NCBI GenBank assembly: GCA_002221725.1
Contig: NJFT01000097.1
Coordinates: 1-64,000 of the forward strand
DNA length: 64,000 nucleotides
Reading direction: 5' to 3'
From: Scedosporium boydii
Lineage: Eukaryota > Ascomycota > Sordariomycetes > Microascales > Microascaceae
Position numbers and translations under genes: made by a program. Shown here piece by piece: positions 1-64,000 of the stretch; within the stretch, counting starts at the first letter, position 1; every line of letters starts with the position of its first letter. The notes under the pieces were generated by a model. That model was not told the origin of the DNA. It did no database searches and saw only the letters and a program-made list of their open reading frames with translations.

Positions 1-2815
1 CCCTCCTCACCCTCCCTTCGTTGGACAAGGCACGCACCCCCAACCCCCCCGAATCTCGCAATATACGCCCCCTCCGGGCTTCAACGGGCCAACCTCTGCC
101 TTTTTCCACTCCCACTCAGCTCGCCTCACATCGCCCTGGCCCGTGTACAATGGCCCCCCTCACCCCGGTGGCGGTCCCGTCCCTGCGCACATCGGAGGCA
201 ATCCTGGCATGGGCCATCATCATTATGGCCAGCATGGCGTGCATGTTCCTCATCCCATGGGACTACATCCTCAGATGCAGGGCCCTGCGCCGCATGTTCA
301 CTATTCGGTTCACGCGTACCAGGGCGCTTATACTCGTCCTGGTTATTCTGGTGTGGGTGCCCCCGGTGGCCCGCCGCCTCCTTATTCGCCCCATGGAGTA
401 GGTCATTGGGGCCCTGTACCTCCGGGAAGAGGTGTTCCTGTGCATCAGGCTCCGCATCCGGGGTTTGGAATGCATCATCAGCATGGTCCTGTTCCGCATG
501 GTCCGTATCAGCCGAATGGAATGCCGATTCATCAAGGCTACGTTCCTAATCATCAGGGTCCGCCGGTCCAGTCTGTTCCTCATCCCGCCAACGCTGTCCC
601 AGCTCATCATCATGGTCCCGGTTTGCATCATGGACCTGGCCTGCAGAATGGCCCTGGCCCTAACGATGACCCTGTTCCTGACCACAGTCCTGCTCCGTAC
701 TACGGTCAATCGAATCAGCCTGGTCCCCAGCAGGCAAATGACACTCCGGTTGATGATAATAACGGTCCTCATCAAGATCCATCGACCCAACCTAGTTCGC
801 AGCAAGCCACTGGTAAGTCTTCTCATCATGACAGTGGTCCTCATGATGGACCCTCGCCTCAACCTAGCTCCCACCCGTCTACCCCGCTGCGACCCCCTCC
901 TGCACCCCGTCCCCGGCACCGTAGCCTCCCCAATCAGGGAACTGGCAATTCGGACAACTCCAGTGGACCTCAGGGCAGAGTTGCCAATCCTACCGGCTCG
1001 GGTCAGCCCCCTAGTGGCCCCGGAGACGTGTCCATCTTGTCTCGTGAGCCTGACGTCCAGCAACGACCCTCGAGCCGAGTAATCATCGCACACGGTTCGA
1101 AGCCGCTACCCGGCAGTCCTCCCGTCATCGGCGGTGCTGGACCAAACCCTGCCAAGCGAACCAGCAATGAGAACGCGTTGGCCCGAGCCGACTCTGACCG
1201 CGGCGACTCTACCGTTGGCCGCGCTTCTCGAGTAAACGAGAATATAGCTTCTCGCCGAAACGAGAGCGTCGCATCCGGCCTAAGTGAGTCCTCCGGTGCC
1301 GCCATTTCTCGAGCAAATGAGAATATTTCCTCCCGCCCACATGAGAACGCCACGTCTCGTCGAACTGAGAAGGTGGCCTCTCGAGCAAACGCGAATGCCG
1401 CTCCTCGCCGAAACGAGAACGTTCCCAACAGCCGTCCAGGACCGGTCTAGGAGACCCGTCCCCAGACGCCTGCTTCTGCCCCGGGCAGATTCTCCATGCG
1501 GCCTCCCCGAGCGTACCAGGGCCCAATCCACCAGGGTGGTAAGATCATCAGCAAGTCTTTCCTCCGGCCGAGGCTTTTCGCCATTCGTAGATCTGGAGAG
1601 AAGCTTGTAAGTTACCTTCCCTTTTTTTTTTCTTTTTCTTTTTTTTCTTTTCTCTTCTTTGAACTTGAGTGCGTTGATCTCGGAGCGCTAACTTCACCTT
1701 GTCAGTATAATCCCGATGGCTCGGAAATCCGCCCCCGCTGGCCAAAGCGCAAGGATCCCGAGGACAAATACACTCGGACTGAGTCGGCGGAGAGCGAGAC
1801 CCCACGGCTTCCCAGGGATGAGGCTGCCAGTAGCAGGTTCGCTTCGGCGCCCGGCTCTCAGGTAGTTCCCGTGCATCTCCAGGAGCTGTCGGGTTCCTCC
1901 TTCGGTAGAATTGCTCCTCACACCCCGAGCGAGATGTCGGCGCTCCGAGTCCCTCGTCCCGGTAACCCCGTCGCCAAGACGCTCGAGTACGGCCCGACCC
2001 GCGACAATGCCGTCCCCATGCAGGAGACATCCACCGCCGGCACGCAACCTATTCGCCGCTCTGATCGAGTCTAGTCTCCTGAATCCGACGACGAAAGGGT
2101 CGATGGAATCTTCGGCGGTGCCAAGCGCCAGCGCGAGCGCGAGCGCGGCATGTTCGGAGTCTTCAAGCACGGCCCGAGCAAAAACAATCAGGGAAATCCC
2201 CCCACGCCCACCCCTCAGAAGCGATTCAAGAGCGAGCCAATCTCGTCGGGCTCGAAGCGCTCCCTCTCTAAGGAGCATGCGTCTGGCAAGTTTGATGATA
2301 TTAGTCCCCGGTTGAGGGAGTTGTTCAAGCGTAAGCAGAGCAAGGATGGGGAGAGTGATGATCTTTCCGTCACGCCTTCGAAGAAGCCTCGCCGTATCGG
2401 TCTGTTCAGTCGTTTTATGTCGCAGCCGTCGGGAATTTTGCCCCCTTCGCCCATCGAGAAGCTTGTCGAGAGTCCTCGGAGCGCACAGCCTGTCACCAAT
2501 CCTCGCCGCCAGACTGCCCCGGCTGGAAGCGTTACGGCCGGCACACCTCGATCGATCAAACAAGAGCGCATGGAGTCTGAGAAGGACGAGCAGGAGAGGA
2601 TCCCGTTTCTGAAGCTTCCGTATGCTGATTCCAATGATGATGACGGCTTTACGCCCGTTAATCCCCCGGGCATGTGGAAAAACAAGGGTAAGTGCAATAC
2701 ATGTACATTGTCGAATCCTCAACGCGCGAGAAGGTTCATCGGCTAACTTGTGACCTTTAACCTCCCTTGGTCTGGACTAGGTCGGAACAACCCCTTCACT
2801 CGAAAGGATCGTTAA
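1..2815 (+). pseudogene. His/Pro-rich protein gene, 5' partial, frame broken by two TAG codons
   Basis: The reading frame is open from base 2, so the 5' end lies outside the window. The first part is very rich in His, Pro and Gly; residues encoded near 1210-1430 form SRxNEN-type repeats; the C-terminal part is Ser/Pro-rich and basic. Two in-frame introns fit the code: 1607-1705 (GTAAGT...CAG, 99 nt) and 2688-2780 (GTAAGT...TAG), giving an end at TAA 2813-2815 (last residues NNPFTRKDR). The same frame is interrupted by TAG at 1448-1450 and 2072-2074, yet coding character continues after each. No phase-compatible intron removes either stop. Each TAG could be a CAG with one C-to-T change. I do not recognise the family. 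It may be a recent pseudogene, a sequence error, or read-through; separate shorter genes starting at ATG 1496 or 2150 are possible but less convincing. Confidence 0.6.
1210..1430 (+). repeat. Degenerate coding minisatellite (SRxNEN units)
   Basis: Units of about 30-36 bases built on tctcg..(g/a)a(a/c)gagaa recur six or seven times and encode Ser-Arg-x-Asn-Glu-Asn-like segments (for example SRVNENIASRRNES and SRANENISSRPHEN). Copies are diverged rather than identical, and the phase is kept. Confidence 0.65.
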
Positions 2816-3299
2816 GATATTCTGTCAATCAAGTCACTGTCACCGATGAACTGGTGACCCATACGGAGAAGGGCAGTTAAACCAAGGGAGGAACAGAAGG
2901 TTTCTTCCAATCCTCGTCTGAATCGGGTTCTACTCTCTTTTGTATTATAGCGACGACAGGAGTGCTAAGCTCAAGCTCGTCGTGTTCAAGTTTATGTCTG
3001 CAAACCCGCGGCGTTTTTTTTTTTGGAACTTTTATTAAAACTCTCCACTCACTCTCAGATTGTCAATACGAATCAGCGCGAGGCTAATGTTTCTAAATAT
3101 CTGCTCCTTTCTGCTTTCCAATGTGCTGTGCCCCATGGACTTGTGGTCTATCAATGATTTCCATAGAAGACATCCTCCTCCCGTCCGAGGCCAGCACCGG
3201 CCGATCAGGGCATCCTCAGTCCAATATTCAACTTCTGTCCTCCTTCTTTCCCAGTAGTAGACTTCTCTTCAATTCTTCTCCTGGACCCGTTTTTGAGCT
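2816..3299. other. Intergenic, no gene seen
   Basis: Sequence after the stop at 2815. It holds a T10 tract near 3014 and short A/T-rich stretches that would suit a 3' untranslated region. No supportable coding frame was found on either strand. Confidence 0.5.
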
Positions 3300-3949
3300 G
3301 CTGATCTCTCTCCAAAGGGAAAGCAACGAAGAAGAAACGGTCATCATGATACCCGAATATTCCCTCTTTCCCGCCTCCCAGGTCATAATACCACACCTAT
3401 TGTCCTGGATTGCGTATCCCGGGGCGAGAGTTGACTGCACCAGTGATTTTTGTACTATAATCTTACAGGGAAAGATGTTTACTTCTGGTCCCCTCACGAC
3501 GAACAGAGCTACGAACTTCACCATGACCCAGGATGCCTCTGGAAGTCCCTTATCAAATATTATCTGAATGTGACAAGCAACTGGGACTAAACTTGGGATG
3601 GAACTGTGGGAACTTGTCTTGTTTCTTGGAGATCGCCCAGTCTTAATTAGTAGTTGCTTGGCGTTGATAGAGATGGCAAGTAATTTGTCTCTAGATTCTC
3701 GACCCTGCTGCTTCTTGGCACCAGGTCCTGGCCACGCCTGCGGAAGATCTCAAAGTATTGACAGGACTCTCTTGCAACGGGAATATCCACTCTGCGCTCC
3801 ATGTCAACTTATGGACCTGGGCTTCTCCGCTCGAAGATGGGTCCGTCCTATATCGTCGAGGTAACACAACGCTGTGGGACACCCCTGACACCGTGTCCAG
3901 ATCCGCAGATCCCATTACCCACTGGTGGGAATGTAACAAGAACCACTAG
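3300..3949 (+). pseudogene. Remnant of an unidentified gene (coding-like fragments in shifting frames)
   Basis: Several plus-strand segments look protein-coding but do not join in one frame. A possible 55-nt intron (3417-3471, GTATCC...TTACAG) leads into frame 3 with KDVYFWSPHDEQSYELHH and continues to a stop at 3591. An overlapping frame-2 segment (3572-3646) reads LGWNCGNLSCFLEIAQS and then stops. After a possible acceptor near 3693, frame 2 continues with PAASWHQVLATPAEDLKVLT and VNLWTWASPLEDGSVLYRRG to a clean TAG at 3949. The fragments share a style (Trp, Cys and Asn-x-Thr rich) suggesting a secreted protein, which is inference. I could not build an intact exon chain, so a decayed gene is likelier than a working one. 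Family not recognised. Confidence 0.35.
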
Positions 3950-4506
3950 GTCCTACTCGATTGTATTCCACACATCTTCCTCCGCATTCGGAGAAAGTTG
4001 GAGAACGCGCCGGTTTGATTCTCAGGCGTTGGTGGGGGAAAATGGGCATGGGGCGGGCATATATAACCCCTGAAATATTTTATACGGAGATCGACGCCAC
4101 ACTTAGTGAGCCGGGGTCCGCGGTTGTGTTGACGGCCAAGCTCCGGAGATCCACCGTGATATAGGGGGTAAAGTTAGAGTTAAAGCTCTTAGGAAATGGG
4201 GAAAATATCGTTGATATATCGCGAGGATAGAGTTAGCGACAGCGAGATCGCCGAAGCGCGAGTGCCACGTTCACGATAACCCCTGCCAAGCCCCAATTTC
4301 ATCGCGCGTCCTCTTATCCTAAAATCCAGACGTGACCGATAACGTCTCTCGATATCAGACCCATCATCCACCTGGCCGTGTTAAGGACACTTCTATATAC
4401 ATACCAACGGCACTCCGTCACCCTGGAGGTTAGAAAAAAAAAAAGCCCCTCCAGAGAAACCGACTCAGGTTAACGAGCGGCACGTGTCTGCATATTTCTG
4501 GTGTGT
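3950..4506. other. Intergenic between converging gene ends
   Basis: Lies between the remnant ending at 3949 (plus) and the F-box gene ending at 4507 (minus). No coding frame supported. An A13 tract lies near 4433-4445. Confidence 0.5.
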
Positions 4507-7013
4507 TTATCTAGTTGAAGCCAGGTACACTGGCATCCCGTGTTGCAGTACGAGTTGCAAGTGATCCCGGTCATGAGTAAAACTCCACAGGATACCGTCC
4601 TGTCCTCCCCAGGTTCACACATTAGTAGAAGAAAAGCGAGAGTCGAGGCTTCGAGAACTTACAGGCAGTGAGTAGGGTCCGGTAAAGTACCAGTCAAATC
4701 CACGAGCACCCTCCGTCCCACCACAAAGAACCCGTTTCGTAAGGCCTCGCGAGGTTGAGACTTCGATTCCCTTCACCTGCCCAAAAGTGTCAAGCCTATA
4801 GCGTGTCGTAGCGCCTGGACCATGATCCGTAATGGCGGTGTGCCATATCTTTATGTGCGCTATGGAATCTCCCTCGTCGAGATCTAGGGAATCTACCTCG
4901 TTGAACCACTGCCCGACGTATCTATCCTGCAGAGGGTTCTCGTATTGAAATAGGGGACCAGATACGGAATCGGGGAGGCGCGAGCGACCCTCGGCGCCGG
5001 AGGAGAACTTGATACGGCGGACATCTCGAATTGTAGCGCCAGTGACGCATGAATCAGTGACGGCCAGATACCGTGTGTTGAATAAGCTCTCCTGCGTGAT
5101 AGGAATTGCGGCGGAATGAGGTAGAGAAAGCGGAACTGCAGTAACAGAAGCGGAGGTTGGCTCGGCTGCGGCCAAGGTTGCGGGGACCGAGCCTTGGGGA
5201 CAGACAACTCCTATTGCCGTCAATTCTCTGTCGAATCCCTTGATCTCTGCTAGGAAGCCTATTAAAGGCTTGTCGGAAGCAAACTGGAATGTCGCAAAGG
5301 TCTCAAACTGGGAGGGAAACTCAATCGCTTCCATATCTTGATGAGGCATGGCAAATACACACTGCGTCGCGGCATTTGCCGCGAACTAAGTTTAAAAACC
5401 ACGGTAAGTGTGTGTCACAGAGTCAAATACAGCGAGGATAACGCACGTCTCTATACCTTGAAGCCTCGAAGTTTGAGAGCCTCCTTACCCGTCGGAACCC
5501 AGCCAAGGCATTGTACCTCCGTTACGCGTTCCCCGAGCCTGCCGTTTATCGAAAACGATATCTCCGTGCATCCCCTCTGATTATCAGCAGTAGTTGTGAT
5601 GCTCCGTGAGCCATAGAAAAACTCGCTGATATCGTCGTATGCAAAACCGAAGCCGACGGGGAGGCGTTCAAAAGGGCAGAACTGGACCACTATCCGATTG
5701 AGTTGGGTTAGCTTTTCTCCCGTTTGTCCGCCGAAGTTCATATTCAGACGGACAACTGAGCCCAAACAGAGAGGTTCGGGGGGTGTGCTTGACGTCTGTG
5801 GGTAAATTAATTCCGCGTGGTTGCTTAGGGGAAGCTCTGGTTTCCACATAATTGCCTTCTTGTGTGGTGTCGTCCAGTCCCCTGAGCCAGGGTATTCGGT
5901 AGGATACTGAACCAGTCCAAAACAAATGAATTTGTAGGCCTAGTCGAGGAAGGAGTTAGCGAGTAGACATAGGCCGTAAGGGGGATAGGAGAAGGTGAGC
6001 CCATACGTTGACAGCAAGGGAAAAGCCCCGGATACACCATGATATATCAGGAACTAGCTCCCCAACTGCAGCACCTGGGTTAGATGCGACCGAGCCCCCA
6101 AGCAGCCTAACTTCCTGTCCATTGGAGCCTATGTCGATGTGAAACTCGACTCCCACTATTCCATCTTCGAGACTGTAAACTCTGACGGACTGGATAACTT
6201 CGCCTGGCCCCAAATCAAGATGTTCCTCTGACGGTGGAATAATAAGGCCCACTTGACTAGAGCCAAAAGCCTGGACATCCCCTTGGCCTTTATAGCCCTG
6301 AAGACGTAGCCCGGAAACGTAGTTCCTGCAATTGAAGTTGATGAAAGACAAAGACAGGCGAACAGGCGAGTTCTCGGGGAAAATAACACGTTGGTTAGGG
6401 TCTAAGTGAGCGACATGACTTTGCACAAAGCCCCCATTCCGGTAGCCCTCCGGGAGGGGGATTTCCATGGGACAAGGAGTTTCGAGGGTGATGGCGGTCC
6501 AGTACTCCATGAGAGGAATCAGCGACACACACAGATGGTGCAAGACCTTCCAGATGCGTCTCTTGTTAGCCAGTCCGCCATTCCTACATTGTTGGAGAAA
6601 CCGATACAACTTGTACCAGTCTAGATCCATCCCGGACACAACATGGCGCTGCCCTGCCAGGAAGTAATCCATCTCTCGACCGGGGGCAAAACGACTCTTC
6701 CAGAATGGCTGGGAAAGAGACGAAGGAGAAGAGATTGCGGCGGCTGCTCTGGACGCAAGGCGAAGACTACAAAAGTCGGCAGATGGCAACAGAATAAAAA
6801 TGGTCTCGAGGATTTCGACGGGGAAACGCCCAAAGGGATCTCGTGCTTGGATGCCACCAGCGGGCTTTATTGCTTCCGTTGACTGCGGTAGATCTACTAC
6901 CGTACCTTGAGACGCGGTGACGAACTTGGTTATATCCTGGACTGGACTGGCCTGGACAAAAAGGTACTCTAAGGGGGAACTCGAAGCATGTTCAACGAAG
7001 GTTCTTACTTTAC
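4507..7013 (-). CDS. F-box protein, fungal long form, N-terminal exon not found
   Basis: Translated minus-strand exons give about 760 residues. The first visible exon (7013-6007) contains a clear F-box (DPFGRFPVEILETIFILLPS followed by a Leu/Arg/Ala-rich helix near 6770), preceded by a segment ending KPAGGIQAR. Further exons: 5939-5457, then 5385 (or 5361)-4663, then 4599-4507, which ends AST-R-stop after a Trp/His-rich block. Introns: 5940-6006 (67 nt, CTAAC branch, TAG), 5386-5456 or 5362-5456, and 4600-4662 (GTAAGT, CTAAT branch). F-box proteins link substrates to SCF ubiquitin ligases; the long C-terminal part matches my memory of a large family of uncharacterised Sordariomycete F-box proteins. 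Upstream of 7013 the frame closes and I see no matching first exon, so the gene may be 5'-truncated. The 67-nt intron could alternatively be a frameshift plus stop. Confidence 0.7.
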
Positions 7014-10000
7014 CTAGGTATCTTCATCGTAATTCAAAGCATGCTCGCGAATTTCAGATTTTATGAAGAGAAATCGAAGATATCTCGGAAAAGGGTGGCA
7101 GTCTCTAGTGGTGTGTGCCATTGCTGGGCCAGCCTTCTCTCCGAGTATGGTCTTCGAAGTATCCCTTTGACCTCTCCAGAGATAGCGGAACATGGAATCT
7201 GCGGTGTGGCAGGAGAAAAGAAATCTGTTTTAAAGCAAATAAATCACCATCACCATCACGGTCGTCCACCCCCCCCGGGACTTTGGGCCCCAGAGATTTC
7301 GTCGCTAGCTGGTGTTAGTTTATCCTCATGAACTTTCCCAAGAAAGTAGACAAGGTTTGACATGTACAGACGCGGAAACAAGTGCAAATGGTCTCTGTCA
7401 TGCCATCGCTTGGTTGAAGTGAAAAAGCCCCAAAAGTGGACTGCGCGTCAATACCGGATCCCTCAAATGGTGAACTCGAGAGTGCAGTCTCGATCGCCAC
7501 GGCGATATAGATGGTGGTTCCGGAATGTAAGCAGCCAGAAGTCTCTCCCAGCCATGCGTACTGATGCGTTCAGCGCTCACATAGCTTCTTTGTAGGAGGG
7601 GCGGATGTGAGGAACAGTCATATCTCATTTTTTTTTGCATGTTGCCCTCGTAAAGCTGAGCCTAGTGAAATATGACGAAATATTCAGCCGCCAAGATTCC
7701 TCAGGATTCCTCCCATATCAAACAAGGTTTGGGGCTCAGGCTAACGTCGGAGCATCAAGGATGCCGGACCGCCGCTAGCGGAGGCACGGAGACCAAAGGC
7801 CACCAGAAAGAGCCGCAAAATCTCATATGCCGTGGGCTCTCTTCACAAAACTAAGAATGCGCTCATGAGGCGATAACCAGCCAGTTCAGCGAATCTGTTT
7901 CTACGTAACACGAGTGCAGGGGTATACAGGGGTGCTGAAGAGAGGGAGATAGTCTTAGCCTCAAATCGAGATACTCCTGTTCAGCAATGGATCTCTCGCC
8001 GGGTATGCTCGGTTCCGAGATCGTGGCTGAAATGACTGTTACACTGCGTCTTTTGCTTCAGGCGGTTCCACACAAGGCACGCCTAGCTCAAGAACAGGAG
8101 AGCTCCACCGCGTGTTCGTCGGCGTCGGGGTTCTAAAACAAGGGATTTGTTGTTGATGATTGGGCGGAATGATTGTCTAAGAGCACTCCCGATCCTTCGG
8201 AAAGGGGGCCATGGCACGGGGTAATCTTCTCCATCTTAACTAGACGGGCGTTGTTGGCCGTTTTTGAGGCAAGTCGAATCCCATCTCGACTCCCCGAGAA
8301 TAACCCTTCGAAAAAAGTAACATGAGGTGCACCTCACCCCACATCCCATGCTTGACTCCATACGAGGCGGTGAGAGTAGACGTATGCGAGCCCCGCCTTC
8401 TTTTCCTTGCTTTTTAGCGCTGAGGATTGAGGAGCGCGACGGAGTGTGGTGGAGGTGATAATGGCGCGACAGCTCTGGTCATGGATGGTCCTTGTAACCT
8501 CGGCCAAGTTGTTTGTTTTCTTGACCAACAGCGGTTGATCTTCTCGGCTATGGTTTTGTTTGGCACATTTGTGATGTTGGCTCCGATCCAACAGCCTCAC
8601 CATGCGGCGCCATGCACTATTAGCTCCGCTGCCGTATTTCTCCCCTAGTGTGGTCTTAAGTCTCAATGTGGATGGCGTCAAGGGAAGGGTTCATTAGCCG
8701 AAATATTTGCTTCTTATTTCTGTTCCTCTTTTTATTCATATATTTATTTATTTATTTCTTTACTTCATTTTTTTGAGATGTCAATCTTGAGCGGAGTCAC
8801 ACAAAGTGTAACCGAAATCGACCCAACCACCGTACGCTCAAAGAGGGATCGGATCGGCACTATCTCCGTAGTCTTCCCGTCGAAAAGGCCGGGCACAGCC
8901 AGTTCTAATCGTCAGAAGTCCCTCGTGTGCTCGGTCAAGTGGAGGCCCCGCAGAAGGAACGAGTGCCACGTCAACCAAAGGATTGCCATGTCTAACAGCT
9001 TTGTGCCATCACAATGGAGGATCGGCAGAGTTAGCCTGCCCCCACTCTAAACGGGCGAAGGTCCGAGATCATGGCTTGCCTTGGCTCGAGAGCTAAGGAT
9101 CTCGGGAGCTAACTCTTTCCACGACTAGTATAGAAACTGTACAAGAGCATTCCGAGACTTGGAATTGGAGGGGCTTCAAACAGTGTATTGATTGTCTGAT
9201 AGTCTGCCGCGTGGCTGGCTCAAACCCACATCCACAGACACGAGGACTTAGTGTTTGGCAGAGGTCTAAGGGCCTTGAGGGCCACCAATGTACGAGGTAC
9301 GGCCACCTCAGATGCTGTGATCGTCCAAGACACCAGCGAGCATAGAATGACGGAGGACTGAAAAAAAAAGAGACAGAATTCTGAGGAGCGGCACGGCTAA
9401 CGTCGTCCAACGCGACAGCTCAACTATTGAAAAGGTTAACAAAGCGTATTCCAATCTAGCCAGGACTGCAGCTTTCATGAAACTTTCAGAGACTTGACAT
9501 ATCAAATATCAATAATGCAGAACAGGCCGTAGGAGACCGCCATGCCATGTGGCTGCGAGAGGCGTAATCATCGAGCCAGTGGAACAAAACTCCAGAGGTG
9601 AGGAATGCGGATGAGAAATATGTCGAAACATCTGCGTTTGGAAAACTGCCTCCTTCCCCATGCCTAGAAGCACGCAAGACATTGTCTCAAGGATATGACG
9701 GACGGAGCGCGACGAAGAATGCGGTGCAACCCGTCGGGACTCGGGCGCGGCCGAGATGGGCTCATCAGAAGCGAAAATTATCACGACTGTTTTGTTTTTA
9801 TCAAAAAACGGAAAAGAAGGGGAAAGAATTGGAGAAAAAAGAGAGTCAAAAGGTGTAAGCGAGTAGCGCATCGGAAGCGCGTACGAAGCATTGATAGACA
9901 TACGCGCATCCTCTCATCTTGTGTCCAAACTAATATATTTCATCCCAACATTGCGCTGGAAAAAAAAGATACTCCACTCCACCTTCCCACAGTAAATACA

Positions 10001-13000
10001 ACTTATACAAGCAAAATAAAAACCAGGGATTAGAATCCTTCCCCAAGCTGCTGGGTCTCACCTTCCCCAGAATTTGCTTTTTTTAGTTTGAGGGTCGGTG
10101 GTGGTTTCTCACGTCTCAATTTACAAATCTCCCAATCTGTAATGTGAGGAGCGCTGTGGTTGGCCAGAAGGGGTTTTAGAGCTGCTCACCGGTGCGGGGC
10201 CGGTGAGATGAGCGACCGGGGTGTGTCTGCAGAGGCGAGCCCATGAGCCGTGCCTGCCTGCCAGGTTCGCTTTCACAAAACAAGAAGGAACCGGAGTGCT
10301 GGGGAGGGGAGTGTTGGTAGTTTGGGAGGAACAAGCCACGTTGATAGCAATCACAGTGAGGTTTTCCCTAACCTTGCAACGCCCTCAGCTCCAACAGCCG
10401 AGAGCACCTCCAGGTGCACGTCTCTTACACGGGAATATTTTTTTTTTTTTTTTTTTGTTAGGGGATCTGGTGTGTTCCTCTAAAGGAAATTCGGTGACGC
10501 AATCGCGGCTGAGAAATACCTGTGAAGTATTTGATTGCTGGCTTTCCAAGCTGCTTTCCCATTCCCTCTCCCTTGCTTACCCGGTGTGTAACGCGAAACC
10601 CACCCCCGGCCCTGCTACGAGCTGTTGGCGGCGTATCACCCGTCTGATCTTCCATAACTTATGAAGTGAATGTCGGTGTGATAATTCAAATGTCCACCAA
10701 AGGTTTGCTTGTGAAATCTAGCCCCACATCGGTGCCCGTTGCGAGCTGTGATCAGCATTTGGCGTGACATTAAACTGAGCGGAACTGTGGGCGGGGAAGG
10801 GAGAAAGGAGAAAGGGAGATAGCAACTTGAGATCAATCACCGTTCCTGCCTTACTCATGATTGAACAACAGTGAATGACGCCAAGGGCGAAAGCACCCGA
10901 GTTGCCGAGACGGGACAACTTGGGAGGGAGAAGGAGCGTCGCGAAACGAAGCAGGTGTGACGGACTATCAGAGGAAAAGCAATGACTTGTGCGACATGCA
11001 GCTTCCGCTTCACTCTTTCTTTCGGATGGGAGAGGAGGAAATAGGGAATTTCCGTGATCCAGAGTGAAACACGTAAAGACGAGACGGAAAAGGTTGGTCG
11101 GTCGCTTGATCTAGACTCCTTTTGCTTCCGATCTTTTTTCCTTCTTCTTCCCCTCTTCGTTGGCGGTGGAACATGTGAAGTTGACGATAATCGACATCCC
11201 GCCGAGTGTCGGCCGGAGAAAGCACGACTGTCTGGAGGAAGTCCAAGTCGGGTTTCATCGGCACAGCCCTTTGGCCTTTGTATGCCAGACGGCTTTTGGG
11301 CTTTGTCGCTTCTCTCTGTCGTCTCTCATCGTGACTTTTTCCCATGCCAAGCCAGTGTCTTGGATATGCGAAGTATGCTTACTGGATAGTTCTACATCGT
11401 ACGTCGTACATCGTACATACCGCCTCTGTACGATACGTCGGAAAACAGCACCCGCCTTGATTGCACTTTCTCGTTCCATTTACCCCTCTTTGATGAGGCC
11501 TCAATGATCTCGTTGGGCTTCTCGAGAATGCCTTCGAGCCTTATCGACGATCCCTCTACATCGAGCTTGTCCCCGAAGATGTCCTAGGCCATGATGCACA
11601 ATGCTTATGCAAGACATACAATCGGTTGTAGTCGATGTCTCTACATGAAACTCATTGCTTTCAATGGATGGTATGGCATTTGATAAAACGCGGTGCTTGC
11701 AGCGAATCGAGCATACGAAGTACAACTTCTCGGATGTGGTCCGTCCTGGCCCTGACCAGCCAGAGAGTGATGGAGAGAGAGGCTATATCTGCGAGCTCAT
11801 TATTTCCGCCTCTAACTGTGTCTATGCCTAGTTGCCCTACCGACAGAAAATGACGTGACCCTCAACCATCCAGCCGGTAGGTACGAAGCAATGTCTAGAT
11901 CTGGCGGATAATCTACTCATCTCAGTCGGACCCCTCATTCCTCATTCCTCATTTCCTTTCTCACGTCTCTGTCTTTCATTCTATTCGCGCCCCGCATGCA
12001 CCACAGACAACCAAACCATTGCATTTATGGGAGGTGCAGAAAACTTTGGCCAAATCATCACTATCAGATCTCATTTGATCCTGGTCTCGTTAGTTGTCAG
12101 AAGCAAGTCCGAATTCTAGACCCTTTCTTTCCTTTTCTTCCCCCTCTCTTTTCTTTCCCGTGTTGTACGACGTTGAAGCTCGCTTGGTTGCTTCAATGCC
12201 AAGCCTCTAACAACTCCGCAGTCTCAATCAAGGCGAGAAGGGAGGAGAACACGAGCGGGGTCTCGACGCCGTGAGCAGCGCTCGTTTATGTACGCGACGC
12301 AGCCTCTTCTAGAGTTGTTGGCAGGTATAGTTGGTCTACACCACTCTAAGTACCTTCATGAGACAATAGACAAAAGTGGTTATTGCCTACCCTCTGACAC
12401 AAGACGTGCATACCATTTCGAACCCCTCCTAGTTCTCTAATTGCCGACGGCGCACAAGATATGTTAAGAACTAGACGACCTTAGGACCTTAGACAGATGA
12501 GAAATCGCGTGGAGCTGCGGCAGAGGGAGGGTGGACGAGAGAACGGAAGGGAGAGGGGCGAGGGAGCGAGGGAGGGAACAATCGTACAGATGAAAACTGC
12601 ACCCGTCCTTCGTACTTTGATTGCTTGCTTCTTTTCCACCCCGCGGTTTCGATGGACACGACGATGTCGTGTCACCGGTGACCGGCCAATGCATGACGGA
12701 CTCCGATTGAAAGCGCATTGGCCAGCTGATCCCTCCCCCTTTCCCCCCTGATATTGTTGACAACGGGAAGTGCATTCATTATCACGATATCTCGAGGATA
12801 GAGTAATACTCACCGCATACCCGAAGGATTGCAAGGTGAATTCCTTCGTCCACTACGAGGTACAGGTGGCAATCTACACCCGCCTCAGTTGCGTTCCACG
12901 ATCAGTAGGATCTCTCCTACATACGGCTGAGTCTGAAGAGAAAAGGAGGGGGATTCCTATTCCGGTAACCCGGCGGGGAGACTTGGACATTCCACAGGAA

Positions 13001-13500
13001 GTTCAGGATACCATCCGCGATGGTTTGGCAATTTTTTTTTTCTCTGTTTCATTCCCCAACCAACTTCCACAACTATTATACCACACACCACACACCTTGA
13101 CACCTTAACACCCTCACATATATCCCAACACCCTGGTCCAGGATGATGTCAGAAGGCTCGAGCTTCCCCTCCACCCACATCCGTTTTACCCTTTAGCGTT
13201 CCTGACAAGCCGAAGGTCAATGCCGCTAAACTCAGCCAGGGAGGTGGAAACATCGAACGAGCAGAGGTACATGGCGCTGACGATGAAATCGGGAGAAGAA
13301 ACGTTTACGCATGTTTGAAGAGGACTGGGAGATTGCGAAAGAGACCGTGGGCTCGCGGCGCAATCGCTTGATCCTTATGCGACTCCCGGTCGATCCGTGG
13401 GGCTGCTTATTTTTTTTTCTTCCCTCCTTCTCTTCGTTTTTGTCCTTCTCGGACGAAAAGTTTGGGCTAAAACGCTTTTTCTTTCCTTTCGATGATGCCT
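7014..13500. other. Gene-free region, first half
   Basis: No reading frame here has the length, splice structure or residue pattern of a gene. Visible content: a TTTA-rich stretch near 8735-8765, a T19 run at 10438-10456, a GTAC-rich inverted repeat around 11393-11440, one exact TACGAAGTA at 11714, and near matches at 9881 and 11881. Base composition looks ordinary, not strongly AT-rich, so I do not see classic repeat-induced mutation. Confidence 0.5.
10438..10456. repeat. T19 homopolymer
   Basis: Nineteen consecutive T in the gene-free region. Confidence 0.9.
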
Positions 13501-16500
13501 GTCGAAGCTATTAAACCACAAGCGGCAAGTCCTGTTATGGCGCGCCACTACTATTGAGGAGTGAGTTACACTATGGAGTAATTAGTGCAGTGTAGTGCGT
13601 ACTCTATTCCTTGCCCAGTTTGCCTGAGCTTGCCTGCCTCCGTTTAGCTTGCCCGAGGGAGACAACTTCTGTGCACGGGGCACATTGGCTGCTAGCGTCA
13701 AGCCACTGACAAGGACCAGGATGGGAGAGGGTTGCTGAGGTCGTTATTGTCCTTGCATTGGCTTAAACACAAGCCTCCTTCTCTTCATTCACCACCACGA
13801 CTCTGTACTTCGTAGATGAGCCCTCGCACTTTCTTCTAGATCTTTCCGTCTCGCTGTACCATCATCGGGAAGCTCAGAGCAGGTTGACCGAGCCTCTAGT
13901 CTCGTCCAGGAATCGACGATGACTTGAGTGAAGAGCCAAGGGGTGTGTGAGAGAGAGAGACGCAGCAGTCCTACCCTGGTCGGCTGTGGAGAAAAGGCCA
14001 ATCAAGGTGTCAAGGTGAGAGCGCACTAAAACCCCTCTCTTCCCTCTTTTCATTTCTCGGCGTGGGGGTCCATCCACACCATTTTTTTGGGGCCTCCTCC
14101 GCAATCTCAACTCTTTGTGACCCCGGGTTCCTCTCCCCCACAAAACAAACGAAAAGAAGAAAAAAACACCACAAAGCTACGGAAAACCTTCCCCCACCGG
14201 AGAGGCTAATTTGCAGATATTCTGAAAACGTCTATTATCACCAGATTGCACACTCCTTTACGCCTAGGCTTTTTCACTTTTAGGCTGGTACACGAGTAGG
14301 CTGATCAGGGAATCTGCCTCGGTTCGTCAAAGATCCGAGGGGAAGAGCCCTCTGTTTTGTTGAACTCGGCGCATTCACAAAGACCTGCTCTTTCTGAATG
14401 CCGTTCACGATATATAAGTTGGGGCCATATAATCCAACCTTTCGAGCTGATTTGCGCCCCCCTTCTAATTCGATTGTTTCGATATGGTACGATGGAAGGG
14501 GCTGGGGAGTATCCTTTTGGTCCCCTGCGCGTGGGCCTGCACCGATGATTTACATCGTCGGTACCGGACTATGCCTGAGCCGGTGTTCGAAGCGAAGTGC
14601 TACTTGGAGGGAGCTTGGCGGACGGATAGCGTGAGCATATGATGGGCGAGGTCGACTGAGACTATGCGAAGTACGGAAGGTTGGAATCAAACCCTCTCGT
14701 AATGATTATCATGCGTTTTGTTTGTTTCTTTATTCTTGTTCATATTTCATTTTGTTTTTCTCTCCCCCTTCTAAAAGTTCTATCTCGACGGCTGTTCTAG
14801 AACGTGCAAGCGATGCAAGTCCTGCCAGATTCAGCGACAACTGCACTAACCACGCCTCCAACCATAGACCTGCATCAAAAAAATCAAGGAAAGACAAGAA
14901 AAGAAAAAAGGAGATCAGCATCCAAAGTCTTGGTTGCTCCACCCCCCTCGATAGTTAAAAAGCACGCCAAAAAAAATCGAGTGCTACGCCGGGCGGAGAT
15001 AACCAGTGGAACCCAGGCCCAAAGTTTAAGGGTCCTCTCCTGTGGCCTGGCGCAGGATGATCCCGTCCGTCCCTCCTCCTTCACCCCCCCTTTCTAACCG
15101 GCAGCGGGTATTACACCCTAAACGGACCTTTCGGCGCGCCGATCCCCGTGCGGGAAGGGGGGAGAAGAAACGTTGATACCTTTGTACGAAGTAGTAGTTT
15201 AACGGGAACAGCTTCCTTGTTCGAGACTCGTTCATATCAAAATCCTTCTGCAAGGCAAGGTCAGACCGGTCGAATCAGTCATGTTGCACCAACAGGTTTT
15301 TTCGCATCTCCACCTCCACGATCGCGTATCGAGATGGGATATGCAGTGTAAACGACCCTTGCGTCATCTTTTGGGAAGCAATGGAACGTGATACTTTAAG
15401 AAGGGGGGTGGGGAGGGGAAAAGAGAAAGAAAAGAAAAGAAAAATCGCCGAGATCTCTATTTTCGTTTGCATCGAGGCTGCGGGAAGGGTGCACACACAC
15501 TCTCACAGAAGGGAAGAAACGAGGGGAACATGCACATAAAGCTAATATGGAACGCGAAATCAGCTTTCCTGGTCACGGGCATCGTTTTTTTTCTTTAGCC
15601 TGTTGGGTGTCATTTGAGGAAGCTACGAGAGCGTGGAAATGCCGCCTCCTTCGCTTTGCCGTCATTGTCGTTATCAATGGGAGCCTGCCTCTCTAATTCC
15701 CATATGAACCGGGAATAAGGCGGACGGGCCAGAAGTGAGGAGTCGTTTCGCGGTTCACGATAGTTCCCCCGAGTGGGAGGAGGAAAGGGTCCCGTTGCCG
15801 GATGAGTGGGGGGTTGGGGGCTGACAATTGCAAATCCCCACATCTGGATTCGAGAGTTGGGTTTTGTTACAACAGTCTTCAAGTAGGTCTTGGTGCATTC
15901 GAGGCTGTTGGGTGAGGCCTCAGCCGTTGAGAAAGGGGTGATCTGCGCAGGGGGGGTCTTCGGCATCTTTTCTTGGAGTTTCCTTCTGCCATTGTTTGGA
16001 TGCGATATGTGGGCACGTCGCAGTGATGGACATGATCATCCATTCTTCAGATGTGCAAGAAACAAGTACCTGAAGCAGCAGCGGAAGGAGAAGGGGGAAC
16101 CGTGCCTAGACGGAGTAGAGAGGAAAGCCGGGAGACTGTTTGAACTTGGCCCCCAAGGCGCGGCCCTGCTCTTGGATCATTTATGCCGAACGGTCGAGTT
16201 CGTCTTGCTCTTGCCTCTTGTTCAGTAATATCCTCCCTCACCAGCAAAAACGCGTGACTGGTAGAGATCTCAGGTGTGGCGGCCGATGTGGCACTAGGCG
16301 TGTCAAGATAACATCGTGTCTAATAACGCGCCTCAAGGCTGCGGCGGGTGGTATTGCCACGTGAGGAAAGCAACAAGTTCGATCTGTTCCAGATTACGAG
16401 TAGTGCAGTAGTGTTAGACGTTAATCTTCTCCTCACGATGAGACACGAGATATCAAATGTCAAAAGGAAAAAGTTACCTACTTCATACTATACGAAGTAC

Positions 16501-19500
16501 GAGTCGCTGAAAGCCAAGCTTCAACTGAGGGTCTCGGCCTAGATTCCCCTTCCCCCCCTCCCCCTTCCCGGCTCCACCAGACTTGATGGGCACTAGGACG
16601 TATTAGTTAGTGCTTTGTCGTCGACAGTGGATCAGGTCTCGGTCTTGCATGATGTCTTTCACGGGAGCCAGTCGTAATGCCTCTCAATATATTGGTAGTT
16701 TGGCTTTTAATACAAGCCCCAGCTCTTACCAACTCGGGATATATTCTGTGTGGAGTGGTAAATGAAGAAATGAGCCTATGCCCAGTTCGGTCCACTGATG
16801 TCCTGTGTCCATTCCAAGGTTAACCGTGGTCTTGACTTGGTGGTGTCTGTGTGAAATCAGGCCATTGGCGCCCCCACCAATGCTACGACGCGACGTTGAG
16901 CGTTCCGGAGCGTTCCGCATTTCACACATGAGGACCGGGGTTATGGGGGGCTCGGCTGCTGAAAGAGTCGTTTCTTTCCTCTTGCCCTGATCCTTGATCT
17001 TAAGACAGTCAGTAATCTCGGCATCCTCTTTCTTTTTGTTGAACAAAGTACTTAATACTACGCAGTATAAGTGCGAAGCCGTTGCAGAAAGGGTACGCAC
17101 ATAGACAAGGGGGATGGGATACTCGACCGGGACGGACCATGAGTCGAAGACAGCCGGGCGTGACACACCGAAAGAGAAATGCCGGCCGGATGCATGTTCT
17201 CAAATTAGAAAACGAATGGGTTTGATGTGATGAAGCTTGGAGATGCAGAAATCATGAATGCGACTGTCACCTGGAAACCATAAATCCTGCGGGCGGGGGG
17301 ATCAGGTAGGACAAAAGAAGGGGGAAAAAAGAAGCAAGGGATCTGTTTCGATTCTGAAAGACCTCATCTCAGCATCCTTCATGGTTTTTCTGGGCGTGCT
17401 ATCGTCGGCATCGTGAGGTATCATTCCGGCCACGCGTTACTCAGACCTAGTTTGAAGTTGTGCCTGTAGAACCAAGAACCTCGTGCTCCTTTCCCTTCGA
17501 TTAGTGTACGAAGTACTTCCATAGGAGATGAGGAAGTGGTTCATTGCTCCTTCCGGTGGGATTCTAGAACCTCCCCACAGCCAGGTCTAGGTCCAGGTCT
17601 GTTGCTGTTTCTCGAGGAAGTGGCGATACGATAATACAAGGTGAGCCTGTCGAGGATGAAGGACTCGGCGCCACTGGCAGGCTCAATCCTGGAGCGCTCG
17701 TCCTCAATTTACGGTCCACTACCTGTGTACGTGTACGGATGTACCTCGGAGCCACATGGTTATATTTTTCACGATCGAGGTCCTGTTTGCTCGAGACTCG
17801 AACCTGACTCGAGAATAACGAAACCGCATGCTCACTCTAAGTAAAGAAGTACACGGCGAAGTATGCGCACACTTCAGAAAAGCAGGTTTTCCTCACATGG
17901 CCGGGAATATTCGCAGGCGACAATGGCAAGCGGGCGAATCAAGATGAGCTTAAGCTTAACCGCCACCGACTGGCGTCGTTACTAGCTGCGTAGGAGGCGT
18001 CTGAACTAGATCAATCTGATCGATGCAAGCACTTCGTTGGTAATAATCCGGTGGAGAGCAGCCTAGCATCACTCTCAGCCACCACGGCCTGGCCGTGGTC
18101 CTCCCAGCAGTCATAGAACGCCATTGATCACTGATTGAGGCTTCCATCAAACGATTGGATTCCACTTCGTACTTGATACGTCGTGTTAGAAGTGGACATT
18201 TCGTCTCGACTTTGTACAAGCAATAAACGGGAGTGTAACATATCCTTTGCACGAGTAGCATCCTGGAGAAGATTCTCCGTCGGTTATATCATTGGGGGAA
18301 GGACCATGACGGAACTTGGAGACGAGACGGGGCAAAACGCGATGCGAGCTGGTCCTTCTGTCTGCGGATTGCACGAAAAGAGCCAAGATTGTCGTGTACT
18401 AGTAACCTCCTCAGCCACATCTCTGTCTCTGCACGGTAAGTATTAACTACGATGGAGCTATCACGTACTGTAGCCAGTGCTGGAGTGTAGTGCACTTTGT
18501 AGCGTATGTAGCACGTAGCGCAGTGGGCCTTTGGACACTGATCAACAACAATTTGAATGTCACAAGTAAATCCCCACGCCTGGCGGCTGCGCGACCCACA
18601 TGACTGGACAATGACGTTTTCTAGCTCTGTTTACCACTTGCACTTTCCCTTCAGAATGACACTCGCCTCTGGACGGAAGGAAGAAAGCGGGGAGAAGAAA
18701 GAGCGAAGGGAGAGAGCCTAATGATAGATCGAGATGACCATGACCAGGGGAGATGACAAGAGATGAGAAACAATGGAATTCCTGAGAGGCACCAACAAGT
18801 TTTTGATGCCTTACGAAGTAAACCGGGATTTCTGCAATTTTCTTCTTATCCCTCGACGGTCAATCGTTAGGCAGGGTTTCATCCACTGCACTTTGGGGTT
18901 GTACAATACTCCCACAGCTGCGGTTGATGTCGAGATCGCGAATGACCACTCTAGAGTCTGCAGACGGCCCAACCAGCCTGCTCTTCCGTGTGTGGCAAAA
19001 CAAAGCATTTCCCGGTCGACGCCTTCTCTGGCACGTCTATGTTTTTTTCCCCCAGGTATGAATAACAGCGGCCTGGATCTCAGACCTAGCGAACTCCCCT
19101 CTTTGTGCGCTTCATTCTTCGTATTAGAACTCACTGACGAAAGACATCCACAGAGGTATAATCAAAAACGAAATATCGCTTCTATGCGCGACGGCAAACC
19201 CTTGCGGGCGAGTTCATGTTTCTGCCAGCTCCCTTGAAGCGGGGGAGCGGGGATTGCTTCGTACTGCGTACTTACAATGTCGCCGCGGATCGTCTTCCCT
19301 GGCTTGGCCTTTGACCGGGAGGGGCATGGGTGGTCAATCCATCGTCTCATTTCCGTCCACAGCTTTTTATACGTCCATCGCTTGTGCTTCTACACATTGC
19401 CACGGCACCTGGAGACCGAGCGAGGTCTTGGCGATGCTCTCTATCGCTGCATCTCCAAGTGGTTCTCGTTAGTGTTTACACAGCATTGAAGCCAATGCCT

Positions 19501-20000
19501 TGGAATTCCTTGCTGGGGACGTGATGCATATTTTTTTTGGTTCCTTTTTTTTCTGGATCCTTCACACAACCCTGCCGGCGCAACCATCAGCATAGGACTG
19601 CATTACCTGCGTATTATTTCATTTGATCCTTCGTCTAGACTCTAGCGTGTGAAATGCCCAAGGAAGATCCCCCTACCCACAGTTATACAACCCATTTCCA
19701 CCCTTCAACCATTTAGGGACACCCCTGCTGCACCAAGAACATCTCCCCATGATCCCTGGCGCTTGCGAACCAACACCCCTTTCCCTTGGCAAACCCCAGA
19801 GTGGCCCGTCCGCCGCCACATTGGTCGGTCGAGCAGGGGAGGAACACCAGCTCCGCAATCTACGAGGTACCTTGTCTACGATGTCCTCGGCGAGGATGAG
19901 AGGGTGTTTTTCGCTGCGATCTCTGCTTTCTGATTATCGTGTACTTCGTAAGCTGCACACTAACACGGCTTCGGACTAACACATACAGTCGTATTGTATT
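13501..20000. other. Gene-free region, second half, with recurrent TACGAAGTA motif
   Basis: No supportable gene. Exact TACGAAGTA or its reverse complement occurs at 13806, 15185, 16491, 17507, 18812 and 19942, with spacings of roughly 1.0-1.4 kb; related sequences such as CTTCGTAC and GCGAAGTAC lie between them (14655, 18165, 19257). The 154-residue frame at 18773-19237 contains one of the motifs and has no recognisable features, so I do not call it. Confidence 0.5.
17507..17515. promoter_or_regulatory. TACGAAGTA motif, representative copy
   Basis: One of ten exact copies located by eye at 11714, 13806, 15185, 16491, 17507, 18812, 19942, 27095, 38482 and 39686 (two of them, 13806 and 19942, in reverse complement). 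All lie outside the called coding sequences. Function unknown. Confidence 0.6.
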
Positions 20001-20222
20001 ACCCTTTTTAGCCCTCTTCTTCTCTCCCTCCCCCCATCCCAGGCTGGACACCCATTCTCGTGCAAAAAGAAGAAAAGGAAAAAAAAGCTCCCGTTGGCAC
20101 GTCTCTTCCCCTCCCCCCTTCTCAACTGCCCGCACCCAATTGACCCTCAGCTCTGCCCTACCCGCCCACGATCGTCTTCACGTCAGGTGTATGTGTGTAT
20201 CTGTATGTGCCCCTCTCTCTAT

Positions 20223-20226
<4 letters not shown>

Positions 20227-20255
<29 letters not shown>
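20227..20255. repeat. (TG)n microsatellite
   Basis: About 14 uninterrupted TG dinucleotides in the upstream region of the transcription factor gene. Confidence 0.9.
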
Positions 20256-21292
20256 CTGCGCCTGTGTGTCCATGACCACCCGGTCTCTTAACTAGGACGA
20301 TCGTGCCCCTCTTTTCTACACTCTCCCTCTCCCACTTCCTCTTCCTTTTCATCCCTCCACCCTCAAACCTTCTTCTCCTATCAAACCGGTGTCGAAGACT
20401 AGTGTTTCCGCGGGCTGATCGTCCTCCTCGTCCCCACACCCCTCCCTCTCTCCCACTTCCATCATCAACCATCACTAATCTATTCCTGTTTCGTTCGTCA
20501 ACGAGAACCTTCAGCTAACTGTCATCCTACCCACCCCCAGATTCGCTCCACAATCTTTTTTTTGTCAATATGTCTCTGTTCCACCTCTCCGGATCAGCTA
20601 GAGGCTGGTAGCTCGAGCTCCCCTTGGCCTTTTTTTGTGGGGCACCTTCCTACCTTGAGTGGAAGAACGAGATCAAGGTTACTGCACGCACCACCTGGCG
20701 TGTGGGTGCGTACGACGTGCGAGGTACACTACGTGCGTGCGTGAGTGAGTGTATGCCTCTGAGCAGCGCGCTTGTCTCTGTGTGTGTGTGGATATGTGTT
20801 GGTGAATGCAGCTAGGAAGGAAGAGGCTCGGCTCCCATATTGACCCACTCAACCCCCCCCCCCCCCTTTCCTCTTAGTTCTTTCTGTTCAAAGAGTTTAT
20901 ATGGCTTTGGACGAAAGTATATTGTCCACTTCATACCCGTCAGAGCCAGCCTCTACCAAGTAATCTACGTTCCTTTCCCGGCAGTCCGACACACAGTTTC
21001 CCCCCTCTCCTGCCGGGCAGGTCAGCAAGGCACAAGGTGCCCTCTCTTATCGTGGTCGCCCAAGAAGCGCTTTTGCTGTATACCACGTCCTGTTTTAAGG
21101 AGGGTCATCTGTTTCAACTCCCCACTGACTTGATCAACACACCATTTCCACTCGGCCTTGCTCCTTGATCGGCGGACACCTCGGTTGGCGGGTGTAATAC
21201 TTACATCTGGCTCCGCTCCCTTCTTTGGCCTTGCCCCCCACATTACACTTCCTTGTTCTACGATCACCTCTCTCCTCACCTCCTCCATTTTC

Positions 21293-21311
21293 CACACACA
21301 CACACACACAC
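21293..21311. repeat. (CA)n microsatellite
   Basis: About nine CA dinucleotides followed by CTCGCACTCACACTC, within the putative leader of the transcription factor gene. Confidence 0.85.
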
Positions 21312-21747
21312 TCGCACTCACACTCTCCCCCTCTCTCCGGCACATCTTGCCATCGTTCGCCTTGGCATCCACTTTTACCTTGGAACGCCTGTCAATCTTC
21401 AAGGAACATCTTCCTATCTTCCTTGGCCCTTTAACTACTTCGCCGGTATCCCTCTGTCCACGCGAGACTACCTGGAACCTGACGAGTCGGACCACGCCCC
21501 CGAAACCGGTGTCGCCTAAATACTTGGAAGCGGGAGCCCCCGTCGTCACTTTTCTTCATCTATCCGATATCCGAGAGAGGTATATATCCACGGTGACCTG
21601 GACAGCATTTCTAACGTGGACGGGCGTTGGCCAATATTACAAACCGGTTTCCCACGTCCCATCAACATCGGGTGGAGTTTTCATTACACGCAAATTTAAT
21701 AATTCATGGCCGGAACTCCGAAGCCTTTCTTTTTGCAATAGGAACAC

Positions 21748-24177
21748 ATGACCGAGTTCGAACCACTTGACAGCATTACCAACGCCGAATACACTTATTC
21801 CTGGTCTGGCGGTCGCAGTATTTCGTCGGAGGCGAGCTTCCACAACGAGGCTGACATGCCTCGGTCCCCTTCTTCCCCGCGCGGGTGGTCGGGCCAGGCG
21901 TCTGTGGCAGTGAATCACACAGGCCAATTGTCACCCGTGAGCCCCGGTATGGACTTCCGAGATCCTGACAGCGAAGCATCATCGTCAATGTTGATGAGCC
22001 CGGTTACATCCTCTCATACAAACTCGTGGGGCACGAGCAGCCTTGAGAAGCCAGGCCATGAAACCACGGCTCTCTGGACTCAGCAGCACGAGTGCGATGG
22101 AATCTCGATGGTACCCAAGGTGGAGGTTGTCGACGACGAGTTCGACATGAACCTTTTGAGCCAGTTACCGGCTGCGAATGAGGAGCCCGATACGAGCCCT
22201 AAGATCGATGAGATGAAGACAAAGCGTCCTCGGGGCCGTCCTCGGAAGCATCCGCTTACTCCAGTCGCCAACACGAACAAGGTCACCAAGGGTCGGTCGA
22301 AAACGGGGTGTATTACTTGCCGGAAGCGGAAGAAGAAGTGTGACGAAGCAAAGCCGAGGTGTAAGTGCACTCGTTCTCCCGCCACCTAAGCTCGGACTAT
22401 GTGGATAGATATACATTCATACCCCACACAACGCCCATCTAACTTCTTTTTTAAGGCATGAATTGCGAAAAGAATGCCGTTGTGTGCGAGGGTTATCACG
22501 AGAAGCAGATCTGGAAGAGTGGGAAGGAGAAGGCTGAAGAAGGTGAGTTCTGATATTATTGCGTCCGATTCCCTGTTTGGGATTTCTAACGTTTTCTGTG
22601 TTGCAGCTCGACTTCGCAGGGAGAGTCTTCCTGTGATAACCATGCAGCCTCTGTTCCATGCCGTAGAGACGACGGAAGACAAGATTTTCTGGAAACACTA
22701 TTGCAACCACCTTAGCAATGTCTTAACAGTGGAAGGCGAGCACAGAAACGCCTTCAAAGACATCGTTCTGCAGATCGCCACACGACACAAAGGACTTATG
22801 CATTCTATCCTGGCTCTGAGCAGCAAGCACATTGACTACGGGGCTCCCTATGGCGCCAAGATTCTTCAAGATAATACCGATGTGACGGCCAAATCCCTCC
22901 AGGACCGAGCAGATTTCCACCACGAGGAGTCTATGAAGTGTTTCTATGAGGATATCTCGAGATCGGGAGACAAAAACGACCCGGACCATTCGATGATTCT
23001 TACAGCAAGATACAGCCAGATGTTGTGTCTCTTATTGCAAACTTTGGTCGAGGGAAACCCGAGAGGCGAGCACAGGGTGCATCTGAAAGCTTACAAGAGT
23101 CTGATTCAGCACTCGCCTCCCGAAGACCCGAATTTCCTTGGCTTTATTACTGAATTCTTCGAGTATCACATCTTTGCCGACGAACTCGTATCGTACCCTT
23201 CGAACTCCTACGGGCTGCACCACCACCACCACCACTGCGACCCTACGTTTAACTCGGCTGACTGGTCTCCAGAGGTCCATTTGCATCCACCACGGCTTAT
23301 TGGCGTTACCGATGGACTGTTCGGCTACATGAGGAGGATTACTAGCATTCGGAACACTATTAGGGCTAACATAATAGCGAATGCAGAGTCTGCGGTGGGT
23401 TATGAGAGCCTTTACCGTGCCGCTGACATCGAGGCGGGCATCAGGGAATGGATGCCACATTGGCCTCCGGGTGATAGCAGGGATAGGGTGTCGCTCCTAT
23501 ACAAGCAGACGATGTGGGTGTACCTGTTTAGGACGATCTACCCGCCGAATGACGGTACCCGTCTTCCTACGCCGTGGGGTCCAGGCCCGGAGGGAATGAT
23601 GGAGTCGACGAACCACGAGACACATGCGCCGCCTAGTCCAGTCTCGAGCAGCATGGATCCTCACACAGGCGAGCTCCGACGCCACTCTTGCCCGTCGCCC
23701 TCGATGTCTACCTCGGATTCCCACGACACAGCGACTTTGACGCGCCGAGCTTCGTCTCCGAGACCTGCATCGACGCACAGCGATGGCACATTCGACAGGT
23801 TCCACCACCGCGACGAGTCTCGCCTATCATCTCCTTCTTCATCGATGCAGAACGTGCCGATGCAAGACCCGCGTATAACGCTAGCAATCGAGGAGTCGCT
23901 TACCATCATAGAGAGTTTTAAGCGGTCCGACCCGGCGCAGACATTACTTCTCATACCCTCCCTTGTGCTTGGTACGGCGTGCGTCAGCCCCAGACAGCAG
24001 GAACGAATCCGAACGGCGGTGAAGTGCGTCAAGGGATATACGGGGCTGAGGAATTGCAATCTTGTGCTGGAGGTGTTGGAGGAAGTGTGGAGGCTCATGG
24101 GGCGAGGGGAGTGGATGAGCGTGTGGGACTGGCAGGGCGTTGCCAGAAGTATGGGATTGGACTTTTTGTGTTCGTAG
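21748..24177 (+). CDS. Zn(II)2Cys6 transcription factor with AT-hook
   Basis: Three exons (21748-22360, 22456-22542, 22607-24177) encode 756 residues. Introns 22361-22455 (GTAAGT...AAG) and 22543-22606 (GTGAGT, TTCTAAC branch, CAG) keep phase. An AT-hook (KRPRGRPRKHP, residues 159-169) precedes a complete binuclear zinc cluster with cysteines at 188, 191, 198, 205, 208 and 215 (C-x2-C-x6-C-x6-C-x2-C-x6-C); the fourth Cys codon is split by intron 1. After a basic linker the rest resembles the fungal-specific regulatory domain (Fungal_trans type) with residues such as HSILALSSKHIDYG and ARYSQMLCLLLQTL. A six-His run sits near the middle. It should act as a nuclear DNA-binding regulator; targets unknown. 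The start ATG has C at -3; the next in-frame Met is residue 37. Specific orthologue not assigned. Confidence 0.9.
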
Positions 24178-25380
24178 GGTGAGAGAGTGGGAGAGGCTGG
24201 AGACTTTGAAGCATTGTGCGGGTTGGCGCATCGGGGCATGGGAGTGAAGCGCGCATTTGATGAAAGCGATGTTGTGGCTGCATTATAAACCGCTGAGCGT
24301 TGACGTTTTATGACATGGCGAGTGTTTTGTTTTCATACCTCCTCCTGTCCCCTCTGTCCTTTTATTTCTTTTGTTTTCTTCTTTTCTGTTTCCGAGCATT
24401 ACTCCTGCATGTATTTGTTATACTGTTCTGTTATACCCATTCGCTTAGCATTGTTTGTCTTTTGGTTGGATATACCTAGTCTCTGTTCTGTTTTGTTTCT
24501 ATTCCGGAGGTGGACTGGATTGGACATACTGAAGTTTTCTGCATGAGATGATTTGTTTAGAAAAGGGGAGGTGTTGGTGTTTCTGGGAGGTGAAATAAAA
24601 TCTTTTTATGCGCTTCTTTTTGTCCCATGAAGTATCCTTCTTTCTTCGAACGCGTGTTCCGTTCTGTGTTGCTCGAATTGAAGAGATATCGTTGCTGAGC
24701 ACATATAGTTGTTCTGTATATATCATGCCGATTTTTGAAACGGCCTCTCTACATCTTTTCAACTATTCAACTGCAGTAGAGAACCATATAAAAATAAAAA
24801 TAAAAGAAATCCACAATGAGGACAACCTCGTCCCTCCCCTGAGAACAATCTTGTTCTGTGTCACCATAACCATTCCGACCCGCCACTCGCACAAGATGAT
24901 ACAAACCCACCCTTGATAAACAACTATTAAGGACGATTGAAGCAGGTAGTCCGAGTAAATCAACTTCAAATTGCAGAAAACAAAAAAGTTCCTAGCATCC
25001 GTATCTAATACTGATTCTTCTTACTTTCCATACCCCCATGTAAATTGGTTCCGGACCAAAGCTCCCCGAGCAGAACACTCGATAACGAGGTCAAGAAAAC
25101 GGATGAGATGAAAAAAGAAGAAAAAAGAAAGAAAAAGGTCAAGCCCGAAAACTCCAAACCAGGAAACCTAGCCATATCCCATACAATAAACCATATCCCC
25201 ATTTCCCAGGACCGCAAAAACAATAATACACGTTCAAAAAGACGAATGCCCATATTTTCAAAGCATAACAACAACTCGAGACAACAGAGGGAGCCAAAAG
25301 TCCTCAAGACATCCTCGTTTTCTTGTTTTCTCTCTCTCCCCTCTTCTTTCTCGGCGCGTCACGTCTCCCTCTCATCACGC
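24178..25380. other. Intergenic between convergent genes
   Basis: Lies between the 3' ends of the transcription factor (plus) and the unknown Ser/Pro-rich gene (minus). T/A-rich stretches and an AAAATAAAAATAAAAG segment near 24789 suit 3' ends. No gene seen. Confidence 0.55.
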
Positions 25381-26473
25381 TCACGGCGACTTCGGCGTAC
25401 CCAGTCCAGAAGACCCCCCCTTCCGATGCCTCCTCGGCGAACTCGGCATAACCTGCACGGGCTCCCTCGCCGTCGTATCGACAAAAACATCGTCGTCCGC
25501 CGCGGTGCTCGTAACGCCCGCGCCATCCACCGCGATCCCGTTCGTCATCCGCGCCGCGCGCCGTTCCTGCACGGCCGTCGGGCTGATGGGCGTCTCTACT
25601 CCTCCTCCTCCGCTGGCGCTATGCACCAGGGAAGGGGGCCCTCCTTCACGTCTTCCTTCGCTTAGGGATGAAGATGTTCGTTCGAAGAGGAAGGCGCGAG
25701 TGCCTGCTTCTGCGGAGGCTACTATTCCGGGGAGGGGACGGCGTTGGTAGATGGGTCCGGAGATGGTACTTCCCGCTCCTTCGCCGAATCCCACAAGACT
25801 AGCTGACCCGTCATCGCTCATCCGATCATCGAACCCACCTACGGAGCGATTCGCCAACTCATCGTCCACATCATGACTCATCACCGATCCCCCCTCCCGG
25901 TAATTATTATCCAAACTCAACATATCCTCATCCTGCTCCGTCGTAGTCCGCGTATCGTCATCCTCCTCCTCATCCTCCCGTCCACTACAGCTCCCCGTGC
26001 GACTCGCAGTGCCCACCGTGCTCATCTTCGTAATCGCAACAGGCTGGCCCCGCGCATCGAAATACGCAGGCGTCGGACCATGCGGAGCCGGCGCCCCGGG
26101 AGACGAAGTCGCCGTGCGGAGGGTCGACACGCGCTCGAGACCCGCGAGACGGGAGATGCGGTCGGCGCGCTCGGCTTCGAGGGAGGTTGTGGAGGGCGTG
26201 TGGGCGTGGCGGCCGGTGGGGGGGAGGTGGCCGCGGTGGCCGTCTTTGATTGCGATTGTGGAGAGGGCGGAGAGGGAGGTTGTCGTGCTGGTGGGGGTGC
26301 CGCTGAATCGGAACGAGACGTTAGCAAGAAGACGAGAGAATTCGGCTGTGGGGGATTAGATTTCTGTTAAAAAAAAAAACTTACGGCATGTCGGGGGTTT
26401 CGGGAGTCGAGGAGGGAGGGGGGAGGTTGAGGAGGATGGGGTGGGATGCTTGGGGAGCCTGCGCCTGGGACAT
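25381..26473 (-). CDS. Uncharacterised Ser/Pro-rich protein
   Basis: Two exons: 26473-26385 (start MSQAQAPQASHPILL, good context ATCACCATG) and 26302-25381, joined across an 82-nt intron (GTAAGTTTT, TGCTAAC branch, CAG) that keeps the frame; total 336 residues. The protein is low in hydrophobic residues and looks largely disordered: a Pro-rich N-terminus, a Ser/Thr block leading to a short charged helix (EAERADRISRLAGLERV), an acidic run (EDEEEDDD) and a Gly/Ser-rich C-terminus ending GLGTPKSP. No signal peptide, membrane segment or catalytic motif is visible. I do not recognise a domain. The splice phase and uniform composition make it a real gene. It is convergent with the Zn2Cys6 gene. Confidence 0.75.
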
Positions 26474-27769
26474 GGTGATGGCGCTGTTTTGATGGAGGAG
26501 GGGCTAGGCAGGCAAATGGATAGGAGATGAGATCGCTCGACAGCTTGTTGGAGTAGCTTGGTTGAATAAATCGTCGGAGTTGAACGACGCGTAGGGAAAG
26601 TCTCGATGCAGTTCGATTGACCTATCGCTTCTCAATCTCGAGGCGACTCAACAGTCTGTCGGGGTCTGGTCGTCTTGATATATCAAATGTGAGTCGATAG
26701 CGCGGGGTCCTTATCGTACGATGGCGTCCTAAATATCCTTCTTGTCAACGAAGAGAAACTAAGCGCAATGATTCCAGCAATCCTGGAAGACCGCGCGCTC
26801 AATGGAATGCGATCGAAGTTTTGGAAAAGAAGTCGTTTCCAAGGAGTAGTTTGTGTAGCTGTTGTGGGTGGCATGAGGTCGTGTTATTAGGGGAAGGAGG
26901 GACTTGTTGCAGGCAGCCGAAATAAAAAGAGTTTAGGGAATGATCGACGTTTGCTAGCGGCTTCCTCCAATCAACATGTACATATTCATGTATCAGCCAT
27001 ATCAAGCATATGAAAGGCAGGTTCGATAGTCTATCTTGTCCAAGTCGCTCCAGTTCTCAGAAGAGCCTTTGTACCCTAATACTTTAGATACTTACGAAGT
27101 AGTAAGTAACCAAGGCCAATCAAACTTTCCTATCAACTTTATCGATCAGGACCCTCCAGTCCGACTCATGTGCTTGACTGGAGCAAGCAGCAGGATACTC
27201 ACATGTTGCCAGGCACAAGTAACTTCGAGGGTCCGGTTGGGACATGACGTAATCCGGGGAGTCCGTCTTGGCTGACAAACCAGACCCACCTCATCATACG
27301 AGGTACCTTGTCCCGAGGTACTTCGCATCGAAGTCCGGCAAGGGGCGTCCTTGCAGAGGGATTGATAGTCTTCATCACCAGTCTTCATCACGACATTGCA
27401 CTCAAGTCCCCTTGACACCGACGATCTCATGTTTATGAGGAGAAACATACCCATATCGAGAGTTGGTGTACCAAAGCGCAGTCTATTTCCTTTTCGATTT
27501 TACGAATCCTATGTGGACAAACTATTTGAATGAACGCATAAATGATTTCCGTATTCATAGCACTTAGGCAATCTATCTATGCAAAAAATTCCCCATAACA
27601 GAGAGTCAAATAAAAGAAAAACATATGATGCTCCCTTCTTCATCAAACCCAATAGTACACAAAAAGGGAGGAAGTACAAGAAGCCAATACAAAAGAGAGG
27701 GTGGAAGGGTCACAGTGTAAAGACGTTAAACAAAAGGGTGAGAAAACAAAAAGATTTCCGCTCAACATC
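26474..27769. other. Intergenic, promoter side of the 25.4-26.5 kb gene
   Basis: Contains one exact TACGAAGTA (27095-27103) and a related GAGGTACTTCG near 27315. A/T-rich sequence from about 27480 to 27690 may be the 3' untranslated part of the acyl-CoA dehydrogenase gene. No gene seen. Confidence 0.5.
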
Positions 27770-29817
27770 TTACAGCTTCATGCCCAAAGCCTTGTGCACC
27801 CTCATGCTTTGCCTTATGCTGAGATCCAGCATAATCTCCTCGCTACCGCCGGGAATGGCGTACGCCCTAACGTCCCTGTACAGCCTCTCGACCTTACCAC
27901 CCTGGCCACCGCGGGAGTAGCTGAGACCGCCGAAGATCTGGCTGGCCTCGCGGGCGCAGAACTCGAACGTGACGGTGGCCTGGGCCTTGAGAGAGGCAAT
28001 GGCACCGCCGAGCTTCAACATGGCCTCGGTTTCGCCCATCTGCTGGCACTGGAACAGGAGGTTCTCAAGCCACGAGTAAGAGGCCTCGATCTGGCGGGCC
28101 ATGTGGGCGAGCTTGAGGCGGATGACGGGGTGTTCGATGAGCTTCTTGCCGAAGGTCTTCCTCTTGGAAGCGTACTTGACAGACTCCTCGTAGCACACAC
28201 GGGAGAAGCGGAGGGCCTGGATGATGATGCCGATACGCTCGTGGTTGAAGTTGGTCATGATCACTATTGAATGTTAGACGAAAGTCCCGAAGCACATCAA
28301 TGAGGGATGAAAAGCCTACCTCGGAAGCCCTGGTTCTCCTTGCCAATCAAGTTCTCAACGGGGACCTTGACGTCCTCGAAGGTGACGTAGGTGGTGCCGG
28401 ACGACCAGACACCCTGGCAGTCCATCTTGCGGGTGGTGACACCGCCGAAGCTCCTCTCGATGAGGAGAAGACTGACGCCGTTCATGCCGGGACCGCCGGT
28501 GCGCACGGCGGTGGTGAAGTAGTCGCTCCAGATACCGTTGGTGATCCACTTCTTCTCACCATTGACAATGTAGTGCTTGCCGTCGGCGCTGAGCTTAGCC
28601 TCGCAGTTGAGGCCGGCGACGTCGCTACCCGCATCGGGCTCGGTGATGGCGAGGCAGATCCTCTTGTCACCGGACAGGATACCGGGGAGGATGCGGTCGA
28701 CGAGGCTCTTCTTGCCGAACTTGAGGAGGGGGGGGCATCCAATTCCGAAGCCGCCGATGAGGTTCCAGACGAGACCACCGGAGGCAGCGCGGCAGATCTC
28801 ATCGGTGATGACCAGCTCGTGGAAGAGATCCCACTTCTCGGGGGGAACGCTCTTGACCGACTTGCCGCCGGTGTACTTGGTGGGGTAGTGTACACCGAGG
28901 AGACCGGCGAGGTAGCCTCGGCGGCCCATCTCCTTGTAGATTTCGGGATCGACCAGCCTGTTCTCATCCCACTCGGTGACATTGGGCTCAATGGCGGACT
29001 CGACCCACTCACGAACCTCGGCACGGAGGGCAGCATGGGTTTCGTTGAAGTAAGGGGAGTGGTACTGCGATATGCACCTAATTAGCTTAGCGTCCACTAA
29101 GAATGCCGGGGTTTGTAAATGACACGGCGGCAGGGACAGGAGGGCCCATTAATTTTTTTTTGTTGTGTCGCCATCATTCAAGCTCCGCAACAACAAATTG
29201 TGGCTGCAGGAGCCGCGGCTGTCTGTCGAGTGGAACGAAGAGGAGAACACTACTTACGCCCTGGTACCAGTTGGGGTCAGCATAAGGGATGAGGCTGCCG
29301 AAGGGTTCTAGAGCCTCGGAGGGAGCAGCCTCGGCCTTCTTCTCGGCGGGCTTCGCGGGCGCCGCAGAGGGCGCAGGCTTGGGAGCGGGAGCGGGAGCAG
29401 CAGCGGCGGGAGCAGGCGCAGCAGCCTTCTTGGTGTCGAGAGAGCCGACCTGGAGCTTAGGCTTGTACTTCTTCAGGACAGCCTCGCCGTGGTACTTCCA
29501 GAACATCTTAGAGGCATCCTTGCCGGCGACTCGGAGGAGGATCTTCTTGCCACCTGTTGTTGGGGTGCGGCGTATCGCGCCGAAAAGTTAGACCTCGGCA
29601 CTTTCCAAGTTGGGTCATGCAAGTGGGGTGGGAGTGGGAAATCTAGCTCCCCTTCCGGAGCTGTCCCAAAAAGCGAAAATCGGGGGAAAACAAGCTACTC
29701 ACCAGGATGGTCATCTTGGAAGTTGGTCAGATCGTAGACATCGCCGTCAATGGTAATGAAGAGGTCCTTCGCGGTCTTATGCTGAGCGACCTCGCTCGCG
29801 GTGAATACCTTGGACAT
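27770..29817 (-). CDS. Cytochrome b5-acyl-CoA dehydrogenase fusion
   Basis: Four exons (29817-29703, 29553-29258, 29064-28320, 28263-27770) give 549 residues; all three introns (149, 193 and 56 nt) preserve phase. Residues 1-75 are a cytochrome b5 domain with the heme-ligand motif HPGG (His37) and a second His at 60. An Ala/Pro/Lys linker (about 75-135) leads to an acyl-CoA dehydrogenase domain with N-terminal, beta-barrel (LAITEPDAGSDVAG) and C-terminal helical parts (FGGLSYSRGGQGGKVERLYRD). It should oxidise an acyl-CoA thioester using FAD, with the b5 domain as an electron relay. At the medium-chain-type catalytic position (YEGTS) this protein has PGGSE, whereas Glu394 in NHERIG matches the base used in isovaleryl/long-chain-type enzymes. 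The C-terminus GMKL is not a convincing PTS1. Strong start context (CACAATG). Confidence 0.92.
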
Positions 29818-31325
29818 TGTGATGGAGGTTGGTGGGGGGAGGGCGTGTTAGATGAGCCGAGGCCAGATATGAATGAGACGAGATGAGGATTTCGCTTCAG
29901 CACACACAAAGCGAAACAAAAACAAGAAATAAATATACGATTTTAAGAATAATAGAGAGAGAGAGAGAAGAAGGGAGCAGGTCGGGGAGGAAAATAATTA
30001 GGACTGGAGTTGGGGGGAGGATGGGGAGATTTGAATGAAATCGTGGTCAAGGTGCTGACATTCCCATTTAAGGACCTGGACCGTTCGATGCGACTTCAAA
30101 TGGGACGCTGGAACTGATGGAGACGTGAGGCCGGGGCTTGTCGGCAAAGGGGGAAAGAGTGCTGCAGTCGAACAATCACATGCTTTGTCACCTAAAAGAG
30201 TCGCCGAGAATGTACTTATACACTGCTCCAAGGGGCAGGAGCATGGCAAGTACCCCCAAAAGGAAACATCCCATTCAATTTCTCCCACGGGATCCTTCCC
30301 CAAACTAGAGAGAAGGCGCCCACGGGGTATGGACCTGATAACCTCCAATAGAATTTCGCATGTGAGAGAGACTTGGCCAATCATAGAACCCGAATTAGAT
30401 CTGACAACTGAAGGACACTTATCAGGTGACCCCAATTTTCGACGGAGTACATGTACAGAGGAAGCCCCAGCTCCATATGGCCTGGAGGTACCCAAGTACA
30501 GTCCGCTAAACTGCCAAGGTCCGTCGCTTGTGAGATCTCAGCGCACTCAAACGCAGCTCTTCTTCCCTCGGAAAAAATGGCTTGACGTCACCCAAACTCG
30601 CTCCTGCCCAATGACCCGAGGTCCATTACCGAAAGTCTGTCGCCGAGCTTCACATTGAAACCCTTTTGAACTCGGGAGTCTCGTACTCTTTTTTACCCCA
30701 CAGCTCGAACACGCCGCTGAACCTTTTTATTCATTTTGTCGGTTTTCTTTTCCCCATTGCACCCCGTCGCATTTGATTGATCTGATCTGGCTCGTGGTCT
30801 AGGGCCACCACTAGGGTTTTACGTGTCTTTCTGACTTAACATTTTAGCCAGTCTAACCCCACACATCTCGGCGCGGTGTGTTCGAAGATGGTGAGCCTCG
30901 TGCGCATGGGATAGTTGCATTCGCCATGTTGCATGGAGCAATTTCCGGGGACATTTGAACCTGTTCTAGACCACCCTCTCGACGGAGAGCGAGCCGAGCC
31001 ATATGTTGATCTGACCGGTCCTCGAAGACGCACTTGACATATACCTCATGATAATGGGCTTTTACTGTAATGCCATGTCCTTTGGTAGATGCTCGATTGA
31101 CGCACGTCGGAGATTAGAGACTCGTAAAGGATCGAAACTCATCAATGTTATCAAATGTTTTCAGTAATAGCTGCCATCCCCATCCAAACTCCGTAACGCC
31201 CGAATCGAGGCAGACCCATCAAGTTCTATCGCCCGTTCCATACAAATTGCCCGACACCAAAAATACTACTCTCCCCAACAAAAAGAAACTCAATCACGAC
31301 CCCCTCTTCATCCCCAGCCCGCAGC
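29818..31325. other. Intergenic upstream of the b5-acyl-CoA dehydrogenase
   Basis: A (GA)n stretch lies near 29951-29968. Frames at 29998-30495 and 30125-30658 overlap on opposite strands and show no family features, so I regard this as promoter and spacer DNA. Confidence 0.5.
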
Positions 31326-32733
31326 TTAACCAGCAGCCCTCGGCTTCGCCTTAGCCTTCGCCTTCTCCTTCTTCTCCTCCTTCAACTTCTTCCTCTTCTC
31401 CACATTCTTCTCCTCATTCTTCCTCTTCAGCGCAGCCTTCTCCTCCTCCGTCTTCGGAATCACCTTAAAAAACCCGTCCAACCTAACCTGCTGCGCGCTC
31501 TTCAGGTTCTTCTCCAACCTCTTGCCTCCCGCCCTCACCCTGTCCTCCGAGAATCCCTTTTCCGTGACGAGGAACTGCACGAGTCCCTCGATGTCGGGTT
31601 TGTCCCATTTGAAGTCGCAGAGCGGGTCGGAGGCCGGGCGTACGTCCGGGTGGAAGAAGAGCTCGCGCGCGTCTTCGTAGGGCCAGTCTTCGGGGAGCTT
31701 GAAGCGCTCTTTGGGGTCCTTTTGGATGGCTTCGACGACTTTTTCGAGGGTTTTGTGTTCGCGGATGAGTTTGAGGGCTGTCGTGGGGCCGACTTTGGGG
31801 ATGGGGTCGAGGTAGTCGCAGCCGAGGAGAATGCAGAGGTCGACAAACTAGTAAAAATCGTAGGTTAGCCTGACAAAGTCTCATGGCAAAGAACGCCGGG
31901 CACGAGAGCATTCTTACCTGGTCCCTCGACATGTCCAAACCCTCGAGAACCTTGTCAAGATGAATCTCCTGGATAGGCTCCTTCCTCTGCTCACTAAACG
32001 TAAGATGCCTCAACAAAATCGGCGAATTAAAACACAACGTATCCATGTCTTCACTCGCGGCAGCAAACACCTTCCCCGCCCTCGCCAAAACCGCACACTG
32101 CGCCTCCGCCTCCGTCGGCGCAACAATGTACGGGATCCCCATGAGCTTCAGCAGCCGCTGACACTCGGCGTTGTGCTCCCTCGTCACCCTCACCGTGCGG
32201 CGCGCGAACTTTTCCACGTCCTCCGACGTACCCGTCTCCTTGGCCTCCTCGAGCCCTTCTTGCGCTTCTTGCTTGCGCTGGAAGCGTTTGGCGAGTTCGC
32301 CGGATTTGAGTTTTGGGGGGGCGCCGTCGAAGACGTAGAGGGGTTTGATCCCGTTGTCGACCATGCGCAGGGTGCGGTAGAACATGCCCATTAGGTGGGA
32401 GGTGGTTTGGCCGCTTTCGTCCATTAGTTGTTGGCCTTCGCTGCGGACGGCGATGAGGAAGCTGTAGATGCTCATGGATCTGTTTATTGTTGCTAGAGTC
32501 AGCAGTGGTTGGGAAAAAAGGGTTAGTAGTTTCGAGGGCTGTCATACGCATCCTATGTGTTCGTCGCTGTTAGTTCCAAGCCAAAAGAGAAATGTGGTAT
32601 AGGGATGGGTGGGAACGAGTTTGTCTCAACGTACAATTGCTACTTTGCGCCCAAAGTGGTTCTTGATCTCCCCCTCCTTGATCGCGTCAGGAGCATGCTC
32701 CTTGATGATGGACGCCAGGTTCTTGATACCCAT
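31326..32733 (-). CDS. FEN1: Flap endonuclease 1 (FEN1/Rad27)
   Basis: Five-exon structure... four introns are not needed: exons are 32733-32635, a 5-nt micro-exon 32552-32548, 32479-31918 and 31847-31326, giving 395 residues, the usual length for fungal FEN1. The protein starts [18 protein letters not shown] in strong context. Metal-binding carboxylates are all present: Asp34 (VAIDASMS, supplied by the micro-exon), Asp86 (YVFDGAPP), Glu158/Glu160 (PTEAEAQ), Asp179/Asp181 (SEDMDT) and Asp233 ([12 protein letters not shown], helix-hairpin-helix region). A PCNA-binding box, [11 protein letters not shown], lies near residue 337, followed by a Lys/Glu/Ala-rich basic tail. It cuts 5' flaps during Okazaki fragment maturation and long-patch base excision repair in the nucleus. 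Introns: 32553-32634, 32480-32547 and 31848-31917. Confidence 0.95.
32548..32552 (-). other. 5-nt micro-exon of FEN1 (GATGC)
   Basis: Flanked by an acceptor (ACATAG) at 32553-32558 and a donor (GTATGA) at 32547-32542. Including GATGC restores ATT-GAT-GCA-TCC-ATG, that is Ile-Asp-Ala-Ser-Met, the invariant FEN1 sequence; skipping it shifts the frame and loses Asp34. Confidence 0.85.
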
Positions 32734-34394
32734 GGTGGAGAAGCTATCACAGCAAACAAGCTCGGGTGTAGTTGTTCACGCTGTGTGGAGATAGGTCGCC
32801 TGTCAATGTAACCGACGGGATCAATAAATTTGGCGCAAAGAAGTGAATCAAGAGTCGAAATATTCAATCGCAAGCCTTCGAAAAGGGAGAATGGAAAACG
32901 AGAACTTTTCAGCTTCCAGGTGGGATGAAAAGGTGCGCCAACCAAATCGGGGGACTGAGAAAGGCAGTCTGGGGGCTGCCAGTGGGTGACACGGTGACTT
33001 CGTGACTTTCGAATTTGCATGACGCGCCCTTGCGTCCATCACGCGTTGAGTGGTGCACGAAGCTGACGAAGCAACCACCTGTACACAAGTGTTTGCCAGA
33101 TGATCATCGGGCACCCATTGGAATTACCCCGACGCGATCGTTCCCGCAACGTTATTCGCCAATGTGGTGTTTCCTCGTCCATCATCAACGCAGCATCACC
33201 AATTGGTGCTGTGCCATTGCTGCCTTAATCTTACTGATTCCATTTCCTATCTGATGAGATCTAGAGTTCTGCCTCGAGGACTCTAATCCATTCGAAAAAT
33301 GAGTCATTACTGACGAGGATAATTGATAGCATTGCCCCCTTTCTGCTTCACCTTCTTCTCGGACAATTCATCTTCGCCATGCTGATCACAAACGAGTAGA
33401 TGAGCCTCGTCCCCATTGATACGCCGCCCTACCATTTGCCTCATCTTACCGCGACCTAGAAGAGGTTGACATTGTTACACGTGGCTTTCACATTCTAGAC
33501 GTGCAAAAATCGCGATGTTCGATGAGGCTAGTGCCGAAAGACAAGGAATCCATGACTTCTTCTCGAACTCCCCCCAATCTCTTAAAACAGCCTTCATCTC
33601 TCCGTGTCTCTCTCTCTCCGTCTCTCTCTCTCTGTCTCTCTCTCCGCCTCTCTTCCTACCCTCACTTCTTCCCACATCTCCTTCTCTCCTCTTCGGCACA
33701 AGGCAACCAACACCTCATCCTGGTTCTGCCATTCAGACTTGTGACGGAGCCAGTTGAAGCGTCGGATTGCCTTGGCGACTATACAAAGACCCTGCAGCGA
33801 CACGCATTTCCAAATGCTAAACCACAAACCAAATCGCCCACATTCCCTAAGAGAGTGTGAATCAAAATATTATATCAAAAATGCCCGGTAGCAACAAAAT
33901 AGGAGAGAGGAGAGAAATGAGAAGGAAAAAAGACAGAAATAATACACGCGATGCAGTACACGTACGCCATGTCGATCCCAGCATTGGGATATCTCGTTGC
34001 TCAAAAGTTTCACTTTTCCACCACCCGTCCACCCCGGCTCTTCCTCCTTCGGCCTCTGCTGGCCAAGTCTCAGTTAGCGAGGCCAATTTTGCCCATCGCC
34101 TCTCAACAAAACCCCTTGATTTTGATAAGGCGGTCCTGTCGGTCAATGTTAGAGTTCAGGATCAATACCACTTGCCTTTTCGGCATGCTGGTCGGCTTGG
34201 AGTGAACAAATGTTCAAACAACAAACTGGTATACTGATCTCCTCGACCCTTGCCCGGTGAGTTGTTCTGAGAGAGAAATTCCAACGGCCTCCCCCCTCTT
34301 CCCCTTCTCCGTCCCCTCCCAGTCTCCAGTGGTAACATGCGATATTTCAAACGAGCGTTCACACCTCTGGCGTATTATCGACGGTGCGCGCTCA
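32734..34394. other. Intergenic, FEN1 promoter side
   Basis: A CT-rich microsatellite-like stretch lies at 33606-33653. No gene seen on either strand; the overlapping short frames around 33500-34240 are created by that low-complexity DNA. Confidence 0.5.
33606..33653. repeat. (CT)n-rich low-complexity stretch
   Basis: Runs of CT dinucleotides interrupted by CCG, GT and CCGC. Confidence 0.85.
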
Positions 34395-36521
34395 TTATGA
34401 ATGATCTTGCGCGTCCTGTTCACCCTCAAAGACATCTCCCACGAGACCGTGGAACCCTCCTAGGCCAGCACCGAGGCTGGGGTGGTATAGGTTAAGATCA
34501 TTTCCTGCCTCAAAGGCAGGGCCGAAGCCAATGTCGTCTCCTTGAGGCAAGGGACGCCAGTCTTCAAGAAAAGCCGGTATGTCCTGGAAGCCCTGGGCAA
34601 AAGCTTGCTCAGGAAATGCGTGGACGTTGTCCTGTCCTCCGTAGTCAACTCCGTAGCTGCGGGGTTGTGACGGTGAGGCTCCGATGGGGTTTATGCTGTT
34701 GGGGCTGGGGCTAAAGTGGCTCGTTGCAGGAACAACCCGAGGGGTAGTGTGTCCAACGTGTGAGCCGGCGTTGCCATGTCCGCTGTAGCCGCTGCCCGAG
34801 CCTTGGAAGAACACAGGTGGGCCTACATCGGGACGCAAGTTGTAGCCCTGGTAGTGACTCGTTGGAGAAACTAGTTGAGACCCGGGGTGACCACTTGAGT
34901 GAGCTTCACTGGGGGGGTGGCGTGCTGCCTCCTGGCTGCCCGCCGGACGAGGATAAATATTGCCTTCAGACAAGACCTCGAAACCGGAACTCGACGCCGA
35001 CAGCGATGGGATCATAGCTAGGCTATGGTCCTGTACAGCGGAGACATCTTCCCGTCCTTGATCGAGTAGCTCCCGGGTATAGTTTTCGACCCCCTCCCAG
35101 ACATCACGGCGGACTGCTTGCATTTGGTCTTCGGCGACGGAGCCAAGGTGAGCCGAAAGGACTTGCTCAAGGCCGCCCTTCTCGATCCATCCCCTCAAGG
35201 CCAAATCAAGCACCTCGACGTGAATGTCGTCAACATAGGGCGTCGAGGGACGTGGCGTATTGGGAAATAGATGGTCCCAAAAACGGAACCACCGTTCCAC
35301 TTCGTTACCTCCCCGCATAAGTTCGTCGAGCCCGTCCCTCTGTGCCGTTGACATACCATCCAACGAGAATTCTCGCTGTTCACACTCCTCAGCCCGGATA
35401 TGGGCGTCCCAAAGAGCTTGCCGGGGAAAAACCTCGCCGCAGGTGGGGCAGTAGTGGGGACAATGGCAACGCAGCAGATGCTGCTTTACATAGTTAGTGC
35501 CTGTCAAGTTATGCCGAAATAAGCAGGCCTGGTACTGAACCCGGTCCAACCTATAGTAAGGACAGGCAAGGCGTCGTCCATTGGTCCCACGTGCCTCGTT
35601 CAAGCTTCCGGTACCACCACCACCATGTCCGCCGCCGCCGCCACTGCTGTTGCCGCCACCACCCGGTGTTCGTCCCGATCTACCACCGGCGCCGTCATCA
35701 TTGCGTCGATGACGCTTATTGGCGCCTCGCTGGTTCTCAACATCATCGGCGCTCTCCTGCCGACTAGACTTACGACTATTGCTGACATTAGCACCCGCCG
35801 GAGGGCGGGTCTGGTACAGTGACACGGCAACAATGTCAGTACTCTCGGAGACGACCGAAGGGGCGTTATTTTGCCAACGTCCGGCGTCGGTGCCGAATGA
35901 CGGGTGATAACGGACGATGACCGGGGGCATCGAAAGAGAGAAATTGATGTGGCCCTCATGAGGGAGATTGCGAGTCAATGAGGCCTTGCCGTACGGATCT
36001 GCGGAAGGCTCGTGTCCTTGAAGAACCGGTTTCAGTGCCACTAGAATGGAATCTTTTGGATTGAGCGTGATCGCCTCGGCGTGGAGAGGCTTTCCGATGT
36101 GGGGGTTGTAGTTATTGAGCTCCTGGTTAAGAGTGGCGAGAGTCACCCGAAGGGGACTCGGATGAGCGACGTGATACGGTACAAGAGACGAAGGACCGAC
36201 TACCGATGTCTCGACATTCTCGAAAGTTTGATGGCTGGCATTGTTCGCCCGTGCTTGCGGATACTTCGGGCCCGGTCTCGCCTTTACTTCGATCTGGGCT
36301 TCGAACGGAGGCACTGGTGTATACTCCGTCACGTCTCGAATCGCGATACTCTCCTCCGAGGATGTGGGCTCAGAGGCTTTGAAAGGGGAGACCGGAGAAT
36401 GTTGTTTCCGGCTACTCCCTCGGATACCACGGATTTTTTTCTTGAATGGTGACAGGAACTTCGTTGCCTTCAAGATTTGAGGGAAAGAAGACCTCTTGGG
36501 AAGGTTTACCTGGGCCGACAT
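34395..36521 (-). CDS. Atypical zinc-finger protein, paralogue 1
   Basis: A single uninterrupted frame of 708 residues. The N-terminus is basic (SPFKKKIRGIRGSSRK) and followed by a moderately ordered region to about 235, then a Gly-rich, charged linker (a run of Gly near 287-303). The zinc-finger module is at 320-380: Cys320, Cys333, His348, His353, Cys358, Cys361, His374, Cys380, after which come DGMSTAQRDGLDEL and the WFRFWDHLFPNTP motif. The C-terminal third is Ser/Pro/Gly/Gln-rich and probably disordered. The same module recurs in three other genes of this window. It resembles a widespread fungal C2H2-like family (typically RFACPF/Y...KxHLxRxH...CPxCxxxF...H...C). DNA or protein binding is inferred only. 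It is head-to-head with paralogue 2 across 3.7 kb. Confidence 0.88.
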   Translation of the reverse strand: MSAQVNLPKRSSFPQILKATKFLSPFKKKIRGIRGSSRKQHSPVSPFKASEPTSSEESIAIRDVTEYTPVPPFEAQIEVKARPGPKYPQARANNASHQTFENVETSVVGPSSLVPYHVAHPSPLRVTLATLNQELNNYNPHIGKPLHAEAITLNPKDSILVALKPVLQGHEPSADPYGKASLTRNLPHEGHINFSLSMPPVIVRYHPSFGTDAGRWQNNAPSVVSESTDIVAVSLYQTRPPAGANVSNSRKSSRQESADDVENQRGANKRHRRNDDGAGGRSGRTPGGGGNSSGGGGGHGGGGTGSLNEARGTNGRRLACPYYRLDRVQYQACLFRHNLTGTNYVKQHLLRCHCPHYCPTCGEVFPRQALWDAHIRAEECEQREFSLDGMSTAQRDGLDELMRGGNEVERWFRFWDHLFPNTPRPSTPYVDDIHVEVLDLALRGWIEKGGLEQVLSAHLGSVAEDQMQAVRRDVWEGVENYTRELLDQGREDVSAVQDHSLAMIPSLSASSSGFEVLSEGNIYPRPAGSQEAARHPPSEAHSSGHPGSQLVSPTSHYQGYNLRPDVGPPVFFQGSGSGYSGHGNAGSHVGHTTPRVVPATSHFSPSPNSINPIGASPSQPRSYGVDYGGQDNVHAFPEQAFAQGFQDIPAFLEDWRPLPQGDDIGFGPAFEAGNDLNLYHPSLGAGLGGFHGLVGDVFEGEQDAQDHS

Positions 36522-39500
36522 GCCGATTTCGCCAGGCTACTCGTGGGAGGTAAGAGGGAGGAGGGAGAGGGGAGTTGTCCTATTCTGTCACGGAGAGAGG
36601 AGGCTTTACAGGTATACAAATTGACGACATCATTTGGAACAACAAGGGCGAAAAGGGAAAAAGACAAAACGACACGGGTCGTATACGATGAAGAAGATAT
36701 TGGATGGGCCTGGAGAGGAGTGGTTTGAAAGATATTCTTTAGGATTATGTCGCCTTTTTTGAACTTTCTACGGGGGCAGGCTGGCAAGAGCACAAAGTTG
36801 CAAACTCGCGAAACTCGGCACAGATGGGATGCAGATGGTTTATTGGCCGAACAGCTCCGTAGACTTTTGGAGCGAAGCACCCCCCATCGAAGAGTACGCA
36901 ACTGGGCAACAAGTCTTATCGACTTGACGAACATACCAGCGCCAACGGAACTACCAAAGTATTAAGGACTCTTCTTACAGATCAATCTTGAAGGAGAGAA
37001 ATAGAAAAACGATCATTCGACATAAAACAGGGCTTGATTGGGGATTAGGCGTTAGGCAGATTTTTCTTAGGGGACAAACGGACACCCTGGTCAAGGATTT
37101 GAGAGGTGAGTGGCTGAGGGGAGGGGAACACCAACACGGCCCATGGAGGGGGGATTGACAGGTTGGCTTGGGAGCGGAACAAGTGGCTTTCGGTGTCTTC
37201 TATCAAGAAACAGGGCGCGGTCCTTGGGGTTGACCGGACAGAAAGACACGCTAGGCGAAGCTCACCCTTCTCGGGTCGCCTATTCTTCTGGTGGGGAGGG
37301 GGATTGAGTTCTTTTCCCTCAGGCATCGATGACGACGTCGTCGTCGGCGGGCGTTGCCGCACAATCGTGGGACGAACCAAGAGAGAGAATAAAGAAAAAG
37401 CGGTCTCGGCTTCGGGGAAATACCTTGAATGGCGCCCCAAGACCGAGGCTAGGAGCTCTTCGTCCTCGTGTGAAACAAGTATGCCGGCGACGGAGGCTTA
37501 GATGCCCATTGTCGCATTGCCGTTGCCATTATTTTTTTAGTCAACGTTAATACCGGGGGAAGCCGAGCCAAATAAAAGAGGTTGGATCAGTGGGCATCAT
37601 TGAGTAGAAGGGGGGCAACAGCAGAGAGAAGAAAAGGGTGGGAAGAAAGAGATGATTAGAGACCAGGGGCATTTTGGGGCCTGATGCGGGCGCGTTCGTA
37701 CAACTGCGCAGCGCTGAGACGCCTAGACGGATGAGACTGGAAGGCATTGGGGAACCCCCTCGTCCGCCTTACCTATGTGGCGATATATTCGTCAGCGCGA
37801 TGTCCCAGGTTGAGAGATTGATGGAGAAAATCGATCGTAAAACGGGCCGAGGAAGAGGAGGTCGACGTTTGTTTCAAACTGGTTTGTGAATAGAGTGGGA
37901 AAGAAGCCAGGTTATCATATTCGAGAAATGCGGGAATTTTTCGATGAGACAAACATGGCAGTGACCCTTACGGACGACTGGGAAGAGGAGAGAAAGGGAG
38001 AGAGAATGGGGGGTTGAGGGAATGGAAAAAAGGGGAGCAGGCTGTGAGAATCGAGTTGTTTGGAGTTCTTTCCGTTCTCAGCTCCGGAGCCTGCCGCCTG
38101 CCTCAATCGTTTCCCCCTAGTGTGTGCCCCACCTGAGCTTGGACGATTTGAGCTGAGGGCGGGGTGGGGTCAAACTACAAACTACCTCATACTTGACGTA
38201 CGTCAATACAAGTCAAAGTACGACACACGAAGTAGTTTATTTGAACGGAGCCAAGGGTAAGGCGAGGGTTTAAAGCAAAGGGTAGGTGTGGCAGGTGTCA
38301 CCTCGAATGCGTACCCTGGTACATGCCTAGCGAAGTCTACAAAGTAATAGTGGCTTTTTGACAGCCTGGTGATTGGAAAGTACGAAGTCCCTTCTTTGTC
38401 CAAGAAGGGCCCGGCGAGGAATGTGAGGGTGTGCGGTTCTCTTTCCGCGGGCATAGTCCCGGGGCATTACTTCCACGTCAATACGAAGTAAGTACGTAAA
38501 CTACTTCCAAATCAACCCATCCTAAAATGGTGATCTCAGTATCTTGTAAGTGCTGAGCCCTTTCCAAAAAATTAAATGTAAATACTTGTTGTACGTGTGG
38601 TCGAGGACGAGGTGTCTGGTCCCATCCTATGAAGATAAGAAGAGCTTGTACCCCTCGACTAATTTTGAAGGAGGGAAGGCATGACAGGCTGTGCTTCTCG
38701 ACTTGACTCTCCCGATGCTCGGGGCTTGTACTTTAATAATGTCCAGAACAAGTAATAACTATCGACCCAAAGAAGAGTCCCTGCGCCACGCAACGCACCT
38801 CGTACAATTGTACAATTGGGACCGTTATGCATCAATGACGGCAGTTTGCATCAACGCTTGCCTCGAGCACGCTTTCCACCGCGGATACGGGGTAACGTCA
38901 GGCTTCTCAGCTCTGTCGTGAAGTGTACAAGAGTACGTTACTTATTGGGGTCGGAAAGGCACATGTTACACGTTACATGCAACTTGCAATTTGCAACTGC
39001 TACTTAGAAAGGAAAGAGCTGGGATCGTAGAAATTTATTGATGTTCCTTCCTCGTGCAGCCAGTGGCAGAAGCAGAAGCAACAGGCTGCGTCTCCTTCTT
39101 CCAACAATACGATTGTAAATTTTCGAGGCATCGCCAACATCATCATTGTCCTTATTATACCATTATCATCACCATCGTCGACAGCATTGTTGATATCTTC
39201 GAAGAACATCAAATGCGACTCCTTCTCTCAATTCCAGTCCTCTAGCTTCAGATGATCAGTTTCGTCCCAAGATCTCGTCCTCAGGTGTGTCCTTGCGACT
39301 CGCCTCGACAGCAGTCCCTGGACTCGCGATTCGGAGCATTCTTGTGCCGAACCCGGACCAAACGTTGGACAGAGAGGGCTACAGTAGCAACAAGACGGGG
39401 GACGTGCTGAGGCCAGGGAACAGCAGACGGGGATGGGGGAAGGGACGGGTGATGGGCACATCTATCCAATCAATGGTTGACGCCGTCGTCATCGTCATCG

Positions 39501-40266
39501 CCAATCGGGCTCCAACTCCTGCAGCAATCTCCCCGCCAAGTCCACGAACACACACACTTGTGCATCCGGCTGCAGGGAATGAATAACCCTCGCAGCTTTC
39601 CAAGCCTTCGGACCCATCAATCCTTGACCACAACCATTTGGCGTTTTTCTCTTGTCTGTCCATCCCAGCCCTATGGGTCTTGCGGTACGAAGTATTGCGG
39701 AAACACTCATTGATCCACTAACGGAGTGCGTCGCCCTACGATCTTTTCCAACCCTCCACTCGGTTCAATGTTCCCAACCAACCGCCCCCAATGCCACACC
39801 AGCTTGCACAAGTGTGCGAAAGCTGCCACCCCGCCTCGCGTGCTGTCCGGTTTCTTACTCTGCTCACCCTGGCGAACGCAACCCATCATCTCGCCTGTTT
39901 TACCCATTCCAAGTCTGGCGCATCCCGGCCTGCGACCGACCGTGGACCTTTTGAATTCCGATGTCTCCAATCTCGCCGGAATTTGATGAAACTGCCTGAT
40001 CGAAATGCTTCACAAACTTGGTGATTGCGGAAGGTCTATTAACACCTCCTTTTATCGTTTGTTCCTGAAGCGCCCTTCTTTCTTAGCTCAGCGAATATGG
40101 GGGGTGAAAGCAGCTCTTTATATTCCACTTGCGCACTTCGAGACGCCTTGTATTTCTCATCATTTCCTCACCAGGTTTGTCGAGTGCGATCGTGAACGAG
40201 TATATCCCGTTTCCTTAAACCCTTTCCAGTTGCCCGACACCCACATGTAGCCGTTCCTCCCCCATC
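36522..40266. promoter_or_regulatory. 3.7-kb divergent intergenic region between two zinc-finger paralogues
   Basis: Separates the starts of paralogue 1 (minus, 36521) and paralogue 2 (plus, 40267), so it should contain both promoters. It holds two exact TACGAAGTA copies (38482 and 39686) and near copies at 38227 and 38381. Short frames in 36506-37501 lack family features and splice logic. No gene called. Confidence 0.55.
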
Positions 40267-42189
40267 ATGAAGCCGCACCTTAGTCCCCTAACCGTGGCGG
40301 ACTTGACGGCACCTTCTGTTATCCACCTCAACCCGATATCCGACTCGAAAGCTTCCGTTGATGCCCCCCTGACAATGCCCCATACGCCGGATTCAAGCGG
40401 CACCGCAAGAGGCCCAACCCCCTCCTATACTGCAGACTCGCCTGCCAACCTTGACCACCTACAGTCCCCACAATCGTCGGCAGACACTATCTCGAGCGAC
40501 GACGAGATTTTTGCCGGATTCCTCCGGCTAACGACCAAATCCCCCGATGGCCAACTGATCAACAATCCCTTCCAAGCTCCCCTTTGCCTCCAGTCTGCAC
40601 CACCAACACCTCCAATACCGTGCGCCAGTGCTGGTGCTAGTGCCGGTACTTTCCACCCTGTCCAGAACACATTGAGTCCCGAAAATATTGACTCTGGTGG
40701 GGACTCGGCGACGGACTCGGACTTGAATAGGATGAGTGCATCATACACATTTGGCCCACCGCGAAGCAGAAAAACGGGCTCCCGGCGAGCCCAACCACCG
40801 AAACCAACTCGATCAAAGAAAGATGTGCGTCCCGAAAGGAGGCACTCGCACACGACCGGTACCGACCCGCTCGGTCTCTCTACTTCTGTACCCATCTTCT
40901 CCGAACCGCCACTGGACATGAACATCGCCTCCAGCCAAATACAACCAATGCCATCCGATACAGGCGATAGTACACCCCGCAAAGCGCCCACCGCCATTCG
41001 ATCGTACACCCATCCACCAACTCCCGCACCATCTGGGAATATATCGTCGTCAGTTTCAACTTTAGAGAAATGCAACCTCGAACAGTCCGGTCTGCTCCTA
41101 TCGCACATGGCCGCCTGGTCGACGCTTCCTCGCAACACGGGTACTTCCTCCTCTGTTGCATCGACCTCCTCCACCGTGCAGTCTTCAAGAGCCACCACCT
41201 GGCCTGTCGCCGCGAACAGAGGAGGAGGGGGTTGGGGGGCTTCAGTGACGGCGCCGCGAAAGAAGAGGGCAGGCCCTCCAGAAGGAGACAGTGATGAGGA
41301 TGACTGTCGCAAGAGTGTTAAGAGAGTGGATAACAGCTCCCAGGACGGTCTGCGACGATTTGCCTGCCCGTTCTATAAATTAGACCCCTTCAAATATACT
41401 GCGTGCCTCAAGTTCGACCTACGTCGCATCAAGGACGTGAAACAGCACATATACCGGAAACATAGCCGGCCTCGATGTTACTGCCCCATCTGCTATGCCG
41501 TCTTCAAGAATGATGAATTACGGGACCAACACGTTCGAAGAAGGACCGATTGCCAGCCGAGAGAGAGAGAACCCAGCTACTTGGAAGGAATATCAGAAGA
41601 CCAGAAGAGGGAGCTCATGAAGAGGCTCGACCGAAAGGATACGTTTGAGCGGCAGTGGGTGCGTATCTGGGAGACTGTCTTCCCAGGGAATACTCCGCCG
41701 GAGTCCGTCTGGCTCGGCACCCAACTCGAGGAAACCATTTCGCTGATGCGCTTGACGTGGGAGCGCACCGGTCAAGGAATCGTGTCATCCATTCTGGCCG
41801 AGGAACAGGCATCGGCCCCGGGTCACCTTGCGGGTCCTTCCAGCGGCACCGACGCTGTTACCACCAGCACGAACATGGATCTGAAAGGCTTGGTCATCAG
41901 GACCGTGACTCAAGTTTTGAATCGCTTCCAGACGGAGAGTCGCATCAAGATGAGCCAGGACAAGCCGTCTCCTCCCTCCCTGGCGCACTCTCCCGAGTCA
42001 ACTTCTCCCGTGTTCTCCCCGGATCCGGGGTTCTGGGCGGCGGCCGAGGAACCCGAGTGTCTGCAGCAGATATCCGTTCCGTCGGTGAAGCCGGAAACCG
42101 AGGAGGACTTTCTTGGTGAAGGGTTGGATTACGGGGGTTCGTGGCTTAATGTGTCACTTGGGATGGAAGACAGCAAGGCGCCTTTTTAA
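40267..42189 (+). CDS. Atypical zinc-finger protein, paralogue 2
   Basis: One exon, 640 residues, start context ATCATG with A at -3. The first 340 residues are Ser/Thr/Pro-rich and low in order, ending in a basic patch (APRKKRAGPP, 329-338). The zinc-finger module follows: Cys367, Cys380, His394, His399, Cys406, Cys409, His422, Cys429, starting RRFACPFYKLDPFKY. Next come YLEGISEDQKRELMKRL and WVRIWETVFPGNTPPES, matching the other paralogues. The C-terminus is acidic and Ser/Pro-rich with several KPETEEDF-like acidic stretches that could serve as an activation region (inference). Likely nuclear because of the basic patch. It is divergent from paralogue 1 and convergent with the HET fusion gene. 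Confidence 0.88.
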   Translation: MKPHLSPLTVADLTAPSVIHLNPISDSKASVDAPLTMPHTPDSSGTARGPTPSYTADSPANLDHLQSPQSSADTISSDDEIFAGFLRLTTKSPDGQLINNPFQAPLCLQSAPPTPPIPCASAGASAGTFHPVQNTLSPENIDSGGDSATDSDLNRMSASYTFGPPRSRKTGSRRAQPPKPTRSKKDVRPERRHSHTTGTDPLGLSTSVPIFSEPPLDMNIASSQIQPMPSDTGDSTPRKAPTAIRSYTHPPTPAPSGNISSSVSTLEKCNLEQSGLLLSHMAAWSTLPRNTGTSSSVASTSSTVQSSRATTWPVAANRGGGGWGASVTAPRKKRAGPPEGDSDEDDCRKSVKRVDNSSQDGLRRFACPFYKLDPFKYTACLKFDLRRIKDVKQHIYRKHSRPRCYCPICYAVFKNDELRDQHVRRRTDCQPREREPSYLEGISEDQKRELMKRLDRKDTFERQWVRIWETVFPGNTPPESVWLGTQLEETISLMRLTWERTGQGIVSSILAEEQASAPGHLAGPSSGTDAVTTSTNMDLKGLVIRTVTQVLNRFQTESRIKMSQDKPSPPSLAHSPESTSPVFSPDPGFWAAAEEPECLQQISVPSVKPETEEDFLGEGLDYGGSWLNVSLGMEDSKAPF

Positions 42190-42658
42190 CATGGACATTT
42201 TGTTGAATACGAATCTCTCGACGGCCATTTACATCACCTATTTAACAAGTGATTTGATGCCACACTTTTCATTTAACTCTCCTCTCCCATGGTGTGTTTA
42301 TTACATATTATTGACTTGTTGCGGCTGAATTGCTGGAATTTTTTCTGTGGCTATTCATCCCCGTCCTTTTCAGACTGCAGATATCGGGAGACCTCCTAGG
42401 TCGACCGTCTTCCCCGCGAACAGCACGCACCCTTGTTCCTTGAGGCTGAGAATGTCGGAATTTGGCAATTTTGAGAATGGCAGTGTCTGTAGATATAAAT
42501 ACAACTAAATAGATGTAGGCGGGAAGTGGATGGGCTGCCTGGACACTAAGCGCCAATATCAACGCATGATATTCTCACCGGAAACCCGGTTTTATGCCAA
42601 TGGCTTTGATGGCGAGAGTGACAGGTTTTAAAATGCTACAGATATTCTTTTTTTTTCC

Positions 42659-42699
42659 TTTTTTTTTTTTTTTTTTTTTTTTTTTGGTGGGGGGGGGGA
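42659..42699. repeat. T27 tract followed by G-run
   Basis: Twenty-seven consecutive T, then GGTGGGGGGGGGG, then normal sequence. Tract length may be uncertain in assembly. Confidence 0.85.
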
Positions 42700-42892
42700 T
42701 CTGGGTAAACATAGTTAGCATGCGTAACAACGTAAAATATAAACTTCATCTTCACGACATCCATTTCCAGGAGAGATCAGGTTCAGACATCAGTCATTAC
42801 TTATTTTTAATTATTTTAGGCCCATTAGCACCGTTTCCTACAATATCAAGATGACCATGGGAGGGTTCTTAGAACGTTGAGAAATCATGGTT

Positions 42893-43250
42893 GTGAGAAA
42901 AGCGAAAAGACGAAGAAAGAAGTGAAACCATAGGAAAAAGGAGAAGAAGGAGGGGGAAAAAAGAGAAAAGAGAAGAGAGAAGAGAGAAGAGAAGAAAAAG
43001 GAGTAAGAGAGAGGAAATAGAGGAGAAATAGGCAGGCAGCTACCTGCGCGGGACAAGATGTAGGGGAAAAGAAAAGAAATAGATAAAACGAACGAGGATA
43101 AATGAAAAAAAAAAAAAAAAAAAGTAGAAAGAAGAGAAGCCCAAGAAGAGAAGGGGAAGAAAAAAAAGGGAGAAGAGAAGAAAAGAAGCGGAAAGGGGAG
43201 AAGAGAAAGAAGAGAAAGAAGAGAAACAGAAACAGGAAGAGACAATAAGT
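42893..43250. repeat. Long polypurine (GA-rich) tract
   Basis: Nearly all A and G on the plus strand, with imperfect GAGAAGA units, an A19 run near 43106-43124 and only a short interruption around 43030-43060. Confidence 0.8.
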
Positions 43251-43427
43251 AATAAGATTGATGTCTTGTGGACATCACTCATGGTACCAGGAGGGCTAGG
43301 TCTTTAACGTTTGGGTTCACCACCTGGAGCTCACTGCTGTGAACGCCAAGTGAGAAGAATCCTGGGGTGCAAGATCAGCACGAAGTGGCTGACCTCGCCC
43401 CCAACAAAAGGTTGTGCGGAAACATAT

Positions 43428-46061
43428 TTAATCTGCCCCATTATCTGCCATGCCCGCCGACATGGCAGATTGGGTTGGCGTTGGACCTCCCTCCCTTTGG
43501 TCTTGGGAGGGAGTCCTATCGTCAATACCAGCTCGGTCGGGAGCCGGCGCAGGCTGTCGGTTCTGCGGGATCCACTTGTTTATGAGTGGCCACACGAGGG
43601 ATCCGACGTTGAATGGGGCCCGAGTCGTAGGTCCTGGGTTCACCGAGACCTGCTTCCCAGAAACGTATGAAAAGGGCTTGTCCTGGCCGTTGAAAATCTC
43701 ATCAATGAGATGGTCGAGGACAAGCGAATAGAGAGCCGCAAGGCTGCGTTCCTCGTCGGGCATATCCCACGAGAGCTTGTTCTTGGACTCGAGGAAGCCG
43801 GAGACGATGAGCTGGCCCGTTTCAGCCCAAAAGTCGCGAGCGAGACTGATCTGGAGACCAACCTCGCCAGGAAGCCACGGTGACGAGGGCGGCGATGTAT
43901 CGGGATAGAGGATATCCCACATAGCATACCATGCCTTCACCGCTGGCACCGACGCGGGAACGTTAGAAATCAGCCTCAACTTCTCCTCGGAGATCCCTTC
44001 GTAAGTCGGCGGTCGGTCTCTGAGCTCGCAGTTGCGCTGGACAATGTGTGCATCTCGATCAGAGGCGCCGCTGAACTTCACGTAGCAAACGGGACAGTAC
44101 AAAGGCAGCCGATGTGCAGTGAGATGTTTTTGAAGATCACGGAGTGTCAGTAATTGGCAACGCGTGAAGCAACGCTGACAGCGATTCGGTTCAACGAGGC
44201 TCATGGGGCACGCGAAGCGAGGCGTTAAAGGGCGCGTTCGAGGGTCCATCTTCCAGGCAGTAAATTCGCGTAAGGCAAGTTGAACAATTTCGGGTATTAA
44301 ACCTCGAAATTCATGGTTGGGCTCCAAGATTGGAGGTTTTTCAGTGAGCTCATCCTCCGGCAGGGTGTGATAGTCATCGCTGTCTCCAGTCTTGTCCTCC
44401 ACGAGTCCACAGGCGGCCCCAGTGTTTCCAGCAAGCAGGTTAGCGGTCTCCAGGTTACGAACAGGCCATCCGGGAGTAGTGGTGATTACCATTTTTGCTG
44501 TATTCTCCTGAGGGGTGGCAAGCGGCGTTTTCACCCGTTTAACCCTTGGAGCGGGAGCATCACAAGGATCGTGTCGTCTCTTTCTCCGGCAATAGGAAAT
44601 GTCGAGGATGGATCCAGAGCCAAGACTGCTTGCCCGAGGGGAGAATACACAGGATCCGGAGGCTATGGTTGACGGTGCCCTAGAGACGGTATCATCATCA
44701 TTGACATCACCCTCATCACCACAATGCGCGGGGGCAGGGTCGCCGTTGTTACCAGAGAATGGGATGGGGATGTTGGCTTCTTGAGCCGGGGTTTGTTGAA
44801 GCGGGGCATTGGAGGTTGGTCGGTCGACCGGAGCGGGTGGAGGGCCCTTGGAGACCGGAGGGAAGGCCGGGAATCGCAGGACATTCGAGGCGGCCATAGA
44901 CGACTTGAGGTCAATGTCTCTCTTAGCGGTCACGCTTCCAATCGGAGCGTTCAACATGGCCTCAGTGGGCAGAGAACCAGCTGCCCCAACAGCAGGCCGG
45001 ACGTAGCAATCCTCCAATCGGAACATGGCCAAGACTGCGTGGCGGTGAGGTGTCCCATCATGGCCTCCAAGGTCCAGCAAGACGCCTCGGCCGCGGGCTT
45101 GAGGATTTTGTAAGTAGTTGCCTCGGACGCGCATACCTTTGTTAGTGAATGTGATTTCGCCTTTGAAAACCAGAGGATTACACCAGGTGGGCGGACACGA
45201 TATGAAGCGGCGGAATTCGGCAGGAGAGTTTGCCAAGAGCCCGCGCCAGGGTCGAGTATCGGAAGGTTGGGCGTCCCAGACCAGGAGGGAGAGGTCCTGT
45301 GTGTCCTTGAGTATCGCCTCTTGGAGGCGCAAGAAAGCGTTCGAACCCTCACCATAGATGACTGGCAGAAAGACATTGAAGATTCCCATGAGGGAATATG
45401 CCCTGTCCTCCTCCCGGAAGGCGCGTCTTTTTGCGGCCCAGGACATGCGCTTTGCTAAGGAGACCTCTGAAATGAGAGAGCTATCGCATAGGACGTCAGC
45501 GACAATATGAGTGATACGAGAAAGAATTCCCTTTAATGGCTCAGATTTTTTGCAGCCGCGGAAGTTCCAATCCTGGTCATAGAAGCGGACGGAAGATGGG
45601 GCCAGCAGTTCCTGGAGAGTCCAGCACCTGGAAAACCACGAGCAGCGACTCCAGACTGCCACATCATCATCCTCCTCCTCTTCTCTGTCTGAGTGCTGCT
45701 TAACGTAATTTGTGCTAGGAGGCAGGTCGTCGAGGTGGGCAAAGAGGTGCTCACAACGACTCATCCAGGCGAAAGCCGAGTTCGCAGCCTCGCTCACCTC
45801 GGCAGTAGAGGACTGGTCGACACATATGGTGTAAATCCAGAGATAGTCGATGTTGGTCTCCCTGGCGACCTGGCATGCTTTCTTCACAAAAGAAAATGAG
45901 TCCAGAGTAAGGGCTCTCTCGCGATCATTGGCAAACTCGGAATAGGAAAGTTGGCCTTCCCGCCAGCGGTGGGACAGGACGGCGTATGGCGGTCGCCGCC
46001 CGTTATCTGCGTCTGGGGGGAAGGAATGTAGTTCCAAGGTACCCGTGTGCAGAAGGCGCAT
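43428..46061 (-). CDS. HET-domain protein fused to the atypical zinc-finger module (paralogue 3)
   Basis: I choose the ATG at 46061 (GTCACCATG, MRLLHTGTLELHSF), which gives 877 residues and the usual HET N-terminus; the frame extends 55 codons further upstream without family resemblance. HET motifs: AVLSHRW (27-33), YLWIYTICVDQ (73-83) and WFSRCWTLQELLAP (142-155). HET domains drive heterokaryon incompatibility and cell death in filamentous fungi. The middle is Pro/Ser-rich with a basic patch (PRVKRVKTPL). The zinc module spans Cys618-Cys678 (C-x12-C-x14-H-x3-H-x5-C-x2-C-x12-H-x5-C), then YEGISEEKLRL and WYAMWDILYPDTSPPSSPW. The second HET motif normally reads LW(I/V)D; here Asp is Tyr. No intron needed. 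Function of the fusion is inferred: the zinc module could be the sensing or targeting part. Confidence 0.9.
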   Translation of the reverse strand: MRLLHTGTLELHSFPPDADNGRRPPYAVLSHRWREGQLSYSEFANDRERALTLDSFSFVKKACQVARETNIDYLWIYTICVDQSSTAEVSEAANSAFAWMSRCEHLFAHLDDLPPSTNYVKQHSDREEEEDDDVAVWSRCSWFSRCWTLQELLAPSSVRFYDQDWNFRGCKKSEPLKGILSRITHIVADVLCDSSLISEVSLAKRMSWAAKRRAFREEDRAYSLMGIFNVFLPVIYGEGSNAFLRLQEAILKDTQDLSLLVWDAQPSDTRPWRGLLANSPAEFRRFISCPPTWCNPLVFKGEITFTNKGMRVRGNYLQNPQARGRGVLLDLGGHDGTPHRHAVLAMFRLEDCYVRPAVGAAGSLPTEAMLNAPIGSVTAKRDIDLKSSMAASNVLRFPAFPPVSKGPPPAPVDRPTSNAPLQQTPAQEANIPIPFSGNNGDPAPAHCGDEGDVNDDDTVSRAPSTIASGSCVFSPRASSLGSGSILDISYCRRKRRHDPCDAPAPRVKRVKTPLATPQENTAKMVITTTPGWPVRNLETANLLAGNTGAACGLVEDKTGDSDDYHTLPEDELTEKPPILEPNHEFRGLIPEIVQLALREFTAWKMDPRTRPLTPRFACPMSLVEPNRCQRCFTRCQLLTLRDLQKHLTAHRLPLYCPVCYVKFSGASDRDAHIVQRNCELRDRPPTYEGISEEKLRLISNVPASVPAVKAWYAMWDILYPDTSPPSSPWLPGEVGLQISLARDFWAETGQLIVSGFLESKNKLSWDMPDEERSLAALYSLVLDHLIDEIFNGQDKPFSYVSGKQVSVNPGPTTRAPFNVGSLVWPLINKWIPQNRQPAPAPDRAGIDDRTPSQDQREGGPTPTQSAMSAGMADNGAD

Positions 46062-48495
46062 GGTGACATCGGCATTTAACAGGAAATGGAAGAGGGATGA
46101 AATAGAGAAAAGAGAGAGACGGAGAACAGAGACAGAGAGGAAATGAGGATGAATATGATCGAAAAAAGGAGAATGAAAAAGCCAATGAAATAAGTTACTG
46201 GATGGTGTGTAGTTTATGTCATGCAATCATGGAAGTCTTGGAGAGGGATAAGATAGAACGTGCCAAAGGACGCCTGGTGTGGCTGAGGGTCGTCCATGAA
46301 GCTTCGGGCGAAGGCTTCTTTCTAAGAGGTGGCAGCAATGGGAGACGGAGAGGCCGAGGCAGACGAAGACAGAAAAAGAAACAGAAACGGGGACGAAAAA
46401 AAGGAGGCAGTCCAGCCTGTATATAAGTTTTCAGGACGTCGGATTCTAGGAGATGTAACCAATGGCATGCAATGCTAATGTCGAGCGAGCAGAAGTGGAC
46501 GGGGTGCTGGGTGCTTGCTCGTACATCGAAACGCACCATTGCGCCGTTCGTCGAAAATCTCACGGAGGTCGTCAGTGCGGCCCGATGGCGGGCAGTCTGA
46601 TTGTTAAAAATAACCAAGAGCCATGTCTCAAGTGTGCCCGTTCGTCCAGGCCAGAGCTTAGAGTTGGCCCATGCACATCTGCAAGCCACAATTGAGGAAA
46701 ATGACAGGGCTTACTGGCTTACTGGCTGTGTTGGCCGGTGGAGGCAGGCCTGGCCAACACCGCTGGCATGCTGGCGCCTGATGGGCCAAGATACGGTCCC
46801 CAGCATTGAAATATTGGGTCGCTTCGTGGATGTCTACTCTCGAAATCAGCAGCGCTCGGAAGTAGGCGACGAGCACTAATGTTGAACCTGGGTTCTGCCT
46901 GGGTCGGTTGGGCACTCACCTTAACTATGGGTGAGCTGGTATCGATTTGGGTTGCCGAATCCCGAGGGCATGCAGATTGAAAAGTCGATCAATGATGCCT
47001 CGACAGGATTTAGGCGCGAGAGGATAAAGGGCCATCGTCGCCCTTGCACTGGGGCCCTTGAGCCTTGGGGTGTCTATCTTGATTGTCTCAACACTGATGC
47101 TCGTTGATTGGCGTCTCGATCAATGGGCACATTTGGCACAGCGGTGCCATGCGCCTCGCCTGGGCTGTTTGCTGCTTATAGATCAATGCCGGCAGCCATC
47201 GAATGCAACTGATGCTTGATGCTGGCTCGATTGAGTTACACTTGCCTTGTACTTGTACATTGATTGGGGTACCTGACCAAAGGGCGGTCTCGACCCGACC
47301 ACCCCCCAAAACAAGGCCTACCACTACAAAGTACATCGCACATCTGCCTCCAACAATTGAATGTCTGCTCCTTCCATTCGCCTCAATCCCTTCGTGCTCC
47401 CTTCCTCCTTCCCCCTTTTCCCCTTCATGCCTTCCCCCCTTCCCCGCGGCAGCAGCCTTACTACAATTGTACTTTCCCTGATAATCCAATCAAGCACGAG
47501 TCAAATCTCAGCATGAGATCACAAAACAGCCACACATGACAACACGACCAATCTATCCCGAGTCATGGCTCCATGACGGCGTCATCAATGGTCACTCTCT
47601 CCACAATGCCAGCCCTACCTCGCTGAATCTGAGAACCGACCTTCCCTGGTAGCTCGGAGAAGAATCGACCCGGAGAGCAGCTGATGACAGATGATGACAA
47701 CGCAATCATTATCAATCAGGCAACTCTTGCCTTGTGAGGCTTCTTCTGTCTTCAGTACTTGTACAAAGTACATAAGACATGTATTCGGGATGAATCGAGC
47801 CCTTTTTTACATCTGTGCAAGACTCTAGGGGAGACCCGAGCTCGGTGGTTGCTGTGGAGGGCTCCGGTCGTGGCTGGCATGAGTGCCAATATGGGCACCG
47901 AAGGCCAGGGGCGGTGTTAGTGTAACAGTTCAGCCTCAGATACGAGCGTTGTAAGAGAGCCAGCACCTCGAGAGCCGACTCGGTCCCACCATGTGTATTT
48001 TCATTACACCCCGAGCGTATTCTCCTGGCTTCAGGATCTGGCAGCCTTGATGTTTTGTATTAGGTCTTGATAAATTTGAGCAGTTCACTTGACCAGGGGT
48101 GTCCGTGTCGACCGACGGTAGACTGACCCAGGGGCTGATGATGAATGAGCGACACACATAAGGCAGGATGGCAGGAAGCCGGTGTCCGAGTATTAAGATT
48201 TGGGTGGCTCTTATGCTTCCCTGCTCAAGCGTATCATTAAACTATTCCAGGGTATCAAGCTCGGTGTCGTCACCGCAGTGCTTTCTATTAATGTTTGGCC
48301 AACTAAAGTTAGATGTGTTTTTGGTGTACACCTGGAGGGACCACCCTTATATCTCTCATTTTGTTCTTATTTTCTTCTCCCCGCTGTTCTCCCTTTCCTT
48401 ATGCGAGATGGAGTAGAGAGGGTAAATAATCTAACATCAGAGCCCTCCGAGCTCCACTACAACACGAAGTGCTCCTGGCGAGCCTCACTCAAAAA
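46062..48495. other. Intergenic, promoter side of the HET fusion gene
   Basis: No gene seen on either strand. Short frames at 46202-46426 and 47088-47489 lack family features. A CCTTCCCC-rich pyrimidine stretch lies at 47395-47450. Confidence 0.5.
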
Positions 48496-50163
48496 CTATG
48501 TCTTCTTTCGAAACACACCCAATAATCGCCCCTTCTTCTTCATCTTCTTAGCAGAATCTCGGACCGATGACAGACTTGCTAGAAAGCTTGGATGCCAAGG
48601 CGCAGTCATCGGCGTTGTTCGTATTCCGCCCACGACAGGCGCCGCAGGTATCACAGACTTTTGCGGCTGCGCCTGTGCTTTCGACTCAGATTGGGAGGTA
48701 GGTTCACCAAGTTCGATCCCAGGGCCCGGCTGCACTGGCATTGGGGAAGTTATGTCTGAAGAAACATGACCGGCTGGAGGCGTTGGGTGGTACATATATG
48801 TGGGCCCAGATGCCAGACTTGGAATTTCTGAGCCCCCACTTACCGCAAGGACCGGGAATGGGGGCGTGATATGTTCGGAAGAGTACCCGGGGGGTGGTTG
48901 AGCGTAGTACGCTGAAGTCCACCCTGGGTTTGCAGGATTTCCATTCATCGTCGGGAATGGCGGAGTGACGTCTTGTGCATAATACCCGGCAGGTGGCGGA
49001 GGGTAGTATGCCAGAACAGGTTCTGGGTTCGTCCTACTCAAGACCGGAAACAGAGGCGTGGTGATATGCTCCGGAGCGTATCCAGCCGGTGGTTGAGGGC
49101 GGAACCCCGAAACAGGCCCCACATCTGCGGAATTTCCGCCCGGCGCCGGGAAGGGAGGCGTTACATTCTCGGGAAAATACCAGGCATTTGGCTGAGGGTA
49201 GTGTCCCGTAACAGGCTCTGAATTTGCCGAATCTCCGCTGACCATCGCAGAAGGAGGCGTGACGCGGTGGTCGTAGTACCCAGCCGGCGGTATGAAGTGG
49301 TAAATCGAAGGTGGTCGAGCCTGTATGCTTCCTCCACTTACACGTCCCGCAGTAGTGAAATGTGTGCCTGTGCTTGTATTCCTGGGAACATACGTATACG
49401 CATATGTCCCTGGAGGCAGTTGGGAGTGCGAGTGCGAATTTGGCCCTGATGGTGGGCTCGGACCTGAACCATACCCCGGGGATGCGGATGAGGAAACACC
49501 CCCGTATCCGACAGGTCGAAAATCGTGATACGAAGCCGAGTGGACACGCCCGATAGATGCGGGATCACTATTTCTCCCAGGCCCATGCGCTGGTGACCAC
49601 TCTTGCGGGTTGAAGGACGCACTTGTACCGGAACCGCCTTTATTATAACCGAGAGCTCGGAAAACGGCGTAAGGGGGATAGGGAGGAGACTGGTGAATAG
49701 CGCTTATATTTGCCTTTGCATCGGGATTTGGCTGGGAAGTGACAAGACCCGATCTTTCTGGCAAAAGGGGATCTTCCGTCTGGTTCGGCGACCCGGCGTC
49801 GGTGTCTTCATGTTGTTGCCAGGGGAATTCGGAAGAGCCTTTATATTCGTTTAATCCTGGCGATTTCTCTGGCAGCGTCCACTCTCTTTCGAAGGCAGGA
49901 ATGGACTTCGTAGATGGGACAGTAAAGGACGTATCAGGCGTTGTTGCGCCGTTCTTCTGTGTCGATGCCGGTGTGAGGGACCCAAGCGACCATTCTTGGG
50001 GAAAGGAAGACAGAGTACTGGAGGAGAGCGTTGACGCCAGCGTCGATGCCGAAGGCAATGATGTTAACGGCGGCGGAGTTCCAGGTGCATCTTTCTCCTC
50101 TGTCGCGATGGTCCAGGCTGACGGGAACACTGAGAGGGTTGGGACTTGGCAGTTTCGCTCCAT
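48496..50163 (-). CDS. Pro-rich protein with six ~33-residue repeats and a basic tail
   Basis: One exon, 555 residues, no recognised domain. Residues 54-190 carry three F-x-(Q/R)-E-W-(S/T) motifs (FPQEWS, FEREWT, NPQEWS). Residues 288-488 hold six imperfect tandem repeats of 32-35 residues with consensus Y-x-P-x-P-P-A-G-Y-x(4)-(I/V)-T-P-P-F-P-x(3)-G-N. The C-terminus is sharply basic (AKKMKKKGRLLGVFRKKT), which could bind membrane lipid or direct the protein to the nucleus (inference). No signal peptide or membrane segment. Composition predicts a largely disordered protein. It is divergent from the CorA-like gene, with starts only 335 bases apart. Confidence 0.8.
   Translation of the reverse strand: MERNCQVPTLSVFPSAWTIATEEKDAPGTPPPLTSLPSASTLASTLSSSTLSSFPQEWSLGSLTPASTQKNGATTPDTSFTVPSTKSIPAFEREWTLPEKSPGLNEYKGSSEFPWQQHEDTDAGSPNQTEDPLLPERSGLVTSQPNPDAKANISAIHQSPPYPPYAVFRALGYNKGGSGTSASFNPQEWSPAHGPGRNSDPASIGRVHSASYHDFRPVGYGGVSSSASPGYGSGPSPPSGPNSHSHSQLPPGTYAYTYVPRNTSTGTHFTTAGRVSGGSIQARPPSIYHFIPPAGYYDHRVTPPSAMVSGDSANSEPVTGHYPQPNAWYFPENVTPPFPAPGGNSADVGPVSGFRPQPPAGYAPEHITTPLFPVLSRTNPEPVLAYYPPPPAGYYAQDVTPPFPTMNGNPANPGWTSAYYAQPPPGYSSEHITPPFPVLAVSGGSEIPSLASGPTYMYHPTPPAGHVSSDITSPMPVQPGPGIELGEPTSQSESKAQAQPQKSVIPAAPVVGGIRTTPMTAPWHPSFLASLSSVRDSAKKMKKKGRLLGVFRKKT
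48700..49300 (-). repeat. Six coding tandem repeats (~99 bp units)
   Basis: Encodes residues 288-488 of the Pro-rich protein. Units diverge at the DNA level but keep PPAGY and (I/V)TPPFP. Confidence 0.8.
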
Positions 50164-50498
50164 ACCGAGTGCGATGAGACGCGCATCGCATCGCCAATTC
50201 GTTTCATGCTTTTTTGATTAACTAGAGTGGTTCGTAACGGAGGGTCCCTAGTGTTTCTGCGGTCTTGAAGGATTTCTCGTCTCTTGCATCTTGCACAGCC
50301 ACCATGAGTGCTGAAGCTGCATGAGGTGTCACACCTCCATACCACTTTGCACGGCTGCGCAACTTTTAAGCGTCTCCGTCACTTTATTTTTGCTCATCCT
50401 TTTCTTTTAATTTTGAATAAAGGATTCCTTGACCGAGTTCCTTCTTGTGTTTGTTTTAGACTCTCTGTTGCCTTCGGACGCATCTATAGATTCTCTCG
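50164..50498. promoter_or_regulatory. Short bidirectional promoter region
   Basis: 335 bases between the start of the repeat protein (minus, 50163) and the start proposed for the CorA-like gene (plus, 50499). It should carry both core promoters. Confidence 0.45.
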
Positions 50499-52188
50499 AT
50501 GGCTACTTTAGCCCCGACCAGTCAACCTCGCCCTTCATCGCCAGGGCCGCGGAGAATTACTCGCCCTTCAGAGTGGCCGTTGGATCCTGATTGTTTCGAT
50601 CCTGAATTGTCCGTTTGATACATCTGATGTCTCCCGTTGCTGTTACACCCGTGCCTGTACCTGTGCCATGCCTGTCTATACCTAAGGACTGACTCTAGCT
50701 TGTAGAGATGATGAACATGATATATCCTACGCGTTCCACGAGTTTGAAAAGGACCAGCTGTCCAAGACCACTTCGTTATACTCGCTGTTCGCCTCTCGCA
50801 ATTGGTCCAGTAGGTCCTCTGGTTTAGAGGCGTTTCGTCCATATTCTGTTGCCAACAACCTGCACTAAATGCATCCATAGTTACTCGCGAGTCCACCTTG
50901 AATGAGAAAGAATCTGTCGAACTATTTTCTTCTGTAAGTTCATTAAAATCTCGAATGCATGCAACCCAATCTAATGAGTCCAAGTAGGCACCAGCACACT
51001 CAGATTTCCAGCTCTTGTACGAAAACAGCTTTGCACATATCTTCTTCCAGATAGACAGACAAAGAAACTAACACGTTGCCCAACACGCAAAGTTCTGTAA
51101 CCCGCAATCTAACAAGAGATCCCAAAATCTCCCCAGATGACCGACGCCGCCTACACATCACTCCCGCCTCCTTCCGCGCCCTCATGTCCACCTACCACGT
51201 CCCTGTCTCACTCATGGCGGCCCTCTCACGACCCTACATGGTCTGCGGCACGGGCTTCCGTAAGCTTTCCGACGGCGTCTCGGACCACTGGTGCCATCTA
51301 CCAGTGCGCGTTGTCGTGAAGTGCCTGGTCGATGCGAAAGAGCACACCAAAAGCACAGCGGGGAGTAACCAGATGGATCCTTTTCACTATATCCATCTTT
51401 CTGGTGCGAAGGCCGATATTCGCGGGTCCCATATCGGGCTCTACGTTCGGAGGGACTTGAAGGCGAAGAGGATGAGCGTGATTGTTGTGAATTTGCTTGA
51501 TGGGCGGTTTAAGGACTTGATTGAGGAGCCGTTGGTGAGGGTAAAGGCGGCACTGACGAGGAAGAGGAACACGGGGAAGAGGATGGGTTCGTTTTGGGTG
51601 CACTTGATTTATATGTCGAGTGCGTTGAGGTGGTGGAATAATGTGTTGCTGTGTTTTAACCAGCAACTTGTCATGCATGCAAGTCTTTCTCCCCCTCTTA
51701 ACGAGGCAAAGCTATTTCGTTTTCTTTTTTTTTTTTTTTTTTTTTTTTTCCTCTTCTTCTTTTCTGCTACTAATATCCTAGTACAATATAGGAGAAACAC
51801 CTTCAGCAAGAAATCGCAAACGAAACATCCGCCTTCTCCGACGGAAGCAAGGACATGAACAAAGCCCTCCACATCATGGCTGCTCACCTTCACCGGTACA
51901 AGTCTGAACTCGGCCGGCTAGGCTTCATCCTATCCGACCTCCTCTCCCGTCGGCTAGATATGGACGGCGACGATTATGCGTCTAGGGATGGCAATAATGG
52001 CGAGGGTCCTTCTTCCAGTAGCGCCGCCGAGTCCGAGAAGGGAAGGATACGGATTGAGCAGCTGCAGTCGCAGCTCAAGGCTATCACAGATTTCTCGGAT
52101 GAGATGGAGCGGAAGGTTCAGAATATTCTCACCCTGGTAAATAATTTCCCCGGTCATAGCTCGAAAAGTAACTGGCACTGAGAGAGAG

Positions 52189-52228
<40 letters not shown>

Positions 52229-52869
52229 GGAGGGAGGGAGAGCAAGTTACACTATAGGCATTTTAACTGACACGAGAGGCAAACACTTCGTTTAGCTTTT
52301 CAACCAAATCCAGGTAACCAACGACAAAACGCTACAGGCTATCCTGAGAGCAGCCCAAACCGATGCGAAGCTCTCTCAGAAAGTAGCCCTGCAGTCTCAC
52401 GAGCTGACCATCAGCATGAAGAACGACAGTATCGCCATGAAGACGGTTCGGAACCATTTCCTCTCCTTCCAAACCTCCTCTACATGGTAAATCGCTAATC
52501 TTATTTTGGAAACATTAGATTGCTATCTTGACCATGTTATTCCTGCCAGGGACATCATTTGCGGTATGTACACAAAAGTTGCTTTGAACACAAAGTTGAA
52601 GATCCGTGCTGCATTCAGCCTGGACTGACACCACGTAAAACACGCAGGCTGTTCTGGCCATGCCCTTCTTCGATGACAACGAGTACCTAGGCGAACCATC
52701 AAAGGTTTGGATCTGGGTTGTCTTGACGATCGTGTCAACGGTCGTTGCGTTCTGGGGCTTTTTCCACGTCACGAATCGCCAGGAGAGGTCCATGGAGGAG
52801 AAGCGGGCTTGTAGTACGGATGATGTCAGTACGGACCGCGCTGACAATGGGCTTACGTTGGTGGCGTAG
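50499..52869 (+). CDS. CorA-like membrane protein (Mg2+ transporter-like fold)
   Basis: Nine exons fit phase: 50499-50608, 50706-50809, 50881-50933, 50988-51016, 51117-51678, 51792-52136, 52296-52445, 52519-52563, 52648-52869, for 539 residues. The 3' half is secure: NQMDPFHYIHLSGAKADIRG, an amphipathic helical stretch (NKALHIMAAHLHRYKSELGR), the conserved VALQSHELTISMKNDSIAMK segment, then two membrane helices (IAILTMLFLPGTSFAAVLA and VWIWVVLTIVSTVVAFWGF). This matches fungal CorA-like proteins; the canonical GMN signature after the first helix is absent, as in many of them, so magnesium transport is not certain. The first four exons are provisional (donor GTCCGT at 50609 is weak). Intron 51679-51791 begins GC rather than GT, and 52446-52518 begins GTTCGG. 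Confidence 0.78.
51723..51750. repeat. Poly-T tract inside a GC-AG intron
   Basis: About 24 T within intron 51679-51791 of the CorA-like gene. Confidence 0.85.
52180..52241. repeat. (GA)n microsatellite inside an intron
   Basis: GA dinucleotides degrading to GGGA units, within intron 52137-52295 of the CorA-like gene. Confidence 0.85.
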
Positions 52870-52973
52870 AATGAAGTGATCAACGAGTAACGGATGGGAG
52901 AGCAGTATAGAAGCCATAATATTATCCGCTATCTCACAAGTTTCCCAAACCAAAATCACAAAGTAACACTTCC

Positions 52974-55643
52974 TTAAGAAGACGATTCAAAAGTACCCAT
53001 AAGCTCATCATACAAACCCTTCGCCTCTTCCTCCCCCAACCCCCTAACCTTCACCACTCCCTCAACCATAGCTGAAGTCTTCATAATTTCCTCAAACATC
53101 TCCCAAGCACTCAACCCAGGTGCCTTCACGGCAGTCCTATACAACGCGTGCAAAAAGAGACCGACCACCCGGTCCACTCCGGCGAGCAACCCGTTCTGCA
53201 AGGCGCCAAACTCCTCGGCTCGCTGCATGATTCCGTAGCTCTGCTCGCTCAGGAGCGCCGTCTCAGCCAACGACGCGACGGACACGGAGAGAATGGGTTT
53301 CCTATGTTCGATGTCAATGCCGGAGTCCGGTGGCGGACTGGGACTCTTTTCTTCCTGCCCCAGTCGCCGCTGCTGCTGCAGTTGTTCCCAGAGGATGTTT
53401 CCGAAGATCATGGAGAGGACGGCGGTATCGGGCGTGCTCTTAACGGGGATCGACGTACGCGCGCGATAGAACTCCTCGACGAGGAGGAACAGAAAACGGC
53501 GCAGGATGGCGAGTTCGCGGAGTTGTCGCCGGACGCCAGCGTTTTCTGCCGCGGCTAGGAGGACGATGAAGCCGGGGAGGGGGTACCACATGAGTGGCTG
53601 GCTCGGCGAGTGGGTTTCGTCCGTGAATGACTCGTTCAGGACGTAGGTCAAGGGCCAGAGCGGCGCCTTGGCGTCCGGCTGTGAGAAGGACTCGGAGAGT
53701 TCCTTTAGGACGGGAATAGCGTGGAGTAGATCTCTGACCGCCCAGTCGATGGCTGACACGATAGTGGCGGCGGTAGCGACGGTAGCGACGCCCGCCTTTT
53801 CCGACGCAGCAGCTACGAAGCGGGGTCGTGCTGTGAGGAGAACAGATAGCAGAACCATGGGCAAATCTCCTTCGCTAAAGCGCAGGCTAAAAATCTTGTC
53901 GAGGGCGTCGTTGATGCTCGCCTTGTTCTCGGCGGATCGCACCAGAGGAATCGCCGCGATGATCGTCTCTTTCGGATCCATAGATGATGCCGTCCTTACG
54001 GCAAAAGCGGAGCACGGGTCACAGCAAAGAGTGGAAGACAGGACGTCCGTTTCATGAAAGTTGCCCATGGCAAACGGGAACGCAAGTCGGGTGCGGCTTC
54101 CTGGGGGAGGGAAGCCAACAGTGGAGGGCGACGCCGGAACGTCTCGGAAGAGGAATGCCATTCTCATTTCTCTGCCGCCGCAAATTGGACAGTTTCCCCT
54201 GAATGCGCCCCCAGTGGATTGGAAGCCCGGAGTATACAGCAACCGGCTGATCTGAGGGTCGCGGATGCTGTCCTCCCAAGGTTTGTAGGATTCCACGTAT
54301 GGCGCGTAGTATTGAGGCCGCTCTTTGAGAGGAGCAGCGGGCGGGGTTGGCGCCGAAACACAAGATTGAGCTGATGGTGTATTGAACGCGTACTGAGGAG
54401 TGTACCGACGCGTTTGCGCAATGCTGGCGGACACGGGGCTACACAGCGCAGGACTATGGTTGAAATTCATATTTGACCACGCCGATGCACTGTCAATGAC
54501 TCCTTGACGCTCTTGAGCATGGTCTTCGTTTCTCTGAATTTCCCTCACGAACTGCTTCATGTTATCCAGATATGCCTGGCGCAGTTTCTGTCTCGATTGC
54601 TCCGGCGGCGATCTTCCCCTTCGGAGCAAGTCAATCACCTCAGTAAAAATGCTCCGAGCTCTGTGGCGTAGGTCATCCCGAGGCCTTTGGAGTGGGTCGT
54701 CGACGGTGATGGCTTGCTGCTGAATCCAGTGCTGGAATGCGCCTTGCTGGTTCCGGGTTCTTGAAGTCATTACTACGGTCGAGATGTTATCTTCGTTGGC
54801 GAGGATGGACGAGACTTTTTCCCGCGAGAGCCGGTTGCTAAACAAGTCGTCGAGATTGATGACCAGGTCGCCCTGGAGCGCGACCTCATTGGCGTTGAGT
54901 TTCTGACGAGGTGGGAGCTGTATATTGACAAAGTCGGAGGGGTTTACCAGGGGCAGAGAGTCCCATTTAGAGGATTTGTCAAAGACGGGAGGCGGCTGGC
55001 CCTTGAGAAGATTCTTGAAAGCACCTCTGGTCTGGAAGAGCCGGATCTCACCACTGTCGGTATTGCAAAACAGAAAGGCGCAGTTAGGGACGACGGCGAA
55101 GACGCTGATTCCAACAGAGATGTCGCATCCACCCGGACCATCAGCCGGGTCCCCGAAAATGACGATAACACAGTTTGTCCCGTGGACGCCCTTCTCCGCA
55201 AGGTTCGTGGCAAATTCCGCCCTCGCCATGTCGGTGATGAGCCCGTCCGTCATCAGGAACCATAGATCCGAGTCGAGAATAGCATCCCTGCAGGGCCTGC
55301 TCTTGAGGAGCACTCCAGGATCCGTGCCTCCCTCGGATTCAAGCGTATTCACCTGAGATACGCCACGGATGCGGTATGTGGTATTGTCCCAGGGCAGGAT
55401 CTTTGCGTCGAAGCGGGGACGTGGATTAATGAGCTCTGACATGGCAGTTATGAAGCGCTTTTCCGCGAGGAGCGTCGGGCCCATGGTGCTTAATGATACA
55501 TCAACTGCGAAGGCAACTTTGGCCTGGGGAAATGGGTTCCCCTGCTGTTGCGAAGATGTTGCCGTCCATTCTGCTGCCGATTCCGAAGGAGTCGACGGCG
55601 TCGGAGGGGTGTTAATCCCTTGGGATGAGCTGGCCGGTGGCAT
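52974..55643 (-). CDS. von Willebrand A-domain protein with cysteine cluster
   Basis: One exon, 889 residues, A at -3 before the ATG. Residues about 42-200 form a vWA domain: MIDAS-like DVSLS at 48-52, Thr107 in EGGTDP, and Asp133 in LMTDG, the three elements that coordinate a metal ion. No signal peptide precedes it, so an intracellular role is likely. Residues 331-390 look helical and charged. A cysteine group, Cys485-x2-Cys488 (NCPICGG) and Cys540/541/544 (LCCDPC), may bind zinc. The C-terminal half (about 550-889) is mainly helical with a probable helical-bundle character. I recall similar uncharacterised proteins in other ascomycetes but no assigned function. It ends 104 bases from the convergent CorA-like gene. 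Confidence 0.85.
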   Translation of the reverse strand: MPPASSSQGINTPPTPSTPSESAAEWTATSSQQQGNPFPQAKVAFAVDVSLSTMGPTLLAEKRFITAMSELINPRPRFDAKILPWDNTTYRIRGVSQVNTLESEGGTDPGVLLKSRPCRDAILDSDLWFLMTDGLITDMARAEFATNLAEKGVHGTNCVIVIFGDPADGPGGCDISVGISVFAVVPNCAFLFCNTDSGEIRLFQTRGAFKNLLKGQPPPVFDKSSKWDSLPLVNPSDFVNIQLPPRQKLNANEVALQGDLVINLDDLFSNRLSREKVSSILANEDNISTVVMTSRTRNQQGAFQHWIQQQAITVDDPLQRPRDDLRHRARSIFTEVIDLLRRGRSPPEQSRQKLRQAYLDNMKQFVREIQRNEDHAQERQGVIDSASAWSNMNFNHSPALCSPVSASIAQTRRYTPQYAFNTPSAQSCVSAPTPPAAPLKERPQYYAPYVESYKPWEDSIRDPQISRLLYTPGFQSTGGAFRGNCPICGGREMRMAFLFRDVPASPSTVGFPPPGSRTRLAFPFAMGNFHETDVLSSTLCCDPCSAFAVRTASSMDPKETIIAAIPLVRSAENKASINDALDKIFSLRFSEGDLPMVLLSVLLTARPRFVAAASEKAGVATVATAATIVSAIDWAVRDLLHAIPVLKELSESFSQPDAKAPLWPLTYVLNESFTDETHSPSQPLMWYPLPGFIVLLAAAENAGVRRQLRELAILRRFLFLLVEEFYRARTSIPVKSTPDTAVLSMIFGNILWEQLQQQRRLGQEEKSPSPPPDSGIDIEHRKPILSVSVASLAETALLSEQSYGIMQRAEEFGALQNGLLAGVDRVVGLFLHALYRTAVKAPGLSAWEMFEEIMKTSAMVEGVVKVRGLGEEEAKGLYDELMGTFESSS

Positions 55644-57169
55644 GTTCTGTGCACCTCGACGTCAGCTTCAATCACTCCAACATCGATCGCCAGTCAGTAT
55701 AATATATTACATACCTTCGTCCTTCCTCTGTACTTTTCGAAAACACGATACATCTTGTTTGATCTTTGGTCATTGACACGATATATATCCCAAAATTTGG
55801 CTTTTAATTCCATTAAACTGTTGCCTCCCGGTCAGAGACTAAATCTGTCCTTTATTCTCTGTTTCTCAACCAGGCAGCCAATTCACCTCTTTTCAATGTG
55901 GAAGCCTGGCCTGTAGCAGGTTTCCGATGACGCTGCGCCCCCACCACCAAACGTTGGTTCGCCTCGCCTTTTTTTCCAGTTCTTTGTCGGAATCATCATG
56001 CAGAGTGATACGGGTGGAATGTGTGATTGGTTCACAAAATAGGAAATAGGAGTTAAGAAACAAGTCGCGATGAAGCCAGCTTGGAGCATCGGCAGGGCCT
56101 CCGTCGCAATCGGGAACGGAGTGTTCTCTCTTCGATGGGCCGAAAAGATGATCCCAGCAGTCGGTGCTTGTTCTGCAGGGTCGACGGGTTTCCACCAACG
56201 CGGCGTATTGAGAGACAGCACAGGACAAGGCGAACAGCGTCCCTCATCCCTCACCCTTAGATCTCGGAGGCTAGTAGTAGAGTGAGGTCGATGCGTGATA
56301 CGGAGTGGAGTGGTCGTGTCCCTCTAAGACACAACAACTCGGGTCTGGCTTTTGCTCAGATGCAGCAACACGTAAAGTCCATCTGACTGATAAATTCTCT
56401 AAGGATAGTATTAGACATTATGAGTACTACCTAACTTCATTCTCACCTCTCTCTGACCGGTAGTTTAGCGATGTGATCATTGATTCTTGGCTCCTTCCCA
56501 CGTTCTATGTTCCTGGTTCCTGGACATGTTCCGCATTCTACCGTCGCAACTTCCTTCCTTTGACGCCGTCTAGTTCCTTCCGTAGACTCCACCTGGCCTA
56601 TACAGTTGTTCCTGGCTTCCTCGCTCCAGTTCACCTTCCCTCCAGAACCATGGGCCTCTATCGCTTGATCGATACCTTCCGTTCTGCCTCGGTCGTTCCT
56701 ACAAAATCTACTTGACCAATGTATTTCTAGTTGCCTCGCCCCTGCCGTCACTGTATCCAACCCTGTCCCTGTATTCGTACCCGTACCTGACCTTGTACCT
56801 GCACCTTTCCTTTGCACCCTCCGATTCATCCATTTGTACTTTATACTCCGTCCGTGTACGAAATATCTGAAGCATCTACACCCTTCAAAATTCAGCCCTT
56901 TAAAATTCAGCCCTTCAACATCCCCTAGCGCGAGGGCAGTTCGCGCGAGGCTAACGGCTTAAATCAATGCCGAACCCCCCGCTGGCGACTTCATTCTAGT
57001 TGCGGTCTCAGTTTCATCTCCACCGCCCGCTCATCCACTAGAAGCCCAGAAGCCACGGTCTTCCTTCTTATGCTCTACTCAGCCGTCCCAAAGGTGCTGT
57101 CCAGTTACCAGTTCCAAGTTAGCCAAGCATCCATCGCTGAAGAATGATTCTGCAAAAGAACTTACCCAA
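55644..57169. other. Intergenic, promoter side of the vWA gene
   Basis: Contains direct repeats of the type (A)AAATTCAGCCCTT at 56885-56920 and degenerate CCTGTACCTG units near 56740-56812. No gene is supported. Confidence 0.5.
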
Positions 57170-58543
57170 CTACCCCTCCAGGCTTCTTTGAAAGACGTAG
57201 GCAAGGAGGTGCTTGAGAACCTCATTGCCTAGAGTCTCCACTGCTTCCTCGTGGTCCTCAGAAGCGATAGAAGACGAAGACCCGAGCCCATCGGATTCCA
57301 TCAAGCGCTGATCGGCGAGGAGCCTTTTCGTGGCTTCGTATCCCTGCACCTTCCAGAACTCCTTCACCAAGGAAATGAGCCGGGATACCTGAGGCGGGAG
57401 ATGCGGGTCAAGGATCGGAACATAAGCCCCAAACACTATGTTCCAGATGGCTCTCCAGTGCGCTGTAGCACTCAGGTCTCCGGGTATCGTCGACAACAGA
57501 AGCTTCTGCTCCTGGCTAATACCGTGGAATTCGACAATATCTTTCTTCTCACACGTCCGCTTTAGGATATGGACCTCCCTCTGCGAAGCAAGCGGGAAAG
57601 TGTCGAAGCACACTGGACAGTAGAGCGGTTGCGTGTGAACCTGGCCGATGTGGCGCTTCACGTCTGAGACTCTCTCGGCGAGCCCGTCGACGAGGCAGTT
57701 GAGGTGATTTTGGGGATCGCTCAGAAGGAAAGGACAGACAAATGGGAGACATGTCTGTATGTTTGCGCCATCTTTTAGCCAGGCATTTCTAAGCCACTGC
57801 ATGCATGAAGCCCGAGCTTGCTCGTACACCGGCTGGAAGATATCACTCCAAGATCGACAGCTAGGAGCTATGCTGGAGTTCTCCACTGCTTTCGTAGGTG
57901 CATGCAGATGCAGTTCATCGTAATCATGGAGACTGATGGTTCTCACGGCGTCCAAAGAACGCCTGGCGTCGGGGCGAACGTTCCAGTCTTGGGTTTCTCT
58001 ACCCGATAACATATGAAGGCGAGCGTTCCACGGAGGCATGGACATTCGCCTGGGAGGAGTACAGGTTCGGTAGTTGTAGTATCGAGGACCTGCGCTGGCC
58101 CCGAGTCGATAATACCCCTGCATGACATGATGATGATGCCGATGGGTACCTCGATGGGGAGATGGAGAAGCTGACCTCGAGACTCTTTCGAACAGCAACG
58201 GTGGGCTTGCGTACTGCCTGCCCGCTCCTGACTTGTCGTTCTGTGTCCGGAGGAAGGTATGGGATCGCGCGGCTTTGGCGCCTGGCGTGTCGGCTCGGCT
58301 GATTTTGTGAACGAGTGGCCAGGAACGAGTCTCCCGAACGCCGCCGCCGCCACCGCCGCCTTCATCAGGATTGCGGTAGGAGACACCGTCCATTTGGCCA
58401 CCGCGGGTATCCATCTTGCAGTCTGTTTGGTGGTGTTGATGATGTTGCGGTGTTGTTTTGGATGCGGAGCCACTTGTTCTCAATGAGAGCATGCTCTCGA
58501 ACTGACGGGAAAGGCCATCTCTGTCATCATAGGGAGCCCGCAT
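57170..58543 (-). CDS. Atypical zinc-finger protein, paralogue 4
   Basis: One exon, 457 residues, strong start context (ATCACAATG). The N-terminal 230 residues are Ser/Arg/His-rich with a Gly run (62-68) and appear disordered. The zinc module is Cys270, Cys283, His298, His303, Cys309, Cys312, His325, Cys331, reading PFVCPFLLSDPQNHLNC and LYCPVCFDTF; it is followed by FHGISQEQKLLLSTI and HWRAIWNIVFGAYVP, as in the other paralogues, and by a helical C-terminus that ends HLLAYVFQRSLEG. This is the shortest of the four and lies about 11 kb from the nearest other copy. Binding partner unknown. Confidence 0.87.
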   Translation of the reverse strand: MRAPYDDRDGLSRQFESMLSLRTSGSASKTTPQHHQHHQTDCKMDTRGGQMDGVSYRNPDEGGGGGGGVRETRSWPLVHKISRADTPGAKAARSHTFLRTQNDKSGAGRQYASPPLLFERVSRSASPSPHRGTHRHHHHVMQGYYRLGASAGPRYYNYRTCTPPRRMSMPPWNARLHMLSGRETQDWNVRPDARRSLDAVRTISLHDYDELHLHAPTKAVENSSIAPSCRSWSDIFQPVYEQARASCMQWLRNAWLKDGANIQTCLPFVCPFLLSDPQNHLNCLVDGLAERVSDVKRHIGQVHTQPLYCPVCFDTFPLASQREVHILKRTCEKKDIVEFHGISQEQKLLLSTIPGDLSATAHWRAIWNIVFGAYVPILDPHLPPQVSRLISLVKEFWKVQGYEATKRLLADQRLMESDGLGSSSSIASEDHEEAVETLGNEVLKHLLAYVFQRSLEG

Positions 58544-61500
58544 TGTGATGAGTTTCTTGGGGATGATAATTGGTTGAGATCGGCAAAGCTAATAACAGGA
58601 AGGATGGCGAGATTGATGGCGAAATATTCCTCTGAGATCGACAAGACAACTTACATGGACACCTCTTATATCAAGACTAAGAGGCAGACGTGAATAAGGC
58701 TCCCGGACCGTCTTGGTCTCAGGAACGCGTCTCAAGACCCCGCCCGGCCCACGCTGAGACCCCGAGACTATTTGAGCACACTTTCTCCAACTCTTTGTAG
58801 ATGATGGACGATTCTGATGCCAAATTTTACACTTTGATCATGGCTTGCCAGGCACACCCAGCAGAGCAGGCCGCCGTCAAGCCGACCTCTAACTACTCTG
58901 CACACCCCTGCAAGCTCTGCAGCCCTGAGTTGTCATGGAACGGTTGGTGATTGGTCACGATTCGGATCCTGCGGCACAGCATCACGCCGCCCTTTTTTGT
59001 CTTTGCACAACTGCGCAGGCCCATCTTGGACGAGACGTCGGCGACCGACCGCTAAGCGAGCCTTGTCAATCCTTCAGAAAGCTGAACACAATTGTTCGCT
59101 TTTCTTGTTCGCGACCTGTGACCCGAGACATACGATAACTAATGGCGATGACGCTTATTTTTATAATGTTCTGATCATTTCCCCGATCCGTATCATACCA
59201 TTGCCCGGTTCGTATTCCCTCTTGTCCTCTTTACCCACCATCTTCTTGTCCTATTCTCCATCTTATCTCACGGGTGTCGTTGTCGTTGGAGCTGATGGCA
59301 CGAACTACCCGCGAGGGTATCATGGAATTCTTGCGCAGCCAATGATTCCACGACTGTTAAATGCACAAGCATCAACCACTTCGCGCTTTAATTCACTGGA
59401 TTCATCTTATGCTTTACCCCTCTCTGCTTCTGCCTTCGCGATGCCCGATTTTACTGCGCTTTCTCTTGGCGCAAGGGCTCTGTAGCCAAAGACTGCCTGC
59501 TGCCTCGCTTGCGGATCCGCATCTTGAGATGCATCAAGACCAGTAAGCGTCCTTGCCCTTTCTCAACAAAAAAGGTTGGGACGCCTTATATTTTCTACAG
59601 AGCATCCTATAGTTTCACATTGGTGCTTCTCTCATTTTCGTCGTTCCATCCACTTGCGCGGACTTTATCGCCAAATCCAAGAGATAGGTGGGAAACACTT
59701 GTTGTCCTGCACGTGGGCTCGACTCTTTAACACCACCCCCTTTCCTTCATGGCCCTCTTGCGCCTAGACCGTCGAGACCAGCAGATGGTCAAGCCATCGT
59801 GTGCCTTATCCCCGCACACTGCTCTGCCAACCCACGAATTCGAAGATTTCCCTTCAAACTTCCATTTGATGTAGGGTGCAGAATATTGGGGCGGAAGCTA
59901 AACCTGGGTGGGCCCGCAGCCCTCCTCTTCGGGGTAGCACGGGCCGGGGGGGCCTGCACCGGGCACCTTTGCTGTGCAGTTTTGCACTCGCTTGCCTCGG
60001 GTCCGTCCTCGAGCGCTGCTCAGTGAAACTAAATACTGAAAGGTCGGAGTACAAGCGATGGATGATGCATGAGGCTAATGCGCCGTAGGGCTCTCTGCCA
60101 TCTTCACCAGACAGACATGTCCTCAATCCCCCCATTCCGTGTAATTGAAAAGCCCTATACCGGCAGAGTGGATGAAATTACATTTACGAGATGGTGTTGA
60201 CTGCAAACCTCATCCATCCAAGTGTGGGTGGGTTGACGACACAAGGCTCTCCCATCAGACGAAGCTCGCGGGGTTCCGGGGTATCCTTGTTCTCCGCGGC
60301 TGCGAGGATGTAGATGTATCAGACGAGGGAAAACGGGGGGAGGTGCCTAACAGAAGTTCCCTAGGCTTAGAGGAGTGGGTAGAAGCAACAGAGAATCGTT
60401 CTCCGATTTCCCTTTTAGTTCATTTTATTGATTTCACTCTCTGAGGGTTGTCTTCGGAAAGTACCGAAGGCACAGTTGCGTAGTTCGCAACGTGGTAAAC
60501 TTTCCTATTTTTTAAGTTCTTGGCTTCTTTCTGGGATGGTGTGTGAAGTCTTGCCTAGATGTCATGCGCCCGCCCTATTTTGGGGAGGTGTCGTGGAACC
60601 GTACAAGTGCGCGTTAGAATTCGATATTGCGGCTGAACGGCTTGGATGTGGCTTGGTGGGGAGGGCGTTGCAGGCTTCAACCTTGGCCTTTGATGGTAAG
60701 ACCTCGCATTGTGCACAGGGTGGTTTCGTCATCTTCATCCTTTCTTGGGGGGTTCTCGTGATGGGGAGGGTCTCGGATCACGATGGATTTCCATCCAGGC
60801 TTGGGGGAGGAGTTATGGCGGGTAGGGGCTTGTGCCTCTCTTCGGCAGGGAGGCTGAGGTTCGCGATTCTGGAGCATGGCGTCTTGGCTGGTTGCTATTT
60901 TAATCCATCTTACCACCAGGGGTTTTTTTTTTCTGGGTTTATGTCGTCGTCAGTCTACATTCCTCACCGAGGACGCGTTCTCCCTGACTGAGCTGAACTG
61001 GACAGGTTGCGTTGGAGGGTGTTGAGAGAGAAAGGGCTATGAGATTCGTGTGTCATTCCGGAGGAGGGAGGTTTCCGAGTGTCCCTGGTGGACTTTTTGT
61101 CGGTGGAGGATAAGGGAAGGTTGGAAACTTCTAGCTGATCCATTGGGCAGGGTACGATGCCTGTGTCGATGTAAGATCTACGAGGGGCCACCGGGCACCT
61201 AGCAGAGAAGAAAAGGAAGACTCGATTTAATCATTCGGTTGATAATACCTAGGCTTGCAGAACCCTTGCCCGCTTCTCGTTTCCAATGTCGAAAGTCCCT
61301 ACTCGTGCCTAGCATACATACACCCACTTACAAGCGCAGTTGGTTACGAAGGGCAGACTTGGAATGATACGGAGAACGGACTGATCCGTACAATTGTACA
61401 GGAAGTTCGAAAGGATGGCATTGCATCGTCAGATGGACGACATCTGGATAGAGGGCCAAGTAGCTAAACTAGGAGGAGATGTGGGCCTATCTCTCTTCTC

Positions 61501-62146
61501 TATTCTTTGCCTCATCTCAACTCTTTCCACCCACAAGAAAAGGCCCCTGAGTGCTAGCGAAGGAGGGCTCTCTAAATCCCCCGGAGCATCCTTTGGGCCA
61601 TGGGACACGCCTGTCTGTGGGCGCCTTGGCTTTACTTATTCGACAATAGAGACACTTGCTGGAAGCATTAACCACGGTGCTGTAAGAGCCCATGGTAAGA
61701 GCGTGTTCCTGTCAGACGTTGACTTGCTTCCGTGATGTTTCCCAAGCTCAGAACAAAGGGAGGCTTTCTAGAAACGATTCAATTCTTGTTTTGCAGCGAC
61801 TCCAAACTTTTGCCAGCCTCCAGTCTATCCCATATCTTCATGAAAACAAAGAAGAAGGAAAAGAAAAAAAAATAATAAGATACAAACCCGAATCAAAGAA
61901 AGAATCCAGAGAACTGCAGTACAGAACTGTCTCGCCCAGCGGACAGGTAATAGAACCCAATTTAAACCCTGACGCCCACCGGAGCACCCCTACCCTTCCG
62001 AGTTACCCAGGAGTGTTTTACAACGCCAATGGTCGTCTTGAAGAATCAGTGGGAAATGAAGGAGAGCAAGCGGTGGAGAGAAGCAGCATAAAGACTCTTT
62101 GCCAGAGAGACATGCCCGATCAAATGTATCGTCCCTTTTTTTCCCC
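58544..62146. other. Intergenic 3.6 kb
   Basis: Frames such as 58997-59485, 60428-60991 and 61692-62243 begin at non-ATG codons and show no family features. No gene, tRNA or mobile element is supported. Confidence 0.5.
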
Positions 62147-63244
62147 TCACGACGTAATCATGTTCAGTTTATATCTCGGGTCGGGCTGGCTCAACACAGC
62201 CTGGATCGCCCTCTCATCAAACACCCTCTCAAAAATCTCATAATCCGTCGGGACCGATCCTCCCCCTATCGCAGAACCTGCAGAGGAGCTCCCACTACTC
62301 GAGGATGACGACGATGATTTCCCTCTGCTTTTGGAGCTTCCAGCACCGCTACCGCTACCGCTACCGCTACTTCCCTTGCTCTTCTTGGCGATGTCATCTA
62401 GGATGAGCCTCATGGTGCTCTGCCTCTTATCCTCGAACACAAACGCCGCAAAGACGAACTGGCCCCTCAAGTCCGGATCATAAAGGAACACTTCCCTCCA
62501 CAGCTCGGCCATCTCCTGCGGGGGGTTCCGACACCCGTTGCCCAGGCCAAAGTCCCCGATAACTACGTACCGGTAGCCGTTGTACAGGCAGATGCGCAGA
62601 GCGGCGCGGAGCTTCACCTTGACGAGGTCGCGTTCCTGCTCGAAGGAGTACTTGGTCCCCGAGTGGCTCAGCTTCGGCCAGCGCGTGGGGACGATGGACA
62701 CGACGGGGGTAGCAGCCCACTGGTCTTCCTTGAGGCGTTCGTAGCGATCGTGCAGTCCGCGAAAGACGACGACGTAGTTGGACATGATGCCCCCTTCGCA
62801 AGGGATGGGGTAGTTGCTATCGACGATAGACCCGGGTCCCGGCGTGGCCAGGGCCGCCGACAGGGTACTCCGGCGGCAGAGCCGTTCCTCGTAGCCCACT
62901 ACACCTGTTTCCCAGTCCCCTCCAGGCCGCTTCTCGTTCGCGGCGCAGATGAAAGGCACGCTGACGGACTCGCCCGTGCGCGCCGTTTCGGTGCGGGCCA
63001 TGTGCAGGGCGAAGTCCACGGGGTCGCCCGTCGTGACGTGGAAGGTGGGCGGCGAGGGGAAGTTGGATACGCAGCGGGGGATGGAGAGTTGTTGGAGGGG
63101 CTGGTGGTAGAGGTAGGAGACGGTGGGCCAGCAGGAGCCGTAGGTCTTTTTGATGTGGGGGATGTACTGCTTTTTGGTCTCGGCTGCTACCTCGGAGGCT
63201 TTGGGTTTGGAGGACTTGCCGGACTTGGAGGCTGAGGGAGCCAT
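62147..63244 (-). CDS. Microbial-type PARG-like protein (macrodomain-related)
   Basis: One exon, 365 residues, start AAGATGG. Basic Ser/Lys-rich N-terminus, then residues 25-285 match fungal members of the microbial-type poly(ADP-ribose) glycohydrolase family (TIGR02452-like): FICAANEKRPGGDWETG, GYEERLCRRSTLS (residues 117-129), YPIPCEGGIMS, and a C-terminal glycine loop VVIGDFGLGNGCRNPP (about 228-242). These loops form the ADP-ribose pocket in the family. The usual GGG...QEE signature is here PGGD...YEE, with Glu119/Glu120 as candidate catalytic residues, so activity is plausible but not assured. A Gly/Ser/Lys low-complexity segment (290-330) interrupts before the conserved C-terminal helix (TDYEIFERVFDERAI). 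Likely role: removing or sensing ADP-ribose; localisation unknown. Confidence 0.85.
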   Translation of the reverse strand: MAPSASKSGKSSKPKASEVAAETKKQYIPHIKKTYGSCWPTVSYLYHQPLQQLSIPRCVSNFPSPPTFHVTTGDPVDFALHMARTETARTGESVSVPFICAANEKRPGGDWETGVVGYEERLCRRSTLSAALATPGPGSIVDSNYPIPCEGGIMSNYVVVFRGLHDRYERLKEDQWAATPVVSIVPTRWPKLSHSGTKYSFEQERDLVKVKLRAALRICLYNGYRYVVIGDFGLGNGCRNPPQEMAELWREVFLYDPDLRGQFVFAAFVFEDKRQSTMRLILDDIAKKSKGSSGSGSGSGAGSSKSRGKSSSSSSSSGSSSAGSAIGGGSVPTDYEIFERVFDERAIQAVLSQPDPRYKLNMITS

Positions 63245-64000
63245 CTTTGGGGGGAGACCGAGAAGGAAACGGGAGGGGTGAAGAATAAGAAGAGTTTCTT
63301 GATATCTAGTAAGATGATGAGGATAAGGCGGCGATGATTGATGAGGAAGAAAGCCAATAAGAGTGTGACCAGATGAGATCAGTAGGAAACGTCTAGTAAC
63401 GAGAGGATGTTCTTCTGAGTCGATGCTGTACAGACATGAGAAGACTAAGGGGTGAGACTCAGTAGATTAAAAGACAAACATGAACAGATGAAGAATAGAC
63501 ACACGAGTCAACGAGGGGATCATGGGCTCTCTATTTATGTTTGACATCGTCGACGATATTAATATTTCTCTGAACCATCCACGATAGAAACAAACGCGGG
63601 TGACCACCACTCCAGACTCGAATCGTGCGATGCTCGCATTCCTCAAAACCCTCCCACTCGAAAGGAAAACGCCGAGATTGAACTCGAACCCGAGGGAAAG
63701 GGAAAGCAAAGTTGTGCGATTGCATGCAATCAATCCTTTCCGTGGGAAAGGCTCATTTGTTTTTCTTTTCTTCCCGACGGCCACGTCCCCTAGAGAAATA
63801 AAAGGAAACCTAAAACATGGGAAAACAGGGAACATGGTCTGGCGGAAAGACGCATTCGAGATTAAAAAGGGTATTGGACGGTATTGGCCGGGGCCCAGAT
63901 CAGAAATGAAGCGGGAAAGGGAAATCCCCATCCTTGGGCTTTTTGTTGGCAGGCGTATTACATTCTTTTCCTCTCTGGTTCTACTTTTCATTTTTCCTTC
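63245..64000. other. Intergenic to window end
   Basis: Promoter side of the PARG-like gene. The minus-strand frame at 63467-63991 shows no recognised features. No gene called. Confidence 0.45.

Follow-up and report, generated by a model that had tools for sequence, protein, structure and literature searches.

Background

One of the closest described counterparts of the proteins analysed here is BH of the Podospora anserina het-B system (PMC10890737), a non-NLR protein in which an N-terminal HET domain is followed by a distinct C-terminal domain, and for which that paper describes the C-terminal lectin fold of the HET protein as determining recognition specificity. The product of one of our genes, w43, is built alike but carries a zinc module where BH has its lectin fold. 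A second likeness is to the zinc-finger NLRs described in PMC12258605, where C2H2 fingers were found in 34 Sordariales NLRs and proposed as sensors, and where 52 of the 57 zinc-finger NLRs carry their fingers C-terminally. Such an arrangement resembles the NACHT, ankyrin repeats and module found at one locus, C49, while w43 differs by having no nucleotide-binding domain. According to the same account only treble-clef fingers, not C2H2 fingers, adjoin canonical repeats, whereas the C49 module follows ankyrin repeats. In two big surveys of fungal NLRs (PMC4986451 and PMC9815663) word searches of the main text gave no mention of zinc or C2H2.

Four genes of the window share one module

The window, i.e. 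the whole 64-kb stretch of DNA analysed here, lies on contig C97 and contains the genes w34, w40, w43 and w57, each of which was recovered as one uninterrupted frame where the sequence-only reading had placed it (Table 1). When all six frames were searched with a regular expression for the eight-ligand zinc pattern proposed for these genes, exactly four places in the window matched, all in the four genes, and adding the G[IMV][ST] and W motifs to the expression still left four. The pattern with these motifs matched nowhere in 100 block-wise trinucleotide shuffles of the window, against four places in the real one, and a chance pattern was rejected.

Table 1. Position of the module genes, their domains and neighbouring features in the window
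Feature	Position	Strand	Remarks
Gene w34	34395..36521	(-)	708 aa; module mid-protein, basic cluster upstream of module
Module of w34	35145..35576	(-)	residues 316-459
Gene w40	40267..42189	(+)	640 aa; its module finds most relatives; basic cluster upstream
Module of w40	41353..41796	(+)	residues 363-510; structure predicted
Gene w43	43428..46061	(-)	877 aa; HET domain and C-terminal module
HET domain (PF06985) of w43	45609..45986	(-)	residues 26-151; 34.4 bits, cut-off 22.5
Module of w43	43791..44219	(-)	residues 615-757; conserved block ~581-795
Gene w57	57170..58543	(-)	457 aa; C-terminal module, no HET
Module of w57	57317..57745	(-)	residues 267-409
Fungal transcription factor	21742..24177	(+)	Fungal_trans_2 in 22462-24177; Zn2Cys6-like stretch ahead (by eye)
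FEN1/Rad27-like gene	31326..32541	(-)	immediately left of the block (by eye)
Open reading frame	52974..55643	(-)	889 residues, uninterrupted; no Pfam match at E <= 1; no second genomic copy found
PARG_cat_microb (PF10021) protein	62147..63241	(-)	right of the block; 30 bits

In blastp comparisons the four whole proteins match each other in the module, with E values from 1.6e-8 to 8.9e-28, and in the pairs w57-w43 and w57-w40 the similarity extends further, behind the module. After removal of the profile-defined module no window pair was found at E < 0.2 (blastp), in agreement with the earlier claim that the proteins barely resemble each other elsewhere. By its PF06985 match above the curated cut-off, which the sequence-only reading had overlooked, w43 is a member of the HET family, and since this is its sole Pfam match at E <= 1, with no NACHT or NB-ARC found, it is not an NLR of the fungal type; no HET domain at E <= 1 was found by the Pfam scan in w34, w40 or w57, which thus fall outside the HET family.

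Ligands, charge and predicted fold of the module

The conserved unit exceeds the motif list first drawn up for it and covers about 145 residues in the profile and about 215 in w43. Site 1 consists of C-x12-C/H-x4-H and site 2 of C-x2-C/H-x5-C (C2HC). Among 92 modules the eight ligands are, in order, kept in 92, 92, 92, 90, 91, 91, 90 and 91, and 89 modules have C or H at all eight positions; the two commonest spacings, C-x12-C-x13-H-x4-H-x5 or x6-C-x2-C-x12-H-x5-C, account for 68 of these 89. The ligand pattern suggests that the module binds zinc, at two putative sites.

Structure prediction gave the w40 module as one confident compact domain (pLDDT blocks 85-98 over residues 11-160), and in this model the module would be a single globular domain with a double zinc-binding head and a helical tail bearing the GIS and W-W motifs. 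For full-length w43 the prediction is of low quality beyond the module (mean pLDDT 48.8), the alignment behind this model mixes two HET kinds, and its HET part was not used.

The description of the module as C2H2-like holds loosely, for finger 1 has an unusual C-x12-C and finger 2 is C2HC, not C2H2. Its weak likeness to the classical C2H2 finger (PF00096) lies in finger 2: w34 scores 16.6 of the 25.2 bits needed, the other three window proteins gave no match to this family, and when the module profile was run against PDB the matches were C2H2 DNA-binding fingers that fall on finger 2 (best E 0.0014). It differs from PF00096 by staying below the Pfam cut-off and by its long helical tail, and the classical C-x2-4-C / H-x3-5-H spacing is absent, with C-x12-C in site 1 and C as the last ligand of site 2. 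Fold searches at E <= 0.001 returned no match to the module, neither in PDB nor among predicted viral structures.

The PDB profile matches would fit a module that serves to bind DNA in a family of transcription factors not yet characterised, the fusions described below then bringing HET or NLR parts to chromatin. The net charge of the zinc part points the same way, being +3 or more in 82 of the 92 modules (median +6). So does a basic cluster that 54 of 88 proteins have no more than 60 residues upstream of the module, compared with a mean of 6.6% for stretches of 60 residues taken from other parts of these proteins; it suggests that many members are nuclear. The zinc parts of two window modules, however, are nearly uncharged (w34 +2, w57 0). 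Further points against DNA binding come from finger 2, where D is the commonest residue at w40 module positions 53, 55, 56 and 59, which by C2H2 numbering we take to be the classical reading positions, and where R is commonest at the usual core-leucine position (64/92). Acidic-aromatic tails, looked at as a sign of activation domains, are only weakly enriched (55/78 vs 41.2 in shuffles), and the missing fold match in PDB at the threshold used may also speak against a DNA-binding domain, a reading that we consider rather unlikely. Nucleic acid is suggested as ligand by the charge of the zinc part, classical DNA reading being opposed by the make-up of the finger 2 helix.

Relatives and catalogue status

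Searches of the window's own genome with w57, w40, w34 and two other members gave overlapping sets, each holding the four window genes, the exception being a short C69 exon query that recovered three of the four. A division of the four modules into different families, which was looked for in these searches, did not appear, and they belong to one family as had been proposed. Among public proteins the w40 module found 80, the w57 module 2 and the w43 module 2. The named relatives are Sordariomycetes as far as recognised (taxonomy was looked up for three), the closest ones including Lomentospora, Cephalotrichum and Parascedosporium, which makes a species of Microascaceae the probable source of the genome, and identity over the queried regions is 94% for a relative of w57 and 92% for a relative of w43. 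In one protein from Colletotrichum cuscutae (P0039) two modules are present, the first with a lower score (51.2 vs 117.3 bits).

P0005 of Cephalotrichum gorgonifer, a UniRef "C2H2-type domain-containing protein", has the same module (49% identity, with 92% of the query stretch covered); UniRef proteins of this type carry neither a function nor a name for the module, and P0005 shows no domain in the precomputed Pfam column. The module has no Pfam domain of its own and is uncatalogued. At E <= 0.01 PF24071 matches 7 and zf-C2H2_jaz 9 of 85 proteins, and the three PF24071 scores that were inspected fall below the cut-off of that family. The possibility that the module already is PF26176/PF26177 was set aside, the labels being found in the precomputed column of P0002 and on none of the other 83 proteins from the three module searches, while our own Pfam scan of P0002 returned neither. 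Because the labels are confined to P0002 and the scan was negative, it is more likely that they describe the extra N-terminal fingers of that protein. No description of the module was found in the open-access literature searched, and the name PTHR38166 had no match there. The family is real, clustered and old, and its module deserves a name and a Pfam entry.

Distribution in the genome and history

The genome of the window (42.9 Mb in 442 contigs) contains at least 19 module loci. Eight of these are uninterrupted frames, namely the four window genes and loci on C41, C195, C81 and C71 (the last without the second finger), and eleven are split, or apparently so, by an intron (C243, C69, C319, C62, C231, C36, C179, C255, C49, C50 and C131). 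Several loci gave weak matches when one protein served as query (E up to 0.23), yet reached E <= 2.1e-6 with a seven-sequence profile (68 loci); C131, a later find, comes from one search only (E 3.2e-6).

Four of the loci lie within 22 kb. When 19 points were scattered at random this was reproduced in 1 of 200,000 simulations, with 40 points in 13 and with 8 points in none of 200,000, so that module genes are not equally dense everywhere in the genome. The block might nevertheless be nothing out of the ordinary, a neutral remnant of gene duplications long past, its genes being functionally unrelated, as could be expected from proteins with nothing detectable in common outside the module and from the wider old group discussed below. 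The degree of clustering argues against such a leftover, although clustering alone does not prove a common function, and the high identity of the w57 and w43 relatives does so too; we find this explanation doubtful.

The tree, built from 91 modules, places w40 with P0003-P0006 and w43 with its relatives P0083 and P0084; w34 pairs with P0082, both on long branches, and P0001 is the sole companion of w57. A private clade of the four modules with P0001, P0083 and P0084 was rejected (62.9 log units, AU p 0.0001; long branches are present). A 12-module group that adds P0003-P0006 and P0082, additions among which P0005 (Cephalotrichum) and P0082 (Dactylonectria) alone have names, was not rejected (p 0.106), nor was one clade of w43 and w57 with their relatives (p 0.306). 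The local expansion suggested by the sequence-only reading thus finds no support in the form given, but an old expansion is possible, the wider group not being rejected. With the private clade rejected and the wider group not, the cluster is old or assembled and not recent. Recent tandem duplication was rejected since no window pair is alike beyond the module and the private clade fails.

Partner domains

As foreseen, one module is used in different architectures, with HET, NACHT/ankyrin, ankyrin and Clr5 partners. Most of the partner domains to which a name can be given are parts of fungal nonself recognition, which is new here, and the link to HET lifts the family above an anonymous zinc finger family. 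HET was found by Pfam in 19 of 85 scanned proteins, w43 included, and 66 were without it; in the genome of the window about 150 HET matches occur in all (152 counted; exons of one gene may count twice).

Two kinds of HET part were seen. The first is found in 14 proteins (P0007-P0015, P0017-P0020 and P0022), and the modules of these proteins make up a starred clade; the second, which is longer and starts near residue 1, is found in w43, P0083, P0084, P0068, P0072 and P0076 (by eye). The modules of the two kinds are in different parts of the tree, with unstarred forks between them; two or more HET-module fusions is the simple reading, and one old fusion with later losses is also conceivable. When w43 was compared with P0084 of Lomentospora, identity was 58% in the HET part, 66% in the part following it, 27% in the linker and 58% in the module; both ends of the protein are under constraint and the linker is not kept.

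At locus C49 NPHP3_N/NACHT, ankyrin repeats and the first half of the module are found in one open frame, seen as two pieces (L083 and L033) that overlap in the genome and share one reading frame. L083 contains NPHP3_N (134.5 bits) and NACHT (28.9 bits, cut-off 26.7) and L033 the ankyrin repeats, and with NACHT and C-terminal repeats C49 has the make-up of a fungal NLR. Its start may resemble an alpha/beta-hydrolase, judged by eye and from a sub-threshold PGAP1 match. The C255 module follows ankyrin repeats and the C36 module a Clr5 domain, on the same strand, and the C319 module follows a kinase-like piece below the Pfam cut-off (18.3 vs 31.7 bits), these three links being between neighbouring same-strand frames and not gene models. 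No Pfam partner was found in the frames of C231, C50, C69, C195, C131 and C41, and the C81 frame gave a sub-threshold finger match only.

That proteins without HET outnumber those with it would also be expected if the free protein were a real target of pathogens and the module an integrated decoy, a copy of such a cellular protein placed as bait on HET and NLR proteins, an idea that PMC12258605 takes up with regard to NLR kinases and zinc fingers. Fusions in more than one module lineage do not look like one recent capture, however, and the target would have to be one not known so far; we regard a decoy as improbable.

Possible role of the module

The reading that we prefer, at about even chances, is that of a C-terminal recognition or targeting module. 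It is favoured because the module stands C-terminally behind an effector or receptor core, because its partners belong to nonself recognition and because BH sets a precedent. In HET, NLR-like, ankyrin and Clr5 proteins the module would occupy the usual place of the ligand-reading part, and in w43 a module that has bound its ligand or a partner may switch or gather the N-terminal HET domain, the presumed trigger of cell death, in a manner similar to the het-B system, where specificity is set by the C-terminal lectin fold of BH. In w34, w40 and w57, which carry no HET, the same putative reader would be part of mostly unannotated and, for some members, probably nuclear proteins. Against a reader speak the many family members lacking HET, the absence of a basic cluster within 60 residues of the module in w43 and w57, the poor model of w43, the links at C36 and C255 being between neighbouring frames, the silence of the two NLR surveys on zinc and C2H2 in their main text, and the fact that the w43 module is about as conserved as its HET part, while the lectin fold is described as the more divergent part of BH.

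For the part by which cell-death and immune-receptor-like proteins are told what to recognise, the module makes a good candidate. As one such candidate part it is here described with its eight conserved ligands and its borders, recurring on HET parts and on or near NLR, ankyrin and Clr5 parts, and should it read a ligand, the question of what is sensed by some HET proteins becomes directly testable. A bolder proposal, which we hold only tentatively and think unlikely to be right, is that the module is a shared sensor of fungal nonself recognition swapped among HET, NLR, ankyrin and Clr5 proteins; the 34-59 kb block would then be a cluster of readers, one of them with a killing domain and its neighbours acting as regulators or partners.

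Two classes of gene structure

In nine of the ten split loci examined (L008, L016, L018, L020 and L034-L038) a GT-AG intron fits one common position, the K codon that immediately precedes the first zinc histidine, and always in phase 2. The script considered GT-AG introns only; C49 could not be placed and C131 is outside the ten loci. Three loci offered one intron candidate and the other six between two and eight, of which the candidate at the shared place was chosen. The shared intron is absent from all eight uninterrupted loci, the window class included, where it may possibly have been lost through retroposition; a gain in the split class is an alternative that can be envisaged. This intron-bearing sister class had escaped the sequence-only reading. 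Within the uninterrupted class, an in-frame deletion has removed the second finger from the module of one relative of w34 (L019, G000:C71:130695-130976), whose frame of 501 residues is still open.
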